A stretch of DNA of 64,000 nucleotides, from assembly GCA_021292105.1 (NCBI GenBank), contig CM037864.1, positions 48,062,094 through 48,126,093 of the forward strand, read 5' to 3'. Below are positions 1-64,000 of the stretch, one piece after another; the first letter of the stretch is position 1; every line of letters begins with the position of its first letter. The translations under genes and the position numbers were made by a program. The notes below the pieces were generated by a model that saw only the letters and a list, made by a program, of their open reading frames with translations, ran no database searches and was not told the DNA's origin. The stretch comes from Anadara kagoshimensis (Eukaryota > Mollusca > Bivalvia > Arcoida > Arcidae).

Positions 1-659
1 AGACAAAATCCCATCATTGGGATACATGTTGTGTATATCAATGCCAGCTGGCTTGAATGACTTTTAATCAAAGAAGAAATCATTTTATTTGATGATTGAT
101 GAAAACCAACAGGAGTATTTTACGGAGTTAACTTACTGAGGGTTAGAGTAGAACAGGTCTGTGAGGATGATGATAAACGAAATGGGAAGAACATTGTGAT
201 AAAAACACACAATTATTATAGCAGTTTTATTTGCCTAGTGCATCAGATTATTATTTACACTCTGGGCATTATTTATATATTATTTAACACAAAAATATAA
301 CCATGAAAAATGCTACATTAAAATTCTTGCTTAAATATCTCAGTTAAATTAAATACAAACATACCAGTCTATGTTCAAATCAAAATCCAAAAAGCAAAGT
401 TAAAACTTAGAAAAACTTGCAAATTACCTGGAAAACATGTGAACTTTTACATGAGGAATTGAGATTTAAATTTCATAGGATACTGTTAGATATGGTATGC
501 ATTGTATCATTGGAAAACAAAACTCTCTTAAACAAATAGTAAAAACAAATAATATGTATATATTTTATATACATGTAGTATAATTCATACTTAAAAACTC
601 AAAATTTCAAGTATATGAAATTTTTTACATTTTTTTATGCATCTGTTTTTTTTGTATGT

Positions 660-720
660 ATGTTACTGTTGTATGTCTATTTGTCATTTGCCATAACCTG
701 TACTGTGTTTGAGCAATAAA

Positions 721-752
<32 letters not shown>
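660..752 (+). repeat. (TTA)n microsatellite at a possible LINE 3' end
   Basis: About ten TTA units occupy 722-751. They directly follow GAGCAATAAAG, so an AATAAA-like signal abuts a simple-repeat tail. Non-LTR retrotransposon 3' ends of several invertebrate clades finish this way, so this may be the end of a 5'-truncated LINE. No reverse-transcriptase coding sequence is visible upstream, so only the microsatellite is certain. Confidence 0.6.
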
Positions 753-753
<1 letters not shown>

Positions 754-1461
754 CATGTATCAATATTTTCTTTATATTTCTCTACATGATCATATCCAAC
801 ACATTTCTAATTTGGTCACTATTTGCTACCAGCACGTTACAACAAGTAAATCATTCATAAATACAGCTAGATTTTACTATTGTTTTCCGAGATTTTCCAA
901 TATAAATATGAAAATCCAATAATATTTCTTGTTCTGTACTTTCTGAACTAAGGACATTAAGTCATCTATCATAATGACATGTTACAAGCAATGTCTGGGG
1001 AACAGAATAGCTGACCTGTACCTCACATCTATCAAAATATTTATATCATTATCCAAGAAAACAATGGTGTTAGCCAAAGTACCCCACAATCAATACTCCA
1101 TAACATTTTTGTGCAACGTTTTGTTAAATGTTTACATTGGAATTTCCTGGAGTTACTTCATTTTTACGCAAAAATGTGAATTGAAGTGATTCCGTCTCCA
1201 ATGTTAGATTCCATCCCAAAAATGTTTTAGGGTATCACATGGTACTCTGGCGAACTTCATTTTAACATCAAACACAAACCATCACAGTAATACACAGTAG
1301 AGAATGGGGAAATGGTGTATTACACTCCAGTCAAGATTCTGTCATAGTGAAAAGTTAGGGCATAGTGCAAGAAACCAGAGCACTCAGAGAGAACCACAAC
1401 CTTTTGCAGGTGAACTGACATAATGTTTTACAATAGCATCTACAGTAAAATACTAATATAA

Positions 1462-1638
1462 AATATAACGAACATGTTTACAATAAATACATGGATAGTA
1501 CGAAGTCAAATATTGGGCCCAACAGTCTATTTATAACAATATAATGAACAGGCTTACAATGAATACATGAATAGTACGAAGTCAAATATTAAGCCCGACC
1601 GCTCCTCTATATAAGTCTATATTTAACAATATAACAAA
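1462..1638. repeat. Tandem duplication, about 80-bp unit, two copies
   Basis: Two adjacent copies share the blocks AATATAA[CT]GAACA, TTACAAT[AG]AATACATG and ATAGTACGAAGTCAAATATT. A third partial start (AACAATATAACAAAG) follows. Divergence is moderate. No coding content is seen. Confidence 0.75.
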
Positions 1639-2461
1639 GATGCTTTATAACAAAGTATTGAGTCTCCTTGGCTTCATTATAAACATGTTATACTGTACAC
1701 AATTAGCATTTGAACCTAGACAGTGAGATACTACGGTATAATCTAAGAATGCATGCTGTAGACCACTTGGCCGCCCAAGACTCCCATATTGATAATTTTA
1801 GTTCTATGACAGAAGCATCTCTGTATATTTTAAGAGCATATCAAGTCTGTTTTAGCCAGTTTTGTTATAAACTAGGACATAATAATAATCTGAATGAACA
1901 GATCTTATTTCATTTCATTGCTTCTTCTCCACAAAATAGCTGTTTATATGTCGAACAAAACATGTACAAGCAATGAAACACTTGACTGCATAATCGGTAT
2001 TACATGAAAATGGATTTTTTTTAATTTGATTTAGATTTTTAAAAAATGTCTATTGTCTTTTGTTGAAAAATTGCTGGTGCAGCATTAAATGAGATACAAA
2101 CAATGAATAACAATAAATGGTAGACAAAGTTTGACTTAATTAAGAGGGGGCTTATTGTACCAGAAAGTATTGCTTCAATCATTTTCAAAAGTGCATTTTC
2201 ATGTTTTGCTTATAAAAACATAGTTATGTTATGATAGGTGTTACTCTTAAAGATTAACAACATTATTCATTTATTTATTTACAAGTAGTAAATTGTGTGT
2301 AGCTTCTTATTTATTTTTCTTTGATAAGTATATGTAAGCATTGCACATAAACAAATAAATATGTTATTTTACTATTTTCCCTACATAAACTAACAATCAA
2401 CCATAAATTCAAACATGTTTTAACAACTTAATTGGTTGATAACTCAATCGAATGCATCTTA

Positions 2462-2760
2462 TAGTCGAGTTGACACTCCCATATACTCAATACTTGAACC
2501 TAGAAATGTTTTTTCCTATGAAGTTTTTTTGCTATTTTGTATTTTATAGGGTCCCTAGAGTTAAATTAGGTTAGTTGCCCTGAAGGCAACTTTGGGCAAA
2601 TTGCATAATTTGCATATATTCAAGATGGCTGCCTGACGCCATATTGAAAATCTATCTTTCCTAAGAATTGTTCTACAATAGCTTGTAATATACCCTTTTT
2701 CATGTTTTCAAGGATGAGGAACTCATTTCCGTTGTTGTTTTTAACATTTGGGGCAATTAA
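2462..2760 (+). repeat. Left long terminal inverted repeat of the foldback element
   Basis: It pairs with 6055-6358. Within it, TTAGTTGCCCTGAAGGCAAC forms a small local hairpin (GTTGCC..GGCAAC), and the right arm keeps the equivalent hairpin as TTGCCCGAAGGGCAA. 'CAAGATGGC' or a close relative of it occurs in both arms. Confidence 0.7.
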
Positions 2761-4630
2761 AAAGTATATTTAACAATTTTGACCAGCCAACGTTAGGAGT
2801 AACATGGTTTTTATTATAAGATGTAACTCAGACATCACATTTAATGCTGTGTAACTTAACCATACATCTTGATACATTTTGATTTAAAGGTCATAAATGC
2901 GGCTCAACCAATTCCTTATACTAGTAATAAGATATTAAAAACATGATCTTAGTGATTTCAGCTTTACTAAGTCTAGCGTAAAGGCTAGTTCACTTTGCTA
3001 AGGTGTCTTTTAAAGTGTGTATCCAACGAAGAAGTTTTCAAAGCCACATTATTGCTATCATAGTTAATCCAGTCACATATGTATTACCACGAATGAAAAC
3101 CAAATTATACTCGGACTTTTTATCAAACTAAATAAGTTTGTCAACAGTGAATTGATTCGATTTTTACATGAACACTGATACATTACGTCATATGATGAAG
3201 TATTATGGTTTCGGGAATCTACAGTAAAATCTGTCACTGATAATGCAACAGCCTTCCACAAATTGATTGGTTGGAGTTGAACTTTATAACTCATATTTTT
3301 GGTTTTATGATAGTTTTGATCTACTATTTCCACTCCAAATGACTACTATGATACATACGCTATGACTACAGACTTCCATGTTTATCAATGTGGTGTAAGT
3401 GAAAAAGTAGTGCACAGTCTAGATTTGGTTTACTTTTTAGTCGCCATTAAGCAACATCTCAATGTCTAGATCTTGACAATGATGTTTCAAATTATATTGG
3501 ACCGCAGAAAATAATACCCCTACACAATCTTCCACCAAAACTGTTTGTATCCTGATTAACACGCCCAACAAATAATTTTATTTGATGCTGAACATGTACA
3601 ATACGCTGGTAAACTTTCTCAGTGTCTGCTATAAACACATGCGTGTCCTGTCTTGCATGTCGGCACCATGATGGTTATTAGGATGATGTCTTAGCTAACC
3701 AGTTTGGATAACAAACTGCTATCAAATTTAAAAAACGAGCCTTTAAAGGCATGACTCTTTAGCCTGATCCTTTTATTGGGTAGATTGGTGCTTCTCTGGT
3801 CGATTGGAATGAATATATTCTGAGTGTGATACGGACCATAACTCAGAGAGTTCAATCCTTTGTGTTCCTTGAATATATCTGACCAAAATTTATTGCTTCT
3901 TCAAACTTCCTCTAAATGAAAACAGGTCATAAGGAAATTGCTCGTTATGTGTCAATGTGGTGGATTCAGTTGTAATGTATGATTAGATGGAATACGAGTA
4001 CAATCAAGTCAACCTGATGAGTTTCATAATGCCATTATTAGCTTATAAAGACGTTAAAGGCAATATGTTTCAAAGCGACGCTGTCAAGATGCAAAAACAA
4101 AGCAAGTTGTTGATCTTGGAAACATGTTTCATTGGTTACCTTTGTTTGGACAGCAGGGCAGTTTGAGCTTAGCTTCTGCTTGTATTTGATAACGGTTCTG
4201 TTCTTTTTTGGTAGTGGTTAAAAATGGTTGTCATTGGAAAGGCATGAAGTCAGCTCTAGTCAAATCGCTTTGTGGAGTTCGATAACACATCAGATTTCAT
4301 TGCATCAACCCAAAAAAGGTCATATTGGTACCCAGACACTTCAAAGAAAATCTTGTGTTTAACAAATACTATGTCGTATCTTCTAAGGACCAGGACAGAG
4401 GAAACAACACAGCAATATGTATACGATTGTGGATTCGGCCATAATGAATCCGGCATAACTATGTATCGTATGTTCTCCAGGCTATACAAACATGTCGTGA
4501 TAGCATTTGTGTGCTGATTGACGACACAGATGTTTTTTGTTTTCCTAGTGTATTGTGTGTATAAGCATGAAAACAGTGTGATATACAGATGGAGTGATAG
4601 GATAGAAGGATAGAATTTTGAACATCTATG
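2761..4630. other. Interior of the foldback element, no recognisable gene
   Basis: The sequence between the left inverted end and the minisatellite is AT-rich, with only short open frames (the longest about 80-126 codons on overlapping strands near 4256-4636). None shows a DDE transposase motif, zinc finger or other domain I recognise. It may be captured host sequence or decayed transposon. Confidence 0.5.
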
Positions 4631-4636
4631 CATCAA

Positions 4637-5345
4637 ACAATGGTCATGATTTGAGATGTCTTTAACTGCCAGGCATGCATGCTCTCAGTGTCATGGTCAT
4701 AATTTGAGATGTCTTGCATGCTGTAAGTGCCATGGTCTTGGTTCGAGAAGGCTTGAACTGACAGGCATGCACACTGTAGGTGTCATGGTCTTGGTTCGAG
4801 ATGTCTTGAACTGCCAGACCAGGGATTTTTCTGACCTTTTTGGGAAAAGGACCTTGGGATGAAATTGGGAAAATGCTCAACAAAAATGTAATTTTGGGAA
4901 AAATCACAACAACATATTAGAAATTCTAGACCACTAGAATACTGGTAATTGAAAAAATTATATCGGTGTTCACAGCAAAAAAAGCGCTGTCTCTTTTGTC
5001 TCTATATAAATCATCCAGCAAAATGTGGGTTAATATAGATTGAAATCGTTATCAGAACGAGATATCCTCCGAATATGATGTTGATGATCTTGTGCAATTT
5101 TTTCTCTCAAAAAATTGATAAACATAGCTAATTGGGAATTTTTACTACAGAATTGGGAAAAATGTATGTTTTTTTGCATTGGGAATGGGTCCCTTTACCG
5201 GACCCTGTGGATACCCAGAAAAATCCCTGCAGACATGCATGCCCTCAGTGTCATGGTCTTCGTTCGAGATGTCTTGAACTACCAGGCGTGCATGCACTTA
5301 GGGACACGATCTCCGTTGGAGATATCTTGAACTGCTAGGTATGCA
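4637..5345. repeat. Minisatellite of about 55-bp units, split by an insertion
   Basis: Units share TGCCAGGCATGCATGC, CAGTGTCATGGTC and TTCGAGATGTCTTGAACT. About three units lie at 4637-4819 and about two more at 5230-5345, the array being interrupted by the CAGGG-ended element at 4820-5229. Confidence 0.8.
4820..5229. mobile_element. 410-bp MITE with CAGGGATTTTTCTG ends and CAGAC target duplication
   Basis: The left end CAGGGATTTTTCTG is an exact inverted match to the right end CAGAAAAATCCCTG. CAGAC flanks both sides (4815-4819 and 5230-5234). The inside is rich in TTGGGAAAA-type stretches and has no coding potential. The CAGGG end and 5-bp duplication resemble hAT-related elements with 5-bp duplications (compare 21202-21644). 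It is inserted in a minisatellite unit, so it is younger than the array. Confidence 0.75.
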
Positions 5346-6054
5346 TGCTCTTAGAGATTGTGATACAACATCCGAATTACAAACTCTTCTTTTTCTTATT
5401 TAGTTGATGTTCTTGGTAAACAAAGATCACAAATAACTTAATAAGATCTAAACCATTCTTTGTTGTTCTGCATGGCCAACCAGCAGGAAAAATGTTTCTT
5501 TAGGCTCTTCATAAAGAACATCAAAGCCTAATAGTTACGATTTTGTTTCAAACACTATTTTCTGTTGTCTCACCTTTAGTTAATGCTGTGAAAGGGTACC
5601 TACACTCAAAGTCCTCCTTGAGAGTATGAGATGATAAGCGATTTCGGATTGAAATTCAAAGATAAATTCTCATTACATGTTATTGCGAAAGGACATCCAG
5701 TGCCACAAGAACGTCTTTATGTCATGTTATGTCAATATAAGGCACAAAATCATAAGTGCAACACACAAGGACATGCTTGCCTTAAAAAATCCTGTAAACA
5801 ATTTTGTATCTCTTCTGGAGAAAAGGAGTGTTTAAATTTTTACACAAAATGAGAGTACCCATGGCTATCCTAGCTTGAATAGTTATTTGACACATATGGT
5901 CGGTCATTATAGACATGATGGTATTTAATGTAAAACTGATGCCAGAATTGAGTTGCCCATGCCTAAATACCCCTGGAAAGATATATTACAACCTATTATA
6001 AATTTGCTTTGTATAAAAACAATATTTCAAGATGGCGTCCGCCGGCCATCTTGA

Positions 6055-6358
6055 ATTTATATCTTATTGTGCAAGTTAAGTGTTCCGTATGTAAAAATTA
6101 ACACCAGAAATGGGTTTCTCATACCTGAAAACATCTAAAAGGATATATTACAAGCTATTGGAAGATATTTTATCGCAGTATGTACTTCAATTTGACGTTT
6201 GGCGGCCATTTTGGATTTATGTATATTGTGCAAGTTGCCCAAATTTGCCCGAAGGGCAACTAAGCTAGTTTTGTTTAAGGACCCATGAGGAAAACAAATC
6301 AGCAAAAAAACTTCATAGGAATGAACATTTCTAGGTTCGTAAAATGCCTACTCGACTA
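6055..6358 (-). repeat. Right long terminal inverted repeat of the foldback element
   Basis: This is the inverted partner of 2462-2760. A second, diverged direct copy of part of this arm (GATATATTACAA..., CAAGATGGCG) lies just inside at about 5880-6055, so the right arm is partly duplicated. Confidence 0.7.
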
Positions 6359-6361
6359 TTA

Positions 6362-7810
6362 TAACAATTTATTTATTTATTTAATCTATTACAACAGCTT
6401 TATTTATTTATTTATGTATGTTTTGTGATTAAATGTTTCAAGACCAATGCTTAAAATGTAAACAGATTTGATTTTCCTTCAACTGCTAAAAAACTAAATA
6501 TTACACTTGACAGTATTTATTTACCAAAGCTTGTGTGTAAAACTTTTGTTTGTTTTTTTTCCAAGGTTAAAAATGGTTTTTATGATAAGAAGTTAGGGAA
6601 GAAAAAATCAATCTGTACTTTGTAAACCTGGCAAAAGTTTTAATTGGATTCTCAATATTTTGACAACAGTACTGAAAGATGCTAACAAGATACTTCTTCC
6701 ACTTAAATATAACATAAACTATTGAAATTCACCTCTCTTGACTGACAGTCTGGGTGATTTCATTGGCTAGCTATTTGGAAAAAAAATTGATTGGTTCCTT
6801 GATTGAAACGTGTGATTGGATGGTTTATGGACACATTTTATTGGATGGTTGCTTGAGTGACATATTTGATTGGATGGTTTCTTGAGTGACATATTTGATT
6901 GTATGGTTGGTGTATCTTGAATTGGCTTCCCCATGCATTATGTTCTTTTTATCTGGTAAAATAGTTGTTTCCTTCTTTCTTTGTGCAAATGCTTGGTGAA
7001 GAAATGGAGTGGAGTAATGACATTTTAAATGGCATTGCTTATAAAAAAGTCAGTCAATTTTAGCTTGTTGGAGGAAACCAGATTTCACTGTCAGTCTGCA
7101 AAAGCAGGAACTAAACTAGGTGATTAAAGGTGCTGTGATCTGCAAGCCAGCAATTAAATAAAACCTCTGACAATCGGGGGGCTTCTAGTGAAGAAACATT
7201 GTGTAATCTTAAAATTTAAAGAATAGAACTGATATTTGAATTATATAGAAATTTAACTTAACAGAATTATGAGAGTGGATTTTAAAAAAAAAAACACACA
7301 ATAATAAAGATATTTTATTTTGAGTGATAACTGCATGGAAATTAGCAGCCACTTTATGTAATCAAAGTGAACTGATATGAACCCCTCTAATATTGAGATA
7401 ATGTAGACATTACATTCATCTTACAAGTTACATATAGAGGTGAATGACCTGATGTGTTTATATCACTATTTCATAATCATTTGTAGACATTATATAATGT
7501 GTTATCAGATTACAATATCATTAAGATAAAGACATGTACAACAGTATCAGTATCCTCTGTTAATTCATCAACCTCATGCATACACTCAGTTACACACAGC
7601 AGAGTGTTGATAACAATACTGTGTTTTATACAATACCACTCTAATTTTGATAACATAATGTTAATTATTGATTAAATTGTAATTAACAAATCAGATAGTG
7701 TTCAGCTGATGTTTCCTGAAAAACTGCATAATCCTTAGAAAATATGATGTCAAAATTTCTGTAGGAACAAGTCTTTTGTCACTAAAAATGTAGTTGATTA
7801 CCTTTGTAAC
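6362..7810. other. AT-rich spacer
   Basis: A (TTTA)n-rich start at 6366-6420 is followed by AT-rich sequence without exon-like frames. One small tandem repeat at 6780-6912 is listed separately. Confidence 0.55.
6780..6912. repeat. Short tandem repeat, about 36-bp units
   Basis: Three to four imperfect units are built from TTGATTG[GT]ATGGTT and CTTGAGTGACATATTTGA. The last two units are nearly identical, indicating recent duplication. Confidence 0.75.
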
Positions 7811-7915
7811 AGGAAGGAGAAAAAATGCAGGGTTGAACCGGGGATCGAACCTGGGACCCCCTGCACTATAGGCGAATGCCCTACCACCGAGCTACGTACC
7901 CAGACCGCTACATTA
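7811..7915 (-). mobile_element. tRNA-derived SINE, family 2, copy 1
   Basis: Read on the minus strand, it has a box A-like TAGCTCGGTGGTAGGGC and a box B GGTTCGATCCC at tRNA-like spacing, then CTGCATTTTTTCTCCTTCCTG. The acceptor arms do not pair and a short T/C-rich tail is attached, so this is a SINE head rather than a tRNA gene. Another copy lies 235 bp away in the same orientation. Confidence 0.75.
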
Positions 7916-8043
7916 CTCCCCTGATATTTTTAAGTTTCCTACAGTCCCAAGTTGGAAATCTCACCCTAATTATCTCGGAAGGACTTTATATGGCTACCAC
8001 ATTGCCAGTCTATCACTTCTGTGGGCCACACTGGCCATACTAT

Positions 8044-8150
8044 AACAGGAAAGAGAAAAAAATGCAGTTTCAGACCTGGGTTCGAACCTAGAACCTCATG
8101 CGCTATAGGCGAGTGCTCTACCACTGAGCTACCCAGACCACTACATCTTA
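8044..8150 (-). mobile_element. tRNA-derived SINE, family 2, copy 2
   Basis: The minus strand shows GTCTGGGTAGCTCAGTGGTAG (box A region), GGTTCGAACCC (box B) and the same CTGCATTTTTTTCTCTTTCCTG tail as the neighbouring copy. This copy is closer to a tRNA consensus in box A and box B than copy 1. A full tRNA cloverleaf with acceptor stem is not seen. Confidence 0.75.
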
Positions 8151-9240
8151 ATAAAAAAAGAACCACACTGCACTAAATATATGGTTTAAATATCATGGAA
8201 TCTTGTCTAATATATTTTGAAATTAACATCACTTGGTGAAATTGATTTTATATTCCGTATTGGTATCTCAGTGAGAGAGATTTGTTTATTGGCATGACTA
8301 TTTGTATTTTAATTAGATCTTATAAGTTTTTAATAAAAAAATAAATCATTCTGTTACCCAATTTAATCTGTAAAGAAAGCCCTCCATTCTCTCTGGAACT
8401 TTTTTACTTTTTTAAGTGAAACATGTTTGCCGTTTTCTGGGAATTTGATCAAATTAGTTGATATAAATGCTGTAAGCCCACTCTCTCTCTACCCAGCTAA
8501 TGAAGAAATACATCATCTAATTAACATGTTTGTATCTCGTTAATTGATATTTATTCCTACATATTTGATAGTTTACACTCCCCAAGCACTAAATTAAATA
8601 CACAAGATGACAATATTGATCTGGCTTCTGTATCATTGTGGAACCATTGGTTGGTTTACATATATTGGTTTGTTGTTTGTTGTTTTATGTTAGAAAGTGT
8701 AGCTTTTCACAGCCTTAGCTTTCACCATAGATAACATATGTACATAATCCTAAATCCAAATTCAAATTACAAAAAGTTCATGACTCTAATACAAAGATCT
8801 GTATACTGTTGAGTTGAAAAAATGGTCAAATTCACACAATGCATCACAATTTTGAAGTCCCATCAACGGGATCACACAGGATCTTGAAGAGATTTCAAAA
8901 TGAATCATTTCTAATGAATTTGGAATTTTCCCCAAGAAATATAGGGGAAAAAAGTAGGGCTTCAAAATGTTTCATTTACAATGTAGTACATAATCTATAT
9001 TACTGGTAAATCTATGCTAAAATAAGAATAAAGATGCCTGTCACAGTGGTCTGCTGTGCTTACTTGATGGTTATGTGACTGTCGGTCATATAAATCATCC
9101 ATTAACTGTGAGATGCTTAACAATAATTCATTTAATTAAATTCAAAGATTGGATAGATTAAAATACATTGATAAATAAGGTAAATTTCTCTGATTGATCT
9201 TTGAAGTAACTAAAAACAACATCTGAACTCAGACATCATA
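8151..9240. other. AT-rich spacer
   Basis: No exon, repeat array or RNA gene is recognised here. Confidence 0.5.
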
Positions 9241-9548
9241 TTTAGGGGAAGCTGTGGGTTCAAACACCAGCAGGGTCTGACCCAAGACTTGGTAGTGGTT
9301 AGTGACTGTTTTTTTTGCCAAGCACTCAGCATTACAAAATGAAAGTCATGATTCTTTCAGATGGAAACTTAAAGTAAATTAGGTCTTGTGTCACGGTAGG
9401 CTTGGCATGATAAAGAACCCTGTTGTATTATTAATGCCATCAGCACAATGCACTGGCAAACTTCTGCATCTTTGTCTTTAGCTGGTGACATCTCGATATA
9501 AGTGAAATATTCTTGATAGGAATGTAAAATACCATTATTCAACTCAAG
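9241..9548 (+). mobile_element. tRNA-derived SINE, family 1, head-truncated
   Basis: It starts at the box B region (GTGGGTTCAAACACC) and continues through the family body: GGGTCTGACCCAAGACTTG, GTGACTG, CCAAGCACTCAGCATTA, AGCTGGTGACATCT and a tail TTCTTGATAGG...ATACCATTATTCAA. The body matches the fuller copies at 27475, 32898 and 45180 (minus). Confidence 0.8.
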
Positions 9549-9732
9549 TCATATTTACAGGAGAACTTGTATAGTCAGGTACAAATCATTGCATTCAAGG
9601 CATTGAATACAAACTTTCATATATGGATGTTTTATGTATGTGCGTCTTTGTTAGTATTACATTGCAAATAGCTGAAGCTGAAAAAATTGCTGATATAACC
9701 AACAAACCAGTGGTATGCCTTTTTCTAGAGTT

Positions 9733-9736
<4 letters not shown>

Positions 9737-9779
<43 letters not shown>

Positions 9780-9844
9780 AATTCTTTTTTTCTGTCTTTC
9801 TCATACAGCAGAGAGTTGACTCTTATCTCATCTACCTGACAATT

Positions 9845-9901
<57 letters not shown>

Positions 9902-10002
9902 CTTCAGACAGTCAATACTAGTAAGCATTATATATAGGTCAGTATTAGAACTACTTGTAACTCATTCTTCTGTCATTCCACATCAATATAGATTATAATC
10001 TT

Positions 10003-10043
<41 letters not shown>

Positions 10044-10134
10044 ACTTCAGACAGTTGATATATATAGGTCAGTATTATAGAACCAGTTATAACTCATTCT
10101 TCTGTCATTCCACATCAATATAGATTATGATCTT

Positions 10135-10174
<40 letters not shown>

Positions 10175-10265
10175 CTTCAGACAGTTGATATATATAGGTC
10201 AGTATTAGAACCAGTTATAACTCATTCTTCTGTCACTCCACATCAATATAGATTATGATCTTAAT

Positions 10266-10322
<57 letters not shown>

Positions 10323-10416
10323 TTCAGACAGTCTATATATATATAGGTCAGTATTAGAACCAGTTATAACTCATTCTTCTGTCACTCCACATCAATATAG
10401 ATTATGATCTTAATTA
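9737..10416. repeat. (CT)n microsatellites interleaved with a 95-bp tandem unit
   Basis: Five (CT)n runs (about 9737-9776, 9848-9902, 10006-10040, 10138-10171 and 10266-10319) alternate with four copies of a unit containing CTTCAGACAGT, ATATATAGGTCAGTATTAGA, ACTCATTCTTCTGTCA and CACATCAATATAGATTATGA. Copies are nearly identical, so unit plus (CT)n has been amplified together as a 130-bp higher-order repeat. Confidence 0.9.
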
Positions 10417-10419
10417 TCT

Positions 10420-12431
10420 ATCATGTTTATAAGAATTTATTACTTCCGACATCAACATTTCAGATAATTACTGAACCCAATAACCGATATGACCTTAGTT
10501 ACCCTGTAAACCATGTTACTTGTCCATTTTGGTTGCTCTGACTGAGGATTGAACCCATCCATATTGTGAAAACAGATCTAAGACAAGTAGGGAAAGTGTA
10601 ACAATTAATCTGACTATAGTCCAGCTCTAATACACATTTTTATTTCAATAACTGCTCCATACTTTATACTACACAAGGAGCTTGTTCTGCAAATTAAAAT
10701 GTCCAATAGTCTGAATGGATCAGTCATTTGTTACCAGAACTACAATGAAATAAAGAAGACAAACTGCTTACTATCTTCAGTTTCGTTGGAAGTTTTTGAT
10801 TTACTTGGCCATTATGAAATTTCAATAAACCAGAGTGCATTTCACAGCAAGCAACACATGCCCCAAGGTTTGCAAATGTAACAGGAAAGGGGAAAATGTG
10901 ACAGGACTTAAACACATTAACACCTTCCCAGTATTTACTGACTGAGTTACCCGGCCACCTAATGAGCCAGGTACGCCACACAAGGTAAACAGTATGGTAA
11001 GCAGAGATAGTGATGTATCAGTTTAATGTTCTCCCAATACTTTGGAACTTGGATTGATGATGTTCAAGCAATCATTGTTAGGTCATCAGTCACTTATTTG
11101 GCAATGTCAGAACTTGTATAATCCGAAAAACATGGGTCATTCACCTTTGCTTAGAATATTTGCAAAGAAAGTCAATAACATCTTGTCCTTAATTAAGATA
11201 GAGTGTAGTCTTGCTTTTCCAACATCCATATTTTATTTGGCATTGCTGTGAGTTCAAATTGACATACACACAGTTATAAATACATACCATGTATAATTAC
11301 AATTTTGTCTTGAATTTCCACGAATTAATGCTTTATACTAATTATGCCTCAAAGTTAAACAAGGAACATATAGTATTTACTTAATTCCTTCAGCCAACAT
11401 ATTATGTCTGACAATTTTCTCAAATGTATAATACCTCACAGGAACAATCTTTGGGTTGAGTTAAGAAGTGTAGTTGGCTGTTCATATTTTGAGCATACAC
11501 ATGGTTGAAATTTTGAAATGGCATCACATTTCATTTAAAACTTATGTTTTTATTGTTACTTAGTTCACCTACATGAACAAAATAAAAATAGCTTGCATCA
11601 TACCTCGTATCATTTATGTCAACACCTTTGTTTTATTTGGCAATTTTGCAATGCATCAACACACAAAGTACAGTGTCATTCACCATAATGTTTTCATCTT
11701 GTTTATACAAATAATGTCAAAGGTCACCAATCCCAATTTCTACCTTGCCAGTTTTGATTGATATAGCCAACATTGTTCCTTTTCTAGTTTACAATGGTTG
11801 CTCAATCATGATGTCAATGTCTCAACACTTCACTAATAGCCAAAAGTCTCCATCTTGGAATGGGTCCTGATATTGTTCCTATACAATAGATGAAATATGT
11901 TTATTGCAGCGCTGCTGAGGTAGTTGTGGTGTTGAAGTGATAATGGTAGCTATAATAAAGTGATTTAATGCCAGACTTTTTGGTCCGTATATTTTTGTCT
12001 TGCAGTATAATGCTCGTTTTTATGCCCAGGAAGGCCAAATTCTATTCTCAACCAGGGCATTCAGAGGAAGTGATTTTTTCAGGTGTTTCCTTATTCTTCT
12101 TACAACATTACACCAATTTCTCAAAATATTTTAAAATTGACAGCCATATATTTTCTTCTTTTTGTTTACTTTAATAAGCAAATGACCCCAGCCTTGACTT
12201 TACCTTGGCACAGATCCCCAGGTTGTTCCTAGACCATATGAAGTATTCTAGTTATGCCAACCTTAGAGATATTAATAACTATAATTGTTGTAATTATACT
12301 TGGAATACTTGGCTACTATTCAGATACTTATGTACATAACAAATTTGAAGGTGTTATTTATGTATGTATTTCTGCTTTTAATTATTACCATACAGTAACA
12401 CATTTATTGACCTTTCTTCAACAACAATGTA
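10420..12431. other. AT-rich spacer with one eroded SINE
   Basis: No exon-like frame is supported. Short hydrophobic open frames such as that near 12254 lack any gene context. An eroded SINE lies at 10880-10985. Confidence 0.5.
10880..10985 (-). mobile_element. tRNA-derived SINE, family 2, eroded copy
   Basis: The plus strand starts AACAGGAAAGGGGAAAATG, the inverted tail of family 2. It ends in an eroded inverted box A region (GACTGAGTTACCCGGCCAC). The box B region is poorly preserved. Confidence 0.5.
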
Positions 12432-12618
12432 CAGTAAAACCTCGATTCATCGCCACCATTTGTTCAGTCAAATTTTGGCGTTATAAAGGGGTTTGGCAAT
12501 AAATCGAGGGAGGCTCATAAAAAAATACATAAACAAAATGGATTTTGGGACTTCAAAATAGTGTGGCGATAAGCGAGGTGGCAAAGTTATCGAGGGGCAT
12601 TATAACGAGGTTTTACTG
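12432..12618. mobile_element. 187-bp pogo/Tigger-type MITE
   Basis: The left end is CAGTAAAACCTCGAT and the right end is ATAACGAGGTTTTACTG. They are inverted repeats flanked by TA on both sides (12430-12431, 12619-12620). The CAGTAAAACCTCG end and TA duplication are typical of pogo/Tigger-like Tc1-mariner relatives. Internal CGAGG/CGATAA motifs repeat near both ends. It is too short to encode transposase. Confidence 0.85.
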
Positions 12619-12985
12619 TATAACCTTTTGAGCTTTGCCTGGACAAAGTAGCTGTTGTGCCATTCTCATGGCATGGATGTCATTGTCAGTTAATGTTTGT
12701 TTTTGATGGACTAGATGTAAAGGCATGCTGGTGTGTGTGTGTGCTCATATGCTAGATTATTCATTATATTGTATTTTATTATGATAATAACAGCTAATAT
12801 GCCTGTTTGTGTCATTTCCTTTATGCTCTAACCCATACTCATTATTACTAAAACCCTGTTTTTCAGAGATTGTGGCCACATTTTACAATTTATTTCTAGT
12901 GGCATCATCAGAAATATTGTAATTTTTTGTGAAATGTGACTACAATCTCTATAAAACCAGGTTTCAGTAAAAATGAATATGGTTT

Positions 12986-13185
12986 TGACCACTATGGTAG
13001 ATCCATTGGTAGAGTGCTTGCTCTATATGTCAGTTTTTTTAACCTTTGCAAGGTTCTGGCCAAGACTTGAAAATAGGAAGCATCTTTTCTTTAGCCAAGA
13101 ATCATTCAAAGGGTCTTGAGGAAGAGACCTTAAAACAAATGAAAAAATTGGCACTCTGTGATGTCGTGTTGTTAAGGATGATGCA
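12986..13185 (+). mobile_element. tRNA-derived SINE, family 1, partial
   Basis: The head CCACTATGGTAGATCCATTGG with GTAGAGTGCTTGCTCTATATG is tRNA-like (box A). It is followed by a diverged body (GGCCAAGACTTGAAAATAGG, TTTAGCCAAG, AAGGGTCTTGAGG). The tail is lost. Confidence 0.65.
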
Positions 13186-13304
13186 CAGAGACATATGTAT
13201 TCCTACGCTGTAGCGATCTCTTGTGTTTTACATGCTACTGTTGTAAAAGTATTGAATGCATTGATTTTTTATAAAAATAATCTTTGGATTATGAGAAATA
13301 ATAT

Positions 13305-13440
13305 TTTTCCTTTTATTATCGAAAAATAACAGCATTGGACATTTCCCACATGTAACATGATTGCCCATGCGAATTACTGGTATGTAGTGTGCAAAATGTC
13401 CAATTTCTTCATTTTTCTATAATAAAAAGAAAAATTGATT
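13305..13440. repeat. 130-bp imperfect palindrome (foldback MITE-like)
   Basis: Left arm ATTTTTCCTTTTATTATCG, AAAAATAACAGCATTGGACA and right arm TGTCCAATTTCTTCATTTTT, CTATAATAAAAAGAAAAAT pair over about 45 bp with a few mismatches, leaving a loop of about 40 bases (ACATGTAACATGATTGCCCA region). No TA or longer flank duplication is obvious. Confidence 0.75.
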
Positions 13441-13988
13441 TCATTTGTATAATAAAAAATGATTGGTTTAGGGGTGAACTAAATTGTGTCTCAAGTTATG
13501 TGTAATTTACAGTTGATTTGTAAGTCATCAAGACAGATAATAACCAAAATATGTTATATATCATGTTCACAGAAATGAAATGAAAGAAAGCAGCATTTTT
13601 GATGTTTCATAACCATGTTCTAAAGTAAGAGAAAGGAGGAAAAACATAAAAAATGTGTATCATTGTAAATTAAGTTGATTGGTACAAGTAATGGTGTTTT
13701 ATACACAAGACAAGATTATTTGAGTTAAAGTGAGTTTGTTGATCCTGGAATGGTAAAGGAAATAAGAGTTTATGGGAGAAAAACCTGCCTTCAGACAAAG
13801 ACTCTAAAGAAAGAACTGTGTGCACTTTCCTACACAATACAACAACTCAACCAAAATGTCTAACAAAAATATATAAGCTTGTCAATACTTGATAGATATG
13901 GCATTGAGAATTACTGTATACAACATGCAGTCAAACTTAAAATGATTTATCCCCCTTGAAAACAACAAGACTGTGCTTTAACCTCTGG

Positions 13989-14744
13989 ATGTGCACTGAA
14001 GCATGTTCATTATACAGATCACAGCACTTCTCACTGCCTAGGATGTGCACTGAAGCATGTTCATTATACAGATCACAGCACATCTCAATGCCTAGGATGT
14101 GCACTGAAGCATGTTCATTATACAGATCACAGCACATCTCATTGCCTAGGATGTGCACTGAAGCATGTTCATTATACAGATCACAGCACATCTCAATGCC
14201 TAGGATGTGCACTGAAGCATGTTCATTATACAGATCACAGCACATCTCAATGCCTAGGATGTGCACTGAAGCATGTTCATTATACAGATCACAGCACATC
14301 TCAATGCCTAGGATGTGCACTGAAGCATGTTCATTATACAGATCACAGCACTTCTCACTGCCTAGGATGTGCACTGAAGCATGTTCATTATACAGATCAC
14401 AGCACTTCTCACTGCCTAGGATGTGCACTGAAGCATGTTCATTATACAGATCACAGCACTTCTCACTGCCTAGGATGTGCACTGAAGCATGTTCATTATA
14501 CAGATCACAGCACTTCTCACTGCCTAGGATGTGCACTGAAGCATGTTCATTATACAGATCACAGCACATCTCAATGCCTAGGATGTGCACTGAAGCATGT
14601 TCATTATACAGATCACAGCACATCTCAATGCCTAGGATGTGCACTGAAGCATGTTCATTATACAGATCACAGCACATCTCAATGCCTAGGATGTGCACTG
14701 AAGCATGTTCATTATACAGATCACAGCACTTCTCACTGCCTAGG
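13989..14744. repeat. 54-bp minisatellite, 14 complete units
   Basis: Each unit is 54 bp, starting ATGTGCACTGAAGCATGTTC and ending TGCCTAGG. Two main variants differ at four bases near the end: type A CACATCTCAATGCC and type B CACTTCTCACTGCC, plus one A-like unit with CATTGCC. Unit order is B A A' A A A B B B B A A A B. Because 54 is divisible by 3, every frame without a stop in one unit stays open across the array, which explains 250-280-codon open frames on both strands. I do not call these genes: they have no non-repeat domain, splice or initiation context. Confidence 0.95.
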
Positions 14745-15340
14745 TTTAAACTACACTCAGGGCAGAATCTTAGTGTGAGAAAGTTTGTTAGTTAACTTGC
14801 TGATTGTGTGTTGATTTTCCAGGCACTCCAATTTCCTCCACAATCCCTGACCTGACTGTTAACATAAGTGATAGATTCTTGACTACGACATAAAAGTCCC
14901 ATTACTCCACTACAACCCTATATTTGTGTCTAGTACCTACATACATAATCATGGCAGATAGACAATTATAAGTAGTGTGTTATAAATCATGTCCGCAGAA
15001 ACCAGAATGAAAAATGACACAAGAGTCAAGTATTTTTGTACGATTCTCTGATATTTTTGCAAACAAGCTACAAAATAATGGATAAAGGTGCAAGGTAATA
15101 AATCTAGGTAATTATATAAGTAAATATTTGTCATTTTATGCTAAGTCAGTGTACTCTGCCTGTCTTACTCCAAATAATTACACAAATCCATTATGACATT
15201 ATCATTTATTATACTGCCTCTTCCTATTTTTTTATGTGCGGCTAAAAGCTCCATTTTCCTTCACTAGAGTACATAACAAATGGTAATCATGGATATAAGT
15301 GGAGCTTAATCACAAGAAATCATTAAGTTTTCTAGAATTA
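14745..15340. other. AT-rich spacer
   Basis: A stretch at 14815-14860 (GGCACTCCAATTTCCTCCAC) resembles part of the SINE-like repeat near 34860. Nothing else is recognised. Confidence 0.5.
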
Positions 15341-15434
15341 TGACAATATGCTTTAGTATGACCTGTTTTATGACAATATGATTTAGTATGACCTGTTTTA
15401 TGACAATATGATTTAGTATGACCTGTTTTAGTAT
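15341..15434. repeat. 30-bp tandem repeat, three units
   Basis: Units of ATGACAATATG[AC]TTTAGT plus ATGACCTGTTTT repeat three times almost without change. Confidence 0.9.
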
Positions 15435-15600
15435 AATCTTTCATGGTAGCTATGGCATGTTTAAGAACCCTCCCTGCACATTGAAATTTAGTCCAATTCG
15501 AAGGTTAAAATTTCTGTCACTTCACATGTAGCTGAAGACATCACAATGTAAATGAAGTATTCTTGACTGGACTAGTCTTTGTAAAAACCCATTCATTTAA
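15435..15600 (+). mobile_element. SINE family 1, 3' fragment
   Basis: It shares GAAGGTTAAAATTTCTGTCA, CTTCACATGTAGCTGAAGAC and TTCTTGACTGGACTAGTC with the 3' half of the copy at 18149-18430. The head is missing. Confidence 0.65.
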
Positions 15601-15949
15601 TCTTTATACCTAAAATTGTCTGCCAAAATTTCTCTGGAAGCAAATGGTAATGAAACAGATTTCACACACTTTTAACAAACCAGTGCTATCTTCTTAAAAC
15701 TGTGTTGACAAGTTATTGTAAAGGAAAACTGATTTATCCTTGTGTTGATTGATTGTCTGTAATGGGTTTTTGACTTTGTTAAAAGAGGTTTAAATTTTAA
15801 CTCCATGAAATATTTTCTGTCGGTGTTTGCATGATAAGGACCAAATTCATATTTTAAGATTGTTGTTTCTATTCAAGTCAACTACAACATATGCATACAG
15901 GTCCATGTTTAAAACACAATACTGGCAAATTAATCAAAACACCTGAACC

Positions 15950-16145
15950 TCCAACCACCATGGAAGTAAAGCAATGCTCCAGAAGATTAAACCTTCCTTA
16001 CAGAGACAACAAGCCTATCAATAATAATTATTATGATAATGCCATAAAACTTTTTGAGAACCTTGGTGAGCTCAGGTTTGCAATATCCCTAATCCAACAA
16101 TATATTTGTAGCTGCAGCTTGCTTTGTTGTATAAAGTGCCCATAG
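15950..16145 (-). pseudogene. Retroelement-like coding fragment, copy 1
   Basis: The minus strand reads a frame-broken version of the coding fragment best preserved at 51215-51430: the block matching KKFYG is intact (AAAAGTTTTATGG), but a stop and a run of ATT-type codons follow. One of four dispersed copies in this window. Confidence 0.6.
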
Positions 16146-16484
16146 TGAGTAAATCTAGCTTAAATGTGTTTTCCTTTATGTGGCTTATTTGGAAGCACCG
16201 GTTTTGGTAAATATTCTTGTTATTATCTACTGTATTGTGTACAGGTTATCAACCTCCTATCTGTAAAGTAGTGCAATGTAGTACTGTACTGTTATCCCTC
16301 ATTATAAGTACAGGTGTTGGCCATCACTATCAGTATACAATAGTACCTACATACTGTACTGCTTCACACTATAAACACAGCATCTCTTAAACTAAAGAAT
16401 TAACAATACTTAATCAAAACACAGTAATTTATCACCTGTGGTAACTGAACCAAGTCAACTACACATCCTGGTGTTTTTAATAAA

Positions 16485-16530
16485 TTATTAAATATTAGGG
16501 AATTATAAATATTAGGGAATATTCAATTTC
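16485..16530. repeat. Short direct repeat AAATATTAGGGAAT
   Basis: Two adjacent copies of TAAATATTAGGGAAT occur within an AT-rich stretch. Confidence 0.7.
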
Positions 16531-16795
16531 TTATTATTTATTAGAATTTTATGTATTTTAGTACAAGCCACTTAAATGCTTCAATTACGCTAATTTTATG
16601 AATCTATCCCATCATTCATCAGTAGAGACATCTGGGTAATCTCCGTTAGTCTTCCGAGGGTTTTACCGCTGTTACTGCCCCGGTGATTATTAATGAGTAT
16701 TATATGAATGTTAATTATTATAGTAACTTGTTTACTTATGGCGATCTCCTTATCTCTTAATTACTGGATATATAATAAAACCCTGATGATATACA

Positions 16796-16880
16796 AGGAT
16801 AATAGTCAACAAGTCCACCATTATCATCTTGTATACGAGGATAATAGTCCACAAGTCCACAATTATCATCTTGTACAAGT
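16796..16880. repeat. Tandem duplication, 45-bp unit
   Basis: Two copies of AGGATAATAGTC[AC]ACAAGTCC plus A[CA][CA]ATTATCATCTTGTA lie side by side. They account for the repeated sequence in the small open frame here. Confidence 0.85.
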
Positions 16881-17350
16881 TAGGGAAATATTTACAATTA
16901 CTGTAAGCCAACTTTTATTTGTGTGCTATTTACTTTCCTGTGTTTCGCAAGGACAAAATAATCAAGAAAGTTAATCGTCGCGAACTTGTTTTTTTTTAAA
17001 AATGGTACTGTTTATACCAAATATTCAGCTAAAGTCCATATCTGGAAAGTTAATAGTCACTAAATGGTTTTAGTTAGAGAATATTCATGACTAAAACTTG
17101 GTTTACAGTAGTTGCTTGGTTACAATGTTGTTTAACATAATCATATTAGCAAAGCTAATTTAAATTCATACACAAAATAAATATGATCTTAATGCACAAG
17201 GTGATCCATTATATATATTCTAATTCAAGTCTACATGAATTTACTCAAATTATAATTTGCAATAAAATTTGTAGAATATATTTCTCATCTCTATTTTTTT
17301 CTAAAATGTCAACTTTGTTGATTTCCAAAACAAATTGAGTTCATAATTGT
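16881..17350. other. AT-rich spacer containing a dispersed repeat
   Basis: A segment at 17010-17112 (CCAAATATTCAGCTAAAGTCC, TTGGTTTACAGTAGT) is a diverged copy of one at 48303-48410. Nothing else is recognised. Confidence 0.5.
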
Positions 17351-17835
17351 GGTTTTACTGTAAAGTAACCATCTATGTAGAAAATGAAACCACCCACAAA
17401 GATTAGTCTTTTAGAATCCATTACTTTATATTTCGGGTAAAATGATCCTCTATTTAAACCACCTGTCCACAAACATCAGTGTTTTTAGAGACCAATTGCT
17501 TTATATTTTAGCCAAATTAAACCTCTGTATTAAAGCCATTCGACCACATACAACAGTTGTTTAAGCTCTTAATGCTTTATATGTCAGTAAAATTGAACCT
17601 CTGTATTAAGGCCATCTGACCACAAATTCCAGTTGTTCACCATCTCAATGCTTTAAATTTAAGATTAATTAAAACCTCTGTTTTAAGAATACCTTTTTGG
17701 AAACTGGTGGTTTAAGGTTCTATTGCTTTACATTCCAGTGAAACTGAACCTTTGAATAAAAACCACCTGCTCATGAAAACCACTTTCCTTTATTCTCTAA
17801 TAGGAAAGTCTTTATAGACAGGTTTTACTGTATGT
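17350..17835. repeat. Degenerate tandem repeat, about 87-bp unit, five copies
   Basis: Diverged units share AATTGCTTTATATTT, AAATTGAACCTCTGTATTAA and CCATCTGACCACAAA. The array begins and ends with GGTTTTACTGTA. The same closing block (TATAGACAGGTTTTACTGTA) recurs near 33590 and 55600, so the ends belong to a dispersed family. Confidence 0.75.
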
Positions 17836-18148
17836 TTATTTCATTATAACAATGTTAAGATATATATATTTATCTGAAAGTCAACCACCAGATGATGAAT
17901 TTTTCTCCTAGATAATTTGATTTTAAAAACCCTAGGCAATATTTCAAAAAACTGCAAATTATAGAATAAATGACATTTCTGGTGACATTCAATATTTCAA
18001 AGCAACATATTAAAATAACTGGGAGCTACAATTTAGTATTTTTAAAGAGTACTGATAGATGTTTAAAGACAAAAACAATTTTACTTTGCCTTTCAAAATT
18101 CTGAAGTTTTATAGTCTCTGTATGGCTTGTTTCATGTTTTGTACTAAC

Positions 18149-18430
18149 TAACCACTGTGGTAGCCCAGTTTGTAGTGTTCACTCCATATGTGGGTGGTCG
18201 TGGGTTAGAACCTTGGCTGCCTTTGACCAAGACTTGTAGTGACTGTTCTTTCTCCAAGCACTTGGCATTAGAATAAGACATGGGGTCCTTTAGATGATAC
18301 CTTAAAAACCAATGCCTCGTGTCATAAGGCACACTTCTAAGGTCGAAATTTCTGCCACTTCACCTTTAGCTGGTGACATCTGAATGTAAGTGCAAATTTT
18401 CTTGACTGGGTCGTAAAACTACATTTAAGC
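18149..18430 (+). mobile_element. tRNA-derived SINE, family 1
   Basis: The head has CCACTGTGGTAGCCCAGTTTG (box A-like), then GTGGGTTAGAACC (box B-like). The body has TTGACCAAGACTTG, CCAAGCACTTGGCATTA and AGCTGGTGACATCTGAATG, and the tail is TTCTTGACTGGGTCGTAAAA. It is one of the more complete copies, though the promoter boxes are mutated. Confidence 0.8.
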
Positions 18431-18649
18431 AATAAGTCAATCATGTTTTGTACTGGACATTTTGTTTGTTTTACAGCTGTATTCTTGATATTAGCAAGTA
18501 TATCTTTGGGCATCAGGGGCACCTTACCATGTCCTCCATGAATATAAATACATATGTATACAGTGTCTGAAACAATAAACCACTCCACTTTATAACCATC
18601 TACCTTTTTTATAGTTTGATAGTCTACTAGATGTCTTTTCAAGTAAACT

Positions 18650-19400
18650 CCCTGAGACGGACTTTATTTGTTTTTATGGAAATTATTTATTTTCAGACAA
18701 TTCTAACACATATTTATAATTTGCATAATGGCATAGACAGAAAAAATTAAAACACTACATTACCAAGACGATTGCATTAAAAAATAATTTTCTGCTGCAG
18801 TGTATTCTCCTAAAAGTATTTATTAAAATCTGCAGTTATTTATATTTTAAAGTATGGATCTTTGTCAAAATTCTGTAATTGATGAGATTAAAATAAGTCA
18901 CCTCAGAAAATTTTGGACCTGTGCTCTGCTTTGTTTGTTTAGATGGTTATTACTGTATAATGCTTATATTTTGCTGTGGTTTTATTTTTCGCTATGTCTG
19001 CGGTCCGGTGTATTTCCACAAAAATACATGGGTATTAACAGCCCTTTAATCTTGCTATAGTCATTTTCCTTTAATCAGATAAGACCACGAAAAATATGAC
19101 AATGCGAATATACTAGCCATCATCAAACAAACCAATAAAAAATTTGACACCATGAAAAATAAAGCAAAATATGTAAGTAAAATCCAGACATTTCTAATTT
19201 AATGGAAATTACATCATGTATTTCTTTACCAGACAATTGCAACTTGCATAATACTATAAACCATTAGACAAAAAAATAAACTTATCTATATTACGAGACA
19301 ATTGCACTTAATGTGAATCTTTTAGAGCAGTGTAGTTCTCCTCAAATTAATTAGTAAAAACTGCAGTAATTTATATCTTTCAGCGTGGATCTTCATAAAA
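18650..19400. repeat. Imperfect direct duplication, about 540-bp spacing
   Basis: Blocks from 18667-18890 (ATGGAAATTA, CAGACAATT, GCATAAT, AGTGTATTCTCCT, CTGCAGT.ATTTATAT, GGATCTT.......AAATTCTGT) recur in the same order at 19200-19415. It is an old duplication with no coding content. Confidence 0.7.
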
Positions 19401-20729
19401 ATTCTGTCATTATTCATATACCATTAAACCGTGTTAAACCGATCAATTTTCAAGAAAAAACCCAAACCTATTTGGCAAAAATTCAACTTAATAAAGTCAG
19501 ACAAAGTACAACCTGTAGAGTAACCTTTAGAGGGTAGAAAGTTAACTAGTACAAACAGTGGTTAGTATTGGTAGTAATTTTGACATACATTACAATACAA
19601 ATGGTCCATGTTGCGAGTACTTTTTGAATTCTTTGAAGTGCAAATTGTTTGTATTGGAAGCATCATTGAAGTACTTTAAAGTGCAAATGGTTGATAAAGA
19701 AAGTATTATTAGACAATATTTACAATTGCAATATCTTTCCTTCAATAAAGTATTTGATGTTGACTATACTTTGCAACTTCATAGAGACATTGCTCTACGT
19801 GCTGACGTGATGATGTCAGATGTCAAATGCTCTCGTTGACTGACAGGAGACAACCCTTTTTTATGAAAAGGTGACCAACAGCACATTTCAAAATTGTTTT
19901 CAAATTAACATGGATAATGTAAGACAGCAATAAAATTGATTTCATAAATATTGTAAATATATGAAATAAGGTAATTTTCCAATGTCTTTATGAACTTGCA
20001 AAGTGTAATGGGCTGTCTCAAATTGCAGACAAGGCGAAGCAATAATAAGTGGATATTGGAAATAGTTTTGCATTCTTTGCAGCAGATATCAATTGTGTTT
20101 TGGCATACCATTATGATACCTGCAAAAGGCTGTATTTGAAGCTATATGACCAATGTGATAATTTCTCTATTGTCTTTTGTCCTTTTCTATGCAGCAATAT
20201 ACCTGCTTTTCCTGCTTATTGTTTTTTTTTACAATCATTAAACTATGGTAGAACTTGTTCCCACTACAGGTACTTTATTTTAGGGATGAAATCTAATGTT
20301 TTTGTTCTTCAGGCTGGTATAAAGACAGGTATAATGAGCAGCAAAGCTGTTAATGTATAATTTGCTATTCCCGACTTTAGTCAAACCAGCCTGGAGAACA
20401 CAAAAACAATTTCATTTCCTATATTGACAATCCTAAAAAATTCCACTTATTTAATAAAATTTAAAAGATAGAAAGATAGATATCTTTAAACTGCACCATT
20501 TTGACACTTCACATCTGGTTTTACATGAAGATGAACAGCACAAATTGAATTTTAGTCCCTATTGAAGGTCACTGACATTTGACACAGTTTCCCAGTGTTT
20601 GCTGATAAACCCCAATGCAGTTTACCAAGATCAAGGATTAATTGCATTATCATTTGTCATGGAATTGTGTCCCTAGTCTCTCTGACATATAAAAGTCTGC
20701 CTCTAAGGCACACTAAAATCATTTTGAAT
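19401..20729. other. AT-rich spacer
   Basis: Open frames of about 93-103 codons (19558-19839 and 20049-20360) have no recognisable domain, no splice-site support and low-complexity composition, so they are not called. Confidence 0.5.
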
Positions 20730-20880
20730 GTAAAATATACAATAAAGAAGTGCAGATTACCCATATATAATTGACTCAGGGATATTGCTTTCATAGGCTT
20801 AACGAGCCCTCAAAAAGTTTTATGGCCGTCATCACAGTATTGTTGATGCCTCTGTATTCAAAATTATTCTGCATGTTCCT
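20730..20880 (+). pseudogene. Retroelement-like coding fragment, copy 2
   Basis: It shares TTGACTCAGGGATATTG and the exact block CCCTCAAAAAGTTTTATGGC, followed by CGTCATCACAGTATTGTTGA, with the copy at 51215-51430. An internal segment is deleted and the frame is broken. Confidence 0.7.
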
Positions 20881-21201
20881 TTCACTCTTAATTTTAGCTG
20901 AATTTGCCAATTTTCAAAGGTTTCGATTTTTCTTTTAGTTTTTGATATCAACATGAATTGATATATTGTTTTTGATTGACATAACAAATGGTTGGTGTAG
21001 CAAATATTTATAATGTAAAATTAGCCAGTATTTTTTTATTTTACTTTACATTATAAGTGGTCGGTATCAGTAGTATTTTGGCAGTATTCAATCTAGATGG
21101 GGCCATGGAACCATTGTCCCCTAATTTTGCAAAATGATCCCATTGTTCAGGCCTTAGTGGGGAATATCTATATTATTTTAATGTAAAAATATTGGTTATA
21201 G

Positions 21202-21644
21202 CAGGGTTCTTACAGGCCTGGAAAAGACCTTAAATTTTGAGGTTTGCCATAAAAAGCCCCTAAAAACAAGTCTGACCCTAAAAATCCCTTGAATTTATCC
21301 TGAAGGCCCTAAAAAGCCCTTGAATTTGGCCAGTTGGGTGTCTGTATTTTGATATTAAGTGGTTGCAAATAGACTGATATAAATAAATAAATTAATCAAT
21401 TAATTATGTTGAAATGAGCAATTTAAAAGTACCTAGCCTACCCGACTGCCCAACTTCAACCTTATCCACTTTAAGTGTCGTTACTATGGACAAATAAGTA
21501 ATTGTTTTATTGATATAACTGCATTTGCACCAATATATTTTTGCTAAAATTGTCTTTCTGATTAGGCCTTAATTTGCAAATAAGACCCTGAAAAGACCCT
21601 AAAAAGTCCTTAAATTTGGAGTCCAAATGTCTGTACGAACCCTG
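21202..21644. mobile_element. 443-bp MITE with CAGGGTTC ends and TATAG target duplication
   Basis: Left end CAGGGTTCTTACAG and right end CTGTACGAACCCTG are inverted repeats with one mismatch. TATAG flanks both sides (21197-21201 and 21645-21649). Direct and inverted internal blocks of CCCTAAAAA..CCCTTGAATTT are present on both sides of the middle. The CAGGGTTCGTACAG-type end is characteristic of hAT relatives; the 5-bp duplication matches the other CAGGG element at 4820-5229. Confidence 0.8.
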
Positions 21645-22593
21645 TATAGTGTTTTAGATGAATTTGTTTTTAAAAAGCTCGCCTCTAAAAAAATCCTAGA
21701 TTGAACATTGTTTTTGACATACTTTACACCACAAATGTTCCATGTCAAGAGTATTTGTTCAGTTGATCTATATATCGAGATTACATGCGTCATTAAAAGA
21801 TATCTTTAATTTAAAATAAAGTATCATATTAAAAAAGGATTCATCTTAAGATAAAAGTACTGTTAAGTTATATACAGACACTTGTATATGATGTATATTT
21901 CACAGTTATTTGACTTATATTTGGCATTAAATAAAATCATCCAGGCTTAATTTTAATGCATATACAGTTGAATCTCGTTATCTCGAACTCGGATATCTCG
22001 AACTACCGGATATCTCGAACTTTTTTAAAAAGTCCGAACAGAGTTGTCCTTTATTAAACCAAAATCACTCCGGTTATCTCGAACTCGGATATCTCGAATT
22101 ATCGGATATGTCGAACAATATTTTCGTCCCCTTGAATGAAAATCCTAGGAAAATTACATTCGTTAACTCGAACAAAAAATTTAGGAAAATTAAATTTGTT
22201 AACTCGAACAAAAAATTTTGAGAAATCAAATTTGTCAGTGCCTACAGATTTTTTGGTAGAAAAAACACATTCCGACATAAATAAAATATTTGACTGTCGG
22301 CCTCGTGTTGATTTTAAAATTACAACATTGCACTGACCTCCCAATTTCCTTAAGCCCTTAATTATTATCCCTTGCATAAATAATTAAACCATCAAGGAGA
22401 TTAGCAGGTGTTATAATTACTGCCAGGCTGAACATGGCTTCCGAAAGCGTGTGAAGTGAACATTACTCAATACAACCGGAAGTTTTGGGTGATTAAAGTA
22501 AACAAAGCGAAACTGGTATGGAGACTAAAGCGGACTCCACTATTTCATGTATTTGTCGGCTAATAACAAGTAACGGATAATCTCCCGATTTTT

Positions 22594-24247
22594 AGCTCAC
22601 CTGGCCGAAGGCCATGTGAGCTTTTGCCATCACTTGGCGTCCGTCGTCATCCGTCGTCGTCGTCCGTCCGTAAACTTTTCACATTTTGACTATCTCCTCT
22701 GACACCACTGGAGCAATTTTAACCAAACTTTACAGGAATGATGTATGGAAGGTCCTTCACTTAGATTGCCGAAATTTTTTTGATCCGCCAAAAAACATGG
22801 CTGCCAGCACAGAAGATAGTTTAACATTGGACCCTATGGGAAAAATGCATGTTTAACCATTTCCTCAGACATGACTGAAGAAAATTTAACCAAACTTTAC
22901 AGGAATGGTGTAAGGAAGGTCCTTTATTTGGATTGCCAAAATTTTTCTGATCCGTCAAAAAACATGGCTGCCAGCGCAGAAGATAGTTTAACATTGGACC
23001 CTATGGGAAAAGCATATATTTTCTATCTTCTTTGAAACCGCTGAGCTAATTTGAACCAAACTTTACAGGAATAATGTTTGTAAGGTCATTTACTAAGATT
23101 GCCCAAATTTTTCTGATCCGCCAAAAAAAAATGGCTGCCAGGGCCAAACAAAGTTTAACATTGGGCCCTATGGGAAAACGCACATCTTGGCTATCTCCTC
23201 TGAAACGACTGAAGCGAATTCAATTAAACTTTACAGGAATGGTGTATGTAAGGTCTTTTGCAAAGATTGCCGAAATTTTTCTGATCCGCCTAAAAACATG
23301 GCTGCCAGCGGGGAACATAGTTTAACATTGGACCCTATGGGAAAACACATTTTTGCTATCTACTCTGAAACTATTGAAGCAAACTTAACCAAACTTTAGA
23401 GAAATGATGTATTGGAGGTCCTTCACAAAGATTGCCAAAATTTTTCTGATCCGCCTAAAAACATGGCCGCCAGCGCAGAAGATAGTTTAACATTGGACCC
23501 TATGGGAAAAATGAATTTTTGGCTATCTCCTCAGAAATCACTGAAGCGAATTTAACCAAACTTCACAGAAATGATGTATAGAAGGTCCTTTACTTAGATT
23601 GCCAAAATTTTTCTGATCTGCCAAAAAACATGGCCGCCAACGCAGAAGATAGTTTAATATTGGACCCTATGGGAAAAGCATATATATGCTATCTCCTCTG
23701 AAGCTAGTGAAGCAAATTGAATCAAACTTTACAGGAATGATGTATAGAAGGTCCTTTACATAGATTGCCAAAATTTTTCTGATTGGCCAAAAACATGGCT
23801 GCCAGTGCAAAAGATAGTTTAACATTGGACCCTATGGGAAAAAACGCATTTTTGACTATGTCCTCAGAAATGACTGAAGCAAATTTAACAAAACTTCACA
23901 GGAATGATGTATAGAAGGTCCTTTACTTAGATTGCCAAAATTTTTCTGATCCGCAAAAAGACATGGCTGCCAGCGCAAAAGATGGTTAAACATTGGACCC
24001 TGTGGGAACAACACGTTTTTGACTGTCCTCAGAAATGACTGAAGCAAATTGAACCAAACTTTACAGGAATGATGTATAGAAGGTCCTTTACATAGATTGC
24101 CAAAATTTTTCTGATCTGCCATAAAACATGGCTGCCAGCGGAGAACGTTGTTTCACATTGGACCCTATTGGAAAAGCATATATACAAATTTGCTTTAAAA
24201 GCATTTTAGTCAGGTGAGCGATACAGGCTCATCCTGAGCCTCTGGTT
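22594..24247 (+). mobile_element. E1: Helentron-associated/'pearl'-like tandem-repeat element
   Basis: After a T run it starts AGCTCACCTGGCC-GAA-GGCCATGTGAGCT, a near-perfect hairpin. A (CCGTCGT)n-like CpG-rich stretch follows, then nine units of about 165 bp. It ends CAGGTGAGCGATACAGG with the hairpin AGGCTCA-TCC-TGAGCCT and CTGGTT. GCTCACCTG near the start and CAGGTGAGC near the end form subterminal inverted repeats. This layout fits non-autonomous Helentron-associated elements, with a 3' hairpin, subterminal inverted repeats and a minisatellite core, and the 'pearl' elements described in bivalves. No Rep/helicase is encoded. Family assignment is by structure only. Confidence 0.75.
22680..24180. 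repeat. E1 tandem core, nine units of about 165 bp
   Basis: Units contain CTATCTCCTCTGAAA, AAACTTTACAGGAATGATGT, AAGGTCCTT, GATTGCCAAAATTTTTCTGA, ACATGGCTGCCAGCGCAGA and TAACATTGGACCCTATGGGA. Units are diverged by point changes and small indels. Open frames through the array are by-products of few stops in the unit. Confidence 0.9.
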
Positions 24248-24500
24248 TATATACTACATTCTCAATTATAAATACAAATAATAAATAATGCAGTTTTTAT
24301 ATATCATGTTTGAATACATACGATATAGGAGAAAACGGCAATATACAGTTTGACAAGATAAAACCGGAAGCGACTTCCGGTAGGCGTGTACGAGTTACTT
24401 CCCTTTTGTTGCCGTTTTTAACATCGGTTATCTCGAACTCCGGATAAGTCGAACTTTTTGCATTTCCCCGTCGAGTTCGAGATAACGAGAGTCAACTGTA

Positions 24501-25858
24501 TAATAAATCCCAGTAAAAGCTGACCAAGAGAAATGGGAGTGAATTTATTGTAGCTCACCCTACAAAAAGCACCAATGAGACATAACTGATAGAAATAGAA
24601 TTCTGTAGTGAAGCTTATTTGGTAAAAGTGCCTGCGAAGCAGATAGCTGAATGTAACCTTTGACACAATTCCACAGCCATTACTGACAATGAACACTGTA
24701 AAAGAAGGATGTCAAAGTTAAGCATTGGCTGCTAAGTATGAGAACTCTGTCATGGTTCAAAATCTAAAAATACCCCGGACAGTCGGCGAATGTATCTTAT
24801 GTGTAGATATTAAACATGTAATAAGCTAGTGAATCTCATCAGAAACCTGGTGCCAAAGTAATGAGTGGTAAAGTAAACATTTAAGAGATGTTCCTGTACA
24901 AAGCCAAAAATGGCCTGTAATAGCTAAATGATGCAATGACTTACTATATAAAACAGTAAAATCCAGCCTCCGAATTTCAACCTGGTAAAAACCAGGGTGC
25001 TCCTACACAAAGAAGGGACATCAAAATACATAACACAACATAGGTTTGAGAATGAATAAGATGATTATATCTCATTTTGTATGATCCTTCTTAATCTGTA
25101 GATATAATTAAACAATTTATGTACATAAAACAGACATCTTGTTTTCTGGAAATATTAAGCCAAGATTATAGAATCTATAAAAATGAACAAAACAAGTGGT
25201 ATTAACCCTCAAACATAAAAAATTGATTCCCAAAAATAAATAAAAAAAGGAGAAACAATTCTTATTTTATCACGTAGTGGTAATAAATATTCCTATCATC
25301 TTCCTAATAGTTCAATCGTAACTCTGACAACATAATGTGGTTCTTACATCATCTATCATTTACAAACACCAATACGACCATGATTTGTAACAAACAGCTG
25401 CTGAAACTGACGGAATATGACGTCAGTAAAACAATAAAGTTTATACAAACCAGATTGGTTTTTATGATTTATCTAATTAAAACAAAATGATACACTTACT
25501 TACCTATCTCTGATCTTTAAAAATCTAGACAGTTTGTTTGTTTGTTTTTATTCCATATTTTTTCCAGACATGTGCACATTGCAATTCTGTTTCCTATAAA
25601 TGTTATGATAAATTTGACATTGTATGGGTTGATAAAGACAATGTGTATCATGATTTGGAGAAAAATAAAACATTAGTTCCTTAAATACACACTTTTTTGT
25701 CCTTACAAGATTAAAAGATTTGTAAATTTTGGCAATTAATAAAGTTCTGATGTTTTATGTTGGATTAATGGGAAAATGTTGTTTGTTTAAAAGGGTCATA
25801 AGCAATGTTTACTGTTCATGAATAGAATACCTTAATAAAATTGTTAGTAAGTAGAGTT
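24501..25858. other. AT-rich spacer
   Basis: No exon, RNA gene or array is recognised. A single eroded SINE follows at 25859. Confidence 0.5.
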
Positions 25859-26090
25859 GAATAAAGGTGTTTAGGTCCCACACAAGATTCTTTCACTTAC
25901 AATGAGGCAGTCTATTCTGGGAATGAGGTGGAAACCAGAGTGCCTGTAAAAAAAAAAAACACTTTTGGCAAGCAAACTGGCAAACAAACTGGCAAACAAA
26001 CTCACACTAGAATCTGCCAAAGAAGGGTTCAAACCCAGGGGGATGAGAGGTGCTATAATCCGGTTTTTGACCACTTGGCAACCAAGACTC
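25859..26090 (-). mobile_element. tRNA-derived SINE, family 3, minus strand
   Basis: The minus strand reads GGTTGCCAAGTGG (box A-like), then GGGTTTGAACCC (a perfect box B-like palindrome) and a body ending AAAGAATCTTGTGTGGGACC. A short (GGCAAACAAACT)n repeat sits in the body. Confidence 0.6.
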
Positions 26091-26356
26091 CTTGTAAATG
26101 AAATAAAGTAATTTGTATCTGAAAAATATGTACTATGTTATTTATAACCACTGCAATAAAGAACATAAAGCAAGAATTGAACAAAATAAGGAAAACAAGA
26201 GAAGATATACTCATGTTGATATAAAAATATTATACACTTCATGAACAAACAGTCAATCATGCCCTTTAGTCTTGTACTGAGTTTTGTGTTCAGTGTTCAT
26301 CTCTAGTATAGGTCAATTATCGGTCTTTTACTTCTGATGGCAGAGTGTTTATATGC

Positions 26357-26392
26357 ATGGGAGAGTCTGTACTTCCTAAGCTGGTAATAAAA
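26357..26392 (+). CDS. Coding exon 1 (start codon) of an adaptor-like protein
   Basis: The exon encodes the 12 residues MGESVLPKLVIK and runs into a strong donor, GTAAGT, at 26393. An in-frame TAG lies about 48 bases upstream, so translation cannot extend far, and the ATG at 26357 is the only in-frame start before the donor. The splice leaves phase 0, matching the phase-0 entry of the next exon 225 bp away. I take this as a first coding exon because of the phase match and donor quality. It could instead be an alternative first exon of a longer transcript whose other exons lie outside the window. No TATA box or promoter element is clear upstream. Confidence 0.55.
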
Positions 26393-26617
26393 GTAAGTTG
26401 TATGTGTGTATAATCATGCCTTTCTATGCTTAATTTGTCACAACATCCTTAATGTTAAAATAGACTCGCTGTATACCTTGCCATCAGATCGTAGACAACC
26501 TATAACCAAGTTGTCCGATTGCATTCAGCCAATGAAATTAGTTCCTTCCAAAGTGTATGCAAACTTGTTATTTTCTAGTCAAAATTTTTGAAAACCATGT
26601 ATTTTTGTATTTTGCAG

Positions 26618-26749
26618 ATAGAACTTTTAACACCAAAACAGAATGGATCAGTGGAGAATGATGACCAAGAGAAGAGCTCTGCTTCAATTAAAACCATGTG
26701 GAAGAAAGCTTTCAAAAGCTTAAAGACAAGCTCAGCAGAAAATAAATTG
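26618..26749 (+). CDS. Coding exon 2, basic WKKAFKSLK segment
   Basis: The acceptor TTTTTGTATTTTGCAG precedes the exon and GTGAGT follows it. Its 44 codons are open in phase 0 at both ends. The product starts IELLTPKQNG, has an acidic-polar stretch (ENDDQEKSS) and then the basic amphipathic segment KTMWKKAFKSLK, ending SSAENKL. The composition is markedly less AT-driven than surrounding intron and the codons look used. The basic aromatic segment could bind membrane or a partner, but that is inference. The family is discussed under exon 4. The intron that follows is about 10.7 kb and contains E2 and several SINEs. Confidence 0.75.
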
Positions 26750-27118
26750 GTGAGTTATTCTCTTTGATATTGATTAAATAAACTTTTCAAGTAAAATCGA
26801 AAATAGGAAGGTTTCAACAAGTGTCTGGATGGACAGAAGGATGAGAGTTTGAATTTAATAATAATAAATAAATAGACATTTTCAGCTTATCTGTATAAAT
26901 TAAAACAATATTTATGACATAGGTCTCAGTACCCAACAGCAGCAATGTCATATAGGTACCTAACATAAGTGCAAGTTTAGATTCTGTGTTTTTAATGAAG
27001 TAGATGTGTACACAAGGTACACTTTCTGACAGTATTGTCCTTGTATAAAAAGGTAACTGGGGATGATTCTGTGGCCAAGCTAACTCAAAGAAGGCAAGTT
27101 GTTTAAACTAGCAAGAAC

Positions 27119-27375
27119 TGTCAGTAAAGCTGACTTATCCCCCTCTCTCTCTCCACCCACCCCAGTTTTGTCACCATGCATCTAAATCTGGTATGCAACA
27201 CATTGCCTTAGCTTGATTTACATTTGTGCCAAGTTTATTTAAATTCCATCCATAGCCATGGAAGATGTAGAACATATGTGATATTGAGACAGACGGACAA
27301 ATAGATGGAGAGATGGTGATTCCTATATACCCCCTAAACTTTGTTTGCAAAGTGGGGGTTATAATTACCAAAGTT
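27119..27375 (-). mobile_element. Short tandem-repeat-element relative, minus strand
   Basis: The minus strand starts near 27370 with TAACCCCCACTTTG-CAAA-CAAAGT..AGGGGGTATA, a terminal hairpin like that of the element at 46229. A variable segment carrying ATCTATTTGTCCGTCTGTC follows. It has the same plan as E1-E5 (terminal hairpin, CCGTC-type stretch, AAACTTGG block) but no tandem core. The far end is not defined. Confidence 0.5.
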
Positions 27376-27474
27376 TTTACATCACATACAATATATGTCT
27401 GTTAGTAAAGAAGTAAATCAGTAAATTTGTATCCAACATTGCCATTTTGAAACTACAAACCCCACCTCTATCAA

Positions 27475-27778
27475 ACTACCACGGTAGCTCAGTTGGTAGA
27501 GTGGAAGGTAGTGGGTTTCAATCCCTAGCGGGTCTGATCCAAGACTTGAAAGTGGGTAGTGACTGTTTTTTCGCCAAGCACAGCATTATGAAGTGAAAAT
27601 CACAGGTCTGGTGTCATCATAGGCTTGACACAATGAGGAACCCTACTGTAAAATGCCATCTGCGCAACACACAGACAAAATTTCTGCACCTTTGCCTATA
27701 GCTGGGGATGTCTCAATATAAATCTCTGTGAAATATCTTTGACTGGGACATTAAACTCCATTTCTCAAATCAAGTGAC
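27475..27778 (+). mobile_element. tRNA-derived SINE, family 1, most complete copy
   Basis: The head has CCACGGTAGCTCAGTTGGTAG (box A) and GTGGGTTTCAATCCC (box B-like) at tRNA spacing. The body has GGTCTGATCCAAGACTTG, GTGACTG, GCCAAGCACAGCATTA and GCCTATAGCTGGGGATGTCT, and the tail is GACTGGGACATTAAACTCC. It lies in intron 2 of the gene, in the sense direction. A cloverleaf acceptor arm is absent. Confidence 0.85.
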
Positions 27779-28369
27779 CTCTAGCAAGGGTATTCATGGG
27801 TTAACTGAACTTGTAACTGGATCCTATAGCATTTTGCCTACTAACCCAAGTTTGTACTCTGTAAGATGCCAAAACTTGATAAAAAAGAATTATTATAACA
27901 AGGATAATTTGTTAATGCATATAACATAAAAACAATTCAATTAGAATTTAGCTTTTGTAATTTATGACAGGGCTTGTCATTATTTTAAAGTGGTATTTCT
28001 GATGATAGGGGTATGTCATTAAAGCAGAATTTTTGATGTGTATTTAACAGTCATTGTGACTTAACAGATATAGCCAGCATGTAAAAACTCAGCATGTAGG
28101 CTGTAACTTAATGGTGCAATAAAAATAAGGCTTAAGAGATTCTCCTTGTTTTAGAAGTACATGTAATAAAAAATGTGCTAAAACCCAAATTTTGTCTTTC
28201 TCTTTCTAAAAAAACCATACTAAATCATTTGTTCATTATGATGCACTAATGTACCTCATGAAGTTTTTTGATGATATAATGATTTGTAAGCTGTTTCAGT
28301 TTTCCAAACATAGAGTCTGTGTGTTAAAAACAAAGCCTCTCTGTTTTACACCAAAGTCTCAATTCTTTT

Positions 28370-28765
28370 ACTTACATCAAGGTTTCGAACTGCCAAGGGA
28401 AGAAAGCCTCTGGCATTCAGTCACTCTGACAAACTAAGATCTGCTCTATAAAGACAATTAGAAGCACTGTGATCTGTAAGCAAACTGGTGCTCTCTGCAA
28501 GTGTGGAACAATTAATATAGCTGGTTGACTTGCATTCTAGCGATACATTGATATGTGAAGAATACAGGACTGTCCAGAGAAAACCACTGACATTTAGCAA
28601 ACTGACAAACTTTGTTAAACTAGGATCTGCTCCGGGCTAGGAGTTGTAGGCAATGAAAATCACTGTGATCTGCAAGCAAGCTGGTGCTTTCTGCAAGGGT
28701 AGAACATTTCAAATAGCTGGTTGACTTCCATTCTAGCGATACATTGATATGTGAAGAGCAACTGA
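28370..28765. repeat. Direct duplication, about 195-bp unit
   Basis: Blocks GCACTGTGATCTGTAAGCAA, CTGGTGCT[CT]TCTGCAAG, TAGCTGGTTGACTT and CATTCTAGCGATACATTGAT occur at 28468-28560 and again, with few changes, at 28661-28760. A weaker relative (CTGTGATCTGCAAGCCAGCA) is at 7133. Confidence 0.8.
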
Positions 28766-29195
28766 TCAGAACCTTTAATTTTGACAGTTATCGTCATAGA
28801 TGTAACAAAAATAAATGGAAATACTAAAATACATAATTCTTAACATCAAAAGGGTTATCATCAATATGTGAAAGTAATTATGAAAGTAATTAAGAAGAAA
28901 GATCAATGAATGCATAAATGACTTAGTAATGTTACACCTCTACAAATACAGCAGCTTAACAGGTGGGTTAACGAACAGTGCTCCTGTCTGGTGGTACAAC
29001 CCCGGTCATGTACATAAATATCTTAATGAAAATGTTAAAGGTGAAACAAAACTCTAAAACAATATGGTACATTAAGGCTTTACTCATCCCTTTAACATCC
29101 TGAGACAAAATAAGAAGAGATAATTATTATGTTAATATACAGTAACTTTGGATATTGGTGTCAGTTAATTTTCAGGAAAATCATTTTTTGTTTTT
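28766..29195. other. Intronic AT-rich spacer
   Basis: No feature is recognised between the duplication and E2. Confidence 0.5.
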
Positions 29196-31500
29196 AGCTC
29201 ACCTGACCGAAGGTCATGTGAGCTTATGGCATAGCGCAGCGTGTGTATGTGCGTGTGTGCGTCGTTAACACCTATTTTCGACTTCTCCTCTGAAACTACT
29301 GGACAGTTTTTAATGAAACTTTGTCAGAAGTATATATGGGTCGGTGCAATTCAGATTTGTTCGTGGCGTTGCCATGGCTACCATAACTAGGTCAAGGTGA
29401 CCTAGGGGTGCAAAAATCTTAAAAAATCTTCTTCTCCGAAAGTACTGATTGGAGAAAAAATCTGATGTGATATTTGGCTTCTCTAGGGTCTTAAGCCTAT
29501 AGTTTGTTCATTTTGTAAAAATCGGATAAAAAATAGGTTACGCGTTTTTGCGTTTAATTTTGAAAAAATCGTAAAATAGCTTCAAATTGTTATAACTTGA
29601 CTATTTGACCAGATAATGACATGGGGTTTTCAGTTTTGACATCTTCTTGTTAGTATCTTCAAAATGAGGTCAAGATCAATTGTGAAGGTCGTGACCTAAT
29701 TTTTTTTACCTCTGATTATAATTATTATCTCGAAAACTATAAACTTTTTGTATAGGCATGTATATTAGAATGTTGTAGGTATTGATACAACAATCATTTT
29801 GATGTATAGAAAAAGGTCATGGGTTCAAAGGTCAAGGTCACAGATGTGAAACAATACCGAAATGGTTAATTATCTCGAAAACTATAAACTTTTTGTATAG
29901 GCATGTATATTAGAATGTTGTAGGTATTGATACAACGATCATTTTGATTTATAGAAAAAGGTCATGGGTTCAAAGGTCAAGGTCACAGATGCGAAACAAT
30001 ACCGAAATTGTTAATTATCTCGAAAACTATAAACTTTTTGTATAGGCATGTATATTAGAATGTTGTAGGTATCAATACAATGATCATTTTGATGTATAGA
30101 AAAAGGTCATGGGTTCAAAGGTCAAGGTCACAGATGTGAAACAATACTGAAATGGTTAATTATCTCGAAAACTATAAACTTTTTGTATAGGCATGTATAT
30201 TAAAATGTTGTAGGTATTGATACAACGATCATTTTGATGTATAGAAAAAGGTCATGGGTTCAAAGGTCAAGGTCACAGATGTGAAACAATACTGAAATTG
30301 TTAATTATCTCGAAAACTATAAACTTTTTGTATAGGCATGTATATTAGAATGTTGTAAGTATTGAAACAACGATCATTTTGATGTATAGAAAAAGGTTAT
30401 GGGTTCAAAGGTCAAGGTCACAGATGCGAAACAATACCAAAATGTTTAATTATCTCGAAAACTATAAACATTTTGTATAGGCATGTATATTAGAATGTTG
30501 TAGGTATTGATACAATGATCATTTTGATGTATAGAAAAAGGTCATGGGTTCAAAGGTCAAGGTCACAGATGTGAAACAATACAGAAATGGTTAATTATCT
30601 CGAAAACTATAAACTTTTTGTATAGGCATGTATATTAGAATGTTGTAGGTATTGATACAACGATCATTTTGATGTATAGAAAAAGGTCATGGGTTCAAAG
30701 GTCAAGGTCACAGATGCGAAACAATACCAAAATGTTTAATTATCTCGAAAACTATAAACATTTTGTATAGGCATGTATATTAGAATGTTGTAGGTATTGA
30801 TACAATGATCATTTTGATGTATAGAAAAAGGTCATGGGTTTAAAGGTCAAGGTCACTGATGTGAAACAATACCGAAATGGTTAATTATCTCGAAAACTAT
30901 AAACATTTTGTATAGGCATGTATATTAGAATGTTGTAGGTATTGATACAATGATCATTTTGATGTATAGAAAAAGGTCATGGGTTTAAAGGTCAAGGTCA
31001 CAGATGTGAAACAATACCGAAATGGTTAATTATCTCAAAATCTATAAACTTTTTGTATAGGCTTGTATATTAGAATGTTGTAGGTATTGATACAATGATC
31101 ATTTTGATGTATAGAAAAAGGTCATGGGTTCAAAGGTCAAGGTCACATATGCGAAACAATACCGAAATGTTTAATTATCTCGAAAACTATAAACATTTTG
31201 TATAGGCATGTATATTAGAATGTTGTAGGTATCGATACAACGATCATTTTGATGTATAGAAAAAGGTCTTGGGTTCAAAGGTCAAGGTCACAGATGTGAA
31301 ACAATACTGAAATGGTTAATTATCTTGAAAACTATTAACTTTTTGTATAGGCATGTATACTAGAATGTTGTAGGTATTAATACAACGGTTATCATGATGT
31401 AAAAAAAAAGTCATTGGGGTTTAGTATTTATGTTTTCTTTAAATCTATCAGCTAGCCATTAGTTATCAGGTGAGCGTATCAGGCCCATGGGCCTCTTGTT
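29196..31500 (+). mobile_element. E2: Helentron-associated/'pearl'-like element with 145-bp core
   Basis: It starts AGCTCACCTGACC-GAA-GGTCATGTGAGCT after a T run. A (GTGC/GTGT)n-like stretch follows, then about 450 bp of unique leader that includes CTTCTCCTCTGAAACTACTG. Next come 12 units of about 145 bp, then the tail ATCAGGTGAGCGTATC with the palindrome AGGCCCATGGGCCT and CTTGTT. It lies in intron 2 of the gene in sense orientation. It is nearly collinear with E4. No protein is encoded. Confidence 0.8.
29735..31400. repeat. E2 tandem core, 12 units of about 145 bp
   Basis: Counting TATAGGC[AT]TGTATA gives 12 occurrences (from about 29751 to 31346) spaced 143-148 bp. Each unit also holds CATTTTGATGTATAGAAAAA and GGTTCAAAGGTCAAGGTCA (nine exact copies and two single-base variants in E2), then TTAATTATCTCGAAAACTAT. 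Confidence 0.95.
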
Positions 31501-31885
31501 TAGATGTTGGCATACTTTTATTTTATGCAGTTGGTATGATGGTTAGTGCATTGCAAGTAAATTATGATATATCAAAATAAAAAATTTGTGACTTGTTACT
31601 TGTGAATTTATGCAAAAGTAAAATAAAATGAAAATTGATTGGGACTTAGAACCTAGTGATCTAAAGTGTCATTGTATATAGAACACAGCGTTACTTATCA
31701 CCTAGAAACAAGTCCCTCTTGTGGCAGATACTTGTGTCCAATAGGTTGTTAGTTTACTTTCTACTGATGCTTATAACAAAAACACCAATCCTTCCTACCA
31801 CCCACCCACCTTTCCACCAAATATAAACTGACATAAAATAATCAGAAATGAAATGAAATTAACTACCAATAACTATTGCTATTCA
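31501..31885. other. Intronic spacer
   Basis: Nothing is recognised. A pyrimidine-poor stretch includes the C-rich tract CCTACCACCCACCCACC at about 31795. Confidence 0.5.
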
Positions 31886-31888
31886 TTG

Positions 31889-31919
<31 letters not shown>

Positions 31920-32285
31920 GTTGATCTCCAATGTAATGTTGTTTTGTAATACAAAGTCATCTTATGAATTCCCTCTGTAAATACATCACACTGTTTATGT
32001 TAAAAAAGAACAGCTTCCAGTCGTGTCTGAAAACTGACAGACAGGTCCTCAAAAAAATCGGATGAATCTTTGGTCCATCTCTCTCTCTCTCTCTCTCTAT
32101 TTCCACTGTCAATCTTCTACATAATACTTGTTTGTAATTCCTCTAGTCAATTACACTGTAATTACATCACACTTTTTGTGTTGAAAAGGAACAGCTTCAA
32201 GTCGTGTCTGGAAAATGACAGACAGATCCTAGAGAATTCGGATAAATCTGTAGTCAAGAGATCTCGGATCGGAAATCCACAGATG
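31886..32285. repeat. (CT)n plus 190-bp direct duplication
   Basis: Two (CT)n runs (about 31889-31919 and 32078-32098) each precede a copy of a unit sharing TTTGTAAT, AATTCCTCT, TACATCACACT, AACAGCTTC[CA]AGTCGTGTCT and GACAGACAG[GA]TCCT. The (CT)n run is part of the duplicated unit. Confidence 0.85.
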
Positions 32286-32844
32286 ATTTATATATAATAC
32301 ACTAGTAATGGCTCTCTTGATTATGTTTCTCAGAAAAACTTTTTCTCTCGTCACTTAACGATTCCTCGGGGATTGAAGTTGATGAAGATCAATGGCACAG
32401 ACAAATGACCAATGAAAACGTGTCACACAAAAATCTCGTTACTTGCATTAATAGAGTCGTCAGATATACCACTTTGTTGTTATTTTAGACACTATTGTTC
32501 AATATAAACATTGAGAATCAAACAAATCATTATTCACAATAATAGAGTTGTCACAGTAACCATTTTAGATACCATTGTAGACACAATTGTCCGATATTAC
32601 CATCGATGACCAGAGACTTTTGGATTACATCTTTACAGAATTCAATGTTATACAATTTATCGCTAAACAACGCTTAAATTAGTTTAGTCTATATTAGGTA
32701 ATTCTTCACATCACATGACATAAATCATGTGATTCAATTAGATTACATCGATACACTCTGACAACAAGAAATAAACTATTTTTACCCTGTTGCACTCTTC
32801 CATTTATTATATGGCTTTATTGGTTTGATTGTCTGTAGTGACTT
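32286..32844. other. Intronic spacer
   Basis: A loose internal repetition is visible at 32450-32640 (AATAGAGT[CT]GTCA, ACCA[CT]TTT, GACACTATTGTTC / GACACAATTGTCC), probably another old tandem duplication. No coding or RNA feature is seen. Confidence 0.5.
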
Positions 32845-33236
32845 GTACCACTGCTATGGTTGCTTATTTGGTAAAGTGCTCTGCTCTATATGTAGATTTA
32901 ACCACTGCAGTAGCTCATTTGGTAGAGTGCTCACTCTGTAAGTGGAAGGTCTTAGGTTTGAATCCTGACTGGGCCTGACCTAAGACTTAAAAGTGGGTAG
33001 TGACTGTTCTTTCAACAAGCATTTGGCATTACAAAATGAAAGTTACGGTTCTTTCGAGTGGGAACTTAAAATAAACAAGGTCCCATGTCACAGTGGGCTT
33101 GGCAACCTAAAGAACCCTTCTGTATAGCGCAATGCACAGGCAAAATTTCTGCATTTTTGCCTATAGCTGGCAACGTCTAATAGATATTAGTGAAATATTC
33201 TTGACTGGGACATTAAACACCATTACTCAATTTAAC
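32845..33236 (+). mobile_element. tRNA-derived SINE, family 1, with two heads in tandem
   Basis: A full SINE runs from 32898 (CCACTGCAGTAGCTCATTTGG, then AGGTTTGAATCCTGAC as box B) to the tail GACTGGGACATTAAACACC. Immediately upstream, 32848-32895 (CCACTGCTATGGTTGCTTATT, GGTAAAGTGCTCTGCTC, TATATGTAGATTTAA) is a second, truncated tRNA-like head in the same direction. Nested insertion or template switching would both explain it. Confidence 0.8.
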
Positions 33237-33600
33237 TCTATATGTGGATTTTATGTCCATCTAGGTCTGACCCAGATTTTAAGTATAACATATACAGGTA
33301 TTTGTATCAAATTACTGAAAGTGTCAGCCTTTAGTAGACCATTTGCTCTGTAAATGGGTTATGAGTTTGAATGCCACCAAATCTGAGAAAGGTCCAAATT
33401 ATTGGCTGTGGTAATACTATTGCTTGATACTATGCATTTAGATTTAAATTCTGCAAAGTGATGTTCTTAAGACTGCTGATTACTAAATTTTAATATTTGC
33501 TTGTTTTTCTTTCAACAAGCACTAAGCATTTAAAAATGAAAGTCTCTGGTCTTTTAAACGAGACCTTTAAAACCAATGGCCCTTGTCAAAGTATTACAGA
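33237..33600 (+). mobile_element. SINE family 1 fragments
   Basis: Fragments match the head (CATTTGCTCTGTAAATGGGTT, GAGTTTGAATGCC) and then the middle body (TTTCAACAAGCACTAAGCATT, GAAAGTCTCTGGTCTTTT). They form an eroded further copy directly downstream of the double-headed one. Confidence 0.6.
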
Positions 33601-34169
33601 CAGGTTTTACTGTGTATTAGTAATCAATTCATTTAGAAGTTGGTGCATAAACAGGAGTGGGACTTATACTTCATTGTAATGCCAAGATACAGAGAGATAG
33701 AGTATAGAATTATGGCAGATAAAATGATGACCTCAAATTCTTGACCCCACAATGGACACAATTCTGCTTACCCCTACCTCAATTTTGGCATTATAATTAT
33801 TCGGACATTAGTGTTTAAGAAGATATACTTTTATACATCAGAATACATATCTACTTGTCTCATCACTGTAGTTACTTAATGATCATACACTAATGGTGCT
33901 ATATTATGGAACGGAGGCGTCTGGATAAAAGTTGACCGACTGCTATAGGGGATAGGTTTTTGTTATGATAGCTGGATTCATCAAGGCACATTCTGAAAGA
34001 CCTTCAGACAACTTGGATCCTAAAATCTGATTCCCATATACTTCAATAAAAGTGGACAAAAGAACTTTCTAGTCTGCATTGCAAATTTATTCTTCAAATC
34101 TGATTCCCCATGTCTTGGTAGAAGTGGACAATTAAATTGAACTCTTACTCTGTATTTTAAAAATATCCT

Positions 34170-34252
34170 TGTATTTCTGCAGCTTCACAAATAGCTGGTG
34201 ACATCTTGATTTAAGTGAAGTAATCTTGACTTTGATGTAAATCTCCCATTAG
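34170..34252 (+). mobile_element. SINE family 1, 3' fragment
   Basis: TTTCTGCAGCTTCACAAATAG, CTGGTGACATCTTGATTTAAG and TGACTTTGATGTAAATCTCC match the family 1 3' end. Confidence 0.6.
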
Positions 34253-34260
34253 CATGATTA

Positions 34261-34494
34261 GGGGCCAGTTACTCAAAACTTGATTAGTTTAATCAATTGA
34301 TTAGTCAAAATTTGAATTTCTCAGAATTTCAGATCTGTTGTGAAATTAATGTTGAAAGTGAATAAAATTCCATCAAACTAAAGCATATCATTACAAAACT
34401 ATCAATTTGATATAGAGTTATTTTGATTTTTATCTACTTTGTAAATTTATGTTAATCATTGATTAAACTAGCCAAGCTTAGAACAATTGGGTCC
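34261..34494. mobile_element. MITE-like element with GGGGCC ends
   Basis: Left arm GGGGCCAGTTACTCAAAACT, TGATTAGTTTAATCAATTGA and right arm AATCATTGATTAAACTAGCC, AAGCTTAGAACAATTGGGTC are inverted repeats of about 44 bp with mismatches. Its ends resemble the GG[GT]CC-ended elements at 37729 and 53716, suggesting a broad family. Confidence 0.7.
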
Positions 34495-34737
34495 AGATTT
34501 GACCACCAACTGTCCAAAATATATAGGGACTACCAGTAGCTATCATAGGTTTTAGTCCATTATGTGACCACAAACTTTCAAAGAATATAAGAGGAATAGG
34601 TTTAAAATACCATTGAAGGATGGTTTAAAGCATGTACATGTTCAGACATTTACACATATATTACAATCCATTAAAATAATTTCTTCATTCTAAAATAATT
34701 TAAGTAGACATATTGAAGTCCTATTTCTACATATTTA

Positions 34738-34945
34738 TGTTGCCTCGTTGGCAAAGTAAAGTGTAAATTTACCAATCTCAGTGCCTCTCATCTAGATTCA
34801 AATCCCACTTGAGAAGCCTAGTACAAGAAAGTTTGCCAAAGATCGGTGGTTTTCTCTGGACACTTCAGTTTCCTCCACAATTCCTGATATGAGGGCCTCA
34901 ATATTCTTCACTTGGGAATAAAACTATTCAAATAAAAACAAATCC
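34738..34945 (+). mobile_element. tRNA-derived SINE-like repeat, family 3
   Basis: GTTGCCTCGTTGGCAAAGTA resembles box A and AGATTCAAATCCCACTT resembles box B at tRNA spacing. The body is TTCTCTGGACACTTCAGTTT, CCTCCACAATTCCTGA. The same body words occur near 14816 (GGCACTCCAATTTCCTCCAC), so it is dispersed. Confidence 0.55.
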
Positions 34946-37468
34946 TATATATTTCTTCAGTTAAAACTGACATTTCTGAAGGTGGCCTGGTAATTTTCCT
35001 TTAGTACACAAAAGTCATTGTATTCCCTCAATTTCTTGATGATGTCATAGTTAATTAAACACAGATAAAACTGCCAAGAGAAAATTTAGCATGAAATTGG
35101 CAAGAAAAATAAGTTTGTAATTTCAGATTTGGTTCAATGATAATTTTTGTTTATCTTTAAGTTCAACAAGGTGATACCGTTTATAGTTTAGAAACACATC
35201 ATATTTGTTTCTTGGTACAATACCGTACTCCTGCTACTGTTTGAATATAACATTAAAATTACCACCAAATTCAAACTTTCATATCTGGTTAATGAATTCA
35301 TTTCAGATTTTCCATTTAGTGGGTTTTTTTCTATTTAGTGACGTCCTAGTTTAAATTTTTAAAAGTTCTTAACTCCATGCCCATGCTGAAAATGTGGTCA
35401 AGACATAAGCACTTTGCACTGATGGGCATCACACAAGGTAAAAATAGCAAGAAAGATGCAAAGAAACATGGCGAGACAACAAAGAGTTATTGGAGCTTGG
35501 ATACACCTGAAATAAACAAGAGTACTAGAGTAACGACAATCCTTGTAAATGCCGTATATGTCCAAAGATCGACAAGGATGACTTAGTGATGGTCTTTAGA
35601 GATGATATAATTTGTAAACAGAAAAACATATATACTTGTACACAGTGATTTTGGCATTCTTTTTAACAGATGTCAAACAGAATTTCTACATCTATTTGAG
35701 TTCTGTCATATTTACAGACAGAAAACTATGTAGGTATTATAATGAAGGCTTTGGGAGGCAACATCTTTGTTTATGGGAACAATTTATAACAACAAAAAGT
35801 AAATAAATCACCAGTACTACAAAGACATGTAGCATAGTGAAAAGTAGACATTTTGGAATCTCCATACTTATTACCTAATAATAATGTATTGCTACAGTAA
35901 TGAAAAAATGGTTTATTTGTCTATTAATGTGACTACAAAAACATCATAACCTTGTTGTACCTATTATACATGTACAGTTTACAGCCAGGAATGGGGTATG
36001 TAACAGTGTTTTATGCCTCAGTCAAAATTCTTTTACTCAGTTCTGGTATGATGAGGGAAACAGGACTGTTAAGAAATCCCAGTGAACTGACTTCTTTCTC
36101 ACATAAGGATTTGGATCTGCCTGAGTGAAGCTTTGACTTGACATAGTTGTTGAAACTAGGAATGCAGAAATCAGTAAGCTGAATTTTAGATCACTTGACC
36201 TAAAAGCCCCCACCCCCCACCACTCCCAATTCACACCAGACCCACACTAGACTTGTAACTTGTAACACAGTAATAAAGTTTTATTCTGCAAAAATTACGT
36301 TTCTGAATTTTGATATATTATGAGACAATGTTTTCTTCCTAGTAAGCTAATCATTCATGGATTAGTCACAGTTCATATATACAAGACACTAGTATTAGAT
36401 GTGTTTTTATCCTGGAGATTTGTGTGCCATGTACCGCTAGGTAATCCACCGACATTTCTGACATTGTACAATGTGTGGAGTCTTCATCTAAGAATGTAAA
36501 AGAGGAATAGCACATATAAAAACATTACGATTCTTCATCTAGTATAACAGTATAAGAATGTGAATAAGACATGAAAAAATATATAAACCTTCTGTTTGTT
36601 GTTTTATGTAGAAATAATCTCATAGAATATTGTGAAAATATAGGGTGAAAAACTGTAAACATAGATAAACCTTTGTCTTTCAGCATTTCATGTAGGTTTT
36701 TTTTTTGAGGGGGGTGTTTTTTATCTTTAAGTATGTGTTACTCTTGTTATAGAAATAAACTAGGAAAAATTTTTTATGTAATTTTTTGGAAGAAATATTT
36801 AGTAGTCCAGAAATACTATAGATTTTGAGTTTTTAAAATAGACCAAGTTTACGCTTAAAGCAACATTTCAATTGACATGTTACATTGTGTTGGTTAACAG
36901 CCAGTACAAATATGTCATGATACTTTAGTGTCACTGTCTAGTGTTCAAAATTAAACTGAAATTCTAGAAAACAGAATATCCAACTTTCAATGTGTTCTAT
37001 ATGAACATAATCATTATTATAGAATATACAAAATATTACAAGTCTTACCAAAATGTTAGGTTCCAGTTGAAAAGTTACTGGTCTAGCTGAAACGCTACAT
37101 GTCCTATGCCTTTGAGCTGAACCTTCTTGTTACTTGTGCATGTTCTTACAAAAATAAAATGAACATGAAAATTTTCCAACTTTTGTGAATATACAAAATA
37201 AAAAACAATCTTATTTCTTACAGTTTAGAGCTTTGATGATTCAGCCAAGCTTGGTTTACTCAATTAATTTGAATGGATCCATTTCAAAAAAATGTTGCTA
37301 ACATCAGTTCCATTTAATTTTTAATTTTAGCAAAGTTCCACTGTGCGCAATCCACCATTTCTAATTTTGTACTTCCATTAGCTAACGAAGCAATGAACAT
37401 TTGAATTAGGCACCCTTCAATAGGCATTTATGAAATAATTCATCTTAAAACTTATTTTTTATTTTCAG
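34946..37468. other. Intronic spacer (3' part of intron 2)
   Basis: No conserved repeat or exon is supported. A 69-codon open frame at 35377-35586 is Lys/Thr-rich but lacks splice context or recognisable domains. A minus-strand SINE tail may lie near 36010-36060 (CAGTCAAAATTCTTTTACTC). Confidence 0.45.
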
Positions 37469-37541
37469 ACCAAAAAAGCCAGTTTTATAAAGAAGAAACA
37501 GCGTTCCAAAGAAGAAGAAGCAGAGCCTGAACCCCAACATT
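37469..37541 (+). CDS. Coding exon 3, Lys-rich linker
   Basis: The acceptor TTATTTTTTATTTTCAG leads into 73 bases that continue exon 2 in phase 0: TKKASFIKKKQRSKEEEAEPEPQH, then one base of a split codon, then donor GTATGT. The product is a charged linker, basic (KKKQR) then acidic (KEEEAEPE), with no folded domain. The split codon TCT (Ser) completes correctly with exon 4, which is the main evidence that the two exons belong together. The following intron is about 18.4 kb. Confidence 0.7.
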
Positions 37542-37728
37542 GTATGTATTACTTAATTCTTGATATTGTGTGGCATTACCAAGTAGTATTGTCAATAGAA
37601 TTCAGAAAATTCAAAGTCCAGGAATGTGGTTTTAATCCCTAGTAGGGATGTTTCTTCTTCTTGTGACACTGGGATGTAAATAGAATAGACTTAAGATGAG
37701 ACTAATGTATAAACCTTAAGGTCCTTGT

Positions 37729-37995
37729 TCCCAGTTTCACAATCATTTTTTAACTAAGATTTTCCTTTCCTTAAGTCTGGCAAAATTTGTGGATCTTTTA
37801 TGGTACGAAAACTAAAAAGTTTGAACAAAATTACCGGTAGTATATAGATGCTGTAAGACCAAAATGATTTTCAAAATGACAACTTGAATTCATGAATATT
37901 TTCAAAACTAATAAAATTATTCAGATTTCAAATCTGTCAGATTTAAGTTAAAGAAAATGACTGAAAAAGCTATGAAATGATTGTGAAACCGGTGC
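37729..37995. mobile_element. MITE with TTTCACAATCATT ends, copy 1
   Basis: Left arm CCCAGTTTCACAATCATTTT, TTAACTAAGATTTTCC and right arm AAGAAAATGACTGAAAAAGC, ATGAAATGATTGTGAAACCG are inverted. The same arms occur in the two copies at 53716-54185. It lies just downstream of coding exon 3. Confidence 0.7.
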
Positions 37996-38671
37996 CTGGT
38001 CCCAGTTCATGCTTAACACACTTTCAAGAATAAGGAAAAAGGAAGTCCATCAGCAGCAGCTATAGAGTACAGTTACAGGTAATATTAAAACTGGGTAAAA
38101 CAAGGAATAGAATCATTTACAAACAAAGATCTTTTATGTCCCCAGATCCAGTAATCTGTCTGAAAATTGTTTTTAAAATAAGGGGTTTTTGTTTGCAGAC
38201 CTGCATCTCTACCATATCTTTTAATGCATTTAAATTTTGGGGAGACTGTTTTCATGGATTGGTTGAAAAAAGCCACATTTTTATATTACATAGTAAATGG
38301 ACCATGTGTATGTATTATGGTATGGTACTGTCTGTCTCTGTATGTACATATTTTAGTTAACATTTTCAAGTTTGCCATATTCAAAAGATATGCAGAGGAG
38401 AATTTTAGAGGTCAAGGTCACAGCATGCATAAAACTGAAATTTTATTAATATGTCTGTTCGTTCTATAACTCTTGATTGGTATGGCAGTTTGAAGGATTT
38501 TAATGAAATTAGAATCAAAATTTACAATGCAGAGCACAGTGCAGAGATACATGTCAATGATCATTGTTATAGCGTGCTGAAAACCAACATTGGGGATTTC
38601 TTTTAAACTTCCCATGCATGCTTGATAACTCTTAATCACTCTGAAGATTTTAATGATTTTTGTGGGCATAC

Positions 38672-38846
38672 AGCTCTTATTCAGTAATTTTATTTCATTG
38701 CATGTCACAGGCATACAATGCACTGCTATACAAGAGTTCTTGTTCAGTAATTTCATTTCATTGCATTGATGTTACTAGCATACAAGTGCAACACCATGCG
38801 GGATCTTTTGTTTAGCGATTTTATTTCATTGTTCATTATGTTAACC
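38672..38846. repeat. Tandem repeat, about 75-bp unit, three copies
   Basis: Units share TTCAGTAATTT[TC]ATTTCATTGCA and AGGCATACAATGCA / AGCATACAAGTGCA. The third unit is diverged. Confidence 0.75.
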
Positions 38847-39379
38847 TCTGAAAAATAAACAACAACAGCAGTGGCATCTGCTACCTGCTACACCCACAAC
38901 ATTCTTATCCCACTCTTTGTTATATATATATATATATTATATATTAGTTTGGCTCTGTATCATACTGAGGATCTATCGTGGGTTGGAAGTTTTTGTACAA
39001 CCTGAATAATTTCCATTTGCCTTTAGTCTATTTAAATTGGTGTATATCAATATTAAAGGAGTTCAGGAATTTCATGTTCATTATTTATTTACCACACAAA
39101 GAAACTCTAAGCTCAAAAATGCATTGCCCTTCTTTAATTTGGATGCAGTTGCACAGAGCTCTCGTTAGTTTAATAAAAAATTTCATACTTACGTCATACA
39201 TACTAATGTTTATTTTATCATACCAAATATCATCAATATTTTCTTGCAAACATCCATGCCCATTTGATTTGTAAGCTGATTATTTCTCCTGACAAGGTTG
39301 ATTAAAAGTATATATACATTCTACTGCTGTGAGTATAAGACTGGTGTTTCTCAAAAGTGTTGACAATTTTTCAATTTTT

Positions 39380-39725
39380 ATAAGCCAATCAATATTGACA
39401 GGATGTATTATGTTATGGCACTATTTGTCCAATTGATTTCAAACTTTGTCAACATATTTCCTGTGACAAGATCATGCATGGGATTGCAAATCAGGACACT
39501 AGATCAGAGGTCAAGGTCACAGTTTCTATAAATAGAAATTCAGTTTCCCTGCATTTAAAGACACTATTTGTCTGATTGATCTCAAGCTTGGTCAACTTAT
39601 TGACTATGCATGGGATTGCGAATCAGGTGACTAGGTCAAAAGTCAAGGTCACGGTTACTATAAATAGAAATTCAGTTTCCACTTTAAAAGCACACTATTT
39701 GTTAAATTGATCTCATACTTATACT
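39380..39725. repeat. Tandem repeat with AGGTCAAGGTCAC, about 145-bp unit
   Basis: About two and a half units share CACTATTTGTC[CT][AG]ATTGAT, GCATGGGATTGC[AG]AATCAGG, AGGTCA[AG]AGGTCAAGGTCAC-like words and CTATAAATAGAAATTCAGTT. The same AGGTCAAGGTCACAG word occurs alone at 38411. They look like eroded units from a relative of the E2-E5 core, now without the terminal hairpins. Confidence 0.65.
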
Positions 39726-40261
39726 TACTTATACTTCTTGCTTACATCATATATAGTGATTTGTGTATATTGCTCCCCTTTGTGGTGCTTTTGTTTTCAA
39801 TGCATCCTTGATAAAAAAAGCCTCAAAACACGACTATTTCACATTTTACTGTATGTAAAAATGGAGATTGATATTTTATTATGAAGTCATGCTCATATAA
39901 AACCAATTTCATGTAAACATCCTGTTCTAAATGAAAGCGTTCATATCTTGTTACAAAATCATTCTAGTTCTTTGTAAACATATTTGTTATCCATGTTAAA
40001 CCTCCATGCTTTGACATCAAAGCTTTTGGCCTTTGGTGGCCTTTGGTCTTATGTTAGACAGAAGATGGCAAATGGATAAATCTTCTATAAAGAGAATGGT
40101 TAATATATAAATCTTCTGTTTAGCATCTGCTAATGAACCATCATAAAGTCCATACAAAAGGAAATTTAATTCAGCCAAAATATAGAAAGGCTTTAAATTA
40201 TCTATTTTTTACAAGGAAAAACCTTATAAGAAAAAAGATCGGAGACTTCTAAAGCAATCGT

Positions 40262-40520
40262 GTAGATTTGAACCCCAGCCGGATCTGACCAAGACGTGAA
40301 AATGGGTAGTGATTGTTTTTTACCAAGCACTCAGCATTTAGAAATGAAAGTCGGGGTCTTTTGGAAGAAACCTTAAAAACCAAAAACATATTTCATGGCA
40401 GGCATTGCACATTAAACGGCTCTTCCTGCACATTGCCCTGAGCACACTACAAAGGTAAAAATTGCTGTCGCTTTTCCTAAAGCTTGTCACATGTATACTT
40501 GACTGGAGTGTAAAACCCCT
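40262..40520 (+). mobile_element. SINE family 1, head-truncated
   Basis: It begins at box B (GTAGATTTGAACCCCAGCC) and continues GGATCTGACCAAGACGTG, TACCAAGCACTCAGCATT, GAAAGTCGGGGTCTTTTGGA, to the tail TTGACTGGAGTGTAAAACCC. Confidence 0.8.
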
Positions 40521-41149
40521 TTCAATTAATCAATCAATCTTGAAGCAATCAAATTTGCTATAAATATATTTTAGCATTTAGAGAACAGAAATCAGTATGA
40601 TCTGTAAGAATCTGTAAACAATCAAATGTACCAGCCAGCCAGCACACTAACGTGTATTAACACACTTACATATAAAACATTTGTACTTACAAAATCTATA
40701 CATGTCATATCTATGAACATTAAAACAATTGATGGGCAATTATCCATCATTTATCGTGGCATGGTTATAAATCTTCAGTACCCCACAAAACTCCTACTCA
40801 ATTTATACTTATATTGGTACTGCCCTAAAGGTGATACCATTCACACGTCTTGATTACCAATATAGTAATTGTACCAGAAAACATGTATACGTATTTGGTA
40901 ATTTGGTAAAAGCAAAAACAACCAAGAACACACCACAAAAAAGTAAACAAGATACAAATGCACACAGGTGTAGCTCACACTTATTGTCCAGAACTATGAA
41001 GCGCTATTTTACTTGGTGCAAAACATTAACATTGATAGTAGCGATGCACATATCATTTATCGTAGTTAGTTTACTTACTTTTGAACATAAGTCCAAATCA
41101 TATAACATTCCTACTGGCAGGTGATCCTAATTCTACTATTTTTTCTTTT

Positions 41150-41174
41150 TTGTTTGTGTGTGTGTGTTTGTTGT

Positions 41175-41205
<31 letters not shown>

Positions 41206-41206
41206 G
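41150..41206. repeat. (GT)n and poly(T) tracts
   Basis: GTGTGTGTGTG at 41155 is followed by a T run of about 35 bases at 41171-41205. It could be the 3' tail of a minus-strand retroposon, but no body is recognisable downstream. Confidence 0.7.
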
Positions 41207-41489
41207 ATCAATTTGTTCTGGGTCGGGTAATCAGAAGTGATGCGTGGTTGTGTATATAACCAGCATTATATTCTTTGTTCTTTTTGCCTCCATTGTCTGT
41301 TTATTGAAGTCTGTTACTAATAATTCTGTTTACACAATATGTCTCATGATGTTAGCTACAGATCTTTCATATTTTGGCAAATTCAAACACACATTAGTTG
41401 CTATGCCAAATTACAAACCACAATGACGTTGAACGGAGGTAAATAATGGCACTGGTGATATAAATCTATCAATTATCAACTCATTTAAC

Positions 41490-42595
41490 CACACATACAA
41501 GTGTAAGTTGTTATAACTAAAGTTAGTAGTGAGTATCAATAAGGACTATGAAATAATTACCAACCACTTGTAATTAAAAGAGGGAAAATTAAATACCTCA
41601 TCCCTTCAACAACCAACACCATACCCCATGCAAGTAAAGTTGTTATAACGATAGTTAGTACTGAGTATCAATAAGGACTATATAATAATTACATACCACT
41701 TCCAACTAAAAGAGGAAACAATAACTACCAGCCCCACCAACAACCACCCCACTACCAACACCACCACACATACAACAAGGTAAAGTCATAATAACTAAAC
41801 TCAGTACAAAGTATCCATTAGAACTATATAATAATTACATACCACTTCCAACTAAAGGAGGGAACAATAACTACCAACCCCACCAACAACCACCACCATC
41901 CCCACACATACAAGTACCAATCATTATAAATAAAGGACTATATAATAATTACCTACCACTTCAAACTATAGGAGGAAACAAGAACTACCAACCCCACCAA
42001 CAGCCACCACCATCCCCACACATACAAGTACCAATCATTATACATAAAGGACTATATAATAATTACCTACTACTTCCAACTAAAGGAGGGAACAATAACT
42101 ACCAACCCCACCAACAACCACCACCATCCCCACACATACAAGTACCAATCATTATAAATAAAGGACTATATAATAATTACCTACCACTTCAAACTATAGG
42201 AGGAAACAAGAACTACCAACCCCACCAACAGCCACCACCATCCCCACACATACAAGTACCAATCATTATAAATAAAGGACTATATAATAATTACCTACCA
42301 CTTCAAACTATATGAGGAAACAAGAACTACCAACCCCACCAACAGCCACCACCATCCCCACACATACAAGTACCAATCATTATAAATAAAGGACTATATA
42401 ATAATTACCTACCACTTCCAACTAAAGAAGGAAAAATTAAATACCTCATCCCCAACCACCACCAACACCACCACACATACATCAAATAAAAGTTGTTATA
42501 ACTAAACTTAGTTAAAAGAATCCATTAGGACTATTAAATAGTTACCTTCCACTTCCAGCTAAAAGAGGAAAAATTAATTACCAGTACCACCAATT
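41490..42595. repeat. Satellite-like tandem array, 113-155-bp units, about nine copies
   Basis: Units share AAGGACTATATAATAATTAC, CTACCACTTC[CA]AACTA, GGAGG[GA]AACAA, AACTACCAACCCCACCAACA and CCACACATACAAGTACCAAT. The central units (about 41930-42390) are short (about 113 bp) and nearly identical; the outer ones are longer (140-155 bp) and diverged, with an extra TTGTTATAACTAAAGTTAGT-type segment. Homogenised centre and decayed edges are what unequal exchange predicts. Confidence 0.9.
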
Positions 42596-42967
42596 CTGAC
42601 AGGTTGAAAAAGGAACAGGGAATTTTCAAATAAATGGCCTGCCTCACACTTGTATCATTCTGGCCAGGACACCACAATAGCTGACAATGTCAATCCAGGA
42701 TGAAGATCAACAATGTTTTAATCTCAACGTTTTGGAATAGCAATCCATGTCACTGCACAGATTGTACAGTTTCCTCATAATAAATGGTGACCACTATAGT
42801 GTGTACCAGCCTCAGGACTTCATGTTTAACCTCATGTCTAATATAAACTGTTTTATAGCAAGTTTATAACAGCTTTGATAATAATCACATCAGATATTTA
42901 AATGTGTGGACTGAAGATAAAAGTCAAATCAGGTACATCGGCAACCACATGATCAATTAAGAAATGA

Positions 42968-43103
42968 AATTTTACTTTTGTTCTACCATGAGGTTATGGA
43001 GAGGCTGAGAATGGTGCAAATTTAATAAAGTGTGAAGCACTTCATATAAATTTGTGCCAATCTCAGCCTCTCCATAACCTCATGGTAAAACAAAAGTAAA
43101 ATT
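42968..43103. repeat. Near-perfect 136-bp hairpin
   Basis: Left arm AATTTTACTTTTGTTCTACC, ATGAGGTTATGGAGAGGCTG and right arm CAGCCTCTCCATAACCTCAT, GGTAAAACAAAAGTAAAATT pair over about 57 bp with roughly four mismatches. Inside, AAGTG-TGAAG-CACTT pairs again, so the loop is only about five bases. CATGAGGTTATGG also recurs alone at 43451. It may be a small foldback element or a transcribed hairpin locus; the sequence alone cannot decide. Confidence 0.85.
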
Positions 43104-43224
43104 CCAGTCCTTATATTTGCAATCTTTAAAAGACATGAAAAATTTAGGGTTTTCCTGTCTGGGTGATATTCAAATGACTTGCCTAACTTTTACTAGCAGT
43201 TTGGGAAATGATCAAATCATTTTG

Positions 43225-43462
43225 TTGGATCAGCTTTGATTTTGACAGATGTGAGCCTCCACCTTCTTATCCAATCAGCTTCAATGTGGCAGATGTGAAG
43301 CTCCTCCCACATCTGTTGATGCTTCGAAAAAGATTGTGTTTGTGACATCAAACTTGGCCACGTCACATGAAGGTCTGCCCACATCCCTTGACACTTGGAA
43401 ATAGCTTGTGTTTGTGACATCAAACTCAGCCATGTTACATGAGCATCTCCATGAGGTTATGG
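43225..43462. repeat. Direct duplication, about 85-bp unit
   Basis: Units share CCCACATC, TTGTGTTTGTGACATCAAAC and GCCA[CT]GT[CT]ACATGA. A third, weaker start is at 43225 (CAGATGTGA[GA]). The array ends in CATGAGGTTATGG, the word forming part of the adjacent hairpin. Confidence 0.8.
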
Positions 43463-43671
43463 GGATTGTTTGGATAATGTGTCTCGTATAAGGAAAAATG
43501 AAAATCATAAAATTGTAAATATTACAAAATAACATGTAAAGAATATTTTGTTTAAAGCTTTCGCAATTCCATATCCAATGCAAATAATAGTTCTACCAAT
43601 GTTGCATATTTCTTTTGTTGCACCTTTGAACCCCATTGTGATAAGATTTTTGTTCACAGCCCTGTAAGAGC

Positions 43672-43965
43672 GGCACAGTGGCCAAGTGGTTGATATGTTC
43701 AAATCTAATGTGTCTTTTCTGTTGTGGGCTCAACCTAGTGGACAACAAGTGAAAAAGGGTTTCCCCCTATCCAAGGCCTTTTAATTGGTTGGCTTAGTAC
43801 AGGTATAATGGACTGAATAGCCTGTGATGTTTATCTGTGGCATTACAGGTAAGAATACTAACACTATAAAGATCCCCATAAGTGCACACTGGTGCAATGC
43901 TGATCAGAAACACTTCTTATCTTATTTTGCTCAGTCTGTTTCAATTGCTTAATTTGTAAGTGTCC
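43672..43965 (+). mobile_element. tRNA(Ser/Leu)-like SINE
   Basis: The head GTGGCCAAGTGGTTGATATG resembles the box A region of a class II tRNA and is followed by GGGCTCAACCTAG (box B-like). The body is unlike families 1-3: GTGAAAAAGGGTTTCCCCC, TAATGGACTGAATAGCC, AAGATCCCCATAAGTGC. Only one copy is seen here. Confidence 0.5.
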
Positions 43966-44774
43966 TCTGTAGTGTGCACTGAGACATTGGTCCTCAAGTT
44001 TTAGTCTTATCTGAAAAAGACTACCCAGTAATGAGCTTTTTACAGCTCTAGTATGGGCAACAAACTCTGGTTACTGAAATCATTAGTTTTGAAAAAATGG
44101 AACATTTGGACATACAATTTCATGAACTCTTAACAAAACAGTAAGGTCAGAGAGTCTAATGCACTACGTAAACTCTAAACTTGTGTAGGTTTTTATTAAT
44201 TATTACTGACAGAGTTATGGGCCTTTGATCAGATTTCATATCTATAGCGATGTCAGTCATCTTTATTGTATATGAGTCAAAAGGTCATCTTAGAACAAGA
44301 TAAAGTATTCATACCATGATATATATTTTTGATGTTTCATCTTAGAAATGATTGTAATTCTTTATCAGGTTAAATTAGGTGTAAAATCAACAGGGATTTT
44401 CAGATAAGGCAACCCCTACAACTTCTCGTAGTAGATCAGAATAATTATTTAAATTGCAGTCAAACTGTTTTATATTCTGTAACTCCTTAAAGATGTTACG
44501 TATACAAATTTCTCTTATCTCTCATCATTACTGTTGGTTAGTGGTAAAATATTTTGGAAATGTGTATTTTCATGTATACACACAGTATTTGGCAAAATGA
44601 CATTCACGTTATTTTTAAAATCTTTGGTAATGCAGTGATTGAGCCCTTAACCTTTAACTTGTTCAAAATAACTACCAGTGGCTGGGGAAGGATCCAGTAG
44701 CCCATGGTTAATACATTTTGACTAGACTTCTAGGTTTTTGGATAGTTGCTCATAGTAGAAACCATCCTCTTGAA

Positions 44775-45010
44775 TACTTCTTTTTTAAACTCAACAAAAG
44801 TATCCATCTGTCCATGTAAAATCGTGTCCGGGCCATATCTCATCAATGCTTTGGAAGACTCTTATGAAACTTCACATGAGTAGTCTTCATGGTCCAAAGA
44901 TGTGTCATGACCTTGAACCAAAGTCATATCAGAAAGGTCAAAGTCACAGGAAAACTTTAAATGTTAGTGGCAGGGGATATTTGGCTCGCAAGAGACAGTT
45001 CTAGTTTATT
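44775..45010. mobile_element. Eroded relative of the E1-E5 leader module
   Basis: It contains TCCATCTGTCC, GCCATATCTCATCAATGCTT and TCTTATGAAACTTCACATGA, matching the E-family pattern of (GTCC)n followed by a CTTCTCC...TTAATGAAACTT module. AGAAAGGTCAAAGTCACAGG follows. No terminal hairpin or tandem core remains. Confidence 0.5.
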
Positions 45011-45179
45011 TTTGAAGCATGCTGGGTATCTAACCCAAAATGTTAAGTTTAACCCATTTACTGCCTGAGCTACCCAACATGAAAATGTTAATCTTGATCC
45101 TAGCACTAAGTGAGCCACTCGACATTCACCCTAGTGATGACCTACCTAAGAAAAATCAGGTTCAGGATAATCCTAGTAC

Positions 45180-45458
45180 TGAGTTGAGTTGAGTAATGGT
45201 GTTTAACATCCCAGTCAAGAATATTTCACTCATATCGAGACATGCCAGCTATAGGTGAAGGTGCAGAAATTTTACCTGTGCGTTGCACTGATGGCATTAT
45301 ACAGCAGGTTCTTTAGCATGCCAACCCCACCGTGACACGGGACCTCATTTATTTTAAGTTCCCATCCAAAAGAACCTTGACTTTCATTTCATAATGTCAA
45401 GTGCTTGGCAAAAGAACAGTCGCTACCCACTTTTAAGCTTTGGGTCAGACCGGGCCGG
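45180..45458 (-). mobile_element. tRNA-derived SINE, family 1, minus strand
   Basis: Reverse complement of the family: plus-strand GTGTTTAACATCCCAGTCAA, CCAGCTATAGGTGAAGGTGC, AATGTCAAGTGCTTGGC and GCTTTGGGTCAGACCGGGCC. The tRNA-like head beyond box B is missing. Confidence 0.8.
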
Positions 45459-46068
45459 GGATAATCCTAGTACTAAATTACATATTATACCAGTGTTAAG
45501 TTTACAGCACTAAATGACAGTTTCAGAATACAATTCCTCATTAGTAGTGCTTGAACCAAAGTTGTGAAACCAAAATATTTTTTTCAAGGGATTGGAAAAA
45601 TAATCAAAGGATCAAAATATATATAACGAATATCAGCTACCTGACAGAAAAATCTAAATTTTGTTATTAATGTACATGTTATATTTTGATATATATGTTG
45701 CCATTTTGACATTACCCAGTGTGGATATGCGCCAGATAACAGCTCATACATTACGTAATCTACATTAATCAGTGTCAGGGTTTTACCTGATCACTTCACC
45801 TGATTAACATTCAGACTAATTAATTACAATTTTGCTCTGACCTCAACTTTACCTGAGTTCTGATAATTAAGGTATTTGGCTCATTTACACAGATTTAGTG
45901 ATTGATTTGTCTATTGCGGAGAGTACCTGTTGGTTCTCCAAAATTAATATAAATGTAAATACTAGTTCATACCTTTTGTAATTTGATTTTTTACTGGTTT
46001 TTGGATCACAAATCGTCTGTGCTTAAATCTTAATTTGGAATATCTTTGTGTGAGAAAGTTTGTCAGTG

Positions 46069-46185
46069 CAACAGGAAAGGGAAAAAATGCAAGCGCCAAA
46101 CCCGGACTATACCATGTCGGGACCTTTCCAATAAAAGTGGGACGCTTTAGAGACTGCGCTACTTGGTCACATATCAAGCCTTGTC
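46069..46185 (-). mobile_element. tRNA-derived SINE, family 2, diverged
   Basis: The plus strand starts AACAGGAAAGGGAAAAAATG (inverted tail), with ACCTTTCCAATAAAAGTGGG and AGACTGCGCTACTTGGTCAC near the inverted box A. The promoter boxes are poor. Confidence 0.5.
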
Positions 46186-46228
46186 CACCATATTTCTTTT
46201 TTCCTGTTTTTTTTTTTTTTTTGTTTTT

Positions 46229-46490
46229 ATACCCCCCACTTAAAAAGTGGATGGTATATAGTGATAGGGGTGTCCGTCCGTGTGTCCGTCCTTCCGTTAC
46301 ACCTTAGGGTACCTATATCTTATCCGCAACTTCTCCTAAACCCTTCAATGGATTTTCATGAAACTTTCACACAATCTTTGTGATATAATGTAGATGTGCA
46401 CCTTCTATTTAAAAATTTGATCCTATGGATTTTTTAGGGGGGGGGGGGGTATTTTTGTGAGCTTGTGGCTCATAGTTTTTCTAGTTTTAT
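46229..46490 (+). mobile_element. Single-unit relative of E1-E5 (no tandem core)
   Basis: After a T run, ATACC-CCCCACTT-AAA-AAGTGG-ATGGTAT forms a terminal hairpin. GTGTCCGTCCGTGTGTCCGT follows, then CAACTTCTCCTAAACCCTTC and TTTTCATGAAACTTTCACAC. A final hairpin TGAGC-TTGTG-GCTCA precedes TAGTTTTTC. The same parts list as E1-E5 in only about 260 bp, without minisatellite. Its terminal sequence is unrelated to AGCTCACC but has the same fold. Likely a separate subfamily; compare 27119-27375 (minus). Confidence 0.6.
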
Positions 46491-48107
46491 TTATTTTTTG
46501 TTAATTACTATTTATCCAACTGTAACCTTGAGTTGAAACCAACAGGTTCCACCCATGTAAGTGGGTATACCTAGAAGTGTTAAAACACAAACTGTTTAAG
46601 CTGCATTCTGCAACTTTACCAACATCACAGTGTAAACAAATACATTAAGTCACATTATTAGTGAAATAAAGAATGGATTTTTGATCAAAGTAAGTCACTT
46701 ATTGTCATGATATCAGCTGTAATCTGGAAAATGTTTTTCTACATAGATATGGCTAATAAATGGGTTGTGATGAAGATAGCAGTATTGTGTGGCCCAAGCT
46801 ATTCTTTCTTATGGAAAGTCTTTAAAAATGTAAAAGCTGTTTCTCCTGCAGTTACAACTGATAAATTTTAATTGTTTATCAAATTCATTTATTTATTTTT
46901 TGCATTTATCATGATATAAATTGTTGATATACTCCATTTGCTTTCTGATAAAATGGTAAAAATGTCCCATAATTTTCACTGAAAACCCTGGGTTATCTTG
47001 TTTAATGTCCCATATTTCCATTTTTGAATTATAAAATGTATGAAGTCTGGATATTTGGTCTATTAATACAATCTCAGAATTTTAATTTTCATATATTCTA
47101 GCAGAAGATTTATTGAAGTGACTTACAAAAAGTGAAAACTCACAGGCGGAGTTTAATTTTGAATTTCTTAAAGTTGTTTTAGAGTTATCTCCCTTTGAGC
47201 TTATTATCAGTATTCCAATATACAACAAAGCTCCTTTTTTGGTTTATTTATGAATGAGCTGTATAAAGAAATAAATAACATTGTTTTATGCAAACCAGGA
47301 TAATCGTGTATACCAAGATTTTGTTTATCAAGTACCTTTGTTCCTTTTTTATCTTTATTACATTTACCTCTACAGCAGTAATGATTTTGAAATATTTTCA
47401 CAATAATGTTAGCATAAATATCAGTTATGTGTAGAATCTCTTTTGCTAAAAATTGGATATTCCATTGCCATGCCAACAAAAAACAAAATAATAAAAAAAT
47501 ATATTGTTCAAGTTCTATACAACAGTATACATGTATAGATATGAGAATTGATATTCAAAAAAGAAAGAGAAAAACCAAAGACAAAATATTTATTCATAAA
47601 CTTTCACTGTTTTTACTTTTCTAGCTTAAACAGTGATGCTTAAGGGATTCAAAATTCTCTTTTTATCTCTCAAAAAATGTTGATTTTTTATAATATTTAA
47701 AAGATTAATGATCAAAATTATCATATTTTAACCACATCATCTGGACAGAATTGAGTGATATTTTAAGAAATCAGAATTACATTCCCAGTTATTAGAGTAT
47801 TCTATAGAGATGTATTTTTGTACAGATATTACCTTGTAACATTTATTGGCAAGAGAAAAGCTTTGAGATGATTTAATCTGAGTGTTTTTATCATTAAATT
47901 TGTTGTACAAATTGTTTTTTATATTTTTGTTCCTGATATCAAATGATACAGTTTTACTATTAAGATTAAATATTAATGTAATTGTATTCATAGTTATACT
48001 ATAAATCAACTGTTATTCACATACAATAACTTTCATGTGTTTCTGCAAGAAACAAAATGCAAAAATAATCACAACAGTTAATGGTTGTTAATTGTGTTCT
48101 GATATAT
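46491..48107. other. Intronic AT-rich spacer
   Basis: Very AT-rich sequence without exon-like or repeat structure that I can define. Open frames here are AT-driven. Confidence 0.5.
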
Positions 48108-48297
48108 ACTGTATTTAATTCCGTGTGTATTTATTTTCGCAATGGGAAATTTAACCGCAAAGTAAAATTTTTCTTTCTTTTTTTTTTTTAAATATGCACT
48201 ATAACAAAATAATCATAATATAATTTTAGCGCAGGAACAAACGAACCGCGAAAATAAGCGAAAATTAGAAGACCCCGAAAATAATATGTTTACAGTA
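48108..48297. mobile_element. 190-bp MITE-like element
   Basis: Left TACTGTATTTAATTCCGTGT with TTATTTTCGC and right GCGAAAATAAGCGAAAATTA...TTACAGTA are imperfect inverted ends. TA borders both sides. It is similar in style to the other TA-flanked small elements here. Confidence 0.6.
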
Positions 48298-48560
48298 GAA
48301 TTTATTTCTACCAAATGTTCAGCTATAGTCCATATTGCAAAATGGTTTTCGTAAAAGAATCATAAAAGATAGCTCTACAAATAAAGTTGGTTTACAGTAA
48401 TAGAATCGACCAAATTATTTGCCATGATTAAAGTTATAAAGATTTATTTTTCGTATGGTGCATATTGCAAAATGGTTTTGGTAAATGAATCAAAAAAGAT
48501 AATAGTTATGAATAAAGTTACTTTACAGCAATAGAATTAATCAAATTTTTTGTACTGTTA
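48298..48560. repeat. Direct duplication, about 120-bp unit
   Basis: Units share CATATTGCAAAATGGTTTT[CG]G, TAAA[AT]GAATCA[TA]AAAAGATA and AATAAAGTT[GA][GC]TTTACAG[TC]AATAGAAT. A distant copy is at 17010. Confidence 0.8.
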
Positions 48561-48819
48561 TGAAAGTTATTACAATTTTTTCAAATTTGAAACTTTATCT
48601 TTGCAATAAATTATTTGTTCAAGTATCTGATAATCATACAAGAGACTATGTAATGTTTTACCTTAAAAAATACATATGTTTTGGAACATGGAATTTAGAA
48701 AAAAAAATTAAGAAAAGGATATGATTTAGTACAATCAAAACGAACATACCAATCCATGTCTAAACCACAGTCCCAAAGCAAATTAAAAAAAATTGAATTT
48801 GGCAAATTAGGTGAAACAC

Positions 48820-49045
48820 ATGAACTTCCACTAGAGAAGTGAGACCGAGTGCTCTAGAAGGGTATAAGCACCTCCTGTTTAGCCAGCTACACCTGCCACA
48901 TGTGTAATCAAAACAGGGAATGAAAAGGACATGGAACTATGGGATGCAAATATATCCAGGGTAATTTGGGATACAGAGATACTTATCAGCAATATTGTGA
49001 TAGTGACAATAAAACTTTATTTGTCTAATTCTGTTCATTTTTTGT
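48820..49045 (-). pseudogene. Retroelement-like coding fragment, copy 3
   Basis: On the plus strand it is the reverse complement of the 3' half of the 51.2-kb copy: CATGGAACTATGGGATGCAA, ATATCCAGGGTAATTTGGGA, AATATTGTGATAGTGACAAT. The flank AGAAGTGAGACCGAGTGCTC and ATAAGCACCTCC..TTTAGC matches, inverted, the sequence just downstream of the other copy. The frame is broken. Confidence 0.7.
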
Positions 49046-49550
49046 TATCAAGGAATGATTCCCTGCTGAATGGTTTAATCATTAATATACAAAGAATCAG
49101 AATGTTTTGGATTTCTATCAGAATAATTTTTTGTTTCCGAGAATAAATATAATTACAAATACACATGTCCTAACTCGTAATCATTATAAAAGAAATTGTT
49201 TGTTTTGGCCAAAATAAGCACATATAAAATTTCTTGTTTGTTCTGTCTGTGGAACATGTCAGTTAAATGTGTATCCTAATACACTTCATCGGTGCATGAT
49301 TTGTATTTATTCCCGAGAACATCCGTAGAAAAATAAGCTTACAATTGTAAAACCATCATGGTAGATATAAATATGTTGTACTCAAGGTTACCCACTTTAA
49401 TACCTCCACATCCATGAAGATTTACTGTAGATTGTTTGTGTAAAATCGCTTTTCTCTGATCAGAACTGGCTGGCAATAATTGCAGTAATTTTCTTGTGAA
49501 ATCTCTTTTATTATTTTTTAAATCCTTTATTTCTCATTTAATGATAACTA

Positions 49551-50837
49551 CCGTAATCCTTCTATGTATTCGGACCCTCTATGTTTTCGGACACCCAATT
49601 TTGAAATTTCAATAATTTTCAAATTTCCTCTAATTTCGGACGGCAATTTTTTGCATCTAAATCCGGACACGATTTTGCTGGAACTCACCCGGAACACGAG
49701 GTACATATTGCTTATAATCAATATTGAATTAAAACAAGAAGAAACGATGTTGTTTTGTTGTTAATTTACATTGAAATGTGTTATTTTTATGCGTCTGTTG
49801 CGTTATGTATTTGCGTGAGGGAGTCATGAATGTAACTTGGAGGACATGTATTTTACGATGTATTTACATTTTTAATGTAAGCTAAATGAGGCCATACCTG
49901 TATTAAGTGCTTTAATTTTCTTTGAAAGTGAAAGTTGATTGAAATTAGAACTCTTGGCTACGAAACATCGTACGAGACCAGAAGTTCTGTCGGTACACAA
50001 ATCCAACATCAAAGACATTTTTTCAGGAAGTGACGTTATCAATGAATTTCATTGGATGAGAAAACTCGTGGAATTCCCTCTGATTCAGTGCATGTCAACT
50101 ATGGGAATTCCCGATCCTCCGATACTTTCATCTGCCTAAGAACGGGAAGATAGACATTACGATGTATTTTTTTTTTTTTTTTTTGAAGATGAAAATTGTT
50201 TGAAATGTGATTTAAAACAATATATTTGTAAACTATTTTGTTCCGTGAGTGATAAATTTGATTTTTTAAGAAAAGCTGTATTGATCACGCCGAACCTCAT
50301 TCATACATGTCCTCGTTCTTAGCGTACAAAAATATTGAATTTTCTTGACTGAGAAATATTCTTGACTATTATTAACTATTAAAATTGTGACCGTAGACAG
50401 TGACAGGAGACGAAGTGTGATTACGGTGAACCTTAAACGTTGGGAATTACTGACAAAGATCACGCAATTTACTTACAAAAAAATGGCGTCCCTCGATGTG
50501 TATTGCACATTGGATCATGATTATTGGTCAACAAACACTTCAAATATAACTTTTTTGTAAAATAAACAACACAACAGGTAATTTTAACCTATTCTTTATT
50601 TGAAAATTTACAATATATATGATATTTATGTGCGTATCGTCGTTGACAGTGTCTTGCATTACCGGGAGGGCAGCGAGACTTGCTTACGATCAGACATCCG
50701 GTACAAAATATCGGACAACTCTAAATATTCGGACACCCCCATTTTTTTAAGTGTATAATTTTCATATTTCCTCTAAGTTCCCGGACACTTGAAAATGAAA
50801 TTATTAAAATTCGTCCGAATACATAGAAGGATTACGG
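49551..50837. mobile_element. 1.29-kb TA-flanked DNA element with 27-bp inverted ends
   Basis: Left CCGTAATCCTTCTATGTATT...CGGAC and right GTCCG...AATACATAGAAGGATTACGG are inverted repeats over about 27 bp, bordered by TA (49549-49550, 50838-50839). TTCGGACACCC and TTTCCTCTAA-TTC motifs repeat inside both ends. The TA duplication suggests a Tc1/mariner/pogo relative. A 66-codon open frame at 49939-50139 and a 65-codon minus-strand frame at 50266-50463 show no transposase motif I recognise, so it is non-autonomous or a relic. Confidence 0.85.
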
Positions 50838-51204
50838 TAATAAGAACAAGTGGCTTGTTGACTTTTATCTTGAAACCAACATAAGGTCATTTAATGAGTC
50901 AAAGGTTAAATTCAGGTCAAAGATCTTAGTCACTTTAATGTTTGTCAAAAATCTAAGTCTTGGTGACATTTTATTGGTTTATGGGACCAGTCTATTAGGA
51001 AAATAAAAAATTTTATTACAGAAAACATTTCTGAAGTTTTACTTTTTGGAGACAAATTTGGAATTTGAATGTTATTGCCTTTTAATCACTTTTAAGCATT
51101 AAGTTTGAAGTTAGGAATTGATGATTAGAATTTAGTGCTAAATACATAAGATTTTTTAATTAAGATGCAAGGCCAATAACTTCATTTATCATCGATAACC
51201 CACA
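50838..51204. other. Intronic spacer
   Basis: No feature is seen. Confidence 0.5.
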
Positions 51205-51545
51205 ACTGACAAGAATGAAGATGGAAATGGACAGTCAGTTATTTTGTTCCCACTACATGGACTTTGTACAACGAAGCAGGCTGCTTGCAAATAAATTGTT
51301 GACTCGGGGATATTGGAAGCCTAGGTTTATCAAAGCCCTCAAAAAGTTTTATGGCCGTCATCACAGTATTGTTGATAAGTTTGATGTCTCTATGTCCAGG
51401 ATTGCCCTGGATATATTTGATGTCCCATAGTTCCATGTTCCTTTCACACAATTTTGAATTCACATGTGGGGGGTGTAGCTAGCTAAACTGGAGGTGCTTA
51501 CCCTTCCGGAGCACCCGGCCTCACTTCTCTGTCGGAAGTGTCTAA
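51205..51545 (+). pseudogene. Retroelement-like coding fragment, best-preserved copy
   Basis: A 71-codon frame at 51215-51430 includes RSRLLANKLLTRGYWKPRF and IKALKKFYGRHHSIVDKFDV and then stops. Four copies of this coding-like block are dispersed in the window in both orientations, each followed by the same non-coding tail (CACATGTGGGGGGTGTAGCT, GGAGGTGC, CCCGGCCTCACTTCTCTGTC). Dispersal with a shared 3' tail suggests the 3' end of a retrotransposon's last open frame, 5'-truncated on insertion. I do not recognise the domain with certainty, and no reverse transcriptase motif (YxDD) is present. Confidence 0.65.
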
Positions 51546-52007
51546 CCTAACTTGTCAGTTCCAAAGTTTTTACTTTGCTTCTGGATTGTGATTCGGACAT
51601 GGATTAGTATGTTTGTTGTTGATTATTTACATTGATTACTTTTTTCAAAATTTCATGTTAAGGTATAGAGGATAATATGTAATGGTGTGTGCTTTACAAG
51701 TGTTATAATCTAATATTAAACTGAATTACAAAATCAAAAACAAACACAGATCCAAATCAAATAAATTACAAATGTTACAATATTAACATTAAAAATGTGT
51801 GCTTTATAAATAGCCAGTCACATTATAAATACACAAAACTATTTAAGCCCAACACAGATTTTTACCCCAGTTCAAAGGTAAAACAACAGGTTGCAGTAAT
51901 AAGGTGTGTTGTACAGGTGTTAAAATCTTAACATAAGAAGTTCATTACAAAATGTGTGCTTTATAAAAAAAACCTACCAGATCACTTATATTTACACAAA
52001 ACTTTTT

Positions 52008-53234
52008 AGCTCACCTGAGCCAAAGGCTCAGATGAGCTATTGCAATCTATCATCGTCCGTCGTGCATCATGTGTAAACTTTACATTTTAATCTTCTCCTC
52101 CAAAACTACTGGGCCAAATTTGATGAAACTTGGTGATTATTGTGCCTGGGTAACAGCCTTTCAAAATTGTGTTCGGGGTTTGGCCACGCCCAACAAGATG
52201 GCAGCCGTTACTAAAAATAGTAAAAAGACAAAAAAATCTTCTTCTCTGAAACCAAAAGGTGCAGGCCAATTTTGATTTGATATTTGGATTCAGCATACCT
52301 GGGAACATTAAAATTGTGTTTTTCATGAAAATTGAACGGAAAATAGGTTATGCGTTTTTGCGTAAAATTATGTAATTTTGAAAATGAGACATTTATTGTT
52401 ATAACTCAATAACGGCTGAAGATAATTGTATGGAGTTTTCACTGTTGATCTTGTCTTGCTATTTTCTTCCAAAAGATGTCAAGGTCAAAGGTCAAGGTCA
52501 TGTCCCTGTTTTTGACCTTTGATAAAAAATGCTATTTTTTAAACATTTCAGGTGATAATGGCATGGGAGTTTCAGTTTAATGTAGGTATTGACATGACGA
52601 TCATTTTGATACATAGATCAAGGTCATGGGTTCAAAGGTCAAGGATGCACAACTATTACCATTTTAGTTGATTATCTACAAAACTATTAACTTTTTTGTA
52701 TAGGCATACATATTAGAATATTGTAGGTAATGGCACAATGGTCATTTTGATATATTAATAAAGGTCATGGGTTCAAAGGTCAAGGTCACAGATGCAAACA
52801 AGTACTGAAATGGTTAATTATAAATAGAAACTGTAATATTAGAATATTGTAGGTATTGGCCTAACAGTCATTTTGATATATGAATAAAGGTCATGGGTTC
52901 AAAGGTCAAGGTCACAAATGCAAGCAAGTTCTGAAATGGTTGATTATCTCAAAAACTATAAACTCCTTGTATAGTCATATATATTGGAATATTGTAGGTA
53001 TTGGTCTGATGATAATTTGGTATATGAATAAAGTTCATGAGTTCAAAGGTCAAGGTCACAAATGCAAATAAATACTGAATTGGTTAATTATCTTGAAAAC
53101 TAAATATTTTGTATAGGCATGTATGCTAGAATATTGTAGGTATTGGCCTAATGATCATTTTGATATATGAATGAGGGTTATGGGTTCAAAGGTCAAGGTC
53201 ACAGGTGAGCGTTAATGCCCATGGGCCTCTTGTT
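52008..53234 (+). mobile_element. E3: Helentron-associated/'pearl'-like element
   Basis: It starts AGCTCACCTGAGCC-AAA-GGCTCAGATGAGCT, then CATCGTCCGTCGTGC and the leader with CTTCTCCTCCAAAACTACTG and AAGATGGCAGCCGTTAC. About five units of about 145 bp follow, then the tail CACAGGTGAGCG with TGCCCATGGGCCTCTTGTT. It is collinear with E5 in its leader and distinct from E2/E4 there. It lies in intron 3 of the gene in sense orientation. The interrupted tandem unit gives its pre-insertion site. Confidence 0.8.
52575..53205. repeat. E3 tandem core, about five units
   Basis: Units are homologous to those of E2/E4 but diverged: AGAATATTGTAGGTA, TCATTTTGATATATGAATAA, AGGTCATGGGTTCAAAGGTC, AAGGTCACA.ATGCAA. 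Unit boundaries are blurred by deletions around 52815-52850. Confidence 0.8.
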
Positions 53235-53715
53235 ATTTATCGCAAGCCTAACAAGGTTGGATCTATTGAAGCACAGATTTATACCATAGTTCAAAGTTAG
53301 AACAACAGGTTGTAGTAGTTAGACATGTGAATTGAAATCTTAACATTAGAAGTTCATTACAAAATTTGCGCTTTATAAAAAGAACCAACCTACCAATACA
53401 CAAAACCATTGATTTGCTGTAAGCTGGTTTGACCCATTAAAGCACAATTTTACACCCCAGTTCAAAGGTAGAACACCAGGTTGTATTAATTAGGTGTGTG
53501 TTGTACAGGTGTTAAAACCTTAACATTAAAACTCCATTACATTACTGACAAAAATAGAAGTCTGCACTCATTACTTCAAGACAACTTATAGTTGTTAAGA
53601 TCCATTATTTCTTTTCCAATTACAATTTTGTCTGACATATTATGTTGTACAGAAGATGCAAATACTGTATACACTTTACACAAGTGTCAGTATCCAGTGT
53701 TAGGTTGATGACACC

Positions 53716-53962
53716 TGGTCCGAGTTTTACAATCAATTCTTAGCTAAGATTTTCCTTAACTTAAATTTTGCAAAATTGCAAGTCTTTATAATTTTGTTAT
53801 ATTCGGGAATTTAAGTTGTCATTTTTAAAGTAACTTCAAGATTAAGTCATTTGCATTAGTTTAGACAAAAATATTCACCAGTATTTCCAAAAAGTGATGA
53901 CTAAAATTTGCTAAAATTAAGTTAAGGAAAATCTTAGCCAAGGAATGATTGTGAAATCGGGG
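53716..53962. mobile_element. MITE with TTTTACAATCA ends, copy 2
   Basis: Left GGTCCGAGTTTTACAATCAA, TTCTTAGCTAAGATTTTCCT and right TTAAGGAAAATCTTAGCCAA, GGAATGATTGTGAAATCGGG are inverted over about 45 bp. It is immediately followed by copy 3 in the same orientation. Confidence 0.8.
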
Positions 53963-54185
53963 CCTGGTCCCAGTTTTACAATCAATTCTAACTAAGATTT
54001 TCCTTAACATAAAGCTGGCAAATTTTAAACATTATTTTTTAAAGATAATTAGTAATTTAAAAATCACTTCAAGCTTAGAGCATTTATATTACTTTTGTTA
54101 AAAGTTCCGAAAAAGATTGCCAAAATCTACTAAAATTTAAGTTGAGGAAAATCTTAGTTAAGAAATTATTATATAATGAAGGCTG
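53963..54185. mobile_element. MITE with TTTTACAATCA ends, copy 3
   Basis: Left CCTGGTCCCAGTTTTACAAT, CAATTCTAACTAAGATTTTC and right TTAAGTTGAGGAAAATCTTA, GTTAAGAAATTATTATATAA are inverted. The right end is more decayed than in copy 2. The head-to-tail placement suggests insertion into, or tandem duplication of, copy 2. Confidence 0.75.
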
Positions 54186-54880
54186 GGTTCTTGTTTTATG
54201 ATACTTAACTTTCATGTCAATTTCAATAGAATTTAAAAGTTTCTTAAAATATATGTAGAGACAGTGTTGAATTGATGTGCAAGCTGTTCTGACAGGTTCT
54301 TGTTTTAAGGTACTTGACATCCATGTCATATTCAAGGTTGCTTAATTTTAGATTGACAGATTACTTAAAATCCTACTTTGGAGTGCTTGATTTTTAACAC
54401 AAAAAAAGTTTTGTAAAAGAAAACTACTTGACTTGCACAAATGTCAGATTTCATAGATTCTAAGTCTCTCAATTTAAGATTTATGTGGGAATAGTGTTAG
54501 GTTGATGTGCAGGACTTTTGACAGCTTGCTCTTGTTTTAAAATACTTACATGTCATATTAAATAGAATTTTAAAGTTTCTAAAAGTTTACTGGTGTAGAG
54601 ACAGTGTTGAATTGATGTGCAGGCTCTTTTGACATGCTACTTGACTTGCCTGTCATGTTGAATAGAATTTATAAGTTTCCGATGTAAAAACAGTGTTAGT
54701 TTAATGAGCACACTCTCCTGACGGCTCTTGGTTTAGGGTACTTGACCTGCATGTCATATTTAAAAAAAAAAAAAAAAAAATCTCTATTTCAGTTAGATTA
54801 ATGTGAAGGCTCTTCTTCCAGGCTCTTTTTTTAGGGCACTTGACGTGCCTGTCATATTCAATAAATATTCCAAGGTTGCT
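54186..54880. repeat. Degenerate tandem repeat, 115-170-bp units, about five copies
   Basis: Units share CTCTTG[TG]TTTA[GA]GGTACTTGAC, TGCATGTCATATTCAA, AATAGAATTTA[TA]AAGTTTC and ACAGTGTT[GA][AG][AT]TTGATGTGCA. A poly(A) run of 19 bases is at 54762-54780. Confidence 0.75.
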
Positions 54881-55453
54881 TAAAATTAAGATTTAAGATG
54901 GATGGATTTTTTGTAGAAAATACTTAGAACCCTACTTTGAACTGCTTAATTTTAACACAAAAACAGTCTTATTAAGACAAAACCAATTAACTTTTACAGA
55001 GTTCATTATCACTGACTTTCATTTAGTTTTAAATTTTAATTAGTGTATTTTAGTGTTGATTGGTTGTGACCAGTGGTAAAATTGGGGCCCTTCAAAAGTA
55101 CTTTAACTGTACCATTTAATATCATTACGTTAGTGTGTCTGGTACCTGTCAAATGTCGAGTGTTATATAATCTACCTCTGGTCTCAATAATGGTGTGTTT
55201 GTTTTGTGTCTTGTTTATATCATTCATTTGTTTTCCTTTTGGTTTTTAGTTGCTATGGTTATTGCCAAGTACACGTTATTCAGCTACACCCTTCATTTCA
55301 TTTTAAGATGTTCAGAATATAAGCATCCATTTTGAGTATCCATGTAGGATAGGCAAAATATTACCGGAGGGGTTAAACATTCAGTCAGAAACAAGGCTTG
55401 CCAAGAGGTGTAGCATTTCAGTTGAAGACTAGTCTTGCATATTTTAATCAAAC

Positions 55454-55625
55454 CTGTCTATAAAGACCACATAAGGCAACCAAAAAAGTGGCCACGATTC
55501 TTATATACAGGTTCAAATAATATAAATGAAGAGCAATCATGACAAAATTAAATTATATCCAAAATCAGGTGGCTCCCTATATAGCTGACTATTAGTGGTG
55601 GCCTTTGAGACAGTTTTACTGTATA
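55454..55625. repeat. Dispersed repeat ending GACAGTTTTACTGTA
   Basis: It begins ACCTGTCTATAAAGACCAC and ends GGTGGCCTTTGAGACAG-TTTTACTGTA. The end words match those of the tandem array at 17350-17835. It may be a decayed TA-flanked element. Confidence 0.55.
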
Positions 55626-55756
55626 AAAAGAAATGTTAGCGGTAGGAAACTTTCCCTGCTTTGACCTTCTGAAATATTTTGTGATAAGAAATTTCCATGG
55701 TTCTGACTGTAGAGAAAGTGTACCAAGAGAAATAAGAAAGTTTAGCTGAGAAGATG

Positions 55757-55828
55757 AAGAGTAACTTTGAAAATCGTGAATATTTTTTCCTATGAGTAAC
55801 TTTGAAAATCGTGAATATTTTTCCTATG
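55757..55828. repeat. 34-bp tandem duplication upstream of exon 4
   Basis: Two copies of GAGTAACTTTGAAAATCGTG plus AATATTTTTCCTATG are adjacent, with one T indel. They lie about 120 bp upstream of the exon 4 acceptor. Confidence 0.9.
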
Positions 55829-55942
55829 AAATGTTTCTTCTTATACAGGATCAGAAAATGAGAAAAATATTCCAAAAGATAATTTGGGTTCAGTAATTAA
55901 AGATTCATTCTATTAATTGTGGTTTGATTTTTTTACTTGCAG

Positions 55943-56128
55943 CTGGAGATATCGACCCTGTATACAGTCTGTTGAAATGTGCTGCAGATCTCCCTAAAGC
56001 AGGTAAAAGCTGTGGTCTACACCCACACTGTAGTGGTCATCATGGCTCGCTACGGCATTCAAACACATCCACCGCAGTCGCTGATAGTAGTGGTAGTACC
56101 TCAAAAACCTCAAGCCCTTCTTCCTCAG
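55943..56128 (+). CDS. Coding exon 4, DPVY motif and Ser/Thr-rich region (STAC-like?)
   Basis: The acceptor TTTTTTTACTTGCAG is followed by 186 bases open in the frame set by exon 3, ending at CAG|GTAAGC in phase 1. The product begins SGDIDPVYSLLKCAADLPK, then a Cys/His/Gly-rich stretch (CGLHPHCSGHHG) and a Ser/Thr-rich tail. The GxxDPVYxxL pattern resembles the segment that follows the C1 domain in vertebrate STAC1-3 (of the form KVDPVYETL or NDPVFETL), adaptors that regulate voltage-gated calcium channels. That is the only similarity I can name. The C1 zinc finger and SH3 domains that define STAC are not visible in this window, so either this is a short isoform, the rest lies outside, or the match is coincidental. 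Exon reality is well supported; the family is not. Confidence 0.75.
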
Positions 56129-59100
56129 GTAAGCCTTACCTCAAACTTTACCTTCTTCTTTAGAGAGTCAGTCAGTACACAGGTTTATTGTCTGTCATGG
56201 TTTTCTTTGATTGGGTGATCTTTTTATATCTCTGATTAGATGGTAACTTAGTTGTTTTTATGCGGTAAGTATACTTATCATGTGTCTATGGAAAATAACT
56301 GAAAGAAGGGACAACTCAAGAAATTACTGATACTCTGACTTAACATGGTAAGTATTATAAACCATGTTCAAATTGCTCACTCTTGGACGCTCTTTTGGAG
56401 CTCTTTTACCAATTGAGCTCAAACTGAGCAATTTATTTAGATTTTATATCCCAGTCAAGATTATTTCCTTTGTATCATGATAACATCAGTTACAAGGCAA
56501 GTTGGAGGAGTTAATGTCAATGCATTAAAGTGGAATAATGGTGTTTTACATCAAGATTCTTTCACTTATTTGTAGGCGGTCAGCTTTTGGATGTATGATG
56601 GCGCTGGACAATACAATTGACCTTAAGCAAGCAAACTAACATTTTTTTCACTATTATCTGCCAGAAGAGCACCCATAAGCCTGATGTTTAGACTGCTGCC
56701 CCCTAGACCTGATTTATAGTAATGAACAATGAGATTTTCTGTATTTAGTCATAACACTTGCTGTTTGGTGAAAGACTAGCCACTATTTTTCAGATTGTTT
56801 TTAAAATCAGTCAGGGATCCAACTTGTTCATCCAAGTAAAAATTATTTCACTTATATTGAGATGTTTAAATCAACAGGTGAAGCTGCATAAATTTATATT
56901 TGTGCAACGTAATAATATTCACAGATGGTTCCTTGTCTGAACACACACAAACCATGATAAAGACATATCTTTAAAAAATATCTCTAGAAGAACCCTTTGT
57001 CCTATGGCTGTATTTCTAAATGCTGAGTGCTTTGTAAAAGAACTATCTCAGTTAAATGCATTTACCTTATCAAACATCTGAGCTTCAAACCCCTGATGTT
57101 TTACTTAATGAGTGAGCGTTCTACCAACTTAGCTAACTTTATCCCTTACATTAATCAAGAAAAGTTAAAAGGTAAGTGTTAATAAGTCAGAGACCTATGT
57201 ACTGTTGTAAGTGGTAGGTATGTACTGCATTTCAGTATTTAATTTCTGGATTGTTTTTAGTTTTTTCAGTACACAGAGTTTGTTAGTTCATGTTTTCACA
57301 GTGCACATAGATTTGAATTTTAATTTGATGCCTGTGTGGTGATAGGATGATTTTGAATTTGATGTTTGTGGTGATTGGTTAATTTTGAATTTGATTTCTG
57401 TGGTGGTTGGTTAATTTTACTTCTTGTTTTTCACATTGAGGCTGTGACTGTTTATTTTGTGATCTTCATGCATTTCTGCCACTTTAATTAAGCTTGCTGA
57501 ATATGACAAAAGCTCGAGAACAAATTCAGCATGTGAAATTTAAAGCATGTGTTTGGTGGGTCAGTATTTTTAAAGTGAAAGGTAACATCATTAATGTAAC
57601 AGCTGCAACAAGCATGAGTAGTTTGTGAACAGTAACCAGGTAAGCTTTTCTTTTTACCTCCCTCTTATATTCCTGAGCTTCTATAAGCATGATATTTCCC
57701 AGCTGAACTACCCAAAGCTCTTACCATTGCCTCCCTCTTCCTTTCTTGATAAAGTCATATATAGACTGTAGCATAAAACATGGCTTCTCATATAAGTGTT
57801 GTATTTATTCTTTTTGAGAATTCAAGTAGTTAAGTAATAGATTTTAAGTTAATTATGTGTTGCAGTGAAAGTGGTATTCTGAGTTTGCTGTGAGCCACTT
57901 CTGAGTATGGTGTGAGAATGACTTTTACTTATTTCAATGGCTCTGAAAATTGTGTGAGAATGATATTTACTCTATTCAATAGATATTCAGGAAGAATTTT
58001 GTAAACTAGACTTATAATTTACTTTTTCAAAATGGCTAGAATTTTGTTCAAAGTTTGCAGTGAGTTAAAAGCTTGTTGATAGTTTATCATGAGCTGAATT
58101 TGGTTTACAGTTTTTAACTAGCTTAAATTTAAACTGTTTAACAATATATAGCAAACATTTGGTAAAGTAAATAAGTAGTTTATACCTTGTTATAAGCTAC
58201 AACAATTTGTTCTAAGCTTGCTTGTGAGCTACAACAATTTGTTCTAAGCTTGCTTGTGAGCTACAACAATTTGTTCTAAGCTTGCTTGTGAGCTACATTT
58301 TAGTGTCTGGTTTGCTGCAAAATAATTATCTTTTGGTTTTCATTTTACGATAACAAATATTAAACTATCAATTTGCTGCAAGCTAAAACTTAATTCAGTG
58401 TGTTACAAGCTACCATTTGTTTATAAGTTTACTGATTGAGCTAAAGTCTGGTTTACAGTTTGCTATGAGCTACAATTTAATTTGATTATAAAGTTTGTTG
58501 TGAGACAATGTTTGGTTTAGTTTGCAGCGAGCTGAAATGCAATTAACTGTTTTCTAAGAACTGTAAGCTAAAATTTGGTTCACAGTAATCTGTGAGGAAA
58601 ACTTTAGTTTGAAATAACTTGCTGTGAAAGCTTGCTGTTGACTTATGACTGAAATTGATCATTTACTTGCTGCGAAAGCTTGCTGTTGACAGACAAAATG
58701 ACATTCATTGCTCTATAAGAATACACTAAAGTTACACTTGATAATGACTTGGAGCTATCCGGGTACTAGATATATCGGATTTGAAAGAACAACAGAGATA
58801 CAGAGTTGTTAAACTTCTAATTAATGACAATGGTGTCTTTAAGAAAAATAATGGTGAAATAATTTCTTAGGTATTTGGAGACATGGAATTTGTATACAAT
58901 AAAATGCATAGAAATCAAAATCATGAGGTTATAAATTAGAGATTAAAGCAAATGGAATTCAGAGTAAAATTTCAAAAAAAAATTCTGAAACAAATAAATT
59001 CAAAATAATGGTTTCACATGTCACAAAATCTACTTGCTGATAGTAAAAACAATGTATGTGAGCTGATCAATAAAAATATCAAAATATAAAATAATTTTGA

Positions 59101-59619
59101 AGTCTGAAAATTTTGAAATGTGAGACATAAATTTTTAAAAAAAGACTAAATTGCAACTTAAAGCATATTGTTAGACAATGATTTGGTGGATTCAGATTCC
59201 AAATGACCTATGATCAAACCTTTTGGACATTTTTTGTGTTTTAGCTAATTAGGTTCATCTGTTGAATGAGATAATCTTACATTACTAAGAGACGCTTCTG
59301 AATATGCCTGAAAATGATGGCATTGCGGGAAATTGAATTTTTGCCATGAAATGCATTCTTGGAGTTTCCATAACGAGGACACTCTGACAGGACGTACACA
59401 ACTCAACCCAATTTACTATATCATTGAACAATCATTGGTCATGGTTATCCATTTTTGGGGTTTAAAAGATCTTTTTGGGAGGTTTTAAAAGATGTAGCCC
59501 TGACAGCTCTACTTTATACTGACTTGCTACTAACATGAGTTACTAACAGATACTGTTGTTGCTATGGCAATATCTGTTAATGTTGAATCATGTTCTGTTT
59601 TTTGTTTCTGTTTTTAAAG
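56129..59619. other. Intron 4 (provisional), mostly unannotated
   Basis: It holds minus-strand SINE-like fragments: 56440-56590 with CCAGTCAAGATTATTTCC and ATCAAGATTCTTTCACTTAT, and 57085-57150 with an inverted tRNA-like head whose reverse complement reads GTTAGCTAAGTTGGTAGAAC. A 32-bp repeat (58193-58300) and a long, very degenerate GAGCTACAATTTGGTTTACAG-type repetition (57850-58680) are also present. No further coding exon with good splice sites and phase 1 entry was found. Confidence 0.5.
58193..58300. repeat. 32-bp tandem repeat, three units
   Basis: GAGCTACAACAATTTGTTCT plus AAGCTTGCTTGT repeats three times essentially without change. It sits in a broader degenerate array of related words. 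Confidence 0.85.
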
Positions 59620-59648
59620 GTACAAAAGATTCCCAACAAACAGAATGA
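59620..59648 (+). CDS. Possible terminal coding exon 5
   Basis: A long pyrimidine tract ending TTTCTGTTTTTAAAG precedes GTACAAAAG. Joining in phase 1 from exon 4 gives Gly, then TKDSQQTE and a TGA stop at 59646-59648. AATAAA lies at 60012-60017 with T/G-rich sequence after it, consistent with a 3' untranslated region of about 360 bases. A different phase would give a 27-residue open stretch starting VQKIPNKQND, but no exon here supplies that phase. If exon 5 is not used, transcripts would have to continue past 64 kb, or retain intron 4 and stop at 56161. Confidence 0.35.
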
Positions 59649-60483
59649 CAGCTTAGTTAGGAGATCATTGAAGGGGTTCCAATTACCTCAGAGGGGTTTA
59701 TAATCTGTAAATTATGTAGAAATAGGGGTTTAATTATCATAATTTATGTAAATGTTGTTTTTTATAAATAGGATATTTTGTACATAGGATTAAGTTAATT
59801 TTAGTGCCAAAGTTTTTTAAATATGCAATTCCAATATTTAATGAAGTAGTGATATAGCAAAAACAATATAAGTTACCTGAATGTGCTGATAAAAAGGCTG
59901 GATCCGTCTGATGGTGATTTTTACAGTGACATGTTTGTGTTTGATACCAATTTCTATGATAACTTTGATTTTATTTGAGGCTGGATTTTGTGATGCCAAC
60001 TATGTCTAGAAAATAAATCATGTTTGCTCTGCCATAAGCTTTTGATGATAATTGTCAGAGCTGAATATCTATGTGTAGCCAGCAAGCTAATGTGCAGACC
60101 TCCCTGTAAGCTTTTGACACAAGATGGAGGTTTTATGATGCAATACAAACCTCAAACAAAAAATGGAACATTCCATTGTAAATTTACAATGTTCAACATA
60201 GGGTTTAAATCAACTCAAACTTAATCAAAAACTTGAGACAAGTTTGTTATGTTCTGTACGCCTATTATAGCAACTTTAGAGGAATATGAGGCAAGTTTGA
60301 ATGTAAGTGTTATAGAAGGCAAGTTTGGCTGAACTAGTATATAACTATTGTATTGTGCCAAAATACTTATTTATTCATGCCAGGTACTTCTGTTAATCAG
60401 AAATACTCCATTTTAAACTCATAAGTTTATTTAATTGAGAAAAATACATTCAAAGTCACAATGAAATCATAAGTTAGGTTTTT
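59649..60483 (+). other. Possible 3' untranslated region and downstream spacer
   Basis: If the exon at 59620 is real, sequence to about 60030 is 3' untranslated. It has no other recognisable content apart from AT-rich stretches and the AATAAA noted separately. Confidence 0.35.
60012..60017 (+). terminator. Candidate polyadenylation signal AATAAA
   Basis: A canonical AATAAA is followed within 10-20 bases by TGTTTGCTCT. It would serve the transcript ending in the exon at 59620. AATAAA is frequent by chance in sequence this AT-rich, so support is weak. Confidence 0.3.
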
Positions 60484-62828
60484 AGCTCACCTGACCAAAG
60501 GTCATGTGAGCTTATGGCATAGCGCAGCGTGTGTATGTGCGTGCGTGTGTGCGTGCGTGTGTGCGTGCGTGCGTGCGTGCGTGTGTGCGTCGTTAACACC
60601 TATTTTCGACTTCTCCTCTGAAACTACTGGACAGTTTTTAATGAAACTTTGTCAGAAGTATATATGGGCCGGTGCAATTCAGATTTGTTCGTGGCGTTGC
60701 TATGGCTACCATAACTAGGTCAAGGTGACCTAGGGGTGCAAAAATCTTAAAAAATCTTCTTCTCCGAAACCAATGATTGGAGAAAAAATCTGATGTGATA
60801 TTTGGCTTCTCTAGGGTCTTAAGCCTATAGTTTGTTCATTTTGTGAAATTCAGATAAAAAATAGGTTACGCGTTTTTACGTTTAATTTTGAAAAAATCGT
60901 AAAATAGCTTCAAATTGTTATAACTTGACTATTTGACCAGATAATGACATGGGGTTTTCAGTTTTGACATTTTCTTGTTAGTATCTTCAAAATGAGGTCA
61001 AGGTCAATTGTGAAGGTCGTGACCTAATTTTTTTTACCTCTGATTATAATTATTATCTCGAAAACTATAAACTTTTTGTATAGGCATGTATATTAGAATG
61101 TTGTAGGTATTGATACAACTATCATTTTGATGTATAGAAAAAGGTCATGGGTTCAAAGGTCAAGGTCACAGATGCGAAACAATACCGAAATGGTTAATTA
61201 TCTCGAAAACTATTAACATTTTGTATAGGCATGTATATTAGAATGTTGTAGGTATTGATACAACGATCATTTTGATGTATAGAAAAAGGTCATGGGTTCA
61301 AAGGTCAAGGTCACAGATGTGAAACAATACTGAAATGGTTAATTATCTCGAAAACTATAAACTTTTTGTATAGGCATGTATATTAGAATGTTGTAGGTAT
61401 TGATACAACAATCATTTTGATGTATAGAAAAAGGTCATGGGTTCAAAGGTCAAGGTCACAGATGCGAAACAATACTGAAATGGTTAATTATCTCAAAAAC
61501 TATAAACATTTTGTATAGGCATATATATAAGAATGTTGTAAGTATCGATGCAACGATCATTTTGATGTATAGAAAAAGGTCATGGGTTCAAAGGTCAAGG
61601 TCACAGATGTGAAACAATACTGAAATGGTTAATTATCTCGAAAACTATAAACTTTTTGTATAGGCATGTATATTAGAATGTTGTAGGTATTGATACACCG
61701 ATCATTTTGATGTATAGAAAAAGGTCATGGGTTCAAAGGTCAAGGTCACAGATGTGAAACAATACTAAAATGGTTAATTATCTCGAAAACTATAAACTTT
61801 TTGTATAGGCATGTATATTAGAATGTTGTAGGTATTGATACAACAATCATTTGGATGTATAGAAAAAGGTCATGGGTTCAAAGGTCAAGGTCACAGATGC
61901 GAAACAATACTGAAATGGTTAATTATCTCAAAAACTATAAACATTTTGTATAGGGATATATATAAGAATGTTGTAGGTATCGATGCAATGATCATTTTGA
62001 TGTATAGAAAAAGTCATGGATTCAAAGGTCAAGGTCAAAGATGCAAAACAAAACCAAAATGGTTAATTATCTCGAAAACTATAAACATTTTGTATAGGCA
62101 TGTATATTAGAATGTTGTAGGTATTGATACAACGATCATTTTGATGTATAGAAAAAGGTCATGGGTTCAAAGGTCAAGGTCACAGATGTGAAACAATACT
62201 GAAATGGTTAATTATCTCGAAAACTATAAACTTTTTGTATAGGCATGTATATTAGAATGTTGTAGGTATTGATACAACGATCATTTTGATGGATAGAAAA
62301 AGGTCATGGGTTCAAAGGTCAATGTCACAGATGCGAAACAATACCAAAATGGTTAATTATCTCAAAAACTATAAACATTTTGGATAGGCATTTATATTAG
62401 AATGTTGTAGGTATTGATACATCGATCATTTTGATGTATAGAAAAAGGTCGTGGGTTCAAGGGTCAAGGTCACAGATGCAAAACAATACTGAAATAGTTA
62501 ATTATCTTGAAAACTATAAACTTTTTGTATAGGCTTGTATATTAGAATGTTGTAGGTATTGATACAACGATCATTTTGATGTATAGAAAAAGGTCATGGG
62601 TTCAAAGGTCAAGGTCACTGATGCAAAACAATACCAAAATGGTTAATTATCTCGAAAACTATAAACTTTTTGTATAGGCATGTATATTAGAATGTTGTAG
62701 GTATTGATACAATGGTTATCATGATGTAAAGAAAAAAGTCATTGGGGTTTAGTATTTATGTGTTCTTTAAATCTATCAGCTAGCCATTAGTTATCAGGTG
62801 AGCGTATCAGGCCCATGGGCCTCTTGTT
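60484..62828 (+). mobile_element. E4: Helentron-associated/'pearl'-like element with 145-bp core
   Basis: It starts AGCTCACCTGACC-AAA-GGTCATGTGAGCT. A (GTGC/GTGT)n stretch longer than in E2 follows (60528-60592), then a leader nearly identical to E2, 12 units of about 145 bp, and the tail ATCAGGTGAGCGTATC with AGGCCCATGGGCCTCTTGTT. High identity to E2 over leader and tail points to a shared recent source. Only one T separates its end from E5. Confidence 0.85.
61060..62720. repeat. E4 tandem core, 12 units of about 145 bp
   Basis: TATAGGCATGTATA or a one-base variant occurs 12 times from about 61079 to 62674, spaced 143-147 bp. GGTTCAAAGGTCAAGGTCA occurs exactly eight times, and three further units carry one-base variants. 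Confidence 0.95.
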
Positions 62829-62829
62829 T

Positions 62830-64000
62830 AGCTCACCTGAGCCGAAAGGCTCAGATGAGCTATTGCTATCTATCACCGTCCGTCGTCCGTCGTCCGTCGT
62901 GTGTCGTGCGTCGTGCGTAAACTTTACATTTTAATCTTCTCCTCCAAAACTACTGAGCCAAATTTGATGAAACTTGGTGATTGTTATGCCTGGGTAACAG
63001 GCTTTCAAAATTGTGTTCGGGGTTTGACCACGCCCAACAATATGGCTGCCGTTACTATAAATAGCCAAAAGACAAAAAAATCTTCTTCTCTGAAACCAAA
63101 AGGTGCAGGCAAATTTTGATTGGATATTTGGATTCAGGATACCTAGATACACTAAAATTGTGTTTTTCATGAAAATTGGACGAAAAATAGGTTACGCGTT
63201 TTTTTGCGTAAAAATTATGTAATTTTTAAAATGAGACATTTATTGTTATAACTTCATAATGGCTGAAGATAATTGTATGGAGTTTTCACTGTTGATCTTG
63301 TCTTGCGACTTTCTTCCGATTGATGTCAAGGTCAAAGGTCAAGGTCATGTCCCAGTTTTTGACCTTTGATAAAAAATGCTATTTTTTAAACATTTCTGGT
63401 GATAATGATGTAGGATTTTTGGTTAATTGTAGGTATTGACATGACGATCATTTTGATATATTGATTAAGTTCATGGGTTCAAAGGTCAAGGTCACAGATG
63501 TACAAGTTTACCAAAATAGTTAATTATCTGCAAAACTATGAACTTTTTGTATAGGCATGTATATTAGAATATTGTAGGTAATGGTCCAATGGTCATTTTG
63601 ATATATAAATAAAGGTCATGAGTTCAAAGGTCAAGGTCACAGATGTAAACAAGTACTGAAATGATTATTTATCTCTAAAACTATAGACTTTTTGTATAGG
63701 CATGTATATTAGAATATTGTAGGTAATGACCCAATGGTCATTTTGATATATGAATAAAGGTCATGAGTTCAAAGGTCAAGGTCACAGATGTAAACAAGTA
63801 CTGAAATGGTTATTTATCTCAAAAACTATAGACTTTTTGTATAGGCATGCATATTAGAATATTTTAGGTATTATCCTAACGATCATTTTGATATATGAAT
63901 GAAGGTCATGGGTTCAAAGGTCAAGGTCACAGATGTGAATGAATACCTGAATGGTTAATTATCTTGAAAACTGTTCACTTTTTGTAAATGCATGTATATT
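62830..64000 (+). mobile_element. E5: Helentron-associated/'pearl'-like element, cut by window end
   Basis: It starts AGCTCACCTGAGCC-GAAA-GGCTCAGATGAGCT, then CACCGTCCGTCGTCCGTCGT and a leader collinear with E3 (CTTCTCCTCCAAAACTACTG, AATATGGCTGCCGTTAC). At least four tandem units follow, of the TAGAATATTGTAGGTAATG type. The 3' end lies beyond the window. Confidence 0.85.

Follow-up and report, generated by a model that had tools for sequence, protein, structure and literature searches.

HINEs, the non-autonomous Helentrons, are very abundant in certain invertebrates, as with DINE-1 in Drosophila and Cg_HINE in oyster. The 5′ hairpin of Helitron2 transposons, the compensatory changes within it, and a model in which the 5′ and 3′ repeats switch partners have already been published (Bao and Jurka 2013, PMC3627910). 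In the available part of that account, which includes Helitron-1N1_CQu and Helitron-1N2_CQu, the 5′ ATIR pairs with downstream bases as a hairpin, the 3′ ATIR lies upstream of a 3′ hairpin, and the example shown is inserted in TTTT. Compensatory base changes occur there between two related elements, and ATIR pairing opens the 5′ hairpin in the model.

In the Pacific oyster, as far as the source text goes, Cg_HINE has a 5′ subTIR with a complementary IR, a microsatellite, a satellite-like array, a 3′ subTIR, a palindrome, and an oligo-T target without target-site duplication (PMC7492417). No autonomous element is linked to it in that text, and none was detected according to the portion at hand of a later oyster genome paper (PMC7992393). 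Excerpts on DINE-1/HINE-Mo and Helentrons describe subTIRs, a 5′ IR nested in the subTIR (DINE-1), a 3′ stem-loop, central repeats, TT insertion and a Rep-helicase-endonuclease partner; covariation is not discussed in these excerpts, and the likeness to our elements is one of description (PMC4067079). FoHeli1 and FoHeli2 of Fusarium oxysporum, in the sections available, have the 5′ hairpins CAGCC-GAA-GGCTG and AGTCC-GAA-GGACT, with stems that vary between subgroups and the same CC-GAA-GG core as our E1 and E2, although they are fungal Helitron2 elements without an endonuclease and with a TNAT/T insertion preference (PMC5148889). Finally, in the part seen of the work on Helraiser, another HUH Rep-helicase transposon, a hairpin stem could be exchanged at little cost: a stem swap left about 90% activity and a change of the loop (with its closing pair) did not. 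Helraiser, however, is a Helitron1, and the hairpin tested is that of the 3′ end (PMC4778049).

Five HINEs in the window

The window is the whole stretch of 64,000 nucleotides of Anadara kagoshimensis DNA that was analysed. E1 to E5 are HINEs of the Helitron2 type, present as short passenger copies. The motif AGCTCACC occurs at their starts on the + strand, at 22594, 29196, 52008, 60484 and 62830; the motif also matches at 24552 (+) and 16072 (−), neither of which resembles an element terminus. Each element starts with an imperfect hairpin directly after a T-run, and E1 to E4, whose ends lie within the window, terminate in a repeat that can pair with the 5′ arm, followed by a palindrome and CTTG or CTGG. 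The 3′ subTIR complementary to the 5′ subTIR and followed by a palindrome, a mark of Helentrons and HINEs, was thus found in E1 to E4, as well as in two copies of the Helentron B and one copy of the Helentron A described below. E5 is truncated by the window end, and the interval 22594-64000 includes unrelated sequence besides the elements.

22594..24245, + strand: E1, HINE with ~167-bp tandem repeats, inside another dispersed repeat; bounded by empty sites
22594..22622, + strand: E1 5′ hairpin (5′ subTIR plus IR), C8.T mismatch, C-GAA-G loop
24210..24219, + strand: E1 3′ subTIR TCAGGTGAGC, complementary to the 5′ arm
24225..24241, + strand: E1 3′ palindrome AGGCTCA-TCC-TGAGCCT
29196..31498, + strand: E2, HINE with 145-bp tandem repeats; bounded by the match to Helentron B
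29196..29224, + strand: E2 5′ hairpin, same sequence as in Helentron B
31466..31475, + strand: E2 3′ subTIR
31481..31494, + strand: E2 3′ palindrome AGGCCCATGGGCCT
52008..53232, + strand: E3, HINE; 3′ end by analogy with E1 and E2
52008..52038, + strand: E3 5′ hairpin, C7.A mismatch, AAA loop
53202..53210, + strand: E3 3′ subTIR CAGGTGAGC
60484..62826, + strand: E4, HINE of E2 type
60484..60512, + strand: E4 5′ hairpin, C8.T mismatch, AAA loop
62794..62803, + strand: E4 3′ subTIR
62830..64000 (window end), + strand: E5, HINE of E3 type, right behind the T-run at the E4 3′ end
62830..62861, + strand: E5 5′ hairpin, C7.A mismatch, GAAA loop
46228..46495, + strand: related short HINE-like element of a third subTIR family, 3′ palindrome GTGAGC..GCTCA; similarity with a second copy runs as far as 46495
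46228-46258, + strand: hairpin of the 46228 element
27324..27363, − strand: 5′ hairpin of a fourth relative, unrelated sequence

The target site was read from E1. Its junction is spanned at all 40 scored empty sites (from 681 candidates), and the 10 that were aligned have a T5 or T6 target and no duplication, the T-tract insertion without target-site duplication that characterizes Helentrons and HINEs. A cut-and-paste MITE was rejected since target-site duplication is absent at the E1 empty sites, and a Helitron1 (5′-TC, CTRR-3′, A/T target) was rejected in view of the 5′ AGCT, the 3′ CTTG or CTGG and the T-tract.

An earlier note had also placed hairpins of unrelated sequence in relatives at 46229 and 27370 (minus). 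Both hairpins are present and unrelated in sequence, but the second lies at 27324-27363, a few bases from 27370; a search for the 3′ end of this relative found none. The family of the 46229 relative has 85 motif sites. Its copies start with TATAC.. in 16 of 20 sampled, and many have altered G/C runs and imperfect pairing.

Full-length Helentrons and the E2 type

Helentron B (C9), elsewhere in the genome, is ~18 kb long and has a 2611-aa Rep-helicase-endonuclease ORF. Helitron_like_N and PIF1 exceed their Pfam cut-offs, Exo_endo_phos falls slightly under its own (22.8 bits against 24.5), and the protein carries HIH and YxxxY motifs. The endonuclease assignment is backed by GDFN and SDH motifs, which we take to be typical of that domain. 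Positions 1-1705 of E2 align with 527-2229 of Helentron B at 94.3% identity and 2269-2304 with 18478-18515 at 94.7%, and the likeness between two Helentron B copies (99.5-99.9% identity) breaks off at the ends common with E2. E2 has the appearance of a Helentron B with an internal deletion. The common ends, shared with an element encoding Rep (HUH), helicase and C-terminal endonuclease, thereby identify the probable helper for the E2/E4 type.

A second full-length element, Helentron A, encodes 2529 aa and has a variant 5′ hairpin; its 3′ end is taken from one copy only. An exact 10-mer subTIR search of the first 15 kb of Helentrons A and B gave no convincing end pair because both reach beyond 15 kb, and their ends were located instead by copy-against-copy alignment. 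The pairing of 5′ arm and 3′ subTIR differs in step between the two (AGCTCAACTGGC/GCCAGTTGAGC in Helentron A, GCTCACCTGA/TCAGGTGAGC in Helentron B). The stems of both Helentrons with fetched ends differ from those of E1 and E3/E5, types for which no autonomous partner came to light.

Our reading, to which we give a probability of about 0.8, is that E1 to E5 are HINEs mobilised by the Rep(HUH)-helicase-endonuclease protein of full-length Helentrons in the same genome, with a hairpin that folds on single-stranded DNA and is read mainly by its shape. Selection on a folded single strand, DNA or RNA, had been proposed earlier. That the hairpin acts as single-stranded DNA in rolling-circle transposition is strongly suggested, because the E2/E4 type has ends in common with a Rep/helicase/endonuclease Helentron.

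Pairing of the hairpin between lineages and within copies

The hairpin sequences given in the earlier note are correct: the outer arms are AGCTCA..TGAGCT, and the inner stems are TGGCC-GAA-GGCCA in E1, TGACC-GAA/AAA-GGTCA in E2 and E4, and CTGAGCC-AAA/GAAA-GGCTCAG in E3 and E5. All inner stems are paired, but the five copies represent only three of them and are not five independent cases. The stems also each contain one unpaired position (C8.T in E1, E2 and E4; C7.A in E3 and E5). In a scan of 32-nt windows, one per 8 bases (n=7996, DNA folding parameters), the seven most stable folds comprise the five element hairpins, that of the 27370 relative, and an unrelated palindrome near 6028.

Genome-wide, the pattern AGCTCACC..GGTGAGCT occurs at 159 sites, against 0 in a reversed control; sequence was taken for 20 places among 50 listed of these sites (L055 is off-site). 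Ends were also sampled through the element body. After 13 of 100 listed places that end in CTGAA (internal repeat units) were set aside, 78 of the remaining 87 were taken in order, with C1:14365751 passed over. A 5′ subTIR with its nested IR at a T-run is present in 73 of these 78 ends, representing 68 distinct insertions, and the hairpin could be parsed in 72. Most copies sampled by similarity to E3 are young and nearly identical, and add little on lineages.

Between lineages, the claim that pairing has been kept while sequence changed is supported. All 53 inner cells in 10 lineages are Watson-Crick paired, against a mean of 46.4 when re-dealt, a result equalled in 26 of 50000 re-dealings; when the lineages are reduced to their 5 distinct stems, 1247 of 50000 re-dealings are as paired as observed, so the signal from the distinct stems alone is modest. 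Adding L052, L053 and L066, which came from a pattern requiring perfect outer arms, gives 67/67 cells (equalled in 2/50000; 115/50000 for 7 distinct stems). These shuffle figures are not true probabilities, because the lineages are few and related, and the pair counts rest on a hand-set slot table that leans toward structure, used because a MAFFT alignment gaps the stems wrongly. In the table, the GAA form of E1 is represented by E1 alone; F1d, counted as a lineage in a first table (58/59 cells, 1/20000), was dropped when its two copies proved to be one insertion in a duplicated stretch. The 50 listed perfect-outer-arm hairpins contain 32 distinct inner sequences, and 20 of them form a stem of at least 4 bp, against a mean of 6.5 (maximum 15) when their halves are re-dealt.

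Single copies behave differently. The 98 sampled ends include 91 with a terminus; with 4 duplicates removed and 5 unsortable, 82 were used, each assigned to its nearest lineage. Across their 436 pairs there are 10 one-sided and 0 two-sided changes. Bases on both sides thus change together between lineages only. Hand-counted lineage changes are 3 two-sided and 0 one-sided (2 and 0 without L052/L066), which differs from single copies with a Fisher p of 0.0035 (0.015 without L052/L066) in a sorting where a shared two-sided change counts as a lineage by definition. Changed sites in 62 copies number 8/664 in the inner stem and 25/1310 in the flank; the copies counted lack gaps and depart from three consensus forms by no more than 6 differences, F1c copies being excluded and L148 and its duplicate L152 both included. 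One-sided changes at the rates of unpaired sites, which had been named as evidence against selection, are therefore seen in single copies, as neutral decay after insertion would give, while the lineage-level pattern stands untouched.

Quasi-palindrome correction, in which template-switching during replication within the hairpin rewrites one arm from the other, could produce symmetry without selection. Hairpin-prone slippage does seem to occur, as the left arm beside the T-run is lost in L033, L103, L115, L159, L182 and L183, and the inner stem or loop in L105, L107 and L127. However, pairing-restoring changes at the F2 mismatch are not in excess (T22 became G in 12 of 60 cases, A in 27 and C in 21; C8 became the restoring A in 2 of 14, T in 11 and G in 1), and 70 of 72 parsed ends retain a mismatch at position 7 or 8. 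We consider this explanation unlikely. It is a little less plausible still that the hairpin is merely a double-stranded inverted repeat for a protein dimer, as in ordinary end repeats. The outer arms are invariant in 14 aligned hairpins, though these were mostly found via those arms; the inner stem retains pairing rather than sequence, which a sequence-reading dimer would not need, and the loops are 3-5 nt long and A-rich on the top strand.

Covariation by itself cannot separate RNA from DNA, but a fold working in an element transcript is very improbable: the hairpin lies at the extremity of the transposon, abutting the T-run where it is inserted, the 2.3-kb E2 has exactly the hairpin of the 18-kb Helentron B, and no Rfam family matches it at gathering score. 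Chance inheritance of two or three palindromes by five related copies, without constraint, would suit the three inner stems of E1-E5, but has the slightest probability of all with the fold in seven distinct inner stems, two autonomous elements and one family of different sequence.

A mid-stem mismatch and the proposed switch

Under the single-stranded DNA reading, the 5′ hairpin would form on transposon DNA and serve Rep as a start or recognition site beside the T-run nick, being read mostly through its shape. When the displaced strand reaches the far end, the 5′ arm would pair with the 3′ subTIR instead, opening the hairpin; this pairing would signal where the copied strand ends, as in the switch model of Bao and Jurka (2013). 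Having two partners, the outer 5′ arm would be fixed, and the inner stem, with one, would be free to covary. Computed 5′ arm × 3′ subTIR duplexes reach −13.3 to −16.4 kcal/mol against −9.6 to −12.0 for the hairpin in 5/5 elements (4 distinct, E2 and Helentron B being alike), a comparison that sets a two-strand reaction against a one-strand reaction. Cross-family duplexes reach −8.2 and −10.3 kcal/mol. The bottom-strand hairpin is computed to be slightly more stable in 10 of 12 hairpins, so these energies do not fix the folded strand, and top-strand G.T and A.C counts are too few to tell it.

In both Helentrons and in E1-E4, the 5′ base that is mismatched in the hairpin has a pairing partner in the 3′ subTIR. 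The mismatch is shifted one place between F1 and F2 (C7.A to C8.T), and is A7.C in Helentron A. This pattern fits a hairpin held weaker than the 5′-3′ pairing. The mismatch may, tentatively, be a tuned switch, with the hairpin opening, and strand displacement coming to a halt, once the 3′ end arrives. The mismatch-free hairpin L053 is computed at −16.5 kcal/mol, which would invert the order of hairpin and duplex stability. Against the switch stand the small mismatch-free group (5 sites with an AAAA loop and 2 with an AATA loop among the 50 listed), and the fact that an IR arm drifting freely would give a similar pattern with so few lineages.

A covarying 5′ hairpin is not new in principle. It does set these elements apart from cut-and-paste transposons, as the earlier note had it of ordinary end repeats, but the published account presents it as the normal state of Helitron2/Helentron ends (PMC3627910). 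Where that account, in its available part, describes one element pair, the present animal genome alone has about ten hairpin lineages, and its Rep includes an endonuclease; the recurring mismatch is not met in that part of the account. What is newer is two to three two-sided changes within one genome, the mismatch at position 7 or 8, which falls on the base that the 3′ repeat pairs with in both Helentrons and in E1-E4, and a probable helper link for HINEs, E2 to Helentron B, that is lacking for Cg_HINE in the oyster text (PMC7492417). The portions of the Helentron literature available to us contained no biochemical test of how these elements recognise or end their own strand. The lineages are natural stem swaps that preserve the fold, with an identified helper protein, and they offer a specific prediction, a hairpin weaker than the 5′-3′ pairing, that an in vitro Rep assay could test.

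Element ends and surroundings

The 64,000-nt window, C8:48062094-48126093, holds five HINEs (non-autonomous Helentrons of the Helitron2 type), E1-E5. Each abuts a T-run and opens with AGCTCACC.

E1, 5' start at 22594
E2, 5' start at 29196
E3, 5' start at 52008
E4, 5' start at 60484
E5, 5' start at 62830

Four of the five have their 3' end in the window; it consists of a sub-terminal repeat (subTIR) of 9-10 bases, (T)CAGGTGAGC, followed by a palindrome, CTTG or CTGG, and T's. In these four, the 3' subTIR is complementary to the 5' arm. The interiors are arrays of 145-bp or similar repeat units (about 167 bp in E1), and the same overall plan appears in the descriptions of oyster and Drosophila HINEs excerpted from PMC7492417 and PMC4067079.

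E1 lies in another dispersed repeat, 21961-24502, which has 31-bp terminal inverted repeats (TATACAGTTGAATCTCGTTATCTCGAACTCG) and looks like a cut-and-paste DNA transposon. The joined E1 flanks, used as a genome query, gave 681 candidate places, and all 40 that were scored cross the junction. Ten fetched empty sites read CCCGA-T5 or T6-ATATAC, while the filled site reads T5, element, T3. Thus, for E1, the element compared in this way, the hairpin begins at the first base past the T-run and a target-site duplication is absent. E5 starts right behind the T-run that closes the 3' end of E4 (62827-62830), so that a HINE of one type has apparently landed directly at the margin of a HINE of another type.

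A family of different sequence is represented by the element at 46228; its plainest copies carry the hairpin TATACCCCCGCTT-AAA-AAGTGGGGGTATA. Among 20 of its 85 motif sites, 16 start TATAC and 4 are without a terminus. Runs of G/C are lengthened or shortened in many copies, so the hairpin arms are often unequal.

Other features of the window stand apart from these elements. A tRNA-like stretch at 32908-32971 (Rfam RF00005, 34.1 bits), in which ARAGORN called no tRNA, adjoins a dispersed repeat and is probably a tRNA-derived SINE. An unrelated, very stable palindrome (CAAGATGGCGTCCGCCGGCCATCTTG) occupies 6028-6053. Window positions 46331 and 52041 have near-identical counterparts about 558 kb further along the contig (C8:48667738 and C8:48672162), and the flank at E3 is also the same there (L031); the recurrence stems either from segmental duplication or from an artefact of the assembly.

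Covariation between lineages and decay in single copies

The body motif 3' of the hairpin occurs at 8112 genome sites, against 1 for the reversed control. We fetched 5' ends for 78 of 100 listed sites; 73 have the terminus, representing 68 distinct insertions, and 72 parse as a hairpin. None of the 72 is a perfectly paired full-length hairpin. In 70, position 7 or 8 is mismatched; the other two have lost the inner stem (L107) or been rearranged (L146). Nine hairpin types recur in at least two rows, or eight once F1d, a single duplicated insertion, is removed. In a second sample of 20 E1-type body ends, picked regardless of hairpin, 17 have both arms. When the outer arms had to be perfect, 38 of the 50 hairpins listed had an inner stem of at least 4 bp (20/32 distinct ones).

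Copies L033, L103, L115, L159, L182 and L183 have lost the left arm, so that their T-run is directly followed by ..AGCCAAAGG or a similar sequence; slippage between short direct repeats inside the hairpin would be expected to produce such a loss. Ends L148-L150, L152 and L153 (C1:10.90-11.27 Mb) share upstream flanks within 0.4 Mb and are two E3-type insertions, each multiplied through local duplication.

The earlier note claimed that the inner stem, inside the outer arms, changes on both sides together in E1-E5. This is borne out between lineages. In a table of 10 lineages set by hand, all 53 inner cells are Watson-Crick pairs, which 26 of 50000 trials matched when 3' letters were re-dealt within columns; collapsed to 5 distinct inner stems, 26/26 are paired (1247/50000). 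Adding L052, L053 and L066, which were recovered via perfect outer arms with the inner stem not part of the selection, gives 67/67 (2/50000), or 36/36 as 7 distinct stems (115/50000). These frequencies are not true probabilities, because kinship of the lineages lies outside the model. The two-sided changes are A-T (F2) versus G-C (F3/E1) at pair 11, C-G (F1a) versus T-A (F1c, five distinct insertions) at pair 14, and G-C versus A-T between L052 and L066.

The note's further reading, selection on a folded single strand, was right in kind, and that kind is already known. Single copies show one-sided change only. Compared with the nearest lineage, 10 pairs are altered on one side and 0 on both (436 pairs, 82 ends). 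L084 and L148 supply two of these one-sided changes, both of them intermediates at pair 14. Substitutions affect 8/664 inner-stem and 25/1310 flank sites (62 copies), so that stems in single copies change one-sidedly at unpaired-site rates, as expected for dead copies, while lineages differ on two sides. Selection, if there is selection at all, therefore works on transposing copies.

The helper and a second Helentron

The Pfam model Helitron_like_N matches at 104 places in the 1.115 Gb genome searched, and two of these were traced to element ends.

Helentron A, contigs C1 and C3: 2529 aa; 5' start AGCTCAACTGGCTATAGCCAGCTGAGCT in the C3 copy, part lost in the C1 copy
Helentron B, contig C9: 2611-aa open frame with Helitron_like_N and PIF1 helicase (Pfam)

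The 3' end of Helentron A, TGCCAGTTGAGC...AGGCCCTATTGGGCCTCTTG, was read in one copy only. The Rep region of Helentron B contains HIH and YxxxY, its Exo_endo_phos match falls slightly under the curated Pfam cut-off, and the likeness between two compared copies stops at the same two ends. Both Helentron proteins also match Herpes_teg_N and DUF6570 upstream of Rep (L133:1135-8967, L131:1522-9108); Herpes_teg_N has a protease-like fold.

The 5' ends of E2 and Helentron B agree over 1705 bp at 94.3%, with an identical hairpin, and 36 bases near the 3' end of E2 agree at 94.7%. By this likeness E2 looks like an internally deleted form of Helentron B, and E4, from its resemblance to E2, looks like another.

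One arm with two partners

The outer 5' arm is complementary to two stretches, the second half of the hairpin (IR arm) 20 bases downstream and the 3' subTIR at the far end. Between Helentrons A and B, arm and subTIR differ together at two positions (A7-T/C7-G and G11-C/A11-T). The base mismatched in the hairpin pairs within the 5'-3' duplex in E1-E4 and in both Helentrons. By computed energies this duplex is preferred to the hairpin in 5/5 elements (four distinct), an order that is only indicative since unlike reactions are compared; cross-family duplexes are weaker.

The hairpin symmetry could instead be mutational, one arm being copied onto the other, but replacements at the F2 mismatch (C8.T) do not support this. 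On the T side the pairing base G is the rarest replacement (12/60, against C 21 and A 27), and on the C side the pairing base makes up 2/14. Changes on the T side are four times as frequent as those on the C side, whose C is part of the subTIR.

Hairpins of the d(GCGAAGC) type are unusually stable as DNA. A passage of PMC10527192 terms mini-hairpins 'extraordinarily stable', and the Fusarium 5' hairpins, in the portion of PMC5148889 that describes them, have the CC-GAA-GG core that E1 and E2 also have, with different stems. Helraiser with a swapped stem in its 3' hairpin retained ~90% activity, according to an extract of PMC4778049. Full-text literature matching 'Helentron' and 'compensatory' comprised no paper, wording that misses Helitron2-named work such as that of Bao and Jurka (PMC3627910). 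Sections of that paper define Helitron2 by such ends, report compensatory mutations for one pair of related elements, and propose that 5'-3' ATIR pairing abolishes the 5' hairpin and fixes the replication endpoint. To what was known, our data add genome-wide evidence from lineages, an identified helper, and a recurring mismatch within the 5' arm that also pairs with the 3' subTIR.
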